From: Candidatus Parabacteroides intestinigallinarum
GTDB taxonomy: Bacteria > Bacteroidota > Bacteroidia > Bacteroidales > Tannerellaceae
DNA length: 64,000 bases
Reading direction: 5' to 3'
NCBI GenBank assembly: GCA_019114945.1
Contig: DXEN01000010.1
Location: 1 to 64,000 of the forward strand
Program-made: the position numbers and the translations under genes
Part shown: positions 1 through 64,000 of the stretch, piece by piece
Layout: each line of letters starts with the position of its first letter
How positions within the stretch are numbered: position 1 is the first letter of the stretch
The notes under the pieces: generated by a model
The model's database searches: none
The model's input: only the letters and a program-made list of their open reading frames with translations
Told to the model about the DNA's origin: nothing

Positions 1-1575
1 GCCAATATGCTGAAGCCGGCGCTGGCCCGCGGCGAGATACAATGCATCGGGGCGACCACGCTCGACGAGTACCGCAAGAACATCGAGAAGGACGGCGCGC
101 TGGAGCGACGCTTCCAGAAGGTCATCGTCGACCCGACCACGGCGGAGGAGACCTTGCAGATACTGCGCAACATCAAGCCCCGCTACGAGGAGCACCACAA
201 CGTGGTGTACACCGAGGAGGCACTGCGGGCGTGTGTCAAATTGACAGAACGATACATCAGCGACCGGAATTTCCCCGACAAGGCCATCGACGCCCTGGAC
301 GAGGCCGGCTCGCGCGTACATATATCTAATATCGTCGTCCCGAAAAGCATCGAGGAGCTGGAGGCGAGAATCGAGGAGACCAAGAACGAGAAGCTGGCGG
401 CGGTGAAATCGCAGAACTTCGAGCTGGCCGCCAGCTTCCGCGACCAGGAGCGACGCTACCTCTTGCAGCTGGAAGCGGCGAAGGCCAAATGGGAACAAGA
501 GCTGCAGGAGCACAAGGAGACCGTCGACGAGGACAAGATAGCCGAGGTGGTAGCCATGATGTCCGGCGTGCCGGTGCAGCGCATCGCCAAGGCCGAGAAC
601 GTGAAACTGCTCGAGATGACCGACGTGCTGCGCAGCAAGGTCGTGGGGCAGGACGAGGCCGTGCGCAAGATCGTGAAGGCGATACAACGCAACCGCGTCG
701 GGCTGAAAGACCCCAACAAGCCCATCGGCACCTTCATGTTCCTCGGGCCTACCGGCGTGGGAAAGACGCACCTCGCCAAGAAGCTGGCGGAGTACCTGTT
801 CGACTCGGCCGACGCGCTCATCCGAATCGACATGAGCGAGTACCTGGAGAAATTCGCCGTCTCGCGGCTCATCGGGGCGCCTCCGGGATACGTGGGCTAC
901 GAGGAGGGCGGACAGCTGACGGAGAAGGTGCGGCGCAAGCCCTACTCGGTGGTGCTGCTCGACGAGATAGAGAAGGCGCACCCCGACGTGTTCAACCTGC
1001 TGCTGCAAGTGCTGGACGAGGGACGGCTGACCGATAGCCTCGGCCGACGGATCGACTTCAAGAACACCATCCTCATCATGACCTCCAACATCGGCACGCG
1101 CCAGCTGAAGGACTTCGGGCGGGGCGTGGGATTCAACACCCAGCTGGCGGGCGACGTGGACAAGGACTTCTCGCGCGGCGTGATACAGAAGGCGCTCAAC
1201 AAGGCGTTCGCCCCCGAGTTCCTGAACCGCGTCGACGACATCATCATGTTCGACCAGCTGGACAAGGAGGCCATCCACAAGATTATCGACATCGAGCTGC
1301 AGGGCCTCTACCAACGGGTAAGCGGGCTGGGCTACGAGCTCTCCATCACCGACGCCGCCAAGGACTTCATCGCCACGAAGGGCTACGACGTGCAGTTCGG
1401 CGCCCGCCCGCTGAAGCGGGCCATCCAGAAATACCTGGAGGACGAGATGGCCGAGATGATTATCCGCGCCTCCGTGGGCGAGGGCGACACCATCGTCGTC
1501 GACTTCGACAGCGCCGGGCAGCAAATCGTCACCGCCGTGCGCAAGAGGGAGACGAACGCGATCAGCGAGCCCTAA
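1..1575 (+). CDS. clpC: ATP-dependent Clp protease ATP-binding subunit ClpC, 5'-truncated by window edge
   Basis: Open from base 1; UVR-like segment, Walker A GPTGVGKT, ClpC/B D2 motifs ([40 protein letters not shown]). Confidence 0.93.
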
Positions 1576-1583
1576 GCGGCAAG

Positions 1584-1633
1584 AGAGAGGGCGCGTGCCA
1601 ATACCCAATTTCGGCACGCGCCCTCTCTTTTTC
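1584..1633 (+). terminator. Intrinsic terminator after clpC
   Basis: 16-bp perfect stem AGAGAGGGCGCGTGCC / GGCACGCGCCCTCTCT followed by TTTTT. Confidence 0.85.
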
Positions 1634-1646
1634 TATTCCGCCCCCG

Positions 1647-2135
1647 TTAAATCTCGGAGGGCGAATCGGTTTCCTCCTCCCCTTCGTCGGGGGGCAGCAG
1701 GCCCTTGGCCTTCAGGTACGAGTTCTTGGAGCCGTACTTCACGCCGTCCTCGATGATGCCCTCCAGCTCGAAGGTGGCGCCGGCGATGGCGTCCTTCAGC
1801 GCCTTCGAGGGGGAGAAGACGAGCTTCGCGCTCTTGATCATCGTCGTAGGGTCGAAATCGTTCATATCCTCCACGCCCACGCTGCCAAACGAGAGGCGCA
1901 GCCGCCCGAGGTCGCCTATCGACACCGAGATGCCGCTCAGGAGCAACGGCAGCAGCTTCTCGCTCGCCACCTCCATCACGTGTTTGAACTCGCCTTTCGA
2001 CAGTGTCGTGTCCGCCACCGCCATCCGGGCCGTCTCGTCCGTATCCATCGCGCCCTTCGAGGCGGGAACGGCATACCATTTCACCGTTTTCGTCTGCGGG
2101 TCTTTCCGCTTCGCGAGATTGTAGTTCGCTTTCAT
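1647..2135 (-). CDS. HU-family DNA-binding protein (Bacteroidetes HU-like)
   Basis: MKANYNLAKRKDPQTKTVKWYAVPASKGAMDTDETARMAVADTTLSKGEFKHVMEVASEKL; typical of the HU-like family in this phylum. Confidence 0.8.
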   Translation of the reverse strand: MKANYNLAKRKDPQTKTVKWYAVPASKGAMDTDETARMAVADTTLSKGEFKHVMEVASEKLLPLLLSGISVSIGDLGRLRLSFGSVGVEDMNDFDPTTMIKSAKLVFSPSKALKDAIAGATFELEGIIEDGVKYGSKNSYLKAKGLLPPDEGEEETDSPSEI

Positions 2136-2208
2136 GATATTGAAGTTAAATTATTAATAATAAAGATATTACGTCACTTTCTGCTTTTCCTTCGGGAAGC
2201 GTCCGGAG

Positions 2209-2372
2209 AAACACCTGCGTGTAGTCGCCGCTACACCTGCGTGTAGTCGCCGCTACACCTGCGTGTAGTTCGCGCTACACCTGCGTGTAGCTCCGGCTAC
2301 ACCTGCGTGTAGTTCCGGCTACACCCGCGTGTAGTTCCGGCTACACCCGCGTGCGGCTCCGGCCACCCGCCC
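2209..2372. repeat. Array A: 22-nt tandem palindromic repeat
   Basis: CTACACCTGCGTGTAG + 6-nt linker; unit starts 2209 (degenerate), 2231, 2253, 2275, 2297, 2319, 2341, 2363: constant 22-nt step. Confidence 0.95.
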
Positions 2373-2525
2373 GGGCGGGCGCCGGGGCACCCTCGCTCCT
2401 CTCCTTGTACCTGTTCATATACGCTTCGCTTATGGGCGTAAATGTAAGGAAAAATATTCAAAGAACGATGAAAAACGGGCGATGAATGATAAATTATGAT
2501 GGCCTCGCGGCTACGTGGCGCCCGG

Positions 2526-3302
2526 TCAGAGGTCGGCGATAATCGCCATCGCCTCCTCGGGGATGTCGGTGGAGAGGAAATCGGTGCCCAGCCGCGCTAT
2601 CTCGCGAATCTCCTCCGCGTCGTCCACCGTCCAGACGTTCGTCTTCAGCCCCAGCGCGTGGGCTTCCTCGAACCACTCCGGGCGCTCCAGCATTACCTTA
2701 TAATAATAGTTGATGCCCGTGAAGCCGAATTCCTTGACCTGCAGGGGTATCAAGTCGCCGCTCAGGTAGTAGACCGGCATATCCGGGGCGAGGCGGCGCA
2801 GCTCCTTGGCGGCCTCCAGGTTGAAGGTGATGAACTCCACGCGCTTCTCCATGCCGTGCTTCCGCACGGTCTCGACGGCTACGCGGGCCGCCTGGCGGTT
2901 CCGCTCGGGCGCGGCGTCGGTCTTCAGCTCGTAAATCAGCTGGAGGCCCTCCAGCTCCTTGCCTTTTTCCAAATATTGGTCCAAGGTGGGCAGGGTCTCG
3001 CCGTTCGGCAGGCGGATGTCCTTGATGCTGTCGTAGGGCACTTGGGGGATGAAGACGCCTTTCCGGATCTCTACCTCGTGGCAGACCACGGGCACGTCGT
3101 CCGCCGTCAGGTGCACGTCGAACTCGGAGCCGTAGCAGCCTATCTCGTGCGCCTTCACCAGCGAGGCGATGGAGTTTTGCGCCGAGCCCTCGCATTGCCA
3201 GTAGCCGCGGTGGGCGATGACCTTGGGTTTCTCTACCGGCCGCGCGCAGGAGAGGGCGAGCAGCCAGCCAAGTAATAACAGATGTAATTGGATTGTTCTC
3301 AT
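2526..3302 (-). CDS. Glycerophosphodiester phosphodiesterase family lipoprotein
   Basis: Lipoprotein-like signal (LLALSCARP), AHRGYWQCEGSAQNSIASL motif of GDPD. Confidence 0.85.
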   Translation of the reverse strand: MRTIQLHLLLLGWLLALSCARPVEKPKVIAHRGYWQCEGSAQNSIASLVKAHEIGCYGSEFDVHLTADDVPVVCHEVEIRKGVFIPQVPYDSIKDIRLPNGETLPTLDQYLEKGKELEGLQLIYELKTDAAPERNRQAARVAVETVRKHGMEKRVEFITFNLEAAKELRRLAPDMPVYYLSGDLIPLQVKEFGFTGINYYYKVMLERPEWFEEAHALGLKTNVWTVDDAEEIREIARLGTDFLSTDIPEEAMAIIADL

Positions 3303-3400
3303 TTGTATCTTCTCTTTTCTTTTTTCTATCGAACGGCAGAGACGCCATCATATGACGTCTCTACGATTCTATATGTTCTTGGTTCCTATCTTGATTGGGC

Positions 3401-5092
3401 TTATCGCTTCAGGTTCGGGGCCAGCGTCTTGTCCGTGGAAGGATACTCCACGTAGGCGCGGCTGTCGTCCCACGCGCCGGATATCGCGAGGCGCTCCTTC
3501 ACGTAGACGGGGCCTGTCACCATGTCGGCCTTATCGGGGTTCTCCTTCAGCCACTGCTCGGTGACCTCTATCTCCGGGTTCCTCAGGCGGTACTCGAAGT
3601 GGTCTTTCAGGCGGTTCATCCGCCGCTGGTCGTGGTAGCGGGTGGCGATGTTGCCGCGGTAATAGCCGGCTATCTCCCAACCGTGCTCGTTGTAGGCGGC
3701 CTCGGCCAGCTCCTCGTAGCCGAGGGTCGAGGGGTAGACGTTGTACGACGCGTCGTTGTAGTGCCCGTCCGCGCGGCGGCGCACGGTGTTCAGCAGCTCG
3801 ATGGCCAGCGCCTTATCGCCCTGCCCGGAGCGGCCCACGGCCTCGGCGTACCACAGGTATACCTGCGAGAGGCGGATGCACACGGCGGTCTTGTTGCCCC
3901 AGTAGTTGGTCTGCTGGTTGCAGGCGATGGTCTGGTCGTACTCCACCTCGTCGTTGCAGAAGGCGTCCACCAGGTAGTAGGGGTTGTTGCAGTTGGTCAC
4001 GTTCTCGTAAAACCAAGGCACCACCTTCTGGTCGCGGGTGTGGTAGTACACGTCGCCGAATACCGCTTTCTTGCGGGGCCCGGCGGGATAATCGAGCCAG
4101 AACTTGACCTCCGCCCGCACGTCGCTCCAGCCGCCGGCCTCCTCCGGTATGCCGGTGGGCGTGCGTGCCGCCTGCGAGGAGTCCTGGTTGCCGAAGTTGC
4201 GCGAGAAATGCACCGGCAGGAGGTTCTCCACCTGCGCCAGGTTGTACTGCCGGGAGTATATCTTCCAATACTCGTCGAACAGTCGGTACGGGTACGTCCC
4301 GTTGTCGCAGCCATCGATTACCTCCTTCGCCTTGCCCGCCGCCAGCGCGTAATACTCGGCGCCACCGTTGAGGGGCCATCCCGCCATCGTCAGGTAGACT
4401 TGCGCCAGCGCCGCTTTCGCCGCCGCCTGGCTGGCGATGGAGTTCAGCCCGTTCATGCTCCAAGGGGCCGACGAGAACTGGGCGGGCAGGTTCTCCTCGG
4501 CATATCGCAAGTCCGCCACGATGAAGTCGTACACCTCCCGCTCGGTGCTGGTGCCGATGTTCATATCCAGCTCATCTTTCTCGATGATGGGCAGCGACCC
4601 CCACGCCCGCACCAGGTTGAAGTAGGCGAACGCCCGCCAGAAGCGGCCCTCGCCGATGGCCATGTCAATCTCCTCCTGGCTCACCTCCGGCGTATTCGCC
4701 ACGCCGTTGATAATGAAGTTGGAAGCCTTGATGATGTTCCACCACGGCGCCCAGCAGCCGATGGTGGTATTGAGCAACATGGCGTTCGCGTCGTTGGCGA
4801 CGAACTGGTCGAAGTCGCCGAACTGCGACTTGCTGATGATGCTGGTCAAGTCGTCGCCCGCTATCACCGGCGTGGCGTCGCTGATGTACATCGTCGCCAT
4901 CTTGATTTGGTAGTACAACGCGTTGATGGAGCCTTCCAGGTCCGATCGCTCGGTGAAGGCGCTCAAGTTGGTCATCTGTCCCTTCGGGTCTTCCTCCAGG
5001 AAGTCGGAGCAAGCAGGAAACAGGCCGAGGACGGCGCATAAACCCGCCGCCGCGATTGTATGCTTATATGCTTTCATATCGATACGTCTCAT
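3401..5092 (-). CDS. RagB/SusD family nutrient uptake outer membrane lipoprotein
   Basis: Lipoprotein signal, SusD-like sequence, adjacent to SusC. Confidence 0.9.
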   Translation of the reverse strand: MRRIDMKAYKHTIAAAGLCAVLGLFPACSDFLEEDPKGQMTNLSAFTERSDLEGSINALYYQIKMATMYISDATPVIAGDDLTSIISKSQFGDFDQFVANDANAMLLNTTIGCWAPWWNIIKASNFIINGVANTPEVSQEEIDMAIGEGRFWRAFAYFNLVRAWGSLPIIEKDELDMNIGTSTEREVYDFIVADLRYAEENLPAQFSSAPWSMNGLNSIASQAAAKAALAQVYLTMAGWPLNGGAEYYALAAGKAKEVIDGCDNGTYPYRLFDEYWKIYSRQYNLAQVENLLPVHFSRNFGNQDSSQAARTPTGIPEEAGGWSDVRAEVKFWLDYPAGPRKKAVFGDVYYHTRDQKVVPWFYENVTNCNNPYYLVDAFCNDEVEYDQTIACNQQTNYWGNKTAVCIRLSQVYLWYAEAVGRSGQGDKALAIELLNTVRRRADGHYNDASYNVYPSTLGYEELAEAAYNEHGWEIAGYYRGNIATRYHDQRRMNRLKDHFEYRLRNPEIEVTEQWLKENPDKADMVTGPVYVKERLAISGAWDDSRAYVEYPSTDKTLAPNLKR

Positions 5093-8000
5093 TTAAAATC
5101 CTAATTTAAGTGTGAATGTGAATGTCCGTGTAGACGGGTAGTTGCCCATATCCAAGCCTACTTCCGTATCGCTGGTGGATTCGGAGGTCTCCGGGTCCAT
5201 GCCCTTGTACTTGGTGATGGTGAACAGGTTCTGCGCGCTGAATCCGATGGACACGTCGGCGAAACGGGTCTGCTTCTTCGGGAACAGGTACGAGATGCTC
5301 ACGTTCTGCAGGCGCAGGAAGTCGGCGTCCTCCAGCCATTGCGTGGAGCGGGAGAGCACGCGGCTCTCGGAGTTCTTGCTGCTGGCGAACTCCGCCCGGC
5401 TCTTGTCCGCCACGACGTCCCAGCTGTTGTAATAGCCATCGCGCGAGGTGATGAATCGGCCGAAGGCGTTCATCGTGCTGGTCGACATACGCACCATGTT
5501 CAAACGCTGGAAGCCTGTGCTGCCCCGGAAGAAGATATTCATCTCCCAGTTCTTGTAGCGCAGGGTGTTGTTCCAGCCGAAGTTCCATTTCGGGATGGGG
5601 TTGCCGGTGACGACGCGATCCTCGTCCGACGGCGATGTGGTGACGCCGCCGTCCTTGGTACGGTACAGGTTGGCGCCGTTGTCGTCGATGCCCGCCCATT
5701 CCCACAAGTGGAAATTACTGATGGGCAGCCCTTCCTCCATATAATAGACGTCCTCTATCAAGCCGTTGTTGCGGCCCGCGTCCGGTATGAGGAACTCCTC
5801 TCCGCCCAGGTTGGTCACCTCCGTCTTCAAGGAAGAGGCGGTCAGTATGGTCTGCCACTCGAAGTCTTTCGTCCGCACGGGATAGGCCGTCGCCGAGAGC
5901 TCCACGCCGGTGCTGTACATCTCGCCCACGTTGTCCCAATACGAGCCGCCGCCGTAGAACATCGGTATGCTCTTCTGGAACAGCAAATCCTTCGTATTCT
6001 TCCGGTACCAGTCGATGGTGAGGCTCAGGCGCTGGTCCAGCAAGGTGGCGTCCACGCCTACGTCGAACGAGTAGGTCTTCTCCCACGTCAGGTCCGGCGA
6101 GGCGTAGGTGTTCAGCCAGAAACCGGGATAAAGCGTCTCCATGCCATACGTGTAGTTGGCGAGCGTCAGCAGTCCCAGCGTGCCGTACGTCCCGATCGCC
6201 TGGTTGCCGGTCGCCCCCACGCTGGCGCGCAGCTTCAGTTGCTGGAACAAGTCCTGCTCCTTCATGAACTCCTCCTCCGATACATTCCACGCCAAGGCGC
6301 CCGAGGGGAAGTAGCCCCATTTATTGTTGATGAACTTCGAGGAGCCATCGGCACGCAACGTGGCGGTGGCGTAATAGCGGTTCTTATAGTTGTACATCAC
6401 CCGGCCGAAGGCGGACACCATCTGCTCCTTCGTATAGGAGGTAGAGCCGCTCAAGCCCGATTGCACGGCGCTCACGTTCCAGTAGCCCACCTTCTCCGAC
6501 AGCAAATCGTTGCCGCTCACGCCTACCGTCTTGTATTCTTTCTGATAAATCTCGAACACGCCGGTGGCGGTCAGGCTATGGTCGCCGAATTGCTTCTGGT
6601 ACGTCAGGTTGTTGGTGTTCTGCAACGTGACGGTGCGGTTCATGCTGTTGCTCATGCCGCTGATAGCGCTCGGCCAGGCTTTCGTTGACGTGAAATAGTA
6701 ATTCGAGCCGTTGGTCAAGGCCATCGAGCCCAAGGCGGAGAAGGTCAGTCCGTCGATAATCTTGAACTTCAAGTCCACGTAGCCATTCACGTTATAACGC
6801 TCGGCGTCCGTGTCGCGGGCTTTCAGCAAGCCATAGGGGCTCGCGTTCTGCGAGCTGTACGGGTCGCGCTGGTAAACGCCGTTCTCGTCGGTCAGCTCCA
6901 TCGTAGGCGAATAGTTCGCCATGTCCATCAAGTTGGCGGCCGTGTTGTGCGTCGTCTCTACCGAGCCCTCGATGTTGGTCGTGATGTTCAACCAATTGGT
7001 CACGTCGGAATCCAAATTGGCGCGGAAGCCGTATCGCTTCAGCTTCGACTCCTCCGTCACGCCGGTCTGGTTCAGGAACAGGCCGGAGACGAAATAGCGG
7101 TTCTTCTCGCTTCCGCCGGAGATATTCAACTTATAGTCTTGCGACACGCCCGTCTGGAAAATCAAATCCTGCCAATCGAGGCCCAGCGCTCCCGTCCGGT
7201 AGCCGTTCATCTCCTCCTCCGAGAAACGTGTGTCGGTCATCGCCTCCAGCGCTTGCGCGTACTCATAGGCGCTCAGTTGGTCCAACCGCTTCGGGATGTT
7301 GGAGATACCAATCTCGCCCGACACCGACACGTGCGGCTTACCCGCCTGTCCCCGCTTGGTCGTCACCAAGATGACGCCGTTCGCTCCCCGCGAGCCGTAG
7401 ATGGCGGTCGAGGAAGCGTCCTTCAAAATCTCGATGGAGGCGATATCGTCCGGATTCGTAATCGAAGCGGGTCCGCCGAACACGCCATCAATCACCCACA
7501 GCGGGTCGTTGCCGAAGTTAATGGACGAGACACCGCGGATACGGATATTCGCGTCGGTACCCAATTGCCCACCGGAATACGACGAAGCCTGCACGCCGGC
7601 CACACGCCCTTGCAGGATCTCAGACATTTTCTTGACCGGCTGCGCGTCGAACTGGCTATCGGACACCGAGGTAACCGCGCCCGTCAAGTCGCGTTTCCTC
7701 ACCGTGCCATAACCTACGACCACCACCTCGTCCAGCCGTTGCGTATCCTCTTGCAACTTGACAAGGAGCCGTGTCTGTCCTTCCCGGATGGTAATCTCTT
7801 GCTCCAGATAGCCGATATAACTCACGCTCAATGTAGCGCCCGCCGCGACGGAAAGGCTAAAGTTCCCATCTATATCCGACACGGTACCGTTGCCCGTCCC
7901 CTTCTCGATCACGTTGGCTCCGATAACCGGCTCCCCGTTCGCGTCTACGATTTTCCCGTTAATCTCCCGCGCTTGCTGGGAGACGCGGGGAGCCGTCCCG

Positions 8001-8374
8001 GCCCTCTCCTCCGACAAGATAATGTTAACACCCTCGATGCGGAACGTCAATCCCGTGTTCCGCAACGCCTCCTCCAGCACTTCCCGTACCGGTTTATCCG
8101 CGGCGCGCACGGACACCTTCCGGGTCAAGTCGACATTCCGGTTGGAGATAAACAAATAATCTGTCTGTTCCTCAATCTCGTCCAAAAGCTCCCCGAGCTG
8201 GATCTGGTTCTTGTTCAGGCTGACTTTCGTGTTCTGCGAGTTAGCGGGTCCCGCAAACGCGAAACAAGAACATACGAGTAGAAAGCTGGCTGTCAGTTTC
8301 ATGGTCCTACCAATTGGTTTACTTCCCGGATCTTTTTTCGCATGATAAAGAACCGGATAAAAAAACTTTTTCAT
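5093..8374 (-). CDS. SusC/RagA family TonB-linked outer membrane protein with N-terminal STN and carboxypeptidase-like domains
   Basis: STN-like domain, VIGANVIEKGTGNGTVSDIDGNFSL, plug domain VVVGYGTVRKRDLTGAV, C-terminal beta-barrel strand ending TLKLGF. Confidence 0.95.
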   Translation of the reverse strand: MKKFFYPVLYHAKKDPGSKPIGRTMKLTASFLLVCSCFAFAGPANSQNTKVSLNKNQIQLGELLDEIEEQTDYLFISNRNVDLTRKVSVRAADKPVREVLEEALRNTGLTFRIEGVNIILSEERAGTAPRVSQQAREINGKIVDANGEPVIGANVIEKGTGNGTVSDIDGNFSLSVAAGATLSVSYIGYLEQEITIREGQTRLLVKLQEDTQRLDEVVVVGYGTVRKRDLTGAVTSVSDSQFDAQPVKKMSEILQGRVAGVQASSYSGGQLGTDANIRIRGVSSINFGNDPLWVIDGVFGGPASITNPDDIASIEILKDASSTAIYGSRGANGVILVTTKRGQAGKPHVSVSGEIGISNIPKRLDQLSAYEYAQALEAMTDTRFSEEEMNGYRTGALGLDWQDLIFQTGVSQDYKLNISGGSEKNRYFVSGLFLNQTGVTEESKLKRYGFRANLDSDVTNWLNITTNIEGSVETTHNTAANLMDMANYSPTMELTDENGVYQRDPYSSQNASPYGLLKARDTDAERYNVNGYVDLKFKIIDGLTFSALGSMALTNGSNYYFTSTKAWPSAISGMSNSMNRTVTLQNTNNLTYQKQFGDHSLTATGVFEIYQKEYKTVGVSGNDLLSEKVGYWNVSAVQSGLSGSTSYTKEQMVSAFGRVMYNYKNRYYATATLRADGSSKFINNKWGYFPSGALAWNVSEEEFMKEQDLFQQLKLRASVGATGNQAIGTYGTLGLLTLANYTYGMETLYPGFWLNTYASPDLTWEKTYSFDVGVDATLLDQRLSLTIDWYRKNTKDLLFQKSIPMFYGGGSYWDNVGEMYSTGVELSATAYPVRTKDFEWQTILTASSLKTEVTNLGGEEFLIPDAGRNNGLIEDVYYMEEGLPISNFHLWEWAGIDDNGANLYRTKDGGVTTSPSDEDRVVTGNPIPKWNFGWNNTLRYKNWEMNIFFRGSTGFQRLNMVRMSTSTMNAFGRFITSRDGYYNSWDVVADKSRAEFASSKNSESRVLSRSTQWLEDADFLRLQNVSISYLFPKKQTRFADVSIGFSAQNLFTITKYKGMDPETSESTSDTEVGLDMGNYPSTRTFTFTLKLGF

Positions 8375-8515
8375 ACTTTTGTAACCGATTTATTATTAAT
8401 AAGTAATTCATACTATTTGCGAGAGCCGGGAGTCGTTGGCGCGGCTATCCGGCTCTATTCCTTTTTCATGGATTGTATCTATTCTTCCTTTCCCATAGGC
8501 ACATCTCGTTTTTAA

Positions 8516-9448
8516 TTAATGAATATAAATGGTGTTCGTCTCCTCGTCGCGTGTGTATTGGAAAGGGAAATCATAGCGCAGGACACGCAAGGCGTGCTCC
8601 ACCCCATCAGCGATACGGAATTTCCCGCGATAACCCAAGTCTTTTACCTGTTGATTCCGGATAACGATATGTACATCATAATATTTCTCAAGCTCCCGCA
8701 TAATCTCCTCGAATGACTGGCTCTCGATCGTAATAATCCCATCTTTCCAGGAAGAGCCACTCTTGTCGGCCGTTGTCGATACACGCAAGGTATCGCCTAC
8801 CAACTCCGCCGTTTGGCCGGGCGAAAGGTACACCGATTCCGCGTGAGCGGGCTGGTACAGTTTCACTTTCCCCTCATAAAGGGTTGCCTTGAAATCAGCT
8901 TTATCAGCGTACGCCTCCACGTCGAACGTCGTGCCCAGCACCTCTACACAATATTTGTCGGTCCGCACGATAAAAGGCTTCTCGCCTTTCGCGACCTCAA
9001 AATAGGCCTCGCCATCCAATTGAATCTCCCGCTCCCGCTCGGAAAAGACCGCCGGATACCGAAGCGTCGTATTCGCGTTCAACCACACGTTCGTACCATC
9101 GGACAGCTGAAGGTTCGTCCGATTGCCCGCCGGGACATGGACACATTGAAACGTTCGCGCCATGCGGCTCACCCGCTGATGCTCATACACATATCCAATC
9201 AGTAATAGCGACACGACAACAGCCGCTATCCGCAAACTCCAACGAACATAAGCAGGCATCCGCGTCTGTTTGGTCCGCCGGCTCGAAGGACGGTCGGCCA
9301 AAATCGTCGCGTCGAACCGAATCCGCTCCCGAATGAATCGCTTCCGGTTAGCCTCGTCCGCCTCGATCCATTGATGAATCCTTTCTTTCTCCTCCTCGGA
9401 AGCCTGCCCCAAGAAGTAACGTACCAATATATCTTGATTGATTCGCAT
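8516..9448 (-). CDS. FecR family anti-sigma factor (start at MRINQD preferred)
   Basis: FecR core NVWLNANTTLRYPAVFSEREREIQLDGEAYFEVAKGEKPFIV; the ORF extends to 9604 only through array B. Confidence 0.85.
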   Translation of the reverse strand: MRINQDILVRYFLGQASEEEKERIHQWIEADEANRKRFIRERIRFDATILADRPSSRRTKQTRMPAYVRWSLRIAAVVVSLLLIGYVYEHQRVSRMARTFQCVHVPAGNRTNLQLSDGTNVWLNANTTLRYPAVFSEREREIQLDGEAYFEVAKGEKPFIVRTDKYCVEVLGTTFDVEAYADKADFKATLYEGKVKLYQPAHAESVYLSPGQTAELVGDTLRVSTTADKSGSSWKDGIITIESQSFEEIMRELEKYYDVHIVIRNQQVKDLGYRGKFRIADGVEHALRVLRYDFPFQYTRDEETNTIYIH

Positions 9449-9538
9449 CTTTTTCCCTGTTTTCATTAATAGAGCAACCGAGGCATGAAAAATCCCAACC
9501 TCAAACCCGAAAATCTTTCGATAACGTTCGAACAACTT

Positions 9539-9604
9539 GTTCCATGGGCATGGCACAACCTGTCTCATAGGCATGGCACAATGTGTATCATGCCCATGGA
9601 ACAC
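9539..9604. repeat. Array B: 23-nt period, core ATGGGCAT/ATGCCCAT
   Basis: Cores at 9544, 9567 (ATAGGCAT), 9590; outer units form an inverted repeat TGTTCCATGGGCATG / CATGCCCATGGAACA. Confidence 0.85.
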
Positions 9605-9621
9605 TTTGTTTCACCCGTATA

Positions 9622-10209
9622 TTAATTCAGGAACAGAAGAAGCAAGGGGATATAATCTTTCAGTTTTCGGGAAAGGCAATCATTCGCCTTATGGATATGA
9701 TAATCCACTTTCTGTTGCGACACGCCCAACGATTCGGCGATCTCTTTCCGGGATTTGTTTCGCAGCCGGTTGAGGACGAAAATCTCACGGGTCTGTTCGG
9801 GCAGCTCGTCGAGCGCTTTCATCACGATCCGCGTAATATCTTTGGAAAAAATAGCGCTATAACTCGCGTCCTCCAGCGTCTGTATGCGGGTCGCGATCTC
9901 CCAGTCATACAACTCCGTATAGTTCTTTCCGTACTCAATCTCAATCTGAAGATGCTTCAGGTAGTTCAGGCATTTGTTCTTGACAGAAAGCAGAATATAT
10001 CCCAACACGTCCGTATCGGCGGGCAACCGGCGCTTGTTCTCCCAATAATACAGCAATGCGTCGTGTGTCATGTCCTCGGCGGTAGGTAGATCGTTGACAT
10101 AATAGTACGCATACCGTACGAACCGGTCGAAATAATTGTTATAGAACCGGCCGAAATTCGTTTCCGACTCAACATCGAATGGAGTTATTTTCGTTCTATA
10201 CTTTTCCAA
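9622..10209 (-). CDS. RNA polymerase ECF-type sigma-70 factor
   Basis: FDRFVRYAYYYVNDLPTAEDMTHDALLYYWENK; sigma-70 region 4 LPEQTREIFVLNRLRNKSRKEIAESLGVSQQKVDYHIHKA. Confidence 0.92.
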   Translation of the reverse strand: MEKYRTKITPFDVESETNFGRFYNNYFDRFVRYAYYYVNDLPTAEDMTHDALLYYWENKRRLPADTDVLGYILLSVKNKCLNYLKHLQIEIEYGKNYTELYDWEIATRIQTLEDASYSAIFSKDITRIVMKALDELPEQTREIFVLNRLRNKSRKEIAESLGVSQQKVDYHIHKANDCLSRKLKDYIPLLLLFLN

Positions 10210-10237
10210 GATAAATGCCCTTCACGTTTTCGCGGGA

Positions 10238-10245
10238 CAAATATA
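10238..10245 (-). promoter_or_regulatory. Bacteroidetes -7 box (TATATTTG) for the ECF sigma gene
   Basis: CAAATATA on + strand upstream of the minus-strand gene. Confidence 0.6.
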
Positions 10246-10368
10246 GGTATATTATGATAATGTTTTATTACATTATTATGACTATTCGCGACCGATAAAG
10301 CTACCTTATAAAAAAACTCCCATAATCACGAGGATTACAGGAGTTTCTATTTCTATAGAAGGAATCGA

Positions 10369-11370
10369 TTACTTCTTCATCGCCTCTTCGATAGCCACGG
10401 CTACGGCTACGGTAGCGCCTACCATCGGGTTGTTACCCATTCCGAGGAAGCCCATCATCTCTACGTGAGCGGGAACGGAAGAGGAGCCGGCGAACTGGGC
10501 GTCGCTGTGCATACGGCCCATCGTGTCGGTCATGCCGTAAGAAGCGGGACCGGCCGCCATGTTGTCGGGGTGCAACGTACGTCCCGTACCACCACCGGAA
10601 GCTACCGAGAAGTACGGCTTGCCCGCCAATACACGCTCTTTCTTATACGTGCCGGCTACCGGGTGTTGGAAACGTGTCGGGTTCGTGGAGTTACCCGTAA
10701 TAGACACGTCTACGTCCTCTTTCCACATAATCGCTACGCCCTCGCGTACATCGTCGGCGCCATAGCATTTTACCTTCGAGCGCAAGCCGTTCGAGTACGG
10801 GATCTCCTCAACGACATTCACCTCGCCGGTCATATAGTCGAACTGCGTCTGTACATACGTAAAGCCGTTGATACGAGAGATGATCTTCGCGGCGTCTTTA
10901 CCCAGACCATTCAAGATGACGCGAAGCGGCTCTTTACGAACCTTGTTGGCCATCTCGGCGATCTTGATAGCGCCCTCAGCGGCGGCGAACGACTCGTGAC
11001 CCGCCAAGAAAGCGAAGCATTTCGTCTCCTCGCGCAACAGACGAGCGGCCAAGTTACCATGACCGATACCTACTTTACGATCGTCCGCTACAGAGCCCGC
11101 GATACAGAAGGCTTGCAGACCGATACCGATAGCCTCGGCGGCGTCGGCGGCGTTCGTGCAACCTTTCTTGATAGCGATAGCGGCGCCTACCACGTAAGCC
11201 CAGCAAGCGTTCTCGAAACAGATCGGCTGAGTCTCTTTACACATTGTATACGGATCGATACCCTTCGCGTCGCAGATAGCCTTCGCGTCCTCGATGCCGT
11301 TGATACCATATTCTTTTAAAACCGCGTTGATATGATCGATACGACGGTCATAACTTTCAAATAAAGCCAT
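10369..11370 (-). CDS. GGGtGRT family protein
   Basis: Contains VASGGGTGRTLHPDNMAAGPASYGMTDTMGRMHSDAQFAGSSSVPAHVEMMGFLGMGNNPMVGATVAVAVA. Confidence 0.88.
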   Translation of the reverse strand: MALFESYDRRIDHINAVLKEYGINGIEDAKAICDAKGIDPYTMCKETQPICFENACWAYVVGAAIAIKKGCTNAADAAEAIGIGLQAFCIAGSVADDRKVGIGHGNLAARLLREETKCFAFLAGHESFAAAEGAIKIAEMANKVRKEPLRVILNGLGKDAAKIISRINGFTYVQTQFDYMTGEVNVVEEIPYSNGLRSKVKCYGADDVREGVAIMWKEDVDVSITGNSTNPTRFQHPVAGTYKKERVLAGKPYFSVASGGGTGRTLHPDNMAAGPASYGMTDTMGRMHSDAQFAGSSSVPAHVEMMGFLGMGNNPMVGATVAVAVAIEEAMKK

Positions 11371-11377
11371 ACTATTT

Positions 11378-11572
11378 TTACTTTTTAAAATTCTTGTTTA
11401 TCAGGAATAAAGATAATAGAAAGTTGAAAACGATCACGCCGCCACAACAGGCCACGAAGAAGGCCAACCAAGGCTTATCGTCCGCCTTGATCACATAGTA
11501 GGCGATGAACGTCGCTACCGCTACCAAAATCGCCAGCCCGCAGATGACTCGTGTAAGCGCTTTCTTATTCAT
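11378..11572 (-). CDS. Small two-TM membrane protein
   Basis: 64 aa, two hydrophobic segments; overlaps the upstream gene by 8 nt. Confidence 0.7.
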   Translation of the reverse strand: MNKKALTRVICGLAILVAVATFIAYYVIKADDKPWLAFFVACCGGVIVFNFLLSLFLINKNFKK

Positions 11573-12257
11573 TACGAGGATCGATATATTTTACAGCTTC
11601 TTTGAAACGACCGTAAGATCCTTTAGCTTTCTCCAACGCCTCGTTAGCGTCCATGCCCTTCTTGACCATATCCATGAATTTGCCCAGGTGAACAAACTCA
11701 TAGCCGATTACTTCGTCATTAGCGTCCAAGCCCATGCGTGTGCAATAGCCCTCGGCCATTTCCAAATAACGGGTTCCCTTCGCCAATGTACCGAACATCG
11801 TACCGATCTGGCTACGCAAGCCTTTACCCAAGTCCTCCAAGGAAGCGCCCACTACCAAGCCACCTTCCGAGAAAGCGGATTGCGTACGGCCGTAAACGAT
11901 CTGCAAGAACAACTCGCGCATAGCGGTGTTGATCGCGTCGCAAACAAGGTCGGTGTTCAACGCCTCCAACAAGGTCTTGCCCGGCAGGATCTCCGAAGCC
12001 ATAGCGGCGGAGTGCGTCATACCCGAGCAACCCAACGTCTCGACAAGCGCCTCCTGGATAATTCCTTCCTTTACATTCAATGTCAGTTTACAAGCGCCTT
12101 GTTTCGGAGCGCACCAGCCGATACCGTGAGTCAAACCGGAAATGTCAGAAATCTGAGTCGCTCTAACCCACTTCCCTTCCTCTGGGATCGGAGCGCAAGG
12201 GTGATTTGCTCCTTTTTTCACAACACACATGTGTTGAACTTCTTGTGAATAAATCAT
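11565..12257 (-). CDS. NifU/IscU-like iron-sulfur assembly scaffold-related protein
   Basis: ETLGCSGMTHSAAMASEILPGKTLLEALNTDLVCDAIN resembles IscU-like scaffolds; start MIYSQEVQHMCVV. Confidence 0.7.
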   Translation of the reverse strand: MIYSQEVQHMCVVKKGANHPCAPIPEEGKWVRATQISDISGLTHGIGWCAPKQGACKLTLNVKEGIIQEALVETLGCSGMTHSAAMASEILPGKTLLEALNTDLVCDAINTAMRELFLQIVYGRTQSAFSEGGLVVGASLEDLGKGLRSQIGTMFGTLAKGTRYLEMAEGYCTRMGLDANDEVIGYEFVHLGKFMDMVKKGMDANEALEKAKGSYGRFKEAVKYIDPRNE

Positions 12258-12351
12258 AATCGCTAATTTATTTATTAAAAGTGTAATGTAACCTCTTTTC
12301 TTTTGTCTCTCCTTTTTACGATAACACCGTCTTCCTCTAAAAAAGATCGCA

Positions 12352-12359
12352 CAAAGATA
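12352..12359 (-). promoter_or_regulatory. -7 box TATCTTTG upstream of the NifU-like/GGGtGRT operon
   Basis: CAAAGATA on + strand. Confidence 0.6.
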
Positions 12360-12422
12360 CTTTTTAAAATCCACCCGCGCAAGAGCGCGGGCGCGATTTG
12401 AACGGAAGTATCCGACATCCCG

Positions 12423-13520
12423 CTATTTTAAGAGCTCAGCCAATTTCTCGCCAATCTCTTTCCCGTGCAAACCTTTCGCGATAATCGTACCATCCTTGTC
12501 GACCAGCACGGTGTGCGGGATGCTGTTCACGCCATACAACTGGGCGCCCGCATTCTTCCAGCCTTGCAAGTCGGAAAGCTGCTCCCAGGTGATATGCAAG
12601 TCTTTCACGCCTTTCTCCCAAGCCTCTTGCTTGCTATCCAAAGAGACACCGACAATCTCGAAACCTTTGTTCTTATATTGCTTGTACACCTCGACGATGT
12701 TCGGCATGTCGCGACGACAGGGAGGGCACCAACTTGCCCAGAAGTCTATCAAGACAATCTTGCCATTACCCACGAAATCGGAGAGCTTGCGGCTCTTGCC
12801 GTCGATGTCTTTCATCTCGAAATCCACGAACTTCTTGCCTACGGCCACGGTGCGTTTAGCCTCGATCACCTTCAGCAGCTTCTCCATACGGGGAGCGCTC
12901 TTGAAAAGGCTGTCCGCCTTGTCCACGATCGCGAACAAATCCTCCTCCGCCATGGAATAATTATTCTCCACGAACAACTTCGCGGCCGAGAGTTTATTCG
13001 TATTCGCCTTGATATAGGCGGTAATCTGGGCGATCTCCTGGCTCGATATCTCCTCGATTTTCTGGGCGGCGGCCTTCGCGATCGCCGTGTCTTTCGAACG
13101 GCTCTCCTCGTTCAGCTTGTCGAAACCTTGGAAAAGAGTTTCCAAGCTTGTGTTCAAGCTAACGAAAGCGTCATTCTCCGCCGTTCCGCTGACGGCCGAG
13201 CTCTTCGCGTCCATCCGTGCCTGCAACTGGCCATTCTCCAATACGAATACGGTTTGATAACCTTGCTCGCCCGCGTCGCCCGTATTCACCTTCAACTCGC
13301 ACAAGCGGGGCGAATCCTGCGAACCCGTCAAGGAAAACTGTCCGTTAGCGATCAACGCGCTATCCAGCGGCGCGGCATCCTTTGCCCCATATTCATACAA
13401 ATACACATATTTGCCATTCAAATCGGCATTCGCCACCGTACCGGAAATCGTATAACCCGGCTTTTCACTACAAGCAGCCATCAGCAGAGCCGCCGTGGCA
13501 AGAGTAAGATACTTTTTCAT
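12423..13520 (-). CDS. TlpA-family thioredoxin lipoprotein with N-terminal DUF4369-like domain
   Basis: Lipobox MAACSEKPGYTISGTV; WASWCPPCRRDMPNIVEVYKQYKNKGFEIVGVSLD. Confidence 0.9.
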   Translation of the reverse strand: MKKYLTLATAALLMAACSEKPGYTISGTVANADLNGKYVYLYEYGAKDAAPLDSALIANGQFSLTGSQDSPRLCELKVNTGDAGEQGYQTVFVLENGQLQARMDAKSSAVSGTAENDAFVSLNTSLETLFQGFDKLNEESRSKDTAIAKAAAQKIEEISSQEIAQITAYIKANTNKLSAAKLFVENNYSMAEEDLFAIVDKADSLFKSAPRMEKLLKVIEAKRTVAVGKKFVDFEMKDIDGKSRKLSDFVGNGKIVLIDFWASWCPPCRRDMPNIVEVYKQYKNKGFEIVGVSLDSKQEAWEKGVKDLHITWEQLSDLQGWKNAGAQLYGVNSIPHTVLVDKDGTIIAKGLHGKEIGEKLAELLK

Positions 13521-13686
13521 TTTGTCTTGATGTTATTATAGTATATTATATATGTAAGCGGTCCAACCATCGCGAAGATACAAAATGTCTTTGGTTTTCA
13601 TCTTGTTTTTACGAAAACACAATAGCGTTTTTTTCATACATACGCATTTTTACTATCTTCGCGAGCACGTACATAACAAAATAAAG

Positions 13687-14961
13687 ATGAAGAATATTAA
13701 GATTTTCCCAAATGATTGGCTGCGTTTGCATCCATACAAACAAAGCACGCCCGTTGATTCTTATTATACAGGTATAGCCAACCAAATTTACGAGTATATG
13801 GAGAGGACCGAGTTGGCGAACTCTTTCGAGAAAGAGGAGACGAAACAAATCTGCATACGAATGGCCGCTTACTTCGAGGACGTAATTTCCGGAATCGGGA
13901 TATGGCGGACTTTCATTCTGACGCATAAGGAGATATTCGGATATTACCTTCCTTTTTATACGACAGACGATCATTATTACGACGACGAGGTGAATTACGA
14001 GGATGTGCGTTTCTTGCTTTGGCATTTCACGCAGCAATATCACGGGTTCCGGAAAGGCACGTTCGTGAATCCCGATAATCCGGCCAACGAATCGACCGCC
14101 CTACTCATCTACCAATTATTCTGCGATGAATGGACAACGGCGCCGGAGAACCCGCGGATGCAGGAGCTTTTCTCCGCAGAGACCAGCTATTCCGACAAAG
14201 AGAACGCTTACGACGATTTGCTGTGTTGGTTCCACTACGATTCATATCTCTTCCCGGAGGCCTTCCGGGAATTCAACGAATATACCAAAGAACGCTGGAA
14301 CGAGAACCCGGATATCAACCGGCAGCAACTCAACAACTTATTAATGAATTCCTACGAGATGCTGGCCTACGCCCATCCGACCTCGATGCTGGCCCTCACT
14401 TCCCCGCAATGGCTGGCCAAGATTTTACCGGCCGAGCACCCCGACCATGAGATGTTCCAAAAATCGGCGGACGAATCCGTAGCCGAGCCTTCCGAGGAGG
14501 TTCTCCAGGAAAACCAACGGCAATACGAGGCTTTCCGGAAAGCCGCGGGCGACTCCCTTTTGCTTTATTTCAATCACGCGAGTGATATTCGGAAATTCTT
14601 GACCGAGACGACCGGCATCATTCCCCCGGACGAGATTGCCTTGCCCGCGAGCTGGGACGGCCAACGAATCGCTATCTATGCCACGCCCCAAGAAGGTACG
14701 CAACTCATAGCCCAGGACGTAGAGGCAATCAAAGATCCCAACAACCCATTCTACAACCCCGAACGAGCCGCGAAACAGGCGCTCTCGTTCTTTATCGTCA
14801 AGCATTGCAACAGCTATATGCTGGAGGAGCTGATGAAGAGGGGCATGTTGGCCGACGCACAAACAAAAAGTCTGATCAGCGAGGAACGCAGAAAGGCAAT
14901 CATCCAGGACAACTGGAGATTCCTGGCCCGCTATTTTATCCGGGAATATCCAACAACGTAA
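13687..14961 (+). CDS. DUF3843-like hypothetical protein
   Basis: Start MKNIKIFPNDWLRLHPYKQSTPVDSYYTGIAN; -7 box TATCTTCG at 13654-13661. Confidence 0.7.
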   Translation: MKNIKIFPNDWLRLHPYKQSTPVDSYYTGIANQIYEYMERTELANSFEKEETKQICIRMAAYFEDVISGIGIWRTFILTHKEIFGYYLPFYTTDDHYYDDEVNYEDVRFLLWHFTQQYHGFRKGTFVNPDNPANESTALLIYQLFCDEWTTAPENPRMQELFSAETSYSDKENAYDDLLCWFHYDSYLFPEAFREFNEYTKERWNENPDINRQQLNNLLMNSYEMLAYAHPTSMLALTSPQWLAKILPAEHPDHEMFQKSADESVAEPSEEVLQENQRQYEAFRKAAGDSLLLYFNHASDIRKFLTETTGIIPPDEIALPASWDGQRIAIYATPQEGTQLIAQDVEAIKDPNNPFYNPERAAKQALSFFIVKHCNSYMLEELMKRGMLADAQTKSLISEERRKAIIQDNWRFLARYFIREYPTT

Positions 14962-14967
14962 GCATTT

Positions 14968-15052
14968 TTTTCCCTTCGAGGAAAAACAGAATTCCCTTCG
15001 GAAGAAATCTCATTTTCCTTCGAAGGGAATTTTATTTTTGTCCGAGAAAAAA
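14968..15052. repeat. Array I: 22-nt period, core TTCCCTTCG/CGAAGGGAA
   Basis: CTTCG at 14974, 14996, 15018 and a degenerate TCCGAG unit in register (CG at 15043). Confidence 0.7.
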
Positions 15053-15284
15053 ACCAGAGCCTCTTTTTACGAACAAATAGATAGAGTATCGTTCCGATTG
15101 CTTTCATTTTGAATTCTATCTACAAAAACGCCAAGATTACTATTTATCACAATATAAAGGATATTTATTTCAAACAAACACGAAAACATCCATATTTATA
15201 ACAAAACAACACCATCCAGCTTTTCCTTCTTATTTTCTTCCTACTCAAACGCCTTTTTACTTCTTTCATAAAGATATTAAACCG

Positions 15285-15292
15285 TATATTTG
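15285..15292 (+). promoter_or_regulatory. -7 box TATATTTG for gltB
   Basis: Consensus TAnnTTTG about 50 nt upstream of the gltB start. Confidence 0.7.
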
Positions 15293-15342
15293 CAGAGCAA
15301 CATGAAAGATTTACAACTAATACACAAACATAAAGTCAACAA

Positions 15343-18300
15343 ATGAGAAGAAAGGACAATCATTTTAACAACAAGCAAGGTCTGTATGACCCCGCTTATG
15401 AGCACGACGCTTGTGGAGTAGGAATGATCGTAAACATTCATGGAGAGAAGTCGCACGAGATCGTAGAGGCCGCCTTGAAAGTATTGGAGAATATGCGGCA
15501 TCGCGGCGCGGAAGGCGCCGACAATAAGACGGGCGATGGCGCGGGAATCCTGCTGCAGATTCCGCATGAGTTTATCCTGTTGCAAGGCATCCCGGTGCCC
15601 GAGAAGGGGAAATACGGGACCGGCCTTATTTTCTTGCCCAAAGACGAGGAACAGCAATCTTGCATTTTCAGCATCCTGATCGAGGAAATCGAGAAAGAAG
15701 GATTGAACTTAATGCACTTACGCAAGGTGCCCGTCAACTCTCCTATCTTGGGAAAAGACGCCCAAGCGACCGAGCCGGACATCAAGCAGATATTTATCAC
15801 CGGCCGCAACGACCAACAAGAGCTGGAGCTGAAGCTATATATAATACGTAAGCGCATCGAGAGAAGGATAGCGGCATCCGACCTTCCTGGCAAGAGGGAT
15901 TTTTACATCGTGTCGCTCTCTACCCGGAATATCGTTTACAAAGGGATGTTGGAGACGATGCAACTACGGCATTATTTCCCGGACTTGACGCAGCCTTATT
16001 TCACGAGCGGATTGGCGTTGGTCCATTCGCGCTTCAGCACGAACACGTTCCCCACGTGGAGCCTGGCGCAGCCATTCCGCCTGCTGGCGCACAACGGGGA
16101 AATCAATACGATCCGGGGAAACCGGGGATGGATGGAGGCGCGGGAAAGCGTCCTTTCATCAGCAAGGATACCGGATATCAACGACATACGTCCCATTATC
16201 CAACCGGGCATGAGCGATAGCGCCTCGCTGGACAACGTGTTGGAGTTCTTTGTCGCTTCCGGGATGAGCCTGCCGCACGCGATGGCGATGCTGGTGCCGG
16301 AAAGCTTCAACGAGAAGAACCCGATATCCGAGGACTTGAAGGCGTTCTACGAGTATCACTCCATCTTGATGGAACCGTGGGACGGACCCGCCGCCCTGTT
16401 GTTCAGCGATGGCCGGTACGCCGGCGGCATGCTGGACCGCAACGGACTCCGCCCCGCCCGCTACCTGATTACGAAAAACGATATGATGGTCGTGGCATCC
16501 GAGGTGGGCGTTATGGATTTCGAGCCAAGCGAGATCAAGGAGAAAGGCCGCTTGCAACCGGGCAAAATACTGTTGGTCGACACGGAGAAGGGCGAGATTT
16601 ATTACGATAACGAGTTGAAAAGCCAATTGGCGAACGCCCAGCCTTACCGGGCTTGGTTAGAGAAAAACCGGGTGGAACTGAATGAGTTGAAGTCGGGACG
16701 GAAAGTGCCGCATAAAATAGAGGGGTACGATCGACGATTGCGGTTATTCGGATACAGCCGCGAGGATATCGAGCGAATCATCGTTCCGATGTGCACGGGG
16801 GCCGCGGAGCCGGTCGGCTCGATGGGCAACGATACGCCGCTGGCCGCGTTGTCCGACCGCCCGCAGATGCTATACAACTATTTCCGCCAACAATTCGCGC
16901 AAGTGACCAACCCGCCTATCGACCCGATTCGCGAGGAATTGGTGATGAGCCTGACCGAATATATCGGAGCCGTCGGTCGCGATATCCTGACGCCGAGCGA
17001 GAGCCATTGCAAGATGGTGCGCCTGAACCATCCCATCCTGACCAATACGCAACTCGACCTGCTCTGCAACATCCGGTACAAAGGTTTTAAAAGCGTAAAA
17101 CTACCCACGCTCTTCGAGGCGGAGAAAGGACACCTCGGATTGAAATCGGCCTTGGACAATCTTTGCAGGCAGGCGGAGCGATCCGTGGACGAGGGCGTGA
17201 ACTATATCATCCTGAGCGATCGGGACGCGGATGCCCATAAGGCGGTCATTCCCTCTTTGTTGGCGGTCAGCGCGGTGCATCATCACCTGATAGCCGTGCA
17301 AAAGCGGGTACAAACGGCGTTGATCGTCGAGACGGGCGAGATGCGCGAGGTGATGCACGCCGCCTTGCTATTAGGCTACGGGGCGAGCGCGGTCAATCCC
17401 TATATGGCTTTCGCCATCCTGGACGATTTGGTAGAGAAGAAAGAGATACAATTGAATTACGATACCGCCGAGAAGAATTACATCAAGGCGCTCCGCAAGG
17501 GATTGCTCAAGGTGATGAGCAAGATGGGCATCAGTACGATCCGGAGTTATCGAGGCGCGAAACTGTTCGAGGCGGTGGGCCTGAGCCGCGATTTGGCGGA
17601 CGCTTACTTCGGCGGAACCGCGAGCGGCATCGGAGGTATCCGCTTGGAAGAGATCGCGGCGGACGCGATCGCGATGCACGACGAGGCTTTCCAGCGTCCG
17701 GTGGATTCTTTATTGGCGCACAAAGGCATTTACTCGTACCGGAAAGATGGCGAACGGCACGCTTGGAACCCGGAGACCATCTCTACGTTGCAACTGGCCA
17801 CACGGTTGGGAAGCTATAAGAAGTTCAAGGAATATACCCGGATGGTGGACGAGAAGGAGGAGCCTATCTTCCTGCGGGATTTCCTGACATTCAAGAAGCG
17901 TACGCCCGTCCCGTTGGAGCGGGTCGAGCCGGAGGAGGCCATCATGCGCCGCTTCGTGACGGGAGCGATGAGCTTCGGCTCGATTAGCAAGGAGGCGCAC
18001 GAGACGATGGCGATGGCGATGAACAAGATACACGGCCGCAGCAACACGGGCGAGGGCGGCGAGGACGCCTCCCGTTTCCAGCCCCGCGAGGATGGCTTGT
18101 CGCTCCGTTCCGCCATCAAGCAGGTAGCGTCCGGACGCTTCGGCGTGACAACTGAGTATCTGGTGAACGCCGACGAGATTCAGATAAAGATCGCGCAAGG
18201 GGCGAAACCGGGCGAGGGCGGACAGCTGCCGGGGTATAAAGTGAACGAGGTCATCGCCAAGACCCGCCATTCCATTCCGGGTATCTCCTTGATATCGCCC

Positions 18301-19860
18301 CCGCCCCATCACGATATCTATTCGATTGAGGATTTGGCGCAACTGATTTTCGACCTGAAGAACGTGAACCCGCGGGCCGAGATCAGCGTGAAACTGGTTT
18401 CCGAGAGCGGCGTGGGAACAATCGCGGCCGGTGTCGCCAAGGCGAAAGCGGACCGCATCGTAATCTCCGGGGCGGAAGGCGGCACGGGCGCCTCGCCGAT
18501 GAGCTCGATCCGCTACGCGGGTTTGCCGCCTGAGTTAGGATTGTCGGAGACGCAACAAACGCTGGTGATGAACGGCCTGCGCGGACAGGTGCGCCTGCAA
18601 ACCGACGGACAGCTGAAGACGGGGCGCGACATCGTGCTGATGGCGATGCTGGGCGCCGAGGAATTCGGTTTCGCCACCTCTGCGTTGATCGTGCTGGGCT
18701 GCGTGATGATGCGCAAATGCCACATGAACACCTGTCCGGTGGGCGTCGCCACGCAGGACGAGACGCTGCGCCAACGGTTCCACGGACGCTACGAGTATTT
18801 GGTGAATTTCTTCACTTTCCTCGCCCGCGAGGTACGGGAATACCTGGCGGAGCTGGGCTGTACGAAACTGGACGATATCATCGGGCGAACGGATTTGCTG
18901 ACGCGCAAACCTTCCGACCTTGTCCGGAAGCACGAACTGTTGGACTTCAGCCAACTGCTTTACCAGCCGGAGCAAGCGGGCACGCGTGCGCTCCATCAAA
19001 CGACACGGCAAATACACGCGATCGATAACGTGAAAGACGCGGACATCATCCGGCACGCACGCGAGGCAATCGAATCGGGGCACGAGGTGTCGCTCGATTA
19101 CGCCATCGCCAACACGGATCGCTCCGTAGGCGCCATGCTTTCCGGCGAGATCGCCAAGCGATACGGCGACGCCGGGCTCCCGGACAACACCTTGCAGGTT
19201 AAGTTCAAAGGGTCGGCGGGACAGAGTTTCGGCGCATTCTTGGCGCATGGCGTACATTTCCGTTTGGAGGGCGAGGCGAACGATTACCTGGGCAAGGGCC
19301 TGAGCGGCGGGCGCGTCAGCCTGATGCCGCCGGTGCGCTCCACCTTCATCGCCGAGGACAACGTAATCGCCGGGAATACCTTATTATATGGGGCGACCAG
19401 CGGCGAGGTGTACATCAACGGGCAGGTAGGCGAGCGTTTCGCCGTGCGCAACTCCGGGGCGATCGCCGTCGTAGAGGGCGTGGGCGACCACTGTTGCGAG
19501 TACATGACCGGCGGGCGGGTCGTCGTATTAGGTCGCACGGGACGCAACTTCGCCGCGGGTATGAGCGGCGGCGTAGCTTACGTTTGGAACAAGAACGGTG
19601 ATTTCGACTATTATTGCAACATGGAGATGGTGGAACTCTCGCTCATCGAGGATAGCGCCTCCCGCAAGGAGCTGCTTGAGCTCATCCGTAAGCACTATCA
19701 TTACACCGGTAGCCATCTGGCGGGCGCGATGCTCGACAATTGGAACCGGTACGCCGACGAGTTCATACAAGTCGTTCCCATCGAGTACAAGAAGGTCTTG
19801 CAAGAGGAACAGATGCGAAAACTCCAACGCAAAATCGCCGAGATGCAAAAAGATTACTAA
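15343..19860 (+). CDS. gltB: Glutamate synthase large subunit
   Basis: 1505 aa; N-terminal GATase YEHDACGVGMIVN, FMN/Fe-S and GXGXG domains. Confidence 0.97.
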   Translation: MRRKDNHFNNKQGLYDPAYEHDACGVGMIVNIHGEKSHEIVEAALKVLENMRHRGAEGADNKTGDGAGILLQIPHEFILLQGIPVPEKGKYGTGLIFLPKDEEQQSCIFSILIEEIEKEGLNLMHLRKVPVNSPILGKDAQATEPDIKQIFITGRNDQQELELKLYIIRKRIERRIAASDLPGKRDFYIVSLSTRNIVYKGMLETMQLRHYFPDLTQPYFTSGLALVHSRFSTNTFPTWSLAQPFRLLAHNGEINTIRGNRGWMEARESVLSSARIPDINDIRPIIQPGMSDSASLDNVLEFFVASGMSLPHAMAMLVPESFNEKNPISEDLKAFYEYHSILMEPWDGPAALLFSDGRYAGGMLDRNGLRPARYLITKNDMMVVASEVGVMDFEPSEIKEKGRLQPGKILLVDTEKGEIYYDNELKSQLANAQPYRAWLEKNRVELNELKSGRKVPHKIEGYDRRLRLFGYSREDIERIIVPMCTGAAEPVGSMGNDTPLAALSDRPQMLYNYFRQQFAQVTNPPIDPIREELVMSLTEYIGAVGRDILTPSESHCKMVRLNHPILTNTQLDLLCNIRYKGFKSVKLPTLFEAEKGHLGLKSALDNLCRQAERSVDEGVNYIILSDRDADAHKAVIPSLLAVSAVHHHLIAVQKRVQTALIVETGEMREVMHAALLLGYGASAVNPYMAFAILDDLVEKKEIQLNYDTAEKNYIKALRKGLLKVMSKMGISTIRSYRGAKLFEAVGLSRDLADAYFGGTASGIGGIRLEEIAADAIAMHDEAFQRPVDSLLAHKGIYSYRKDGERHAWNPETISTLQLATRLGSYKKFKEYTRMVDEKEEPIFLRDFLTFKKRTPVPLERVEPEEAIMRRFVTGAMSFGSISKEAHETMAMAMNKIHGRSNTGEGGEDASRFQPREDGLSLRSAIKQVASGRFGVTTEYLVNADEIQIKIAQGAKPGEGGQLPGYKVNEVIAKTRHSIPGISLISPPPHHDIYSIEDLAQLIFDLKNVNPRAEISVKLVSESGVGTIAAGVAKAKADRIVISGAEGGTGASPMSSIRYAGLPPELGLSETQQTLVMNGLRGQVRLQTDGQLKTGRDIVLMAMLGAEEFGFATSALIVLGCVMMRKCHMNTCPVGVATQDETLRQRFHGRYEYLVNFFTFLAREVREYLAELGCTKLDDIIGRTDLLTRKPSDLVRKHELLDFSQLLYQPEQAGTRALHQTTRQIHAIDNVKDADIIRHAREAIESGHEVSLDYAIANTDRSVGAMLSGEIAKRYGDAGLPDNTLQVKFKGSAGQSFGAFLAHGVHFRLEGEANDYLGKGLSGGRVSLMPPVRSTFIAEDNVIAGNTLLYGATSGEVYINGQVGERFAVRNSGAIAVVEGVGDHCCEYMTGGRVVVLGRTGRNFAAGMSGGVAYVWNKNGDFDYYCNMEMVELSLIEDSASRKELLELIRKHYHYTGSHLAGAMLDNWNRYADEFIQVVPIEYKKVLQEEQMRKLQRKIAEMQKDY

Positions 19861-19881
19861 CAAGACAAAAACAAACGAACA

Positions 19882-21309
19882 ATGGGAAACCCAAAAGCAT
19901 TTCTTACGATACACAGACAAGAGGCGGGTTATCGGCCCGTACACGAGCGCATAGATGATTTCAGCGAGGTAGAGCAAACCCTCAATAGCACCGACCGCCG
20001 CACGCAAGCCTCGCGCTGCATGGATTGCGGCGTGCCCTTCTGCCACTGGGCGTGCCCGCTCGGCAACAAACAACCGGAATGGCAGGATATGCTGTACAAA
20101 GGACGCTGGCGCGACGCTTACCTGACGCTGGCGCAAACCGACGATTTCCCCGAATTCACCGGGCGCGTCTGTCCCGCCCTCTGCGAGCAGAGCTGCGTGC
20201 TGAAGTTGAGTTGCGACGAGCCGGTCACCATCCGCGAGAACGAGGCGGCCATCGTGGAGGCGGCTTTCCGCGAGGGCTATATCCAGCCCATCCAACCCGT
20301 CCGCAACGGCAAGCGGGTGGCGGTAATCGGGAGCGGCCCCGCCGGACTGACCGTCGCCAACCGGCTGAACCGGAAAGGCTACGAGGTGACCGTCTTCGAG
20401 AAAGACGAGCTGCCGGGCGGCCTGCTGCGCTTCGGCATCCCGAACTTCAAGTTAGGGAAAAACATCATCGACCGCCGCCTGCGCATCTTGCGGGAGGAAG
20501 GCATCCAGTTCAGGACGAACACGATGGTCGGGAAAGAGATATTGGCGCGGGAGGTGGTCGATACGTTCGACGCGGTCTGCGTGGCGATTGGCGCCGAGGT
20601 ACCTCGCGACCTTCCCGTCGAGGGTCGTAACCTGCGGGGCATCCACTTCGCCTTGGAATTGCTGGGCCAACAGAACCGCGTATTGGAAGGAATCGCCATT
20701 CCACCGAAGAATTTAATCAACTGCAAAGGCAAGAAGGTGCTGATTATCGGTGGAGGCGACACGGGAAGCGATTGCGTCGGCACGGCGAACCGCCAAGGGG
20801 CCGCCAGCGTCACCCAGATCGAGATCCTGCCGAAACCGCCCGTCGGCTACAACTCGGCGACACCTTGGCCCATGTATCCCAAGATACTGAAGACAACCAG
20901 CAGCCACGAGGAAGGTTGCGAGCGGCGCTGGAGCTTGGCGTCGAACCGCTTCGTCGGCGAGCGGAACAACGTGCGGGGCGTCGAGGTGGAAGAGGTCGAA
21001 TGGCTGCCCGCGCCTGACGGAGGACGCCCCGTCATGCGGCCCACCGGCAAGCGCGAGGTAATAGAGGCCGACTTGGTATTCCTTGCCATGGGCTTCCTAC
21101 ATCCGGAGCAAGAGGGATTGGTGAAAGAGCTCCAACTGGCGACGGACGCACAGAAGAACATCGCCACCGACGCGAACGGACAGATAGCGGGCGGGAAAAT
21201 CTTCGCCTGTGGCGACGCCGTGAGCGGGGCGAGCCTCGTGGTGAAGGCGATGGCCTCCGGCCGGAAAACTGCCGAAGCCATCGACCGTTTCCTGTCCCCT
21301 ACGCCGTAG
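19882..21309 (+). CDS. gltD: Glutamate synthase small subunit
   Basis: Cys-rich CMDCGVPFCHWACPLGN, FAD motif VIGSGPAGLTVANRLNRKG. Confidence 0.97.
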   Translation: MGNPKAFLTIHRQEAGYRPVHERIDDFSEVEQTLNSTDRRTQASRCMDCGVPFCHWACPLGNKQPEWQDMLYKGRWRDAYLTLAQTDDFPEFTGRVCPALCEQSCVLKLSCDEPVTIRENEAAIVEAAFREGYIQPIQPVRNGKRVAVIGSGPAGLTVANRLNRKGYEVTVFEKDELPGGLLRFGIPNFKLGKNIIDRRLRILREEGIQFRTNTMVGKEILAREVVDTFDAVCVAIGAEVPRDLPVEGRNLRGIHFALELLGQQNRVLEGIAIPPKNLINCKGKKVLIIGGGDTGSDCVGTANRQGAASVTQIEILPKPPVGYNSATPWPMYPKILKTTSSHEEGCERRWSLASNRFVGERNNVRGVEVEEVEWLPAPDGGRPVMRPTGKREVIEADLVFLAMGFLHPEQEGLVKELQLATDAQKNIATDANGQIAGGKIFACGDAVSGASLVVKAMASGRKTAEAIDRFLSPTP

Positions 21310-21489
21310 GCAATCGATTTCCTTGCGGAAATCGCTTCCCACACGCTGTGGCAACGAATTTCTTCGTGGAAATCGCTTCCCACACGCTGTGGCAACGAAT
21401 TTCTTCGCGGAAATTTACTCCCTACGCCGTAGGCTACCGATTTCTTCGTGGAAATTCGCTCCCTACGCCGTAGGCTACCGGAAATCCCG
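21298..21489. repeat. Array G: 41-nt tandem repeat of two alternating palindromes
   Basis: CCTACGCCGTAGG or CCACACGCTGTGG at 21298, 21339, 21380, 21421, 21462, exact 41-nt step, with (C)GAATTTCTTCGTGGAAAT(C)G palindromes between. Confidence 0.95.
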
Positions 21490-21545
21490 CTTTGAAAGTT
21501 TGAAATCATAAATTTGAAATCATAAATCATAAATTCGAAACGACT

Positions 21546-23210
21546 ATGTGTGGCATAACAGCGATATTCAACGTACACGAAGGCACCGCTGCCTTACGTA
21601 AACAAGTATTAGAGATGAGTAAACGAATCCGCCATCGCGGACCGGATTGGAGCGGCGTCTACCAAGGCAAGACCGCCATCTTGGCGCACGAGCGCCTTTC
21701 CATCGTAGACCCCGCCTCCGGCGGGCAACCCCTCGTGAGCCCCGATGGGAAACAAATCCTATGCGTCAACGGCGAGATTTACAACCATCGCGAGCTGCGA
21801 GAGCGGCTCAAAGACAAATACGAGTTCCAGACCGGCTCCGACTGCGAGGTGATACTGGCCCTCTACCGCGAGAAAGGCATCCATTTCATCGAGGATTTGA
21901 ACGGCATCTTCGCCTTCGCCCTCTACGACGAGGAGAAAGATGTTTACTTGATTGCCCGCGACGCGATCGGCGTGATTCCCCTTTACATCGGTTACGACGA
22001 CGCCGGACACCTCATGGTCTCCTCCGAGCTGAAAGGCCTGGAAGGCTTCGCCTCGCATTACGAACCTTTCCTGCCGGGACATTATTTCTATAGCGAGGAC
22101 AACGCGCTGACCCGCTGGTACGAACGCGACTGGATGGACTACGACAACGTAAAAGAGAACCCCGCCGATCCGCATGCGCTTCACGACGCGCTGGAGGCCG
22201 CCGTACGCCGCCAGCTGATGAGCGACGTGCCTTACGGCGTGCTTTTATCCGGTGGATTGGACTCTTCCATCACCTCCGCCATCGCCAAGAAATACGCAGC
22301 GAAACGGGTGGAGACCGACGGCAAGGCGGACGCATGGTGGCCGCGGCTCCACTCCTTCGCCATCGGGCTGAAAGGAGCGCCCGACCTCGCCGCCGCCCGC
22401 AAGGTGGCCGACGCAATCGGTACGGTGCATCACGAGATTCATTACACGCTCCAAGAGGGGCTGGATGCGTTAAGCGACGTCATCTACCACATCGAGACCT
22501 ACGACGTGACCACCGTACGCGCCTCCACGCCGATGTACCTGCTCGCCCGTGTCATCAAAAGCATGGGCATCAAGATGGTGCTGAGCGGCGAGGGCGCCGA
22601 CGAGGTATTCGGGGGCTACCTCTACTTCCATAAGGCGCCGGACGCGCGGGCGTTCCACGAGGAGACGCTGCGCAAACTCTCCAAGCTCCACCTCTACGAC
22701 TGCCTGCGGGCGAACAAATCGCTGGCGGCTTGGGGCGTGGAGGGCCGGGTGCCCTTCCTCGACAAGGAATTCCTCGATGTGGCAATGCGTCTCAATCCCG
22801 CCGCCAAGATGTGCCCGGGTCGTACGATCGAGAAGAAAATCCTGCGCGAGGCCTTCACCGATATGCTTCCCGAGGAAATCGTATGGCGGCAGAAGGAGCA
22901 GTTCTCCGACGGCGTAGGCTACGGCTGGATCGACACGCTGAAGCGAATCACCGCCGAGGCCGTCAGCGACGACGAAATGGCCCGCACCGCCGAGCGTTTC
23001 CCCATCAATCCGCCCCGCAACAAGGAGGAGTATTACTACCGCTCCCTCTTCGAGGAGCATTTCCCCAGCGAGAGCGCGGCGCACAGCGTGCCCTCCGTGC
23101 CGAGCGTGGCCTGCTCCACGGCGGAGGCGTTGGCGTGGGACGCCGCCTTCCAAAACATGAACGAGCCCAGCGGACGCGCCGTGAAAGGCGTTCACGAGGC
23201 GGCTTATTAA
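21546..23210 (+). CDS. asnB: Asparagine synthase B (glutamine-hydrolysing)
   Basis: MCGITAIFNVHEG; LLSGGLDSSITSAIAKKYA. Confidence 0.96.
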   Translation: MCGITAIFNVHEGTAALRKQVLEMSKRIRHRGPDWSGVYQGKTAILAHERLSIVDPASGGQPLVSPDGKQILCVNGEIYNHRELRERLKDKYEFQTGSDCEVILALYREKGIHFIEDLNGIFAFALYDEEKDVYLIARDAIGVIPLYIGYDDAGHLMVSSELKGLEGFASHYEPFLPGHYFYSEDNALTRWYERDWMDYDNVKENPADPHALHDALEAAVRRQLMSDVPYGVLLSGGLDSSITSAIAKKYAAKRVETDGKADAWWPRLHSFAIGLKGAPDLAAARKVADAIGTVHHEIHYTLQEGLDALSDVIYHIETYDVTTVRASTPMYLLARVIKSMGIKMVLSGEGADEVFGGYLYFHKAPDARAFHEETLRKLSKLHLYDCLRANKSLAAWGVEGRVPFLDKEFLDVAMRLNPAAKMCPGRTIEKKILREAFTDMLPEEIVWRQKEQFSDGVGYGWIDTLKRITAEAVSDDEMARTAERFPINPPRNKEEYYYRSLFEEHFPSESAAHSVPSVPSVACSTAEALAWDAAFQNMNEPSGRAVKGVHEAAY

Positions 23211-23233
23211 GTCTATTTCACGTTTTTATAACG

Positions 23234-23274
23234 AAACACGCCAACTTTTTACACAATAAAGGTTGGCGCGTTCC
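23234..23274 (+). terminator. Stem-loop after asnB
   Basis: AACACGCCAAC ... GTTGGCGCGTT then CCATTTTTA. Confidence 0.55.
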
Positions 23275-23284
23275 ATTTTTATCC

Positions 23285-23292
23285 TACCTTTG
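23285..23292 (+). promoter_or_regulatory. -7 box TACCTTTG
   Basis: TAnnTTTG, 33 nt before the ATG at 23326; TTGG upstream at -33-like spacing. Confidence 0.65.
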
Positions 23293-23325
23293 TAAGCTAA
23301 TAAAACTTTATAAACAGAATCGCGT

Positions 23326-25005
23326 ATGAAGAAAATCTTTACAAGTATCAGTGTAGCGGCGGCCGCCTTATTCTTATCGGTAGCCCCGACACAAGCACAG
23401 CAACGGCAAATCACCGACCAGGAGAAGGTCGCTTTCGTAAAAGCGGCCGTTCCGGCGATGTTGGATCAATTCAAGCAAATCACGGGCATTGACATCGTTT
23501 CCTTCGCGAATCCCGATATCAAGGACGTGATCAGCTCTCCGCTGTTCGGCGTGCAAAACGGTATGCTCCGTGCCGCCACGACGACCTCGTTGACGCTGCA
23601 ACCGGATAGTGTTATCCTCGATTTAAGCAATGTCGATTTAGGATTGGATGGCATGATGGGCGGATTGGCCGGTCAATTCTTGAACAGTGTAAAACTAACA
23701 TTCGGCGAGTACAAAGACTTCACGATGACCACGCCCGACGGGCAAGGCATCGAGGTTAGCATCCCGCAAACGATATCCACCAATCTATTGGGGATGTTCG
23801 ATGTATCTTTAAATGTCGCTATCGGCGATAAAACGGGCCTACTTCCTTTCAACTCGCTTTCCGCGAATTTGGATTTAGGTGGCCTCGACGCTTTTCTTGG
23901 CTCGATGGGTATAGAGAGTGGTTCCTTGTTCACGATGAAAGAGACGGGGTCGAATGGCAAATATGCGTACGACATTACGTTAGGCGAGACGCTGCGGGCG
24001 TTAATCGCCTCTGGGATGATAGCTGAGGACACGGAAGAGGATCCGGACGCGACCATCGAAATTACGATTCCGGAGAACGTCCTTATCAATGTGGATATGT
24101 CAACCGTCCAGACCAGCGCGACTATCGACGCGAGCGTATCTACCGTTCAGCCTACCGCGACCCTTCCGATGGGTGATGCTACCGTTTATCTGAACGCGAA
24201 AGAACTCTTGAATGGCGGCTTCAAGACCGACTCCATTGTTTTTGTCAGCTACGAGGATGGCGAAATCGCGGACTATGACAAAGTAGAGATCAGCAATACA
24301 GTGGAATTAGATAAGAATGCGGTAAAACGCGTCTTCACTACTTATTACAAAGATGAGACGACGAATGGAGAGTGGAAATTTGATACTGAAAAGACTCGCT
24401 ATTGGGTGGGGAATCACGAATTGGACAATAAGAACCTGATTTATTCGCTCATGCAAGGTCTTATCGCGGATATGACGGCAGGGACGCTAACGACTTCTTT
24501 CGAACTGGTAACTACTACGAAGGTAGATGATCCTGAGAGCGAGGGCGTTATCACCGAGATAATCGACGCGGAAACCTCGATGGGCACGGAAGGAGGCTTA
24601 ATCAATATATTGGTAGACGATGGCAACGAGGAAAACGGAGAAATATTGAATGTAGAAGTCAACATCCCGTTGAACAGCAAGACCGTCAGCGCGGCTTTCA
24701 AGCTGAAAAGCAGCGATTCTCCGATCGCTACGCTCTACCTGACCTCGAATATGATGAGCATCATCACCGACAACGAGGCTATCGAGAACGACGTACAAGC
24801 GCTGAAAGTCTCCTCTACCCCGAACGGGCTTTATGTACAGAACGGAAAGGGTAACTACGTAATCATTAATATGGTAGGTAAAGTAGTCGCCAACGGCATC
24901 ATCACAAGCGACCAGCAATACATCAATTTGTCCATCCCCAAAGGAATCTACATGATTTCCATCAATCAAGAGGGTGAGCAAAAGACGATTAAATTCGCGA
25001 AATAA
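23326..25005 (+). CDS. Secreted hypothetical protein with C-terminal type IX-like sorting domain
   Basis: Signal peptide; C-terminus NGLYVQNGKGNYVIINMVGKVVANGIITSDQQYINLSIPKGIYMISINQEGEQKTIKFAK. Confidence 0.7.
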   Translation: MKKIFTSISVAAAALFLSVAPTQAQQRQITDQEKVAFVKAAVPAMLDQFKQITGIDIVSFANPDIKDVISSPLFGVQNGMLRAATTTSLTLQPDSVILDLSNVDLGLDGMMGGLAGQFLNSVKLTFGEYKDFTMTTPDGQGIEVSIPQTISTNLLGMFDVSLNVAIGDKTGLLPFNSLSANLDLGGLDAFLGSMGIESGSLFTMKETGSNGKYAYDITLGETLRALIASGMIAEDTEEDPDATIEITIPENVLINVDMSTVQTSATIDASVSTVQPTATLPMGDATVYLNAKELLNGGFKTDSIVFVSYEDGEIADYDKVEISNTVELDKNAVKRVFTTYYKDETTNGEWKFDTEKTRYWVGNHELDNKNLIYSLMQGLIADMTAGTLTTSFELVTTTKVDDPESEGVITEIIDAETSMGTEGGLINILVDDGNEENGEILNVEVNIPLNSKTVSAAFKLKSSDSPIATLYLTSNMMSIITDNEAIENDVQALKVSSTPNGLYVQNGKGNYVIINMVGKVVANGIITSDQQYINLSIPKGIYMISINQEGEQKTIKFAK

Positions 25006-25032
25006 CACCTTTTTATAGATTACTTACGGTAA

Positions 25033-25070
25033 AAGGGATCATCCGAATCATACGGGTGATCCCTTCTTTT
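25033..25070 (+). terminator. Intrinsic terminator
   Basis: AAGGGATCATCCG / CGGGTGATCCCTT then CTTTTT. Confidence 0.8.
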
Positions 25071-25071
25071 T

Positions 25072-25195
25072 ATGCACCTATGTTCTCCGGCCAACGCACA
25101 TATGTGTCTTTGCCAACACACGTATGTTAAAATGCGAACGCACGTACGTGTCTTCACTAACGCACGTATGTTAAAATACCAACACACCTATGTTC
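25072..25195. repeat. Array D: 22-nt period, core (G/A)CAC(G/C)TATGT
   Basis: Six units at 25074, 25096, 25118, 25140, 25162, 25184; linkers also match array H. Confidence 0.95.
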
Positions 25196-25368
25196 CTTTC
25201 AGCCCCCACTCCGACGCTTTATCCGAATAATTATAAATTGAAACAAAAACAGCATAGTTTGATTATTATTTGATAGTATAGAACCCTATAAATATATCAA
25301 ACTATTATTATCAATAGATTTATATCTCTTTTAGTCACCTATCGCTACAACACAAAAGCAAAATATCA

Positions 25369-25376
25369 TACATTTG
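25369..25376 (+). promoter_or_regulatory. -7 box TACATTTG for dapF
   Basis: TAnnTTTG, 49 nt upstream of the dapF ATG. Confidence 0.65.
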
Positions 25377-25424
25377 CACAAGAATAAAGCAAAAAGAAAC
25401 AATATACAGAATAAACAAAACAAA

Positions 25425-26234
25425 ATGGCAAATCTAATTAAGTTCTCAAAGATGCAAGGAGCCGGAAACGACTACATATATATAAATACGATGCTCTATC
25501 CCATCGCCCAGCCCGAACAACTCTCCATGCGCTGGAGCCAACCGCATACAGGCATTGGTTCGGATGGCTTGGTACTGATTGGCGCCTCCGATATCGCCGA
25601 CTTCAGCATGCGCATTTACAATGCGGATGGCTCGGAGGCGAAAATGTGTGGCAACGCTTCCCGTTGCATCGGCAAATATGTATACGAGAACGGATTGACC
25701 ACCAAACGGACAATCACCTTGGAAACGCGGTCGGGTGTCAAGACCTTGCGTTTAAACATAGAGGACGAGAAAGTATCCGAAATCACGGTCGATATGGGCA
25801 ACCCGTTAGTCGGTCCGGTAGCGATCGATATCGAGGTAGCGGGAGAAACATACAAGGGGACGGTCGTCTCGATGGGAAATCCTCATTTGGTTATTTTCGT
25901 GGATGATTTAGACAAGATTGATTTACCCAAGGTGGGCCCCCTGTTAGAGACCCATCCCCTTTTCCCGGATCGGACAAACGTGGAATTCGCGCAAGTACGG
26001 ACACCCGGCGAGGTACGTATGCGCGTCTGGGAACGCGGATCCGGAATCACGCAGGCTTGCGGGACGGGCGCTTGCGCGACAGCGGTAGCCGGCATCGTGA
26101 ACGGGAAAACCGAACGAGAGACAACGATTATCATGGATGGAGGAGCTTTGCGCATAGAATGGCCGACAGACCACGGCCCCGTACGCATGACCGGCAACGC
26201 CACCCATGTATTCGATGGCTTTATCGAGGCTTAG
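25425..26234 (+). CDS. dapF: Diaminopimelate epimerase
   Basis: [39 protein letters not shown]. Confidence 0.96.
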
Positions 26235-26298
26235 ACACATCACAAAACAAGAAAAGGAAAATAAACATGCATATAAACATAAAACAAATCAACTGAGT

Positions 26299-27528
26299 AT
26301 GGCACTAATCAATGAACATTTCTTGAAATTGGAAAGTAGTTATCTCTTTTCCGACATCGCTAAGAAAATAAACACTTTCAAAGTGACACACCCCAAGGAA
26401 AAAATTATTCGCATGGGCATTGGCGACGTTACACAGCCACTGGCACCGGCGGTGATCGAGGCGATGCACAAGGCCGTCGATGAAATGGCGCATAAAGCGA
26501 CTTTCCATGGCTACGGTCCCGAACAAGGCTATTCGTTCCTGATCGACGCCATCATCAAAAACGACTACGCGGCACGGGGTATCTTTATCGAGCCAAGCGA
26601 GGTCTTCATCAGCGATGGAGCGAAAAGCGATTGCGGGAACATCGGCGATATGCTCCGCCACGACAACAGTATCGGGGTAATGGATCCCGTCTACCCGGTG
26701 TATATCGACTCGAATGTCATGAGCGGGCGCACGGGAACTTTCCAGGACGGACGTTGGAGCGATGTGGTGTACATCCCTTGTACGGAAAAAAATCATTTCA
26801 TCCCCGACCTGCCGAGTCGCCGGGTAGACATCCTCTATCTCTGCTACCCGAACAACCCGACCGGCACGACCCTCTCCAAGGAAGAATTAAAGAAATGGGT
26901 CAACTACGCTTTGGCGAACGACGCGATCATCATGTACGACTCGGCCTACGAGGCTTATATACAAGACTCTTCCATTCCCCACTCGATCTACGAGATCAAG
27001 GGTGCCAAGAAGGTCGCCATCGAATTCCGGAGTTTCTCGAAAACCGCCGGGTTCACGGGCGTGCGATGTGGCTATACGATCGTCCCCAAGGAACTGCACG
27101 CTTTCACGCTAAGTGGGGAACGTGTGGCGCTGAACCGCCTTTGGAACCGTCGGCAATGTACGAAGTTCAACGGCACCAGCTACATCACCCAACGAGGGGC
27201 GGAGGCGGTCTACTCCGCGGCCGGGAAACGACAAATAAAAGAGACCATTCAATATTATATGACCAACGCGAGGATCATGAAAGAAGGATTACGGAACTGT
27301 GGCCTGACAGTATACGGTGGCGACAACGCACCTTATCTGTGGCTGAAAACCCCGGACAACCTCTCCTCTTGGAAATTCTTTGACAAATTGCTTTACGAGG
27401 TCAAGATCGTCGGGACGCCCGGCGTCGGTTTCGGGCCAAGCGGGGAAGGCTACCTGCGCCTCACCGCCTTTGGCGACCGCGATGATACGATAGAAGCCAT
27501 GGAACGGCTGAGGAAGTGGATCCGTTAA
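26299..27528 (+). CDS. dapL: LL-diaminopimelate aminotransferase
   Basis: [30 protein letters not shown] Lys motif [19 protein letters not shown]. Confidence 0.95.
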
Positions 27529-27585
27529 ACCTCCTCCGCCCGGAAATGAGAAACAGAATGAACACCCATAATCATATTAGGTAGT

Positions 27586-29772
27586 ATGTCAAAATTGAGA
27601 TTTAGAGTTGTAGAATCGGCGTTCGAGAAGAAAGCGGCAGAACTCGCCGCTCCCGCCGAGAGACCCTCCGAGTATTTCGGGGAGTTAGTATTCAACCGGG
27701 AAAAGATGTTTAGGTATCTTCCAAGGAAAGCGTACGAGAAACTGGCGGACTCCATCGACAACGGCACGCCACTGGACCGCGAGACCGCCAACGCCGTAGC
27801 CGCCGGCATGAAGAAATGGGCCATGGAGAAAGGCGCTACCCATTACACGCACTGGTTTCACCCACTGACCGAGGGAACCGCCGAGAAGCACGACGCGTTT
27901 ATCGAGCACGACGGTAAAGGCGGCGTCATGGAGGAGTTCGACGGCAAACTCTTGATCCAGCAAGAGCCGGACGCCTCCAGTTTCCCGAACGGTGGCATCC
28001 GCAACACATTCGAGGCACGCGGCTACTCGGCCTGGGATCCCTCCTCGCCCGCTTTCATCGTAGGCGACACCCTGTGCATCCCGACCATCTTCATCGCTTA
28101 TACCGGCGAGTCGTTGGACTACAAAGCGCCGCTGCTGAAAGCGCTGGAAGCCGTGAACAAGGCGGCGGTGGACGTTTGCCACTACTTCAACCCGGATGTA
28201 AAGAAAGTGTACGCCTATCTGGGCTGGGAACAGGAATATTTCTTAGTCGATGAGGGACTATATGCCGCACGTCCGGATTTATTGATGACCGGTCGCACGC
28301 TGATGGGACACGAGAGTTCCAAGAACCAACAATTGGAAGACCATTACTTCGGGGCGATTCCGACACGCGTCATGGAGTTCATGAAAGAACTGGAAATCGA
28401 GGCGATGCGACTGGGCATTCCCGTCAAGACACGACACAACGAGGTAGCGCCCAACCAGTTCGAGTTGGCACCCATCTTCGAGGAATGCAACCTCGCCAAC
28501 GATCATAACCTGCTGATCATGGCGCTGATGCGCAAGATATCCCGCAAACACGGTTTCCGTGTATTGTTGCACGAGAAACCATTCAAGGGCGTAAATGGCT
28601 CCGGCAAGCACAACAACTGGTCCCTCGGTACCGACACGGGAATCCTATTAATGGGTCCGGGCAAAACGCCGGAGGAGAACCTGCGCTTCATCACTTTTGT
28701 CGTCAACGTCCTAAAGGCGGTCTATACCCACAACGCGTTGCTGAAAGCAAGCATCTCCAGCGCCACCAACGCGCATCGCCTCGGGGCGAACGAGGCTCCT
28801 CCCGCCATCATCTCCAGCTTCTTGGGGGCACAGTTGTCGCGCGTATTGGAGCATTTAGAGAACAGCGCTCCGGAAGACTTCAACTTAGCGGGCAAGCAAG
28901 GGCTGAAACTCGACATCGCCCGCATACCGGAATTGTTGATCGACAATACGGACCGCAACCGGACCTCGCCTTTCGCCTTCACCGGCAACCGTTTCGAATT
29001 CCGCGCCGTAGGATCGTCGGCCAACTGCGCCGCCGCTATGTTGGTACTCAATGCCGCCGTAGCCGAGCAACTAAAACAGTTCAAGGAAGAGGTCGATGCC
29101 AAGATCGCCGATGGAAAAGAGAAATTCGCCGCTATCGTAGAGGTGATTCGGAAGGATATCAAGGAATGCAAGGCCATTCACTTCGACGGCAACGGCTACA
29201 GCGAGGAATGGAAAGCCGAGGCCGCCCGCCGGGGATTGGATTGCGAGACCAGCGTCCCGCTCATCTTCGATGCCTACCTGAGCGATCGCAGCGTGCGCAT
29301 GTTTGAATCGACAGGCGTCATGACGCGCAAGGAACTGGAGGCCCGCAACGAGGTCAAATGGGAGATGTACACCAAAAAGATTCAAATAGAAGCGCGGGTA
29401 TTGGGCGACTTGGCGATGAACCATATCATCCCGATGGCCACTAAATATCAATCGAGCCTGATCGATAACGTTTACAAGATGCGGGAACTGTTCCCGGCGG
29501 AGAAAGCGATCCATCTATCGTCGAAAAACATGGAAATCATCGAAGATATAGCGAACCGTACGATTTTCATCAAAGAGAAAGTGGACGAGATGGTAAACGC
29601 GCGCAAAGTCGCTAACAAAATCGAGAGCCAGCGCGAGAAAGCGATCGCTTATCACGACCAGATCGTCCCGATGATGGAAGCGATCCGCTACCATATTGAC
29701 AAACTGGAATTAGTAGTCGACGACCAAATCTGGACTTTACCGAAATATCGAGAGCTTTTATTTATTCGATAA
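27586..29772 (+). CDS. glnN: Type III glutamine synthetase
   Basis: 728 aa, GSIII-type sequence (THYTHWFHPLTEGTAEKHDAF, RHNEVAPNQFELAPIFEE, GSGKHNNWSLGTD). Confidence 0.96.
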   Translation: MSKLRFRVVESAFEKKAAELAAPAERPSEYFGELVFNREKMFRYLPRKAYEKLADSIDNGTPLDRETANAVAAGMKKWAMEKGATHYTHWFHPLTEGTAEKHDAFIEHDGKGGVMEEFDGKLLIQQEPDASSFPNGGIRNTFEARGYSAWDPSSPAFIVGDTLCIPTIFIAYTGESLDYKAPLLKALEAVNKAAVDVCHYFNPDVKKVYAYLGWEQEYFLVDEGLYAARPDLLMTGRTLMGHESSKNQQLEDHYFGAIPTRVMEFMKELEIEAMRLGIPVKTRHNEVAPNQFELAPIFEECNLANDHNLLIMALMRKISRKHGFRVLLHEKPFKGVNGSGKHNNWSLGTDTGILLMGPGKTPEENLRFITFVVNVLKAVYTHNALLKASISSATNAHRLGANEAPPAIISSFLGAQLSRVLEHLENSAPEDFNLAGKQGLKLDIARIPELLIDNTDRNRTSPFAFTGNRFEFRAVGSSANCAAAMLVLNAAVAEQLKQFKEEVDAKIADGKEKFAAIVEVIRKDIKECKAIHFDGNGYSEEWKAEAARRGLDCETSVPLIFDAYLSDRSVRMFESTGVMTRKELEARNEVKWEMYTKKIQIEARVLGDLAMNHIIPMATKYQSSLIDNVYKMRELFPAEKAIHLSSKNMEIIEDIANRTIFIKEKVDEMVNARKVANKIESQREKAIAYHDQIVPMMEAIRYHIDKLELVVDDQIWTLPKYRELLFIR

Positions 29773-29814
29773 TCTTGTTCAGACATTAGTTTTTGTTGAT
29801 TGTTTTGTGTTTTA

Positions 29815-29853
29815 TGAAGGAAAGGATGCTGCGAAGTATGCCTTTCCTTTTTT
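29815..29853 (+). terminator. Intrinsic terminator after GSIII
   Basis: AAGGAAAGG ... CCTTTCCTTTTTT. Confidence 0.7.
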
Positions 29854-29906
29854 ATACCAGTTAAAATCCGTACATTCGCGTTTATTGTTAAGAAAAGACC
29901 CAAATT

Positions 29907-30167
29907 ATGACATTATCAGCAGAGTTACGAATAAGGCGGGATATTTTCATCGAAAAATATCTCAACAAGATAGACAATATAGAAATGATGATCGAGGTAG
30001 AGCGAGCGACTCGACAGATCTTTTCCCGGCGACAGATGGCCCATCCTTGCATGGTTTACTCGCGGAAAGAGATGGCCGACTCCGTACGGGAAGCGATCAA
30101 GCAAATCGAGAGAGGGGAATATATCACGGATGACAAACTTGAAAAAGAGATAAGGACATGGTGGTAA
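29907..30167 (+). CDS. Putative antitoxin of a type II TA pair
   Basis: 86 aa, overlaps the downstream RelE/ParE-like toxin by 10 nt; -7 box TACATTCG at 29871. Confidence 0.55.
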   Translation: MTLSAELRIRRDIFIEKYLNKIDNIEMMIEVERATRQIFSRRQMAHPCMVYSRKEMADSVREAIKQIERGEYITDDKLEKEIRTWW

Positions 30168-30511
30168 AGATAAAAAATCTCGGATGGTCGATGAGCGCCA
30201 AGGACGATTTAAAATCGATCGCTCTTTATTACAAGAAAAAAGTATCGATAACTTCCTCGATACAAATCATACACGAGCTCCGGACCGATGCCCAGAGCCT
30301 TCTTGAGACGCCGATGATCGGTCAAGTGGAACCCTTGATCAACGACGACATCAATCCATTGGTGAGCGACGGCATCGTTATCTATCGTTATATCATCAGC
30401 GGACATTACAAGATCGTTTACTACATCGCGCAAGATACGATCTGGATCGCCCGCATATTCGAGTGCAGGCAATCACCCGTGAACCAAAAACATCTATTAA
30501 ATAAACAATAA
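30158..30511 (+). CDS. RelE/ParE-superfamily toxin
   Basis: AKDDLKSIALYYKKKVSITSSIQIIHELRTDAQSLLETPMIGQVEPLI...YRYIISGHYKIVYYIAQDTIWIARIFECRQSP. Confidence 0.75.
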   Translation: MVVKIKNLGWSMSAKDDLKSIALYYKKKVSITSSIQIIHELRTDAQSLLETPMIGQVEPLINDDINPLVSDGIVIYRYIISGHYKIVYYIAQDTIWIARIFECRQSPVNQKHLLNKQ

Positions 30512-30519
30512 TATACCCT

Positions 30520-32448
30520 ATGAATTACGGATTCGTCAAAGTCGCGGCGGCCATTCCCCACGTGAAAGTGGCCGACTGTTTTTACAATATTCAACAGATA
30601 GAGGGGCTACTCAGGCAAGCCGCCCAAAAGGATGTACAGATTATCGCCTTCCCGGAATTGTCGATAACCTCTTACACTTGCATGGACCTGTTCTCGCAAG
30701 AGATCCTGCTTCGGAACGCGGAGAAGGCTTTACTGGATTTGGTAAACGCCACGGCCGACCTGGATTTGCTAGCGATTGTCGGTTGCCCGCTCGTCAGCGA
30801 TAACCAGTTGATAAACGCCGCCGTCGTTTTCCAACGTGGCGAGATCTTAGGCGTAGTGCCCAAGAGTTACCTGCCGAACTACAAGGAATTCCAAGAAGAG
30901 CGATGGTTCACTCCTTCCGCCCATTTGCAACATTCCATGATCACGATCGGGAATCGGGAAATTCCATTGGATTGTTACCTGATTTTCGAATACGAGCAAA
31001 CACGTGTAGGCATCGAGATCTGCGAGGATTTATGGGTACCCATTCCTCCCAGCTCCGAGCTGGCCATGCAAGGGGCGAACCTGATATTCAACATATCCGC
31101 CAGCAACGAGTTAATCGGGAAACACGCCTATCTACGTTCCTTGATCCAGCAACAATCCGCACGCTGTATCGCCGGATATATCTACGCTTCCGCCGGTTTC
31201 GGCGAATCGAGTACCGACCTTGTATTCGCGGGCAACGGCATTATAGCGGAAAACGGGACGATACTCCAAGAGTCCGACCGTTTTTCCATGGACGAGCAAC
31301 TGATTATCAGCGAAATCGACATCGAGAACCTACGAAACGACCGGCGAGTCAATACGTGCTTCACACGAGGTTTCTTGAACCATAATATGGACAATGGCAC
31401 GATCGTACCGTTCAGCCTTCCTTGCCGGGCATTGGAATTGACGCGGGAGATAGACCCAAGGCCTTTCACCCCTTCCGGCGACGCCCTGCGCGAACGCTGC
31501 GAGGAAATATTCCATATCCAGGTGGCGGGATTGGCCAAACGAATCCTTCACGCACATGCGTCGACCGCCGTTATCGGCATATCCGGTGGATTGGATTCCA
31601 CGCTGGCTTTATTGGTCACGGCGATGACATTCGACGCGCTGAAAATGCCCCGGGAAAAGATTATCGGCATCACCATGCCTGGCTTCGGTACGACCGGGCG
31701 AACCTATCGCAACGCGGTCAACTTGATACACTCGTTAGGCGTGACGCTGAAAGAGATTTCCATCAAGGAGGCATGTATCCAACATTTCAAAGATATCGAT
31801 CATGATATCGACACGCACGACGTGACCTACGAGAACAGCCAAGCGCGCGAGCGCACCCAAATCCTGATGGACGTGGCGAACCAATCGAACGGCTTGGTAG
31901 TAGGAACCGGAGACCTCTCCGAACTTGCCCTGGGATGGGCTACCTACAACGGCGACCACATGTCGATGTACGGAGTGAACGCCGGCATCCCGAAGACTCT
32001 CGTACGCTACTTGGTGGAATGGGTGGCCCGTCATAAAGTAGACGAGAACTCTCGCGCTACCTTATTGGACATCATCGATACGCCTATCAGCCCGGAATTA
32101 ATCCCCGCCGACGAGCAAGGAAATATCCGGCAAAAAACAGAGGATTTGGTAGGACCTTACGAGTTGCACGATTTCTTCCTCTATCATTTCCTTCGTTTCG
32201 GCGCATCGCCGGCGAAAATCTATTTCTTGGCTCAACAAGCGTTTAAGGGCAGCTACGACCGCACGACTATCAAGAAATGGCTTTACACCTTCTTCCGCCG
32301 CTTCTTCCAGCAACAGTTCAAACGCAGTTGCCTGCCGGACGGTCCGAAAGTAGGCTCTATCAGCCTGTCGCCCCGTGGCGATTGGCGGATGCCCAGCGAC
32401 GCGATGGCGACACTCTGGCTACAAGAAGCGGAGCGTCTGCCCGAATAA
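30520..32448 (+). CDS. nadE: Glutamine-dependent NAD(+) synthetase
   Basis: Nitrilase-like N-terminus; VIGISGGLDSTLALLVTAM synthetase motif. Confidence 0.95.
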   Translation: MNYGFVKVAAAIPHVKVADCFYNIQQIEGLLRQAAQKDVQIIAFPELSITSYTCMDLFSQEILLRNAEKALLDLVNATADLDLLAIVGCPLVSDNQLINAAVVFQRGEILGVVPKSYLPNYKEFQEERWFTPSAHLQHSMITIGNREIPLDCYLIFEYEQTRVGIEICEDLWVPIPPSSELAMQGANLIFNISASNELIGKHAYLRSLIQQQSARCIAGYIYASAGFGESSTDLVFAGNGIIAENGTILQESDRFSMDEQLIISEIDIENLRNDRRVNTCFTRGFLNHNMDNGTIVPFSLPCRALELTREIDPRPFTPSGDALRERCEEIFHIQVAGLAKRILHAHASTAVIGISGGLDSTLALLVTAMTFDALKMPREKIIGITMPGFGTTGRTYRNAVNLIHSLGVTLKEISIKEACIQHFKDIDHDIDTHDVTYENSQARERTQILMDVANQSNGLVVGTGDLSELALGWATYNGDHMSMYGVNAGIPKTLVRYLVEWVARHKVDENSRATLLDIIDTPISPELIPADEQGNIRQKTEDLVGPYELHDFFLYHFLRFGASPAKIYFLAQQAFKGSYDRTTIKKWLYTFFRRFFQQQFKRSCLPDGPKVGSISLSPRGDWRMPSDAMATLWLQEAERLPE

Positions 32449-32453
32449 AGCGA

Positions 32454-33728
32454 TTAATTCTTGGCGAGGCGGACAACGTCCGCCCCCGAGACCCGCTGGT
32501 AGACGCGTAAACCAAACTCGGGGACAATGGCCAGCACATGATCGAACAGGTCGGCTTGGATGCGTTCGTATTCCACCCATTCCTTGTTCGAGGAGAAGCA
32601 GTACAACTCTATGGGAATCCCTGTATCGGTTGGCTGCAGGTGGCGTACCATGCAAACCAATTCCTTGTTAATCTCCGGGAGACTTCGCAAATAGCGGACG
32701 AGGTAGGCACGGAAAACCCCTAAATTCGTCAACCGATGGCCATTGACGGGCACGCTCCCGTCAATGCCATATTCCGTATTGTATTTCTCCAAATCCTGCT
32801 CGCTGAATTCAATATAATCGCGGATAAGCGATATTTTCCGGAAGCGCTCCAGCATCTCGGGCGTGCAGAAACAGACACTTGTCATATCGATGTTGATAGA
32901 GCGCTTGATACGCCGCCCGGGCGACTCGGTCATGGCGCGCCAGTTCTGGAAAGCGTCGCTTACCAAGGCATAAGGCGGTATGGTCGTGATCGTATTGTCG
33001 AAGTTGCGCACCTTGACGGCATAAAGCGTGACCTCGGTCACCGTACCGTTCGCGCCATACTTCTCCATCGTAATCCAATCGCCGGGACGTAGCATATCGT
33101 TCATCGACAATTGGATACCCGCCACGAAACCCAATATCGTATCCTTGAAGACCAACGTCATAATGGCGGCGGAAGCGCCCAGACCGGCAAGCAGGGAAAC
33201 CGGCGAGCGGTTGATCAGCACGCTGATAATCAATATACCGCCAATCAGGAAAATGATGACTTGCAGGATTTGCACGAAACCTTTCAGCGGCTTGTTCCGG
33301 AAAACATCCTTCTGGTTATAAACCTCAAGGACTACGTTCAACGAGGCATAAACAAACCGGAGGACGACCGCAATGACATAAACCAAGCACAACTTTCGCA
33401 ACAGTTGCAACGTCACGGGTGTCTCCTCCGCGAGGAAAGCGAAAGGCAACAAGACGTAAATCAGCACCGCCGGAATGATGTGCATCATCTTGTGGATGAT
33501 CTTGCGCTCCACGATCAAGTCGTCCCATTGGTTCTTCGTCCGCTTCGCCACCCGCTTGAACATCTCCAGAAAGATGCATCGGCATATATAATCGATAGCC
33601 ACCGTGACCCCGATAATCAGCAAAAGGATCATGATATTATCCCAATACCCGGAGGTCGCGCGGATTAATCCCATTCGTGTGAGCAAGTCATAAATCCAAT
33701 CATGAATCTGTTCCATATCTAATTTCAA
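32454..33728 (-). CDS. Mechanosensitive ion channel family protein (MscS-like)
   Basis: FKDTILGFVAGIQLSMNDMLRPGDWITMEKYGANGTVTEVTLYAVKVRNFDNTITTIPPYALVSDAFQNW. Confidence 0.92.
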   Translation of the reverse strand: MKLDMEQIHDWIYDLLTRMGLIRATSGYWDNIMILLLIIGVTVAIDYICRCIFLEMFKRVAKRTKNQWDDLIVERKIIHKMMHIIPAVLIYVLLPFAFLAEETPVTLQLLRKLCLVYVIAVVLRFVYASLNVVLEVYNQKDVFRNKPLKGFVQILQVIIFLIGGILIISVLINRSPVSLLAGLGASAAIMTLVFKDTILGFVAGIQLSMNDMLRPGDWITMEKYGANGTVTEVTLYAVKVRNFDNTITTIPPYALVSDAFQNWRAMTESPGRRIKRSINIDMTSVCFCTPEMLERFRKISLIRDYIEFSEQDLEKYNTEYGIDGSVPVNGHRLTNLGVFRAYLVRYLRSLPEINKELVCMVRHLQPTDTGIPIELYCFSSNKEWVEYERIQADLFDHVLAIVPEFGLRVYQRVSGADVVRLAKN

Positions 33729-33768
33729 TTTAAAATTTCAGACAGACGCTCCTTCATCTATCATCACA

Positions 33769-33776
33769 CAAATGTA
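33769..33776 (-). promoter_or_regulatory. -7 box TACATTTG for the MscS-like gene
   Basis: CAAATGTA on + strand. Confidence 0.6.
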
Positions 33777-33865
33777 ATCAAAAGTGAACTTCCACGCAAA
33801 CGGGAATCAACTCGTCCGACGAAATCGCATACCGACGGGAAGCCGCGACTGGCGCGTCGCTCGCA

Positions 33866-34276
33866 TCAGACCGGTTCACCAAACTCGTAATGCTCAAAAA
33901 CGGGAGGCGTAGGCGACAGGTCGTAATAATCCAGCTTGGCGATAGGCAGGCGGAAATAGACCAAATCCGTATAGCGCTTATACAGACGGGGCAAGACCGG
34001 ATTGTCCGCATATATCTCGCGAGCCAAAGCGTCGGGAACGTCAAACACGGCGCACCCGGTCAATCGCACGGATATATCGCCGTCCATGGCAAGCAGCTCG
34101 ACATGGGGATTCTCCCGCAACTGCCGATACACTTCTTTGCGAGGGGAAGTGGCGAAATAGAGGGTATGCCCTTCCTGCCTCATGATTTGGAACACCCTGA
34201 TTTTAGGTTTATCTTGTTCTACGGTGGCAAAGGCCACGTCCTTATGACCGCTTAAAAAATCAAATGCTTTTTCCAT
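33866..34276 (-). CDS. Pyridoxamine 5'-phosphate oxidase family protein
   Basis: KDVAFATVEQDKPKIRVFQIMRQEGHTLYFATSPRKEVYRQLRENPHVELLAMDG. Confidence 0.85.
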   Translation of the reverse strand: MEKAFDFLSGHKDVAFATVEQDKPKIRVFQIMRQEGHTLYFATSPRKEVYRQLRENPHVELLAMDGDISVRLTGCAVFDVPDALAREIYADNPVLPRLYKRYTDLVYFRLPIAKLDYYDLSPTPPVFEHYEFGEPV

Positions 34277-34322
34277 TATCGAGATTCGTTTATACCTTTA
34301 TATTATATACTTTACCGAAAAG

Positions 34323-34365
34323 GCTCCGGACGGCGTGATACACACGCGCCGCCCGGAGCGTTATG
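34323..34365 (-). terminator. Stem-loop terminator of the 34380-35222 gene
   Basis: Minus strand GCTCCGGGCGGCG...CGCCGTCCGGAGC then CTTTTC. Confidence 0.6.
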
Positions 34366-34379
34366 ATTCGCACTATACC

Positions 34380-35222
34380 TTATTTATATAAAGCCTTGCC
34401 TAAATCCGCCAGTCCCGCCTCTCCGGGCAAGCCGGGATAAGCGCTCTTCAAGGCATCCACAAATCCTTGCGCCGTTTGATTCGCGGCGAGCAACTCTTTC
34501 ACCTTTTTCAAGTAAGCGATCTTGAACTCCACCGCGTCCCGCTTCGCCACGCCGCCATGTCCGCCGATGAACAGCTCCGCGCCCGAGGCCAACGAGTTCT
34601 CCGCCTCGGCGATCTCCGCGTCGATAGCGGCCGGAGAGGAAACCTGCAAATGGCTGACGTGTGCCTTCGCTGGAGTCCAGTGCGTGTAATAGGCCTTCCC
34701 CCCTATCAGGATGCTCGCTCCAGGGAAATCCGATGTCGCCCCGCGGCGGAACTCAAACGAGACACCCGCCCAAGTCCGCGTCGTGCCGAAAGCCACCTCC
34801 GTAGCCTTACCCGTAGGCATCTCGGTCATCGCGTCGCCGAACGCTTGCGCGAAGCCTTTCATCATGCCGCCATACACCTCACCCTTGGTAAAAGCGGGCA
34901 TGCCTTCCGCCATTACCACGTCGTGGCTTCCGGTCCCTCCCACGTGATAGTCCGTGACGCGTTTCTCCACGGGCTTCCCCAATTGAGAAAGATAAGCGTC
35001 GAACTCTGCCACGTTATCCTTGAACAGCGGCTGCTCCATGGTCACAAGCGCATCCTCGCCCTCGACGATGTAACTCGCGTCGCCCAACGCGTCGTTGGTG
35101 TAATACACATGCAATTTGTAATTGCCGAGGTCGTGTACCTCGAAACGTCCCTTAGTCTGTGCCATAACTGTAATTGTTAAAAGATTGAACAAAACAAATA
35201 ATACCTTTCTCATCATATTCAT
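34380..35222 (-). CDS. Secreted metallo-beta-lactamase-fold-like protein with atypical active-site region
   Basis: Signal peptide; MBL-like layout but no HxHxDH (TDYHVGGTGSHDVV instead). Confidence 0.6.
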   Translation of the reverse strand: MNMMRKVLFVLFNLLTITVMAQTKGRFEVHDLGNYKLHVYYTNDALGDASYIVEGEDALVTMEQPLFKDNVAEFDAYLSQLGKPVEKRVTDYHVGGTGSHDVVMAEGMPAFTKGEVYGGMMKGFAQAFGDAMTEMPTGKATEVAFGTTRTWAGVSFEFRRGATSDFPGASILIGGKAYYTHWTPAKAHVSHLQVSSPAAIDAEIAEAENSLASGAELFIGGHGGVAKRDAVEFKIAYLKKVKELLAANQTAQGFVDALKSAYPGLPGEAGLADLGKALYK

Positions 35223-35258
35223 TTTTACTGGTTATACAATAATGCCTGATTCCTTATT

Positions 35259-35753
35259 CTACCGAATACCTGAATAATGGATATGCACCAACCTCCATTC
35301 TCCATCCACTCCTTTCTCAAAGATTTGCGTTTCCCGTCCCTTGGTATGGTGCGCCGTACCATCTATTCTTGTGGCATCAAATATCCAGGTAAATTCCGAC
35401 CACGCCGTGCTATCGTTCACATGGACTTTCAATTCATCTTTCCGCAAATCGCGTTTGGTAAACCAAGTCCCAAAGATTCCGACCACCAAACTGTCCCGAA
35501 TCTCTTGATATGTAGAATAATAGCCGGAAGGCCCTATAAAGGAAACTTTTGTATCGTGCGACCATATTCGGTTGACCAATGCCGTGTCACACAGGTTTAT
35601 TGTCTCTATATATTGGCTGATCAACCGTTCGACGGCCGCTTTATCATTTTCCGGCTTAACGGGCATTTCCCGTTTTGTCACCTTCGCACAACTTGCCAAC
35701 GCTACAGCTGTCGACATCAAAAAGAGAACAGTCATACGTGTTACATCCTTCAT
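35259..35753 (-). CDS. SnoaL/DUF4440-like lipoprotein
   Basis: AVERLISQYIETINLCDTALVNRIWSHDTKVSFIGPSGYYSTYQEIRDSLV ... GEWRLVHIHYSG; lipobox ALASC. Confidence 0.75.
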   Translation of the reverse strand: MKDVTRMTVLFLMSTAVALASCAKVTKREMPVKPENDKAAVERLISQYIETINLCDTALVNRIWSHDTKVSFIGPSGYYSTYQEIRDSLVVGIFGTWFTKRDLRKDELKVHVNDSTAWSEFTWIFDATRIDGTAHHTKGRETQIFEKGVDGEWRLVHIHYSGIR

Positions 35754-36017
35754 GCTCTAAATATTAAAAGTTTATTACTAACTAAAAAGCTCTCTTGTTT
35801 CCTTCACGTCGCAAAGGTAGAATACGTATTTTAATCCCGCAAGTAGGTTCTTGCGCGTCAGATACTTACGCCGAAGTAACCATTGTTGGACGTAAGCGAC
35901 TTACCTACGAAAATATTTTTGAGAAAAGTTTATTGCCGCATGCTTGTCCTGTTTCCTGATTTCCGTTATCTTCGCAAACAGATAATTAAAAACCATTAAA
36001 CCTTTAAATAAAGGCAT

Positions 36018-36266
36018 ATGAAACTGACATGGGTTACCGCTGCCAGTTACATGGATGGCTACCGGCTGGCGCTTACATTCAATGATGGTAGCCGCAAAGT
36101 ATTCGATTTTTCCCAGCTATTGGCCACCAAGCCCACACGATTTGGCGCATTAGCGCAACCGGAAGTGTTCAAGAATTTCGCTCTCGATGGTTGGACCGTC
36201 ACTTGGGACAACGGTAAGATTGACATCGCACCGGAATATCTCTTAGAACACGGGGTTGAGGTGTGA
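36018..36266 (+). CDS. DUF2442 domain-containing protein
   Basis: YRLALTFNDGSRKVFDFSQLL...FKNFALDGWTVTWDNGKIDIAPEYLLEHG; -7 box TATCTTCG at 35967. Confidence 0.85.
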   Translation: MKLTWVTAASYMDGYRLALTFNDGSRKVFDFSQLLATKPTRFGALAQPEVFKNFALDGWTVTWDNGKIDIAPEYLLEHGVEV

Positions 36267-36286
36267 GAGAATCATGAATCCTCCCC

Positions 36287-36528
36287 GATAACCGCTTTCC
36301 CCGCGTGGGACAACCGAAATCGGGACGGAGAAGCGCTGTCTACCCAGTCGACAGTACCAATCCGGCGGGAGAACCGCTTTCCCCGCGGGGGACAATCGAA
36401 ATCGGGGCGGAGAAGCGCTATCTACCCAGTCGACAGTACCAATCCGGCGGGAGAAGCATCGTCGACTCAGTCGACAGCCCTTATCCGTGCCGATTGACGT
36501 TGTCGACCGAATCGCGATCCCCGCTCCC
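36287..36528. repeat. Array F: 41-nt tandem repeat
   Basis: GATAAC/GAGAA(C/G)C at 36287, 36328, 36369, 36410, 36451; GTCGACAG at 36347, 36429, 36470 (82, 41). Confidence 0.93.
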
Positions 36529-36579
36529 TTTCCCAAGACTTACGCGAAAAAGGCTTTTGCCATCCGGGGAAAATATACT

Positions 36580-36587
36580 TACCTTTG
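36580..36587 (+). promoter_or_regulatory. -7 box TACCTTTG for the HxlR gene, with TTTTG upstream
   Basis: TTTTG-~20 nt-TACCTTTG. Confidence 0.65.
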
Positions 36588-36613
36588 TAGAGTAATTTGA
36601 AAGGCAATATCAT

Positions 36614-36988
36614 ATGGATAGAACAATGATTGAAGACGCGGTATTCCCGGGTTGCCCGATACGGAATATCTTATCCAAGCTTTGCGATAAATGGTCGCTT
36701 CTGGTCATATACACGCTGGACAAGTCGGACAAGAGAACCATACGGTTCAAGGAGTTGCAGCGCGAGATTCCCGACATCTCGCAAAAGATGCTGACCGTGA
36801 CCCTACGCACGTTGGAGAGCGACGGCTACGTGACCCGCACAGTGTATCCGGAAGTTCCTCCCAGGGTCGAGTACGCGCTGACGGCTCGGACGCGCTCCTT
36901 GCTTCCGCATATAAACGCCTTGATAGGATGGGCGCTGGAGAATATGGACGCTATCATGAAGGACAGAAAGAAGGCCCACGGGCGTTAG
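36614..36988 (+). CDS. HxlR-family winged-helix transcriptional regulator
   Basis: CPIRNILSKLCDKWSLLVIYTLDKSDKRTIRFKELQREIPDISQKMLTVTLRTLESDGYVTRTVYPEVPPRVEYALT. Confidence 0.93.
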   Translation: MDRTMIEDAVFPGCPIRNILSKLCDKWSLLVIYTLDKSDKRTIRFKELQREIPDISQKMLTVTLRTLESDGYVTRTVYPEVPPRVEYALTARTRSLLPHINALIGWALENMDAIMKDRKKAHGR

Positions 36989-36989
36989 C

Positions 36990-37075
36990 TTATGATGATG
37001 GGCATTGCCAACCCTTTAGAATGCCCATGCTAAGAAACGAACGATGCCCATCATTAGCACCTAAGGATGCCCATC
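36990..37075. repeat. Array C: 23-nt period, core ATGGGCAT/ATGCCCAT (same core as array B)
   Basis: Cores at 36998, 37021, 37044, 37067, constant 23-nt step; last unit lies in the helicase 3' end. Confidence 0.92.
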
Positions 37076-38989
37076 GCCGGAAGCGTTGAACACCAATACT
37101 TTCCCGTGCTTCTCGATATAATCGTACAACGCTTTGTAGAAGGCGTGGCGCGTGAGCGTGGAGGCATCGCCGACGATTATCAATTTCATCCGGGCACGGG
37201 TGATGGCGACGTTCATCCGGCGCAAGTCGTTCAAGAAACCGATCCGTCCCTCTTCGTTGGCACGAACCAGGCTGATCAGGATCACGTCCCGCTCCTGCCC
37301 CTGGAAACCATCCACCGTATGCGCCGTGATCAAGCCTCGCAACGGCCGCAAGGAAGCGTCCCGCTTAATCAATCCGCGCATGCACCGCACTTGCTCCTTG
37401 TAAGGCGATATCAAACCGAAGTCGATACGCTCCTCCAGCACCCGCTCCTTCCCGATCCGCTCGATATAAGCGCGTAGCTGGCCGACCAACAACTCCGCCT
37501 CTTGCCGGTTCACCCGGCTCATGCTTTCCGAAGGGGTCTCCTCCGCGAAGTCGAGATTCGAGGTGTCGTACCATACGACGGGCGTGTCCAGCCGCAAGAT
37601 ACCCCGCTGGCCCACCTCGGGAGCGGACTCCAACTCGTCGTGATAAAACCAATGGGAAGAGAAGCGCATGATGTCCTCGTGCATGCGATACTGCACCCGT
37701 AGCAGGGAAACCGTCTCCGGTTTCGAGGTAGCGATCTTCCGCATCAGGGTATGGCTCAATCCGCCTCGTTCGGCCTCCACGCATTTCACCGTGGGCGGCA
37801 ATTGATGATGGTCGCCCGCCAGGATTACCCGATCCGCCTTGCCGATCGCTATCCAGCAAGCCGCCTCCAAGGCTTGCGCCGCCTCGTCGATGAATAGCGT
37901 GGTGAAATGCCGGTTCATCATCACCCGGTTGGCCGAACCGACCAACGTGCAGGCGACAACCCGCGCCTCGTCGAATAACTCGCTATCGATCTTGACCTCC
38001 AGCTCCGTGGCACGGAACCTGAGGCGGGACAAGCGGTTGCGAATCGTATCCTGCTCCTCGCGGCTACGCCCGCGCCGGTTGGCCCGCATCTCGCGGATCG
38101 CCTTCCGGATGCCCCACAACTCCGCGTAATCCGGATGCGCCTCGAAACGTCGCTCATAAGTAAACGAGAGCATCTTGTCGTTCACGCGTGTCGGGTTCCC
38201 GACACGGAGCACCGCGATACCCCGGTCGGTCAGTTTCTCCGATATCCAATCGACGGCGGTATTGCTTTGGGCGCACACCAACACCTGGTTCTCCCGATGC
38301 AACGTCTCGTAGATAGCCTCCACCAAGGTCGTAGTCTTTCCCGTACCGGGAGGGCCATGCACGATCGCTACCTCCTTGGCGGCCAGCACATGATTCACCG
38401 CCGCCTCTTGCGACGGATTCAACCACGGGAAACGAATGGGGAACAATGCGCGCCACTGGGTCTTCGTGGTTCCCAGAAACACGTCCCGAAGGTGCGCCAA
38501 GGTATTGTTTCTCGCCCGCATGACATCCGACAAGGCGGCGAACATGGAGCGGTAGCTTGTCTCGTCGAAATACAGTTGCACGCCAAGGTCGCCGCCTTTC
38601 CCTTGCAAATCCACCAAGGCCGCGGGCGAAGGCAGGATAACCACCATCCGATCCTCGCGCACATAACTGATTACGGCGGAGAAATCCAAGAACCTCGGCT
38701 TTCCGAGACTATCGGTAGTAAAAAAACAGACCGGGCGACCGTGCTCGAAATTATGCTCGGTCTCCCAGTCCTCCACACGCTCGATCTCAATCACCAGCTG
38801 GTTCAACGAATTGTAATAACTCCGCCCCGGCGCGACCGGATACCAGCAAATTCCCCGCGCGATCCGTTTCCGCAAACCCATGCTCTCGGCCTGCTGCCGA
38901 TAAAGCTCTTTCTCGTAGGTATATTCCATCCGTAAAAGGTCGTTCTGCCGTTGCAGGTCCGCGAGCGGGGAAAGCTGATTGTTTGCCAT
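37061..38989 (-). CDS. SMUBP2/IGHMBP2-like superfamily 1 DNA/RNA helicase
   Basis: VHGPPGTGKTTTLVEAIYETL; FIDEAAQALEAACWIAIGKADRVILAGDHHQLPPTV; DGFQGQERDVILISLVRAN. Confidence 0.92.
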   Translation of the reverse strand: MANNQLSPLADLQRQNDLLRMEYTYEKELYRQQAESMGLRKRIARGICWYPVAPGRSYYNSLNQLVIEIERVEDWETEHNFEHGRPVCFFTTDSLGKPRFLDFSAVISYVREDRMVVILPSPAALVDLQGKGGDLGVQLYFDETSYRSMFAALSDVMRARNNTLAHLRDVFLGTTKTQWRALFPIRFPWLNPSQEAAVNHVLAAKEVAIVHGPPGTGKTTTLVEAIYETLHRENQVLVCAQSNTAVDWISEKLTDRGIAVLRVGNPTRVNDKMLSFTYERRFEAHPDYAELWGIRKAIREMRANRRGRSREEQDTIRNRLSRLRFRATELEVKIDSELFDEARVVACTLVGSANRVMMNRHFTTLFIDEAAQALEAACWIAIGKADRVILAGDHHQLPPTVKCVEAERGGLSHTLMRKIATSKPETVSLLRVQYRMHEDIMRFSSHWFYHDELESAPEVGQRGILRLDTPVVWYDTSNLDFAEETPSESMSRVNRQEAELLVGQLRAYIERIGKERVLEERIDFGLISPYKEQVRCMRGLIKRDASLRPLRGLITAHTVDGFQGQERDVILISLVRANEEGRIGFLNDLRRMNVAITRARMKLIIVGDASTLTRHAFYKALYDYIEKHGKVLVFNASGDGHP

Positions 38990-39018
38990 GATGCGATATC
39001 CATTTTAAAAACCGGGCG

Positions 39019-39026
39019 CGAAAGTA
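39019..39026 (-). promoter_or_regulatory. -7 box TACTTTCG for the helicase
   Basis: CGAAAGTA on + strand. Confidence 0.5.
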
Positions 39027-39057
39027 CGGAAAATATTCCGATAGCGAAAACGAGGAC

Positions 39058-39453
39058 TTAATCCTTCAATTCCAGTTTCACGTCCCGGTAAATCGACCGC
39101 ACGATGCTCAAGATGTACAAGGAATGCTCGATATTCTGCCTCAACGACTCCTCGTCCGTATAATAGAACTCGCACGAGGCCGTCACGTTCCTCAGCGTCG
39201 GATCGATGTATACCTTCGCGAGCTTGATCTGGCGCGTCACCTTGTTGCAGGCGAAAAGGGAAAGCGTCTCCTCGCCCTCATCCACCTCGTTGAACTGCGG
39301 CAACAGGAAAGCCAAGTAAGGCTCCTCCTCCTCGCCGATAATCACCATGATATTTTTCATCTGATAATAAAACGAGATATCGCCATCCTCGTCCACCTCC
39401 GGCTTATAGCCCATATCCTCCAGGGCTTTCAAAACCAATTCCGTCTTTGTCAT
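39058..39453 (-). CDS. YbjN/T3SS-chaperone-fold-like hypothetical protein
   Basis: 131 aa acidic protein; operon with AAA ATPase; family assignment from sequence character only. Confidence 0.5.
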   Translation of the reverse strand: MTKTELVLKALEDMGYKPEVDEDGDISFYYQMKNIMVIIGEEEEPYLAFLLPQFNEVDEGEETLSLFACNKVTRQIKLAKVYIDPTLRNVTASCEFYYTDEESLRQNIEHSLYILSIVRSIYRDVKLELKD

Positions 39454-39484
39454 CGTAATGTCCTCCTTATATTATATAGGGTTA

Positions 39485-39931
39485 TCAATCGTTATCCTCA
39501 GTCGTCTCATCCACGTCGGGGTCGTTCGCCTCCCCATCGGTCGTTTCGCCCTCCTCGGCCGCGAAAACCTTCCGGGCAAGAAACAGCGATGCCTCCAAAT
39601 GATAGATCATACGGGTGATTACCGCGCGAAGATCCTCTTCCTCCCCGATGCATTCCCGCTCGTAGAACAGCCACATGCTATCGCCCACCTTATGGGCTTT
39701 CACATACTTAAACATCGTGTTGAGCTTATCGACCCATTGATAGAACAAGGACGCGTTGTCCTCCTCGAAATCTTGTATGCCTGGCACACAAAGGCTCAAA
39801 AACTCATCGTCGTCCTCATTCGGGATATAAAAATAACTCGCTCCCTCGTATTTAAAACCATATCCCCAGTCGTCAAGCTCCTCGCAATTGAATCCCAAAT
39901 TCTTGAGCACTTCCAATACTTTCTCTTTCAT
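39485..39931 (-). CDS. YbjN-like hypothetical protein with acidic tail
   Basis: 148 aa; start and layout similar to 39058-39453 (MKEKVLEVLKNLGF.. vs MTKTELVLKALEDMGY..). Confidence 0.5.
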   Translation of the reverse strand: MKEKVLEVLKNLGFNCEELDDWGYGFKYEGASYFYIPNEDDDEFLSLCVPGIQDFEEDNASLFYQWVDKLNTMFKYVKAHKVGDSMWLFYERECIGEEEDLRAVITRMIYHLEASLFLARKVFAAEEGETTDGEANDPDVDETTEDND

Positions 39932-39971
39932 GATCTTTCTTTTTTATAAGGTTTATACTATAGCTTTTATT

Positions 39972-40955
39972 CTAACGAAATCCGATAGGCCGGTAAGCGG
40001 AATGGGCATCCTTGGGCGAGAACTCCCGATGCACACGCTCGTATTCACGCAACTCCTTGCCGCTGATGGATGGAACTCTCCGGGAAACAATCGTTTCCAA
40101 CAGTTCTTGGGAAATTTTCTGATACACTTGCCCAGGTGTACGCAGAGTAGCGTTAAACATCTCTCGCGACGCCGTTTTCACGATATAGCTGATATCGCTG
40201 CAATTATATCCTTCCGTGAGCAAAGCCAGCCGCTCGAAATCAAGATCCTCGTTGATGGGAAGTTTCCGCAAGGCCATCCGGAACAACGACTCCCGAACCT
40301 TCGCGTCGGGCATATCCACATAAATCATCTCGTCGATGCGCCCGGCACGAAGCACCGCCTTATCGATACGCTCCGGATGATTGGTCGCCGCCACCACATA
40401 GACATCTCGCTCCGAGGCGTTATTCAACATACAAAGGAACTCGTTCACCTCTCCGTTCTGATAGTTCCGGTCATCGGTGGAACGTTGGGGTACCATCGCG
40501 TCAAACTCGTCAAAGAACAACAAGGTAGGTGCCTTGCGTTCCGCCTGGCGGAAAAGCGCGCCGATCTTCTCCTGCGTACCATGTATCAAGGTAGAAGCCA
40601 AGTCATCGGGGACAACCTTCATAAAGTTGATATTAACCTCCTCCGCCATTTTCTCCGCGAAAAAGGTCTTGCCGCATCCTGACGGTCCATAAAACAGCAG
40701 GGAAGGCGGCCTTATGCCGTAGGCTTCCGCACATTCCTTATGATTCAGCACATTAATAAAACCGTCGGTCACGAACTTTTTCAATTCGTCCATGCCCGCC
40801 ACGTCACTGAAGCCTTTTCTCGACTCCTTCTTCCTCGGATGCTCCTCTACGCTCTTTTCGCTCTTTCCCGCGATCGTTTTATTCTCGTTCGTCCGGATTG
40901 TTCCCTTGCCGGTCAAAGACCGAAGCCATTCTTTCTCCGATATTGTTGTTTCCAT
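39972..40955 (-). CDS. Single-domain AAA+ ATPase (Cdc48/FtsH-type core)
   Basis: FYGPSGCGKTFFAEKMAEE; LLFFDEFDAMVPQR; AATNHPERIDKAVLRAGRIDEMIYVDMPD. Confidence 0.88.
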   Translation of the reverse strand: METTISEKEWLRSLTGKGTIRTNENKTIAGKSEKSVEEHPRKKESRKGFSDVAGMDELKKFVTDGFINVLNHKECAEAYGIRPPSLLFYGPSGCGKTFFAEKMAEEVNINFMKVVPDDLASTLIHGTQEKIGALFRQAERKAPTLLFFDEFDAMVPQRSTDDRNYQNGEVNEFLCMLNNASERDVYVVAATNHPERIDKAVLRAGRIDEMIYVDMPDAKVRESLFRMALRKLPINEDLDFERLALLTEGYNCSDISYIVKTASREMFNATLRTPGQVYQKISQELLETIVSRRVPSISGKELREYERVHREFSPKDAHSAYRPIGFR

Positions 40956-41039
40956 GCTCTATTCCTCCTTTTCCTTTTATATAAGGATAGAGCATAAAAT
41001 AAGTTCATTCCTTTACGCCAAACATTTAAAAAGACCTAA

Positions 41040-42566
41040 TTAAAACTGGAAATAGATAAAGGGCTGTACACCGGCGCTCTTAAACTGCACGACTATAAAG
41101 ATCGCGATCGCCAAAAGAGCGGCTTGCGCCCACAAAGGAGAACGGGTGACGGCCTCGCGTAGCGTATTCTCAATGTTCCGCGGCATAAAGTGCATGACAT
41201 AGCCAATGAGCATCAAAGCGAATACGCCTTTGTAACCAGACACGAACTGCGTGAACACCTCTGGATGGAAGTTCGTCCCAATCTGGCTGAGCATCTCGCC
41301 CACGATCCGCATCGAAGGCGCACGGAACAAGATCCAGCCCAAACAAACCAAATGAAATGTAATCAATACCCCTAACACACGTCGCCAAGGCTTCATCTCC
41401 GTACCTACTTTCTTGAAACTATGGAAACGACCGATCACGAACTTATGGATGGCCAGCGCCACGCCGTGCAAGGCACCCCATAGGACGAAACTAACGGACG
41501 CCCCGTGCCACAATCCTCCCAACAGCATAGTAATCATCAAATTGATATAAGTACGGATTTTCCCCTTCCGGTTTCCTCCCAATGAGATATAAAGGTAATC
41601 CTTCAACCAAGACGATAAGGAGATATGCCAACGACGCCAGAATTCGGTAATCGTGGCCGATTGATAGGGCGAATCGAAGTTGATATTGAAGCGGAACCCC
41701 AACAACAAAGCGATGCCAATCGCCATATCGGAATACCCGGAGAAATCACAATAAATTTGCAAGGCATAGCCATAGACCGCCAACAGATTCTCCACACCCG
41801 TATATAATAAAGGAGCGTCGAAAACCCGGTCGACAAAATTCAGACTGATGTAATCCGATATCACGGTCTTCTTAAACAGACCGCATAGAATCAGGAACAA
41901 GCCTTCCCCGAACTCCGTACGTGTCACGGTCGGATGCTTATACATCTGCGGAATGAAGTCGCGGGCACGGACGATGGGACCCGCTACCAATTGCGGGAAG
42001 AAGGAGACATAAAAGACATAATCAATCCAGCGCGTGAGCGGCTGGATACGTCCCCGATAGACATCGATGACATAGCTGATGCTCTGGAACGTAAAGAACG
42101 AGATCCCGACCGGAAGGAATATATCCAACCGCTGCCACTGCCCACCTATCGCTTGGGTAAACAATTCACCCATAAAGTTGAAATACTTAAAGTACCCCAA
42201 CATTCCCAAGTTCACGCACAGGCTCAACGTCACGAACAGTTTCTTTCGCAAAGCCGTACCCGCATGAGAAATGCCTTGGGCGATCAGGAAATCGGACGTA
42301 GCCGTGAATACCAGCAACCCGAACCACACCCCGCTACTCTTATAGTAAAAATATAAGGAGAAAAGCGTTACGTAGATAATACGCATCAACGTGTGCTTCC
42401 GCAACGGGATATAAATCAGCAGGAAACCTATAAACAGGAAGAAAAACAACCCGCTACTAAACAAGATAGGCGCATCCGGATGATACGTCAGGATATCGCC
42501 CAACTTCTCCCATGTAAATTGATGGCTGTCAAACCAACTTTTGATGATTGTATAAATAAATTCCAT
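41040..42566 (-). CDS. MBOAT family O-acyltransferase (AlgI-like)
   Basis: YCDFSGYSDMAIGIALLLGFRFNINFDSPYQSATITEFWRRWHISLSSWLKDYLYISLGGNRKG; LLGGLWHGAS. Confidence 0.95.
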   Translation of the reverse strand: MEFIYTIIKSWFDSHQFTWEKLGDILTYHPDAPILFSSGLFFFLFIGFLLIYIPLRKHTLMRIIYVTLFSLYFYYKSSGVWFGLLVFTATSDFLIAQGISHAGTALRKKLFVTLSLCVNLGMLGYFKYFNFMGELFTQAIGGQWQRLDIFLPVGISFFTFQSISYVIDVYRGRIQPLTRWIDYVFYVSFFPQLVAGPIVRARDFIPQMYKHPTVTRTEFGEGLFLILCGLFKKTVISDYISLNFVDRVFDAPLLYTGVENLLAVYGYALQIYCDFSGYSDMAIGIALLLGFRFNINFDSPYQSATITEFWRRWHISLSSWLKDYLYISLGGNRKGKIRTYINLMITMLLGGLWHGASVSFVLWGALHGVALAIHKFVIGRFHSFKKVGTEMKPWRRVLGVLITFHLVCLGWILFRAPSMRIVGEMLSQIGTNFHPEVFTQFVSGYKGVFALMLIGYVMHFMPRNIENTLREAVTRSPLWAQAALLAIAIFIVVQFKSAGVQPFIYFQF

Positions 42567-42571
42567 GATCG

Positions 42572-43909
42572 CTACTTTCTATGATTATACGATTCCATCA
42601 GGGCACGGAACAATAGGGTTCCTTGCTCCTGATAGCCCTCTTTCTTGAAATGAATCCGATCCCGGCTCATCAAACGGGAGCGATACCATTGACGGCAGGA
42701 GTTTTTCCCTCCGGTAGTCGTGAACAAATCCCAACAAGCGACGCCCTCCTCACGCGCCACCTCGCGGATAGCCCGGGCGGCTCGCTCCGTATTCGTATTG
42801 TGTGTATAGGTACGTTTTTTATTCACCCAGACCCGTTTATAGCATTCGGGCGGTGTCGTCAACAAGATGGCCGTACGCGGCATCTCTTTCTTGACAAGCG
42901 CCAAGAAAGCCCTGATTTGCCCCTTGAATTCCGTGGAAGAGAAACGGCGCCCAAACGTCTCGTTCGTACCCATCGAGATAATCAATAAGGATGGATTCAG
43001 CAAAGCCAATTGGCGCACGTATGCCTCGTCCGTATAATTCACGTACATCGCCCCGTTCACGCCTATCGAATGGTATAAGATCCCCGGTTCCCCATTACGA
43101 AGTTGAAAACCATAATATACATTATCGAAGGACGAGGCCGGTAGCAAGCGGTCCGTCCCTTCCTTCCGGCGGGTGCTTTGCAACTGCAGCGTGTCAATCC
43201 GATGAGTAATCCGGAAAGTGTCCGCCAATAGACCGGGCACGCCGATAGAATCGGACCGGAAAGTGCGCACAGAGTCTTTCAATGCCCCGGCGGGAAGCAT
43301 CGGCATGGATTTCTCGCCCCGATACAGAATCGCCTCATTAAACGCATAACCCGCCCCGTTCTTGGGAGTCATGATAATATCGAAATTGATGGAGGGGGAA
43401 GTGGAACGAATCCCGATACCTCCTATCCCGATGGGAGCTTTCCGCGTCCGTTGGATACAACGCCCCGTCACCCAGTTCCGAACAACCGACCGAATAAAGT
43501 AATCGTCCGGCTCGTTGGTGCGAGTAAGTTTGAAAGGAGCGATCCAACCCCGTCCCGCGTTGCCGAAAGATTGGTGGAACAAGCGCATGACCCGTCCGCT
43601 CAAATGCCCGGCCTGGATATGGGAATCGCCCAGATGAACAATATGAATTATCGTATCTTTCCCGGCACGCAATGAATCCAAGGCATCGAAAAAGCTGTCC
43701 CAAAGCGCGCAAGAGTCCGGAAGAGTCAACGTATCGTCCCCTACCCGCATGGAATAAGCCAAAGACGGAAGCGGTATCGTATCCCGAACAAGCAAGCTAT
43801 CGACCGGCTCGTTCTCGTTCACGCCTCGGACTGACTTCGGGCATAATCCCACCAAGCCTATGATTCCCAGAATCGCTACGCTAATCCACCATCTTCTCCG
43901 CCTCATCAT
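42572..43909 (-). CDS. SGNH/GDSL hydrolase-like protein
   Basis: IHIVHLGDSHIQAGHLSGRVM block I; NPSLLIISMGTNETFGRRFSS. Confidence 0.85.
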   Translation of the reverse strand: MMRRRRWWISVAILGIIGLVGLCPKSVRGVNENEPVDSLLVRDTIPLPSLAYSMRVGDDTLTLPDSCALWDSFFDALDSLRAGKDTIIHIVHLGDSHIQAGHLSGRVMRLFHQSFGNAGRGWIAPFKLTRTNEPDDYFIRSVVRNWVTGRCIQRTRKAPIGIGGIGIRSTSPSINFDIIMTPKNGAGYAFNEAILYRGEKSMPMLPAGALKDSVRTFRSDSIGVPGLLADTFRITHRIDTLQLQSTRRKEGTDRLLPASSFDNVYYGFQLRNGEPGILYHSIGVNGAMYVNYTDEAYVRQLALLNPSLLIISMGTNETFGRRFSSTEFKGQIRAFLALVKKEMPRTAILLTTPPECYKRVWVNKKRTYTHNTNTERAARAIREVAREEGVACWDLFTTTGGKNSCRQWYRSRLMSRDRIHFKKEGYQEQGTLLFRALMESYNHRK

Positions 43910-45329
43910 AAAATGCTTTTTCTGATAACAATGCTTTTAAAAAGGCCTCGGCGATCTCCTTGCCACCCCGGAAGCCCAAATGGGTGTAATCCTTGCTCGC
44001 CCAATTCCGCTCCACGAAGCGCACCATACTATTCTCGCCTCCCATCGCGCCAAACACGTTCCAGAAAGGGATTCCTGCCTTTCGCGCCGCTTGCCGTTGG
44101 GCATGCAGCAACGCCAACACCGCCGGCATCGTCTCGAACTCTCCATCCACCTGTCGGCTCCGGTCCGACACACCCAACATCAACAGATCTGCCTCGGGGA
44201 AACAGGTTTGCAAATGTTGGACAGCCTTCACCATCCGGTTTCCATACCAACGATAATCCAAGATACTGTCGGTCACGATATTCAAGCCATACTGCAACAC
44301 GATCAAATCATAAGGACGGATCTCGTTCAAGGCCTGGCAACGGAGCGTATCCAAACGGTCCAGTATCATACCGGAATTGCCCCGCAAGGAATAATTATCC
44401 ACCACGATGCCCGTATCTTCCTCCAGCGCTATGCCCAAAGCCTGGAAGCCCGCCGTATTCGTAAAAGAGAGGTCCGCCTCGGTAAACGTTCCCTTCCGCT
44501 CGTACTGCGTGATGGTCGAGGTGGAAGGCAGCGCCTCATAAATCGTATCCGCGGAGGCATCGCACACCAATCGCAACTCCGTCCGCTCGTTTCGCTCATA
44601 AATCAATCTCAAGGAAGAGACCGGCTGAAGACCCGGATAACGGTCCGTGGTCTTGACATGGATAGAAGCGCCTTCCTCCACCGCTTCGAACGTCATACCG
44701 GGCAAGGTATAGCCATGCTCCTTGTCGGTAAGCATCGACCATGTCGTCCAGCCCTCGGCATGCTGCTCCACCGTCGGGCGGAATTGCGCCGCCACGGACG
44801 TAACCGGAACGAAACCGACACCGCCACCTCCAAACATCTGTTGCAAACCGGACCGCACGTCGGCCACCATGATATCGCCCTCGATAAACGAGTCGCCCAG
44901 GAAAGCGACCCGCACGGGACGGTCTAACTCCCTCCGGTCCCGTAAAGCGGCGAAGAAACGTTTCAAACCGATATGCCCCAACGAGTAATCCTCGATATGA
45001 GAGCCCAACGAATCGGCTCCTCGCACGGCATAGACCGCTTTATAAAGGGAATCCCGAAGCGCCAACGCCGCGGAATCTATCCCCGCCGCCCGCATCACGG
45101 AGTCCCACAACGCGGCGGAATCTACCTCCAGCGTATCCGCCCGCTCCAATTGAAGTCGTAATGAATCCAACGACATGCGGTCCTCCCTCACCTTGAAATC
45201 CGAAAGGAGGTCGACCTTCTTCAACGTATAACCCAGCAAGGTATCCGGCAGGTAATACAAGCCCGCACACATCAATCCTGTCAGTAACAAAAGCGCCAAC
45301 ACCCTGCCCAAATTGTTCTCTTTATCCAT
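43881..45329 (-). CDS. SGNH/GDSL hydrolase-like protein, membrane anchored
   Basis: VRVAFLGDSFIEGDIMVADVRSGLQQMFGGGGVGFVPVTSV; overlaps the next gene by 29 nt. Confidence 0.82.
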   Translation of the reverse strand: MDKENNLGRVLALLLLTGLMCAGLYYLPDTLLGYTLKKVDLLSDFKVREDRMSLDSLRLQLERADTLEVDSAALWDSVMRAAGIDSAALALRDSLYKAVYAVRGADSLGSHIEDYSLGHIGLKRFFAALRDRRELDRPVRVAFLGDSFIEGDIMVADVRSGLQQMFGGGGVGFVPVTSVAAQFRPTVEQHAEGWTTWSMLTDKEHGYTLPGMTFEAVEEGASIHVKTTDRYPGLQPVSSLRLIYERNERTELRLVCDASADTIYEALPSTSTITQYERKGTFTEADLSFTNTAGFQALGIALEEDTGIVVDNYSLRGNSGMILDRLDTLRCQALNEIRPYDLIVLQYGLNIVTDSILDYRWYGNRMVKAVQHLQTCFPEADLLMLGVSDRSRQVDGEFETMPAVLALLHAQRQAARKAGIPFWNVFGAMGGENSMVRFVERNWASKDYTHLGFRGGKEIAEAFLKALLSEKAFYDEAEKMVD

Positions 45330-45352
45330 TTACATTCTCGCTTACGAGGGGG

Positions 45353-45411
45353 CAAAGATAGAGAATAATGACAGATATTCCCCGATACCTCGCAGGAAAA
45401 CGTTATCTTTG
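45353..45411. promoter_or_regulatory. Divergent -7 boxes: TATCTTTG minus (45353-45360) and plus (45404-45411)
   Basis: CAAAGATA and TATCTTTG between divergent genes. Confidence 0.65.
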
Positions 45412-45437
45412 TCCGACTCATATAAATATAATCGTTA

Positions 45438-46822
45438 TGTTCAGCAAAGAAACTTACATAGCCCGTCGGGCTAAACTCAAACAAGCCTTAGGCTCCGGTC
45501 TGTTACTTTTCTTAGGGAACGACGAGAGCGGCATGAATTACGCGGATAACACGTATCACTTCCGTCAGGACTCCACGTTCCTCTATTTCTTCGGGTTGCC
45601 ATACGCGGGATTGTCCGCCATCATCGATATCGATAATGACAAGGAGATTATCTTCGGCGACGAGCTGACCATCGACGCCATCGTGTGGATGGGCACGCAG
45701 CCGACCCTGCGGGAGAAAAGCGAGGCGGCGGGGATCGAGATCGTCCGCCCCTATAAAGAGGTAGAGGATTACCTGAGGAACGCCCAACGCAAGGGCCAAC
45801 CCATCCATTACCTGCCCACCTACCGGGCGGAGCACCAAGTCAAGCTGTTCCAATGGCTGGGCATCCTGCCAGGGGCGGAGCGGCCTTCCGTCCCGTTCAT
45901 CATGGGCGTGGTGAACCAACGTATCTACAAGAGCGAGGAAGAAATCGCGGAGATCGAGAAAGCGTGCGTCGTTACGGCGGATATGCACCTGGCCGCCATG
46001 CGCGCCGTACGTCCGGGTGTCCGGGAATCGGAAGTAGCCGCCTCCGTGTCGGAAGTGGCGTACGCCCACAACTACGAACTTTCCTTCCCGACTATCGCCA
46101 CGATCAACGGGCAGACGCTGCACAACCACGACCATAGCCATCTGATACAAAGCGGCGATATGCTACTATTGGATGCGGGCGCCGAGACGGAGATGGGCTA
46201 CGCCGGCGATATGTCGTCCACTATCCCGGCCGACGAAACCTTCACCACCCGCCAAAAAGAGATCTACGACATCCAAGTAGCGGCCCACGAGGCAGCGGTG
46301 GCTGCCTTGCGACCGGGCGTTCCTTTCGTGGACGTCTACGAGTTGTCGTGCAAGGTTATCATGGAGGGGCTGAAGGACTTGGGCTTCGTGAAGGGCGACC
46401 CGATGGAGGCCGTGAAAGCCGGGGCGCACGCAATGTTCATGCCCTGCGGACTGGGACACATGATGGGCTTGGACGTGCACGATATGGAGAACCTCGGTGA
46501 GGTGTACGTCGGTTACAACGGCCAGCCGAAGAGCACCCAGTTCGGACGGAAGTCCTTACGCTTAGGGCGCCCGCTGGAGCCGGGCTTCGTCCTCACCATC
46601 GAGCCGGGTGTCTACTTCATCCCCGAGCTGATGGATCTATGGTACAGCCAAGGTAAGTTCACCGAGTTCATCAACTACGACAAGCTATTCACCTACAAGG
46701 ATTTCAGCGGTATCCGCAACGAGGAGGATTACCTCATCACTGCCGATGGCGCTCGCCTCCTGGGCAAGAAGATCCCCTTACGCACGGAAGAGATAGAAGC
46801 GTATCGCCGGGAGAATAAATAA
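45438..46822 (+). CDS. Aminopeptidase P family protein (Xaa-Pro aminopeptidase)
   Basis: Start MFSKETYIARRAKLKQAL; LLLDAGAETEMGYAGDMSSTIP; CGLGHMMGLDVHDMENLGE. Confidence 0.93.
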
Positions 46823-46833
46823 CAAAAATGAAG

Positions 46834-46875
46834 AGAGGGTGTGTCAATAGCAAATCGTGACACACCCTCTTCTCT
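46834..46875. terminator. Bidirectional intrinsic terminator
   Basis: AGAGGGTGTGTCA / TGACACACCCTCT between convergent genes. Confidence 0.8.
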
Positions 46876-46886
46876 AAAATGATCGA

Positions 46887-47390
46887 TTAATTTCTCTCAC
46901 TCAAAATCTCCGTCAGTCGCTCGGGGGTGACATTCGCCGCGACGATCACACCCTCGTCATCGATCAAGAAGTTCCTGAAGCCTTTCTCCAGACCGAACCT
47001 CTCGCACATCGCCGACCGCTTGTCGGCTTCCTCATGAAATTGCGTCGACGGATTCAACCCGTCCATCCGCACCGTCTCGGCGAAGATAGACTCCCGCTCG
47101 TCCAGCGAGATGGAGCACAACGAGATCCGCTCCGGATCCCATTTACTAACCTCGTTCGCCAACCGTACGTTACGGGCCCGCGACTCTGCGTCGTAAGCCG
47201 CCCAAAAGTTGAGCAACGTGTAACGTCCCGACTGGTTGCGGAAACCGACCTCTGGGCCGTTTCCCGATAACTCTATTCCCGGGGCCAAATCACCGGGGTT
47301 CACACCCACGGTAGGTTTCGCCTTTCTCGAGCCGGCCGACATCCCGATAAGCGCGACCGACAAGATGAGAACATAAGCGCTAACTTTCAT
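46887..47390 (-). CDS. Thioredoxin-fold (TlpA-like) protein lacking the CxxC motif
   Basis: YTLLNFWAAYDAESRARNVRLANEVSKWDPERISLCSISLDERESIFAETV; start MKVSAYVL. Confidence 0.75.
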   Translation of the reverse strand: MKVSAYVLILSVALIGMSAGSRKAKPTVGVNPGDLAPGIELSGNGPEVGFRNQSGRYTLLNFWAAYDAESRARNVRLANEVSKWDPERISLCSISLDERESIFAETVRMDGLNPSTQFHEEADKRSAMCERFGLEKGFRNFLIDDEGVIVAANVTPERLTEILSERN

Positions 47391-47394
47391 ACTT

Positions 47395-47529
47395 TTTGTT
47401 TTACGTTCGACTTCATCGGGAGGAATCCCCTCGCGGGCAGACATCCCGACTCCTGATTTTCAGGATCGAAGGTCGGTGGGCTTCTTTCGCCAAAGTCGCG
47501 TACGCCAACCTTTTAACGCCGCGAATATA
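47395..47529 (-). promoter_or_regulatory. Structured 5' leader with promoter (candidate cis-regulatory RNA)
   Basis: -7 TATATTCG (47522-47529); closing helix TACGCGACTT / AAGTCG-AA-CGTA; internal hairpins incl. TCCTGA-AAA-TCAGGA. Confidence 0.45.
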
Positions 47530-47647
47530 AGACGAAACACCGTCTTACGCCAAAACAAATAGCATTTTTCATCGAATAAACAAGATTTTTTATATGTTTT
47601 ACCGCACGTTTTAAGCAAAACATAGATGTTTTACAACATATACCTCG

Positions 47648-47742
47648 TCACTTCAAGTACCGGCGGTAGAACGCCTCGATGCGGTCGAACGGAATCTTCT
47701 CAAAGTTATCGTAGAGATACGTATGGTTGCACCGGGGACGAT
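47648..47742 (-). pseudogene. C-terminal remnant of an alpha/beta hydrolase, paralogous to 49990-51069
   Basis: Near-identical to 49997-50090; frameshifted but encodes NHTYLYDNFEKIPFDRIEAFYRRYLK* vs NHTDLYDNFEKIPFDRIEAFYLQYLNK*. Confidence 0.85.
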
Positions 47743-47757
47743 GGCGAAATAAGTCTT

Positions 47758-48096
47758 TCAGAGAACCGCGACCGACTTGCGTATATTCTCCAGAATGGCG
47801 GAAAGTTTGTTGTCTCGCCGGGCGGTCTGCATATTATAGTCAGTCTGCAGAGCAAGCCATATTGTCGCGGAAATCCCTGTTGCGGCCTCTATTTTCAATG
47901 CCGTATCAGTGGTTATCGGACGTTTACCGTTAATTATCTCGTTGAATGCAGTGTAAGGCATGCCTATTATCCCGGCAAATTTTCTTTGCGACATTCCACG
48001 TGCCTGCAATTCATCCTTGAGCATTTCTCCCGGATGTATAGCCACCGCACAAATCAACTCGTTGGGGGCGTAGATTTTCTTTGCTGTTGCTTCCAT
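47758..48096 (-). CDS. higA: HigA-family addiction module antitoxin (XRE HTH)
   Basis: IHPGEMLKDELQARGMSQRKFAGIIGMPYTAFNEIINGKRPITTDTALKIEAATGISATIWLALQTDYN. Confidence 0.92.
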   Translation of the reverse strand: MEATAKKIYAPNELICAVAIHPGEMLKDELQARGMSQRKFAGIIGMPYTAFNEIINGKRPITTDTALKIEAATGISATIWLALQTDYNMQTARRDNKLSAILENIRKSVAVL

Positions 48097-48103
48097 ATCG
48101 CAC

Positions 48104-48421
48104 TTATTTATAATGGTTACTGATATCCAACAAACGGCATACAGTTATTACTTGTTCTCCAAAAACTTCCCTGACTGTAAATTCAAGGCGGTATTTAATA
48201 TTGATGCGCACGGATGAAATACCTTTCTTGGCGCCTTGCAGCACTTCGTAGTTCAAGGAGCGTATGCGATAAAGCTGTTCTACTTTTTCAGCACGTTTGA
48301 GAAACATCACACACTTATAATAGCCCCTAATCACTTCCGGTTGGTAGCGGTGCTTCTTGTCACTTGTGCAACCTTGTTCAAACAGTTCACGCAAATAGTC
48401 TTTATCGAACTCTATATACAT
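48104..48421 (-). CDS. higB: HigB-like RelE/ParE toxin
   Basis: YRIRSLNYEVLQGAKKGISSVRINIKYRLEFTVREVFGEQVITVCRLLDISNHYK; toxin precedes antitoxin. Confidence 0.88.
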   Translation of the reverse strand: MYIEFDKDYLRELFEQGCTSDKKHRYQPEVIRGYYKCVMFLKRAEKVEQLYRIRSLNYEVLQGAKKGISSVRINIKYRLEFTVREVFGEQVITVCRLLDISNHYK

Positions 48422-48441
48422 ATATCCGTTTTATTGTACGA

Positions 48442-48449
48442 CAAAGATA
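48442..48449 (-). promoter_or_regulatory. -7 box TATCTTTG for higBA
   Basis: CAAAGATA on + strand. Confidence 0.6.
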
Positions 48450-48493
48450 ATGCTTTTCCGTGGAGCATTCACAAAAATAGTGAATATTTTCAT

Positions 48494-48565
48494 CTTTAAT
48501 AGGAACTGGCAACTGCCGTGGACATCACACCGTAAAGTTTCTTGAATACGAAGGAGAATGCTTTC
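48494..48565 (-). pseudogene. C-terminal remnant of an AraC-family regulator
   Basis: Minus strand KAFSFVFKKLYGVMSTAVASSY* vs intact AraC SHFSSAFKKLYGVAPSAVSV*. Confidence 0.75.
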
Positions 48566-48599
48566 ACCACGGCCGGAGCTGACGTGTGAGGAACGATCA

Positions 48600-49427
48600 T
48601 TACCACCCCGCAAGGGGAATCTTACGGGTAGGCGCAGGGAAGGCGGCGTCGATGTCGCGTAGGTCCTCGTCCATCAAGACAAGGTCGAGGCTACGGACGT
48701 TCTCCTCTACGTGGGCGACGCTACCCGCCTTGGGGATGGCGATGACGTTCGGCGTACACATAATCCAAGCCAACATCACTTGGGTAGGCGTGGCGTCGTG
48801 CCGGCGGGCGATTTCCGTCAGCGTCTTATGCGCCCTCAAACGCCCGTCGCCGAGCGGCGTGTAAGCCATCACGGGGATATGGCGCGCCTCGCACCAAGGG
48901 ATAAGGTCGAACTCCACGCCCCGATCCCGCAGGTTATAAAGCACTTGATCAGCGGCACAGTCCTCTCCATGCGGGAGCGAAAGGATGCGCTCCATATCCG
49001 CCACGTCGAGGTTACTCATACCCCAATCCCGGATTTTTCCTTCCTGCCGCAATTCCACCAAAGCACGGACGGTCTCGGCAAACGGATACCGCCCTATCCA
49101 GTGCAACAGATAGAGGTCGATATAGTCCGTACCCAATCGCTGCAGGCTGCGCTCGCAAGCGCGCTTCGTGCCCTCGTAGCTGGCATTGCCCGGTAAAACC
49201 TTGCTGACGATAAACGCCTTGTCGCGGCAAGGTCGCACGGCCTCGCCCACCAAATCCTCGTTTCCATACATCTCGGCGGTGTCGATTAGCGTCAGCCCCA
49301 ACTCGATGCCCCGGCGCAGCGCCTGTATCTCCTCGCTCCGCCGATGCCCCATCCGGTACGTTCCTTGACCGAGCGGGCAAATCCGCTGCCCGCTCCGGAA
49401 AGTGATCAGTCGTCGTTCCATCCTCAT
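48600..49427 (-). CDS. Aldo/keto reductase
   Basis: LGQGTYRMGHRRSEEIQALRRGIELGLTLIDTAEMYGNEDLVGEAV; YIDLYLLHW. Confidence 0.94.
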   Translation of the reverse strand: MRMERRLITFRSGQRICPLGQGTYRMGHRRSEEIQALRRGIELGLTLIDTAEMYGNEDLVGEAVRPCRDKAFIVSKVLPGNASYEGTKRACERSLQRLGTDYIDLYLLHWIGRYPFAETVRALVELRQEGKIRDWGMSNLDVADMERILSLPHGEDCAADQVLYNLRDRGVEFDLIPWCEARHIPVMAYTPLGDGRLRAHKTLTEIARRHDATPTQVMLAWIMCTPNVIAIPKAGSVAHVEENVRSLDLVLMDEDLRDIDAAFPAPTRKIPLAGW

Positions 49428-49451
49428 CCCTTTTTTCTACAAGTCCGAGGC

Positions 49452-49985
49452 TCAAACCCCTTTTCCCATCTCAAAAGCCGCGGCCAAGGCGGGATGCTCC
49501 TTTATCTCACCCGCCTCATTGACCCCTCCCGCAAACACGGAGCCGGCCAAACGAGCTTTCTCGAAACAATCGATCCAACCACCGACGCCCGCCACGGCAC
49601 GCTCCGGCACCTCGGCTTCATCCTCCGCTGCCGAAGTCAACACGTAAATATCCCGGAAGTGATAATCAGTCGTATACAACGGATTCGCTCGGTCGAGCAA
49701 TGTCTTCAACTGCCCGCTCATCTCGTAATAATAAATTGGCGTAGCGAAAACGATCACGTCCGCGTCGTGCATCTTGCTTACGATAGCCGGAACGTCGTCC
49801 ACGATGACACATCGTTGCGTCCTTTGGCAAATAAGGCATCCTTTGCAAAAGCGAATCTCCTTCCCTTTCAAAGAAATGGTCTCCACCGTATGCCCGGCCT
49901 CTCGGGCGCCTCTCGCGAAGGCATCCGCCAAGGCGTCCGAGTTGCTACCCGGACGCAAGCTTGAAGTTATTACCAATACATCCAT
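49452..49985 (-). CDS. Flavodoxin-fold NAD(P)H-dependent oxidoreductase
   Basis: VLVITSSLRPGSNSDALADAFARGAREAGHTVETISLKGKEIRFCKGCLICQRTQRCVI. Confidence 0.9.
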   Translation of the reverse strand: MDVLVITSSLRPGSNSDALADAFARGAREAGHTVETISLKGKEIRFCKGCLICQRTQRCVIVDDVPAIVSKMHDADVIVFATPIYYYEMSGQLKTLLDRANPLYTTDYHFRDIYVLTSAAEDEAEVPERAVAGVGGWIDCFEKARLAGSVFAGGVNEAGEIKEHPALAAAFEMGKGV

Positions 49986-49989
49986 AATC

Positions 49990-51069
49990 CTATTTATTTA
50001 AATACTGAAGATAGAACGCCTCGATGCGGTCGAACGGAATCTTCTCGAAGTTGTCGTAGAGATCCGTATGGTTGGCGCCGGGGACGATGAGCAACTCCTT
50101 GTTGTCGCCCCGTAGTTTCTTATACGTGTCCTCGCTGAAATAACGGGAGTGCGCTTTCTCGCCATGCACCAGCAGGACGGCACCGCGGATCTCGCCGGCA
50201 TACGAGAGTATCGGCATATTGAGGAACGAGAGGGTCGAGGTCAGGTTCCAGCCGCCATTCGAGTTGAGCGAGCGGGCGTGATAGCCCCGCTTCGTCTTGT
50301 AGTAGGCGAAATAATCTTTCAAGAACTGGGGAGCGTCGTCGGACACCGCGTCGGGCAGACCGCCGGCGAGGGCATACGAGCCGTTCTTGTAATCCTCCAC
50401 ACGCTGGGCGTTCAGCCGCTGGCGCAAGGCATGGCGAGCGTCGGCGTTGTCGTCGGCATCGAAGTAACCGTTGGCGTTAACGCGGCTCATGTCGTACATC
50501 GTGCAAGCCACCGTTGCCTTGATGCGGGTGTCGATCGCCGCGGCGTTAACCGCCATGCCTCCCCATCCGCAAATACCCAAGATGCCGATACGTTCCGGAT
50601 CTACATCGTCACGCATCGACAGATAATCCACCGCGGCGCAGAAGTCCTCCGTGTTGATATCCGGCGAGGCCACGTAGCGGGGCTGTCCGCCACTCTCGCC
50701 CGTGAACGACGGGTCGAAGGCGAGGGTCAGGAACCCGCGCTCCGCCAGCGTCTGGGCGTAAAGTCCGGAGGCCTGCTCCTTCACCGCCCCGAACGGACCG
50801 CTCACGGCGATAGCGGGCAGCTTCCCGCTCGCGTCTTTCGGGATATACACGTCGGCGGCCAGCGTGACGCCGTACCGATTGTGGAACGTGATCTTTGCGT
50901 GATTCACCTTGTCACTCTTCGGGAACACCTTGTCCCATTCTCGCGTCAAATTCAATTTCTCTTCCATAAAACTATCTGATTTTACCGGTTTGTCTTGCGC
51001 CCAAAGGCCGCTCGCGCCACACGCGGCGGCGAGCATAGCCAGGCATACTGTCTTTCCTACCTTATTCAT
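49990..51069 (-). CDS. Alpha/beta hydrolase (dienelactone hydrolase/BAAT-like), secreted
   Basis: Start MNKVGKTVCLAMLAAACGASGLWAQ; LGICGWGGMAVNAAAID nucleophile elbow; VPGANHTDLYD. Confidence 0.9.
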   Translation of the reverse strand: MNKVGKTVCLAMLAAACGASGLWAQDKPVKSDSFMEEKLNLTREWDKVFPKSDKVNHAKITFHNRYGVTLAADVYIPKDASGKLPAIAVSGPFGAVKEQASGLYAQTLAERGFLTLAFDPSFTGESGGQPRYVASPDINTEDFCAAVDYLSMRDDVDPERIGILGICGWGGMAVNAAAIDTRIKATVACTMYDMSRVNANGYFDADDNADARHALRQRLNAQRVEDYKNGSYALAGGLPDAVSDDAPQFLKDYFAYYKTKRGYHARSLNSNGGWNLTSTLSFLNMPILSYAGEIRGAVLLVHGEKAHSRYFSEDTYKKLRGDNKELLIVPGANHTDLYDNFEKIPFDRIEAFYLQYLNK

Positions 51070-51177
51070 AAGCCAATCATCTTTTATATTTCTTCCGAGG
51101 GCAAAAGTAACGGAAAAGCCCCACGGCGTCATTGCCGTGAGGCTCAAAGTATATTGCTGAAAGGCTCAATCGACGGT

Positions 51178-52017
51178 TCAAACGGAAACGGCCGAGGGCG
51201 CCACGCCGTAAAGCTTCTTGAACGCGGAGGAAAAATGCGACTGGTTCTTGAAGCCCACCTCCGTGTAGACATCCGCTATTTTCCGCCCTCCCTCCTTCAT
51301 CAAGGCGTACGCCACCTCCAGCCGCTTGCGGATAAGCCACTTCTCGGGCGTCAGGTCGCTCACCTTCTTGAAGTCGCGCTTGAAGGTGGCGAGGCTACGC
51401 CCGGTGTAATGCGCCAACTCCTCCACCGTGAACTCGTACATATAATTCCGGTTCATGAAGTCGAGGATATCAATCTTCCACGGCTCGTTGAAGTCGAACA
51501 AGGTCGGAGCAAACCGCCGGTCGATGTGCAACAAGGCCAGCAACCCCTCCTGCAGCTTCAGTTGCATAAAGTCGTCGTGCGGCTTCACCTCCGGGTCGAA
51601 ATAGGGCGTCATCGAGGCGAACAGGCTGGCGATCTCTGCCGTGCGCGGCAGCTTGATGACGCCGCTATCCAGCTTCGGCGTATCGGTGGGTATCTCGCGC
51701 CGCCCGAACTTGTCGTACATCTCCTTTAGGAAAGCGCGGGTGAACATCAGGAAGATGCCGCAGTAGCGCTCGCCATCGCACGTCCGCTTGTACAGCGTGA
51801 TGTGGTGGTCGCGGGGAATGAACACGCATTCCCCCTTCCCCACATGTATCCGCTCGTGGCCATTGTCGACCACCATCTCGCCGGAATAGACGTAATTCAT
51901 AGCGAACTCGCGGGAGCGATGCGTGCAACCGCTGGTGTCGTCGTAAAAGAAGCTGTAGAATACATTATTATAATTGAAGATCACCTTCAACGGATCTTCC
52001 GCCTGTCGCTGTCCCAT
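51178..52017 (-). CDS. AraC family transcriptional regulator
   Basis: C-terminal HTH: ELAHYTGRSLATFKRDFKKVSDLTPEKWLIRKRLEVAYALMKEGGRKIADVYTEVGFKNQSHFSSAFKKLYG. Confidence 0.94.
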   Translation of the reverse strand: MGQRQAEDPLKVIFNYNNVFYSFFYDDTSGCTHRSREFAMNYVYSGEMVVDNGHERIHVGKGECVFIPRDHHITLYKRTCDGERYCGIFLMFTRAFLKEMYDKFGRREIPTDTPKLDSGVIKLPRTAEIASLFASMTPYFDPEVKPHDDFMQLKLQEGLLALLHIDRRFAPTLFDFNEPWKIDILDFMNRNYMYEFTVEELAHYTGRSLATFKRDFKKVSDLTPEKWLIRKRLEVAYALMKEGGRKIADVYTEVGFKNQSHFSSAFKKLYGVAPSAVSV

Positions 52018-52111
52018 AAGCCATTCCTTCTTTCGTTATCGTGTTTTCGCGAAAATAGGGATTTACCGGCAATCCGCCAATAGCACGAGGTATCCCTCCA
52101 CCGCATACGGA

Positions 52112-53140
52112 CTATTCCTTGATAATCCGCACGGTTCGCCCATCCAAGCGTACCAAGTAAACACCGGTGCCGACGCCATTCATCCATACGGTCGTCTCGC
52201 CGGCCCGCACTTGGATAACCCGCAAGACGCGCCCGTTGATATCAATCAGGTAGACCGCTTGTGGCTCCGATACGTTCACATGGAATTTATCCCGCACGAT
52301 TGTCGGATAAACCACGGGCTTAGCCTCCACATCCTCAATCGCCGTAGGTATCTCGTTCACCGTCAACGCGCACGTGGCGGTAAGGCCCCCGTCGTTCGTC
52401 GTGACCGTAATCGTGGCGCTTCCCGGGCGCAAGGCCTGCACCAATCCCCGCTCATCCACGCTGGCGATCGCCGCGTCGGAGCTGCTCCAGCGCACCGAAG
52501 GATCGTCCGCGTAGGCGGGACGGACCGTAGCGACCAGTCGCAACGACTCCCCGACCTCCAAGGTGGCGGACGTCAAGTTAAGCTCCACTCCCGTGACGTA
52601 TACCGGTGTAGGCTCGGGTTCGGGCTCTGGAGCGGGTTTCGTAATGGTCACCTCGCACTCGGCGAAGAAGTTTCCCGATGCGGTCGTCACGGTAATCATC
52701 GCCTTGCCCGCTTGATGGGCAATCACCACGCCCGCCTCGTTCACGGTTGCCACGCTCTCGTCGGAGGAATGCCAAATCAATGTCTCGTTAGCCGTCTCCC
52801 CGGCATCCAGCGTTACGGTCAGCGTCCCACCCTTGCCTTCCTCCAAGGCGAGAGCCGACTTATCCAACTGAATACTTTGAATCTCTTCCGCCTCCCTTAC
52901 CGAGGCGGCTACCTCTACATTTCCGCTGAGCCAAGTATCGGCCTCGACCGTCACGTCGAAAGGTTGCCCCGCAATCGCTTGCCAGCTGATTCCGTCCGTT
53001 TCCTCTCCTTCGCCCGCTTGCATCTCGCCATTCACCCCAGCGACACACGAGAAGACTCCCGTCTCCCATACTTGCGACTCTTGCGCATAAAGGAGTGTGG
53101 AGGGTAACGCTATTAATAGGTATAAATAGAGTTTTCTCAT
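52112..53140 (-). CDS. Secreted protein with two Ig-like (BIG2) domains and T9SS-type C-terminal sorting domain
   Basis: LNLTSATLEVGESLRLVATVRPAYADDPSVRWSSSDAAIASVDERGLVQALRPGSATITVTTNDGG; C-term VYLIDINGRVLRVIQVRAGETTVWMNGVGTGVYLVRLDGRTVRIIKE. Confidence 0.82.
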   Translation of the reverse strand: MRKLYLYLLIALPSTLLYAQESQVWETGVFSCVAGVNGEMQAGEGEETDGISWQAIAGQPFDVTVEADTWLSGNVEVAASVREAEEIQSIQLDKSALALEEGKGGTLTVTLDAGETANETLIWHSSDESVATVNEAGVVIAHQAGKAMITVTTASGNFFAECEVTITKPAPEPEPEPTPVYVTGVELNLTSATLEVGESLRLVATVRPAYADDPSVRWSSSDAAIASVDERGLVQALRPGSATITVTTNDGGLTATCALTVNEIPTAIEDVEAKPVVYPTIVRDKFHVNVSEPQAVYLIDINGRVLRVIQVRAGETTVWMNGVGTGVYLVRLDGRTVRIIKE

Positions 53141-53964
53141 TGCCCCTGCGTAAATTTCACATTAAAAGAATGAGATAAAACAATTTTCCCGTCCGCATCC
53201 TTTATTATAAACTCATATTGCGTCTGATTAGGATCCATAAAAAGGAAATTGTAACTTCTACCACTTATTGAAGATTTAGAACTGTAATCCTCATGCAATC
53301 TCATCCCATCGATTTCTGCTGTTAAATTCAAATCACTATTCGTTAGATAAATAACAGAAAACACAATTCCATCCATATGAAAAGATATGTCTGATGTCTC
53401 CGAAACATTATAAGTCACTTCCAACTCATCATTCGCCATCATCTCATAAAAAAGTACACTTTCAAAAGGATCTCCCCCACCAACAAGAACAAAATCCCGA
53501 CCATATTGAATCGTTCCATCCGAAGGTTCTTCCTCGCCCTTATTCACCACGCTCCCCGCCTTCTCCGCATAAAGCGCATATGGCACAGAAAGCATTTGCG
53601 TGTTCACCACCTCCGTATACTCTGATTCCTTTTCCTGCTTCAAGCCCAAACGCAAGAAATAAGGCGATTGGCTCCAATCGATCGTAGAGAAGTCACTCTC
53701 TCCCACTTTATCGCCGCCACCAATTAAGAGGTTAATCGTTCCCGTCTTGGTAGTCGTCAGCTCATGGGTTTCCGTATATACAACGGTTCCCGCATTACTT
53801 CCTTGCAGGATTTCCACTCGCACGGAAATAGGCTTCTCGGATAGGACCTTTCCGGTTAAATCTCTCGCCACCGCCTGGTAGCTAATCGCTTGCGGCACTT
53901 GCGCACGCATGAACGTGATGGCGAAGAGCCATACGCATAGCATTAGAATTCTTCTCGTATTCAT
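53137..53964 (-). CDS. Secreted hypothetical protein
   Basis: Start MNTRRILMLCVWLFAITFMRAQVPQAISYQAVARDLTGKVL; overlaps the next gene by 4 nt. Confidence 0.75.
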   Translation of the reverse strand: MNTRRILMLCVWLFAITFMRAQVPQAISYQAVARDLTGKVLSEKPISVRVEILQGSNAGTVVYTETHELTTTKTGTINLLIGGGDKVGESDFSTIDWSQSPYFLRLGLKQEKESEYTEVVNTQMLSVPYALYAEKAGSVVNKGEEEPSDGTIQYGRDFVLVGGGDPFESVLFYEMMANDELEVTYNVSETSDISFHMDGIVFSVIYLTNSDLNLTAEIDGMRLHEDYSSKSSISGRSYNFLFMDPNQTQYEFIIKDADGKIVLSHSFNVKFTQGQ

Positions 53965-54027
53965 CTGATTTATATTTAAAGTGTTCGTAAATCCTATAAA
54001 CCAGCATATACAATAAAAGCGGAGCCA

Positions 54028-54233
54028 CTTGTCACTTACCCCGCATTTCAGGCCTTCGCATTGCCCTTCAAAAGAGGATAAGCAACGCGAAGCCCACGCT
54101 GATATGTATGAATACGAAAAGCCCTGCCGCACGCGGCATGGGAATTGTATAAATACAACCTACGCAAGCATCTACCGTTGCCCTGTCTCCTCTTTTGAAT
54201 CAAAGTTGCGAAGTTTGAAATGCAGAAGACAAG
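54028..54233. repeat. ~206 bp imperfect palindrome (MITE-like element or rod-shaped leader RNA)
   Basis: Arms GCATTTCAGGCCTTCGCA / TGCGAAGTTTGAAATGC, TTCAAAAGAGGA / TCCTCTTTTGAA, GCAACG / CGTTGC, CTTGTC / GACAAG. Confidence 0.75.
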
Positions 54234-54300
54234 ACGTCAATAAACGCCTTTTTCCATATATGTCCGCCCCCACCCTTCATTAATCGGCATGGGAACAACG

Positions 54301-54308
54301 CGAATATA
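54301..54308 (-). promoter_or_regulatory. -7 box TATATTCG (minus) upstream of the palindrome and 53137-53964
   Basis: CGAATATA on + strand. Confidence 0.5.
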
Positions 54309-54400
54309 AAGATTATTCCGAAATAAAAGAGCTATCCCGCCCGAAATTCCTTCCGAAATCTCTTCCCAAGCCCTTCCGGCGTTACTCCTCGACACGCAGA

Positions 54401-54583
54401 GAAACTACTCCCTAAGCAGACTGAAAACTACTTAGTAAGCAGACCGGAAACTGCTTAGTAAGCAGTACCCCCCTCTACTTAGTAAGCAGACACCCCCTCT
54501 GCTTACTAAGCAGCCGAGCATCTACTTAGGGAGCAGTTTCCGGACTACTTAGGGAGCAGTTTCCAGACCGCTCGGGAAGCAGT
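54401..54583. repeat. Array E: 23-24-nt period, core CTACTTAGTAAGCAG
   Basis: Eight units at 54405, 54428, 54451, 54475, 54499, 54522, 54545, 54568. Confidence 0.95.
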
Positions 54584-54671
54584 TTGTCCCATTTTCTTAT
54601 CAAAAGTCAAGAAAGCGCGGGGAAAAAGCAAAAAACAAGCCGCGAAGCATACAAGCAATCGCGAGCCGCCG

Positions 54672-54679
54672 TACATTTG
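54672..54679 (+). promoter_or_regulatory. -7 box TACATTTG for an unannotated small transcript
   Basis: Perfect TAnnTTTG 28 nt before the smORF at 54707. Confidence 0.65.
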
Positions 54680-54706
54680 TGCCGTAAAACATAATTATGG
54701 AACATT

Positions 54707-54787
54707 ATGGTAAAAAGATTGTTTAGACGTTACATCGATTTGTTAGGGTTTCAACCCTGGACAATCTGGGTTTACCGAATGTGGTAA
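54707..54787 (+). CDS. Candidate small ORF, 26 aa: MVKRLFRRYIDLLGFQPWTIWVYRMW
   Basis: Cationic, Trp-rich ORF directly after the promoter; below the ORF-track size cutoff. Confidence 0.45.
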   Translation: MVKRLFRRYIDLLGFQPWTIWVYRMW

Positions 54788-54870
54788 ACCGGCATAAAAT
54801 GGTTTAGGTTTTCTATTGGCTGCGAAAAGTAACGGTTTATTTAGGTTATTCATTAAAAAGGTAATGAGCT

Positions 54871-54975
54871 ATGAAAAGTTGGATGAAACATTTGTGGGAT
54901 AGCTGCGTCAAGTTGTGCGCCGCTATCGGTCGGTCTCAATCCGAATTAATGAAATGGGGTTATTATCATCGATAA
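54871..54975 (+). CDS. Candidate small ORF, 34 aa: MKSWMKHLWDSCVKLCAAIGRSQSELMKWGYYHR
   Basis: Ends inside the terminator stem; three Trp. Confidence 0.45.
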   Translation: MKSWMKHLWDSCVKLCAAIGRSQSELMKWGYYHR

Positions 54976-54990
54976 TACCCCATTTTTTTA
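54955..54990 (+). terminator. Intrinsic terminator of the small transcript
   Basis: TGGGG-T-TATTATC ATC GATAATACCCCA then TTTTTTT. Confidence 0.85.
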
Positions 54991-55037
54991 ATCCTACGCT
55001 CAAACGGATTGATGAGCCAACAAGCCTTTCCACTCTT

Positions 55038-56012
55038 TTACTCCACCCGATACTCGGCGATTCGCTGGAAACCACGCAGGAAATCCGCCACATCCATCCG
55101 CTTCTTACCCGCCAACTGGATGGAATGAAGGCGCAGATAACCACCCTCCACGGCGACATCCAAATACGTCTTCCGATCCGTATGAAGGGAACCTACCGGG
55201 AAAGAATGAGCGGCGGGACGCTTCTCCGCCTGATAGATTTTTAACGTCAAGCGCTTGCCATCCGGAGCGACCAACTCGGTCCACGCCGCGGGATAAGGCG
55301 ACAGGCCGCGAATGAAATCGTAAATAGGCTTCAACGGACGGCTCCAATCGATCCGGCACGTATCCTTGAAAATCTTAGGCGCCGGCCGCAACTCGGCGGG
55401 ATCTCCGTAAAGGCTCTCCTGAGGAACGGCATCGGCCTTTCCTTCCAAGATCAGCTCCACCGTCTCGACCACCAATCCCGCTCCCATCGTCATCAAAGCG
55501 TCGTGCACCGTCCCTACGTCATCCGTATCCGCGATCGGCAAACGCTTTTGGCGAATGATCTTTCCCGTATCAATCTCGTGCGTAAGGAAGAAAGTCGTCA
55601 CGCCGGTCTCCGTCTCGCCATTGATAACCGCCCAATTAATCGGCGCCGCCCCGCGGTATTGCGGGAGCAAAGAGGCGTGCAGGTTGAAAGTTCCCAAGCG
55701 GGGCATGGCCCATACCACCTCCGGCAACATCCGGAAGGCGACCACGATTTGCAAATCCGCCCGTAGCGCCCGCAATTCCTCCAAGAAACGCTCATCCTTC
55801 AGTTTCTCCGGCTGTAAAACCGGAAGACCCACCGAGGCAGCGTAACGCTTCACGGCGCTCGGCTGCGAGACACTCCCGTGCCGGCCCATCGGCTTATCCG
55901 GCATCGTGACGACGCCCACTATATTATAACCGCCTTCCACCAAAGCCTTCAAGCTCTCCACGGCGAAATCGGGCGTTCCCATATATACGATTCGTAAATC
56001 TTCTTTCCTCAT
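55038..56012 (-). CDS. fmt: Methionyl-tRNA formyltransferase
   Basis: RIVYMGTPDFAVESLKALVEGGYNIVGVVTMPDKPMGR; LHASLLPQYRGAAPINWAVINGE. Confidence 0.97.
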   Translation of the reverse strand: MRKEDLRIVYMGTPDFAVESLKALVEGGYNIVGVVTMPDKPMGRHGSVSQPSAVKRYAASVGLPVLQPEKLKDERFLEELRALRADLQIVVAFRMLPEVVWAMPRLGTFNLHASLLPQYRGAAPINWAVINGETETGVTTFFLTHEIDTGKIIRQKRLPIADTDDVGTVHDALMTMGAGLVVETVELILEGKADAVPQESLYGDPAELRPAPKIFKDTCRIDWSRPLKPIYDFIRGLSPYPAAWTELVAPDGKRLTLKIYQAEKRPAAHSFPVGSLHTDRKTYLDVAVEGGYLRLHSIQLAGKKRMDVADFLRGFQRIAEYRVE

Positions 56013-56089
56013 CTCTCCTGATATTTCAAATTTAAAAACTCAAACTCCACACATTTATAGCGTCCAGCGCCTTGCCCCGAGGACTTCGC

Positions 56090-57874
56090 CTAATCCCCCG
56101 AGAAGTTCTCGACGAGTACCTCCCGATAGGAATTGAATATCTTCGATTTCGACATAAATCCGATATAATGCCCGTCCTTATCGATTACCGGCAAGTTCCA
56201 AGCCTTCGTATCGTCGAACGTACGCATAATCTGATCCATCGGCGTATCGATCGTGATTTTCGCGGGAGCGGATACCATGAACTTCGATACATGGAAACGA
56301 TTGTACAATTCCGGACGGAACATGATATTTCGGATATTATCCAGCAAGACGATACCCAAAAGGACACCCCGATCGTCTACCACCGGAAACGTATTCCGCG
56401 CGCTTCGCGAGATAACCTTCACCATATCGCCCAAGGTCATATCCGGCGAGACCGCCTGGAAATCCTTCTCGATCATGCTATCCGCGTGTAAAAGGGTCAA
56501 TACCGCCTTGTCCTTGTGGTGCGTCAGCAACTCGCCTTTCTGCGCCAATCGCATCGAGTAGATGCTATGAGGCTCGAACGTCAATATCGTGATATAAGAA
56601 CCAATCGAGACAATCATCAAGGGCAGGAACAGATTATAGCCTCCCGTCAGCTCGGCGATCAGGAAGACACCCGTCAGCGGGGCGTGCATCACGCCCGACA
56701 TCACGCCCGCCATACCCAACAAGGCGAAGTTCTTCTCCGACAGATAAGGCGTGATATCGAAATAGTTGGAGGTATGCGAGAAGATAAACCCGGCGATACA
56801 CCCTAAGTACAAGCTGGGTGCGAAGATACCGCCGCAACCCCCTCCCGCGTTCGTGGCGCTGGAGGCGAATACTTTCGTGAACAAGATCAAGGTCAGAAAA
56901 ATCAAGACCCCGAAATAGGAATCATGCAGGTTGTAAAACAAACTCTCGTCCATAATGTGCGAGAATTGGCCTCCCAACAAGGAAGCGATCGTATTGTAAC
57001 CCTCGCCATACAACGGAGGAAAAAGGAAAATCAGCACGCTCAGCGTCACGCCACCTACCACGAACTTCTTCCAGTAAGAGCCTAACCCGCGATACATACC
57101 TTCCACCCGGTTCATCACACGCGTGAAATAAAGCGAGACAAGCCCGCAAAAGATACCCAGGAGAATGACGTAGGGGATGCGGTCGATACGGAAAGGCTCC
57201 GTTTGCGAGAAAGGGAACATCGCCTCGGTACCCGTGAAGATATAGGCCATTGTGGCCGCCGTCACCGACGATATCAGGAGAGGCAACACCGAGGTCATCG
57301 TCAGGTCGAGCATCAATACCTCGATCACGAAAACCAACCCGGCGATAGGAGCTTTGAAGATTCCGGCCACGGCCCCCGCCGCCCCGCATCCGACCAACAG
57401 CATCAGTGTCTTCTGCTCCATCCGGAACAAACGCCCCAAGTTGGAACCGATCGCCGCCCCCGTCAGTACGATAGGCGCCTCCGCTCCCACCGAACCTCCG
57501 AAACCGATCGTGACGGAACTCGCCGCGATAGACGACCAGACATTATGTGGCTTGATACGGCTCTTCCGTTGCGAGATGGCGTAAAGTATTTTCGTCACGC
57601 CATGGCTGATATCATCCCGCACGATATACTTCACGAACAACCCCGTCAGCAAGATACCGATCACCGGATAGAGCAAATAAAGATAGTTCGCCCCGTCCGC
57701 GTTGAAATTGCCGGTCAACAGATGCTGGATAAGATGAATCAAATGTTTCAAGATGAGCGCGGCGGCGGCGGTACAAAGCCCCACGATAAAGCTGATGATC
57801 AGGATAAAATGCTTCTCCTTGATATGTTTCTCGCGCCACAGCAGAAATTTGTAGAATAAACCTTCATTCGCCAT
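56090..57874 (-). CDS. Voltage-gated chloride channel family protein with CBS domains
   Basis: GFGGSVGAEAPIVLTGAAIGSNLGRLF; two C-terminal CBS domains. Confidence 0.94.
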   Translation of the reverse strand: MANEGLFYKFLLWREKHIKEKHFILIISFIVGLCTAAAALILKHLIHLIQHLLTGNFNADGANYLYLLYPVIGILLTGLFVKYIVRDDISHGVTKILYAISQRKSRIKPHNVWSSIAASSVTIGFGGSVGAEAPIVLTGAAIGSNLGRLFRMEQKTLMLLVGCGAAGAVAGIFKAPIAGLVFVIEVLMLDLTMTSVLPLLISSVTAATMAYIFTGTEAMFPFSQTEPFRIDRIPYVILLGIFCGLVSLYFTRVMNRVEGMYRGLGSYWKKFVVGGVTLSVLIFLFPPLYGEGYNTIASLLGGQFSHIMDESLFYNLHDSYFGVLIFLTLILFTKVFASSATNAGGGCGGIFAPSLYLGCIAGFIFSHTSNYFDITPYLSEKNFALLGMAGVMSGVMHAPLTGVFLIAELTGGYNLFLPLMIVSIGSYITILTFEPHSIYSMRLAQKGELLTHHKDKAVLTLLHADSMIEKDFQAVSPDMTLGDMVKVISRSARNTFPVVDDRGVLLGIVLLDNIRNIMFRPELYNRFHVSKFMVSAPAKITIDTPMDQIMRTFDDTKAWNLPVIDKDGHYIGFMSKSKIFNSYREVLVENFSGD

Positions 57875-57878
57875 TTTC

Positions 57879-59276
57879 TCAAATACCTTTCCCTGTAAAA
57901 ACTGTCTTAACCGTATAGATAAGAATCGTCAAATCCAAAAGAAGCGACATATTCTCATAATATAATATATCATATTTCAAACGTTCGACCATTTGCTCCA
58001 CGTTCTCCGCGTATCCATATTTCACCATTCCCAGCGAGGTAATCCCCGGGCGCACGTTGTGCAACAGATAATAGTAGGGCGCCTTTCGCACGATCCTATC
58101 AATGAAATACTTCCGTTCCGGGCGAGGTCCCACCAGCGACATATCGCCCTTCAAGACATTCCAGAACTGTGGCAACTCATCCAACCGATACTTACGCATC
58201 ACCCGCCCGAAGGGAGTGATCCGCCGGTCGTTCTCGCTGGCGAGCAACGGCCCCCGCTCCTCGGCATCCACGTACATCGTGCGAAACTTATAAATCCGGA
58301 ACGGCCTTCCCCGGTATCCGATCCGCTCCTGGCTGAAAAAGACAGGACCCGGAGAATCCCGCTTCACTCGCCAAGCGATATATACGAATAAAGGCGAGAG
58401 GACAACCAGCGCGACAACCGACAATACCTTGTCCATAAAGAGCTTTATATTTTGCTCGATCGGCCGGAAATTATTTCCCGTAACATCTACCAACGGGACG
58501 CCCTTGATTGTCTGGATCTTCACGTGCGACCACCAACCAGACTTATCCGCCCATACTTTTACCGGCCGTTTATAACTATATAATGAATATAATATATCAA
58601 TCAGCCGGTCGGTCTTGTCCAAAGCCACCACCAACTCGTCCACCCGTTTCTCCTCCACAAGCGAAGGCAAGCAAGCCAACGTCCCCACGACGCGACGCGG
58701 ATCAATGCCCGCGTATCTCTCCTCCTCCCCTTCCGCTACAAAGCCCACTACGTTGTATCCCAAGCGATACAGATCCGCGGCTATGCGATCAGCGTTCTTT
58801 CCCGCGCCGATAATCAGCACGTTCAAGGCCCATTCCCGCCGCTCTATCTTTCGTAATCCCGCTTGCGTTATCGACAATCGGAACAAGTATGTAAAGAGGA
58901 ACTGCACCCCCCAAAGGGAGAAAAACATATCATAATAAATATGGTAGGAACGGGGCAGGTCATTCAACACCAAGGCAAAGAACAACACCAGGACACCCAC
59001 GGTCACCGTCCCCAAGGTAGAGAACAACTCGGACAGCCTCGACTTGCCGAAAGGCTCGTTATAATAACCGGAAAACCAATAGAGAATCAACCAAAACAGC
59101 GGGATCAACACTTGTCCCTTAAAGAAAAGAGTATGCGACAAATAAGCCCCGAACGTATAGAATCCCTCATATACCGCTATCTCGTTATAACGTATCCAGC
59201 TGAACAACAGCCACGCCACGACCGACGCTATACAATCGGAAACTATATATTTACCGGCTTGCGCACTCTTCCTCAT
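57879..59276 (-). CDS. Undecaprenyl-phosphate sugar phosphotransferase (WcaJ/polyprenyl glycosylphosphotransferase family)
   Basis: PGPVFFSQERIGYRGRPFRIYKFRTMYVDAEERGPLLASENDRRITPFGRVMRKYRLDELPQFWNVLKGDMSLVGPRPER. Confidence 0.94.
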   Translation of the reverse strand: MRKSAQAGKYIVSDCIASVVAWLLFSWIRYNEIAVYEGFYTFGAYLSHTLFFKGQVLIPLFWLILYWFSGYYNEPFGKSRLSELFSTLGTVTVGVLVLFFALVLNDLPRSYHIYYDMFFSLWGVQFLFTYLFRLSITQAGLRKIERREWALNVLIIGAGKNADRIAADLYRLGYNVVGFVAEGEEERYAGIDPRRVVGTLACLPSLVEEKRVDELVVALDKTDRLIDILYSLYSYKRPVKVWADKSGWWSHVKIQTIKGVPLVDVTGNNFRPIEQNIKLFMDKVLSVVALVVLSPLFVYIAWRVKRDSPGPVFFSQERIGYRGRPFRIYKFRTMYVDAEERGPLLASENDRRITPFGRVMRKYRLDELPQFWNVLKGDMSLVGPRPERKYFIDRIVRKAPYYYLLHNVRPGITSLGMVKYGYAENVEQMVERLKYDILYYENMSLLLDLTILIYTVKTVFTGKGI

Positions 59277-59279
59277 TCC

Positions 59280-59840
59280 CTATCGAATTACTCGTACGAG
59301 CCCTCCCGCCCCCAATTTGATGATATGGGAAGGTTCCGCCGGGGTTTTGTCCTCCTGACGATATCCCACGATATAATCCACCCCTTTCTTTATGGTCTCA
59401 GAAATCTCCCCGAAATTGGCGGGCGAAGGCTCGCCACTCACATTGGCGGAGGTCGACACTAACGGTCTGCGGAAACGCTCGCAAAGTTTTTGGGAGAATT
59501 CCTCGTTCGTGACGCGTATCCCCACGCTCCCATCTTCCGCCAACAAGTTCGGCGCGAGGTTCTTCGCGTTCGAATAAATAATAGTCAATGGCTTGTCGGC
59601 CAGACGAATCAAATCCCAAGCGATATCCGGCACATCCGACACGTAACGGTCCAACTTTGCGTCGCTATCGAGCAAGACCAACATGGCCTTATTGTCCGAC
59701 CGTCGCTTCAGCTCATACACCCTTTGTACGGCCTTCTCGTTGGTCGCGTCGCAACCAATCCCCCAGATCGTGTCTGTCGGATACAGGATAATGCCACCCG
59801 CTGACAGCACCTCACAAGCTTTTTTAATGTCTTCTATCAT
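59280..59840 (-). CDS. L-threonylcarbamoyladenylate synthase (Sua5/YrdC family)
   Basis: AGGIILYPTDTIWGIGCDATNEKAVQRVYELKRRSDNKAMLVLL; STSANVSGEPSPANFGEI. Confidence 0.95.
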   Translation of the reverse strand: MIEDIKKACEVLSAGGIILYPTDTIWGIGCDATNEKAVQRVYELKRRSDNKAMLVLLDSDAKLDRYVSDVPDIAWDLIRLADKPLTIIYSNAKNLAPNLLAEDGSVGIRVTNEEFSQKLCERFRRPLVSTSANVSGEPSPANFGEISETIKKGVDYIVGYRQEDKTPAEPSHIIKLGAGGLVRVIR

Positions 59841-60051
59841 TCTATCCTTATTATATCCTCGCGAATGTACAAATCATTCTCCGACTTCAAAAAAATAATA
59901 ACAAAAAAACGATTTTCACACAGCCATACCCTATATCCCATTTTTAATTCCTATTTTTACGGATTAAATGCGCCCTGTAAGCATCACCCGCCTGTTTTAT
60001 CCGAGGGTGAAGGACGCTATGTGAGCGAAAAAAAGAAAAAAACAATATATA

Positions 60052-61776
60052 ATGATTAACAAATGGAACTTTCGAACCCCATCCGAAGAAGAGTTACGCA
60101 AGAGGGATTTGCTGGCGGCTGAGTTAGGGCTCAGCCCCGTGATTTGTCTGCTACTCGTTCAACGAGGTATCACTTCTCCCGAAGAGGCGAAACGGTTTTT
60201 TAAACCTAATTTAAATGATTTGCACGATCCATTCCTGATGCCGGATATGGACAAGGCGGTAAAACGCTTGAACAAGGCATTGGGAAACAAAGAGAAGATC
60301 TTGATCTATGGCGATTACGACGTAGATGGGACGACGGCGGTATCGCTCGTCTACAAATATCTGCGTCCTTATTCATCTTATCTGGACTTTTATATTCCCG
60401 ATAGGTACGACGAAGGGTATGGCATCTCTTATAAAGGTATCGATTATGCCGTCGAGAATGGCATATCGTTGGTGATATCATTGGATTGCGGCATCAAGGC
60501 GATCGAGAAAATCGAGTACGCCAAGCAAAAAGGTGTCGATTTCATCATCTGCGATCACCACATGCCCGACGCTACCCTACCCGACGCGGTAGCCGTATTG
60601 GATGCCAAACGCGCGGACTCCCAATATCCGTACGAGCACCTGTCCGGTTGCGGGGTAGGATTCAAATTCATGCAAGCGTTCGCCCAAAGCAACAACTTCC
60701 CTTTCACGGATTTGGAGAAATTGCTTGAGCTGACCGCCGTAAGCATCGCCTCGGACATCGTTCCCATCACGGGCGAGAACCGGATCTTGGCATATTATGG
60801 CCTAAAGCAACTGAACAATAACCCCAGCTTCGGCTTGAAGGGAATTATCGACGTATGCGGGCTATCGGGCAAAGAGATTACGATCAGCGATATCGTGTTC
60901 AAGATAGGCCCCCGTATCAACGCCTCCGGACGCATGATGAACGGGAAAGAGGCCGTGGAGCTACTCTTGTCTAAAGATAGGGCCACCGCCAAGGAGAAAA
61001 GCGAGAGCATCAATCAATACAACGAGGAACGGAAGGAGCTGGATAAAAAAATCACGGACGAGGCGAACGCGATCATCGAGGAGGTACAGCACAAGGAAGA
61101 CCGGAAGGCGATCGTCGTATATAATCCCAACTGGCACAAGGGCGTGATTGGCATCGTCGCCTCGCGACTGACCGAGAAGTATTACCGGCCGGCCGTGGTG
61201 CTTACGAAATCCTCCGGCTTGATCACCGGCTCGGCACGCTCCGTCATGGGATTCGATATCTATAAGGCGATCGAGAGTTGCAGGGATTTATTGGAAAACT
61301 TTGGCGGACACACATACGCGGCCGGCCTCTCCCTAAAAGAGGAGAACCTGGAAGCTTTCACCGAGCGATTCCAGCGAATAGCGGCGGAGGAAATCATACC
61401 GGAGCGAATGATTCCGCAAATAGATATCGACGCGGTCCTGGATTTGCGAGAGATCAATCAAAAGTTCGTAAGCGACCTGAAGAAGATGAGTCCCTTCGGA
61501 CCGGAGAACCAAAAACCCATCTTTTGCTCGCTCGACGTAAAAGATTATGGGACGAGCAAACTGGTCGGCAAGGAATTGGAGCATATCAAGCTGGAATTGA
61601 TCGATGGAAACTCGAGCACGCCCATCCATGCCATCGCGTTCGGGATGCACAAGCATAACGAGCACATCAAGAGCATGAAACCTTTTAACATCTGCTACAC
61701 GATCGAGGAAAACACCTACAACGGTAACACCTCTATCCAGCTGATGATCAAGGATATCAAATCGGGCGGAATATAA
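60052..61776 (+). CDS. recJ: Single-stranded-DNA-specific exonuclease RecJ
   Basis: ILIYGDYDVDGTTAVSLVYKYL; ICDHHMPDATLPDAVAVLDAKR. Confidence 0.96.
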   Translation: MINKWNFRTPSEEELRKRDLLAAELGLSPVICLLLVQRGITSPEEAKRFFKPNLNDLHDPFLMPDMDKAVKRLNKALGNKEKILIYGDYDVDGTTAVSLVYKYLRPYSSYLDFYIPDRYDEGYGISYKGIDYAVENGISLVISLDCGIKAIEKIEYAKQKGVDFIICDHHMPDATLPDAVAVLDAKRADSQYPYEHLSGCGVGFKFMQAFAQSNNFPFTDLEKLLELTAVSIASDIVPITGENRILAYYGLKQLNNNPSFGLKGIIDVCGLSGKEITISDIVFKIGPRINASGRMMNGKEAVELLLSKDRATAKEKSESINQYNEERKELDKKITDEANAIIEEVQHKEDRKAIVVYNPNWHKGVIGIVASRLTEKYYRPAVVLTKSSGLITGSARSVMGFDIYKAIESCRDLLENFGGHTYAAGLSLKEENLEAFTERFQRIAAEEIIPERMIPQIDIDAVLDLREINQKFVSDLKKMSPFGPENQKPIFCSLDVKDYGTSKLVGKELEHIKLELIDGNSSTPIHAIAFGMHKHNEHIKSMKPFNICYTIEENTYNGNTSIQLMIKDIKSGGI

Positions 61777-61787
61777 GGAGAGGGAAG

Positions 61788-63704
61788 GTGGACATCTACC
61801 ATGAAATATTAGAGCGATATTGGGGATATCCTTCCTTCCGCCCCCTGCAAGAGGAGATCATACATTCCGTATGCGCCGGCAATGATACGTTAGGATTGAT
61901 GCCGACAGGAGGTGGCAAATCGATTACTTTCCAAGTACCGGCCTTAACGATGGAAGGTATTTGCGTCGTCGTCACGCCACTGATCGCCTTGATGAAAGAT
62001 CAAGTGGACAACCTTCGCAGGGTGGGAATCAAGGCTACGGCGGTTTATTCAGGGATGAGCCGCCACGAGATTATCACGCAACTGGAGAATTGTATCTTCG
62101 GCGATTACAAATTCCTTTATGTCTCGCCCGAGCGTTTGGCTACGGAAATCTTCCGGGCCAAACTCGCGGCGATGAAGGTTTGCTTGTTGGTCGTGGACGA
62201 GAGCCATTGCATCTCCCAATGGGGCTACGATTTCCGTCCCTCGTACCTTCGCATCGCGGAGATACGGGACGCGTTGCCCGACGTACCGGTATTGGCGCTA
62301 ACCGCCACCGCTACGCGAGAGGTGATAGATGACATTCAGGAACGGCTGAAGTTCAAGCGAAAGAATGTGTTCCGGAAAAGTTTCGCCCGGAAAAACCTGG
62401 CGTATATTGTCCGCCGGACCGACGATAAGCTAAATACGCTCATCCATATATTAGGAAAAGTCCCAGGTTCGGCCATCGTATATGTACGCAACCGGAAACG
62501 GACCAAGGAAATAGCCACCAGCTTACGAGAAGCGGGAATATCGGCCGATTTTTTCCACGCCGGCTTGAACCGGGACGAAAAAGAATCCCGGCAAGCCCGC
62601 TGGAAGGACAACGAATGCCGGGTAATCGTCTCGACCAACGCTTTTGGCATGGGCATCGACAAGCCGGACGTACGTTTAGTAATCCATGTCGATATGCCGG
62701 GATCGCTGGAAGAATACTACCAAGAAGCCGGACGAGCCGGGCGGGATGAGAAAAAAGCGTACGCCGTAGCGCTATGCTCGCCGACAGACAATGCCAAGTT
62801 AAAAAAGAGGTTATCGGACGAGTTCCCGGAAAAAGCGTTTATCTATCGGGTGTACGAGGCTTTAGGCAACTATTTCCAGATTGCCGTAGGATATGGTTTG
62901 GATACGGTACACGATTTCTCGCTGACCGATTTCTGCTCGGTCTACAAACTCCCGATCTTGCAAACGCATCATGCCCTGAAAATCTTGGAATTATCCGGAT
63001 ACATCGAGTATACCGAAGAGGTGGACAACGCTTCCCGCCTGATGTTTACGGCAACCCGCGACGAATTGTATAAATATTTAGGCGATAACCAGCGCACGAA
63101 TACGGTGGTGCAAGCGTTATTGCGTTCTTATACAGGTTTGTTCGCCGACTACGCGTACATCGACGAGAGCACGATCGCGACCCGTGCGCATGTCACGCCC
63201 CAAGAGGTATACGACACCTTGGTCGGTTTGTCCAAATACAGGATCGTAAACTATATCCCCCATAAGAAAACCCCGTTGATTATCTATACCCAAACCCGCG
63301 AGGATCAGCGTTATTTAGTGATTCCCCGCACGGCGTATGAGGAACGAAAGAAACGCTTGGAAAAACGGATCGGGAAGGTCCTGGAATATATCAACGAGGA
63401 GCACGTCTGCCGCTCACGTATGTTGCTCGCCTATTTCGGGGAAACGGACGCGGAACCTTGCGGCCAATGCGATGTATGTTTATCCAAACACGCGTCCCGG
63501 CTCACGAACGGAGAGTTCGAAGCGATTCGAGAAGCATTATCGCGAGAGCTGGCCGATCGTCCGCTGCCCGTTAAAGAACTTATCGAAAAAATGCCTTTCA
63601 CGCAAGAGAAAAGCCTCACGGCGATTCGCTTCCTGGCGGATCAAGACGAGCATTTCACCTTAGAGGATGGCTATCTCTCCCTCCAGACGACAACAAACCC
63701 GTAA
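61788..63704 (+). CDS. recQ: ATP-dependent DNA helicase RecQ (GTG start)
   Basis: MPTGGGKSITFQVPAL; VVDESHCISQWGYDFRPSY; GRAGRDEKKAY; Cys cluster CRSRMLLAYFGETDAEPCGQCDVC. Confidence 0.96.
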   Translation: MDIYHEILERYWGYPSFRPLQEEIIHSVCAGNDTLGLMPTGGGKSITFQVPALTMEGICVVVTPLIALMKDQVDNLRRVGIKATAVYSGMSRHEIITQLENCIFGDYKFLYVSPERLATEIFRAKLAAMKVCLLVVDESHCISQWGYDFRPSYLRIAEIRDALPDVPVLALTATATREVIDDIQERLKFKRKNVFRKSFARKNLAYIVRRTDDKLNTLIHILGKVPGSAIVYVRNRKRTKEIATSLREAGISADFFHAGLNRDEKESRQARWKDNECRVIVSTNAFGMGIDKPDVRLVIHVDMPGSLEEYYQEAGRAGRDEKKAYAVALCSPTDNAKLKKRLSDEFPEKAFIYRVYEALGNYFQIAVGYGLDTVHDFSLTDFCSVYKLPILQTHHALKILELSGYIEYTEEVDNASRLMFTATRDELYKYLGDNQRTNTVVQALLRSYTGLFADYAYIDESTIATRAHVTPQEVYDTLVGLSKYRIVNYIPHKKTPLIIYTQTREDQRYLVIPRTAYEERKKRLEKRIGKVLEYINEEHVCRSRMLLAYFGETDAEPCGQCDVCLSKHASRLTNGEFEAIREALSRELADRPLPVKELIEKMPFTQEKSLTAIRFLADQDEHFTLEDGYLSLQTTTNP

Positions 63705-63715
63705 CGCGCCATAAA

Positions 63716-63817
63716 TCGCACCTATGTTCTCCGGCCGATGCACGTATGTGTCTTTGCCAATACACGTATGTTAAAATGCCAACGCACGTATGTGTCTTTG
63801 CCAACACACCTATGTTC
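63716..63817. repeat. Array H: 22-nt period, homologous to array D
   Basis: Units at 63718, 63740, 63762, 63784, 63806; linkers tctccggcc, tgtctttgccaa, taaaatgc match array D. Confidence 0.95.
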
Positions 63818-63835
63818 ATGCGGACAGACAAAAAG

Positions 63836-63878
63836 AAGAGAGTGTGTCAAATCTTGTATTGTGACACACCCTCCTTCT
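63836..63878. terminator. Bidirectional intrinsic terminator
   Basis: GAGAGTGTGTCA ... TGACACACCCTC between convergent genes. Confidence 0.75.
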
Positions 63879-63908
63879 CCTAAAAATCAAGTATTTGAAG
63901 CGATATCC

Positions 63909-64000
63909 TTATTTCTTCTGCTCCAACTGCAACGTCTTGGTCGGCTGGTCGCAAACCTCCGTCGGGCCAAAGTACTGGATCGGACCCGGATAAACGTAGC
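63909..64000 (-). CDS. C-terminus of a CDS cut by the window edge (tentatively PPi-dependent phosphofructokinase)
   Basis: Minus strand YVYPGPIQYFGPTEVCDQPTKTLQLEQKK*; product guess from memory only. Confidence 0.35.
   Translation of the reverse strand, partial: YVYPGPIQYFGPTEVCDQPTKTLQLEQKK

Follow-up and report, generated by a model that had tools for sequence, protein, structure and literature searches.

Intergenic ladders of symmetric words at a fixed pitch of about two helical turns in Parabacteroides and part of the Bacteroidales

Introduction

Repeats with unit lengths of 22, 23 and 41 nt were reported, without locations, in the genome of Porphyromonas gingivalis W83 and have since been treated as separate elements (PMC4596501). 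BrickBuilt is a 23-nt minisatellite contained in a MITE of P. gingivalis, which is equipped with a leader, a tail and IS5-like terminal repeats (GAGACC...); outside P. gingivalis and P. gulae, matches are limited to the terminal repeats and weak BLASTx hits (PMC4596501). MITE464/PgRS of P. gingivalis is built of 41-nt tandem repeats in about 10-20 copies (cited in PMC4596501). In enterobacteria, REP/BIME elements are located near the 3′ ends of genes, occur in several kinds per genome and have been reported to bind proteins such as gyrase and IHF (PMC2817692). No description of arrays of the kind reported here was found for Bacteroides or Parabacteroides in the open-access literature. Plasmid iterons, among them the 22-bp repeats of R6K, are tandem protein sites spaced at about two helical turns; they belong to a single replication origin, and these direct sites are mostly asymmetric.

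Results and Discussion

The window is a stretch of 64,000 nt (contig DXEN01000010.1, positions 1 to 64,000) from the genome of Candidatus Parabacteroides intestinigallinarum, a 99.8%-complete genome of 2.98 Mb in 95 contigs. Gene calls were made in this analysis on the basis of codon usage. A previous sequence-only reading of the window had described nine intergenic arrays, A to I, and had compared them with the 22-, 23- and 41-nt repeats of P. gingivalis, which are confirmed by the published record (PMC4596501). The arrays were located by matching cores and periods to the letters given in that reading. All nine are present, each of them exceeds all 300 shuffled versions of its sequence, and they are independently backed by TRF and the lag scan of the window.

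Array A, 2211..2378, unstranded: 22-nt units, core CTACACCTGCGTGTAG; TRF, lag scan, 0/300 shuffles
Array B, 9523..9613, unstranded: 23-nt units with ATGGGCAT-type and ACAACNTGT words; TRF, shuffles
Array C, 36990..37082, unstranded: 23-nt units, four ATGGGCAT octamers; shuffles, whole-genome spacing test
Array D, 25072..25198, unstranded: 22/44-nt units, strongest at 44, core GCACGTATGTGT; TRF, shuffles
Array E, 54402..54590, unstranded: 23-nt units with some 24-nt steps, core CTGCTTAGTAAGCAG; TRF, core scan, shuffles
Array F, 21297..21480, unstranded: 41-nt units; TRF, dyad analysis, shuffles
Array G, 36290..36490, unstranded: 41/82-nt units, strongest at 82, GTCGAC dyads; TRF, shuffles
Array H, 14970..15052, unstranded: 22-nt units, core TTTCCTTCGAAGGAAA; lag scan, core scan, shuffles
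Array I, 63718..63817, unstranded: 22/44-nt units, strongest at 44, same element as D; TRF, shuffles

Array A lies upstream of the HU-HIG gene 1647-2135 (minus strand), directly alongside it. Array B sits between an ECF-sigma-like gene and fecR; it contains ATGGGCAT at 9544 and the complement at 9590, 46 nt apart. In array C the octamer or its complement recurs at 36998, 37021, 37044 and 37067, in steps of exactly 23 nt. This array occupies the gap between convergent genes that follows an HxlR gene, and it overlaps the 3′ end of a helicase gene (37061-38989). The best named match of a helicase of the window, 80% identical, comes from an uncultured Parabacteroides. The unit of array F consists of CCTACGCCGTAGG alternating with a GATTTC-TTCG-GAAATC dyad at a distance of 20.5 nt. 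Array H starts 8 nt beyond the stop codon of the gene 13585-14961. The family of array G was also found on contigs C43, C84, C85 and C91. Contig C84 of G000 carries runs of 71-74-nt direct repeats that resemble CRISPR arrays (L023:13-1081 and 4262-4523).

The arrays share with BrickBuilt the intergenic and dispersed location, imperfect 23-nt tandem units with unevenly conserved positions, a strain-variable number of units and the same broad bacterial group; dispersed intergenic 23-nt units are found in the ATGGGCAT and CTTAGTAAG families. They differ from it in that many unrelated cores stand on one pitch and in that the units are symmetric. The BrickBuilt terminal repeat GAGACCTTTGCA had 0 matches in the window when up to 2 mismatches were allowed, and the suggested membership in BrickBuilt is not supported, as terminal repeats of the IS5 type are missing from the window. 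MITE464/PgRS resembles the present arrays in its 41-nt tandem repeats of about 10-20 copies; however, many of the 41/42-nt arrays described here are composed of two alternating half-period dyads. The MITE464/PgRS terminal repeats GAGACTGTTGCA and TGCAACGGTCTC likewise gave 0 matches in the window. Like REP/BIME elements, the present arrays are extragenic imperfect palindromes in tandem mosaics, come in several kinds and lie near 3′ ends, but their unit is shorter, their pitch is strictly fixed and the genome is devoid of RAYT. The GTAG/CGTC foot tag was seen, by inspection of the main families, in array A alone (CTACAC...GTGTAG). REP/BIME is the closest functional model. In contrast to iterons, the present arrays are spread over the chromosome and possess several symmetric cores.

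Intergenic arrays were scanned over all lags from 10 to 130 in about 2.9 Mb of sequence: 1.03 Mb of the own genome, 0.39 Mb of Parabacteroides/Tannerellaceae loci, 0.40 Mb of a congeneric genome and 1.13 Mb of mostly Bacteroidaceae loci, the comparative set being drawn largely from loci around one helicase gene. The periods concentrate at 21-24 nt (101 arrays) and 40-46 nt (39 arrays); the range of 25-39 nt is nearly empty (6 arrays), and 11 and 5 arrays have periods of 15-20 and 47-60 nt, respectively. The quantisation of the period proposed for the window therefore holds outside it as well, with unrelated cores. A separate 14-nt class, which the sequence-only reading had not mentioned, is also common (56 arrays). 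This class is A+T-rich and non-palindromic, accounts for 40 arrays in the 1.03 Mb of the own genome and is present in outgroups too. It is exemplified by positions 21496-21534 of the window and by many other intergenic sites, with words such as TTTGAAATCATAAA or AATTGTCAATTGTC. A pitch of about two helical turns, also claimed in the sequence-only reading, fits the periods of 21-22 nt and is a looser description of 23 nt.

The density of ladders is 69 per Mb in the first 0.72 Mb of the own genome versus 44, 30 and 33 per Mb in the other three sets. It falls to 3.5 per Mb in other Bacteroidales families and is 5.7 per Mb elsewhere in the class; 200 kb of E. coli contained 0 ladders. The period peaks are missing from all three of these sets. 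A few other Bacteroidales families do have clear ladders, for example that of the genome G223, where ACCAGTACTGGT recurs every 22-23 nt. In this genome (2.2 Mb, about 55% GC) the ladders are very regular and have free spacers (L238:168-246 and 16219-16297). The pattern had been suggested to be an order-level family. It does reach well past the genome under study, but it is rare in most sampled Bacteroidales families: the ladder trait follows a part of the Bacteroidales and not the whole order.

The 22/23-nt ladders are unevenly distributed relative to genes. They were found in 33 convergent versus 17 divergent gaps (baseline 35.6 kb versus 72.6 kb, p=2e-6), and in co-directional gaps 59 of 77 ladders are on the stop-codon side (p=3e-6). 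The 14-nt repeats, which are not palindromic, show an equally strong preference for convergent gaps (14 convergent, 1 divergent). The 3′-end bias was for this reason rejected as a proof of function: position alone shows none. At L056:3184-3269 a ladder stands at the position that is taken by a single long terminator-like hairpin in a related species (L088).

As the best explanation we tentatively propose that the ladders are REP/BIME-like dispersed arrays of dimer-binding sites, set at a pitch of about two helical turns and read by a putative protein. Core scans, which were run without any spacing demand, gave a distance of 22 nt in 22 of 26 steps for TTTCCTTCGAAGGAAA, of 22 or 44 nt in 29 of 37 steps for GCACGTATGTGT and of 41 nt in 7 of 8 steps for GTCGAC. 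The information content of the spacers in these scans is mostly 0.0-0.5 bits, except for the 41-nt GTCGAC family, which retains some informative spacer positions. The pattern ATGGGCATN{4,34}ATGSSCAT, which leaves the distance of ATGGGCAT pairs free over 12-42 nt, was searched in whole genomes of the genus, and 267 of 273 matches were at 22 or 23 nt. This hand tally covers the ten genomes that have clear ladders and four or more matches, counts inverted pairs on both strands and excludes G023 (five matches, three of them at 22). The reversed control of the pattern was near zero.

Comparison of B. fragilis strains shows what is retained within an array. In an orthologous array pair, 1 of 56 core sites and 21 of 36 spacer sites differ, and divergence is far lower in the flanks than in the spacers. 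One ladder differs between two strains by exactly 44 nt, which corresponds to two units (L079:7375-7444 versus L086). Other Bacteroides and Phocaeicola lack the L079 ladder at the corresponding site. At the 3′ end of the helicase gene, no conserved ladder was found at orthologous sites across Parabacteroides.

The cores had been described as locus-specific and mostly unrelated, which proved to be overstated. Single-linkage clustering assigned the 78 ladders of the 1.03-Mb sample to about 22 groups, some of them mixed, and six or seven groups contain 4-15 loci. The families of arrays C, E, G and H are dispersed as well, with 5-15 loci each in this sample. Arrays D and I represent one element, 89% identical, with 7 copies in the own genome, in which the linkers are conserved too and follow the same order; it has no match in any other sampled genome of the class. 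The ATGGGCAT octamer is common to two subfamilies, one with TAAG/CTTA arms and a period of 23 nt and the other with GGAA/TTCC-like arms and a period of 22 nt. The genome G002 carries both of them, each keeping its own period, which implies that the period belongs to the subfamily.

These data bear on the possibility that the arrays are non-functional mobile minisatellites of the MITE type, similar to BrickBuilt, in which slippage or recombination takes place inside a mobile element and the copies inherit the period. The seven D/I copies with their identically ordered linkers, the shift by whole units in B. fragilis and the precedents in P. gingivalis (PMC4596501) are in line with such an origin, and the 3′-end bias shared with the 14-nt repeats may be mere promoter avoidance. 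The free spacers, however, are nearly constant in length, the cores are conserved next to spacers that have diverged beyond the flanks, one pitch is found across many unrelated families, and the terminal repeats of BrickBuilt and PgRS are absent from the window. The original argument that simple slippage is not sufficient is borne out, as slippage fails to explain strict spacing combined with free spacers. Drift after neutral duplication would be expected to alter the length of such worn spacers, which is almost unchanged. We regard the minisatellite explanation as rather unlikely.

The units were further analyzed for symmetry. Palindromy is significant (p<=0.01) in 45 of 110 arrays; the statement that almost every unit is palindromic is correct for many arrays, but not for all. 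Among the 23 arrays of the 41/42 class, a second dyad was detected in 16 (p<=0.1), nine of which have it within 1.5 nt of the half-period. In these nine arrays, two words alternate as the rungs of a ladder at steps of about 20.5 nt; the remaining ones are without a second dyad at the half-period.

The significant palindromy, the location past stop codons and in convergent gaps, and a pooled excess of compensatory changes within arrays (66 double changes versus 39 expected) might also be produced by ladders of hairpins, acting in RNA as terminators or mRNA stabilizers, or by DNA cruciforms. The within-array excess is tentatively attributed to related units and subfamilies. Within families across loci, arm covariation is lacking in three of four cases (z = 0.02, -0.91 and -0.48), which speaks against the hairpin as the functional unit, and it is weak in the ATGGGCAT family (z = +2.45). 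No pairing across the spacer was detected for the 23-nt type, and one of seven spacer-crossing pairs of the 22-nt type gave a weak signal (p=0.04). In the transcribed sense, GT mismatches are as frequent as AC mismatches (97 versus 100). T-runs at the downstream end of the array were counted in 7 of 77 cases versus 4 of 77 in antisense, and Rfam returned no match at gathering score. The equal numbers of GT and AC mismatches, together with the missing covariation in three of four families, favor the reading of the arms as half-sites of a dimer over an RNA hairpin, and we consider hairpin ladders improbable. The movement of REP/BIME-type palindromes by a RAYT-like single-strand transposase is suggested by the like architecture (extragenic palindromes, tandem mosaics, dispersal, 3′ bias), but is very improbable and largely refuted for this genome, in which PF01797 (Y1_Tnp) was not found while the E. 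coli control was positive, and several cores are free of GTAG/CGTC tags.

The arrays combine a fixed pitch, a conserved core, a mostly free spacer and dispersal, and in three of four families their symmetry is not accompanied by pairing. Fixed spacing, a symmetric consensus and a free spacer, by which tandem dimer sites are recognized, are all found here, the spacer of the 41-nt family being partly conserved. The pitch common to unrelated words suggests a putative reading protein. According to the proposed dimer-site reading, the sites would be two-fold symmetric, about 14-20 bp long and intergenic, with a center-to-center pitch of about 21-23 bp; alternatively, two kinds of site would alternate at about 20.5 bp and appear as a period of 41/42. 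Each family would be read in trans by a putative dimeric DNA-binding protein; adjacent dimers would share approximately one face of the helix and probably touch each other. Selection would keep the site and the distance, and most of the spacer would drift. In the manner of REP/BIME elements, the arrays occur as scattered copies, gain and lose entire units and are tolerated for the most part at a distance from promoters. A role in chromosome folding or transcription may be envisaged.

Several findings argue against the dimer-site reading. The many differing cores would require either many proteins or one of loose specificity. The conserved linkers of the D/I element are as expected of recent copying of a single element, and both the residual covariation of the ATGGGCAT family and the within-array pairing excess also weigh against it. 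HU-HIG is a weak lead as a candidate reader. About 10 matches to this family are present in the own genome and 1-3 in most other Bacteroidales families. At a coarse sampling of families, 10 ladders per 420 kb were found in HU-HIG-rich families versus 2 per 223 kb in HU-HIG-poor ones, and 2 of the 4 HU-HIG genes found are near a ladder. A broader and more doubtful version is that the symmetric sites, unrelated to each other and varying with the species, have as their reader a single class of architectural or regulatory protein, for which the two-turn pitch is a requirement. This would constitute a chromosome-organizing or 3′-end regulatory system of the Bacteroidaceae/Tannerellaceae type, in which the geometry is kept and the letters are replaceable.

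Conclusion

The 22-, 23- and 41-nt repeats of P. gingivalis may exemplify a more general rule that holds in a major clade of gut bacteria. Under the suggested rule, the pitch of symmetric words is fixed and their sequence is free, with roughly 30-70 arrays per Mb. The old observation in P. gingivalis thereby becomes a testable question, namely which protein reads the pitch, and the arrays can serve as ready probes in the search for proteins that structure the chromosomes of Bacteroides and Parabacteroides.
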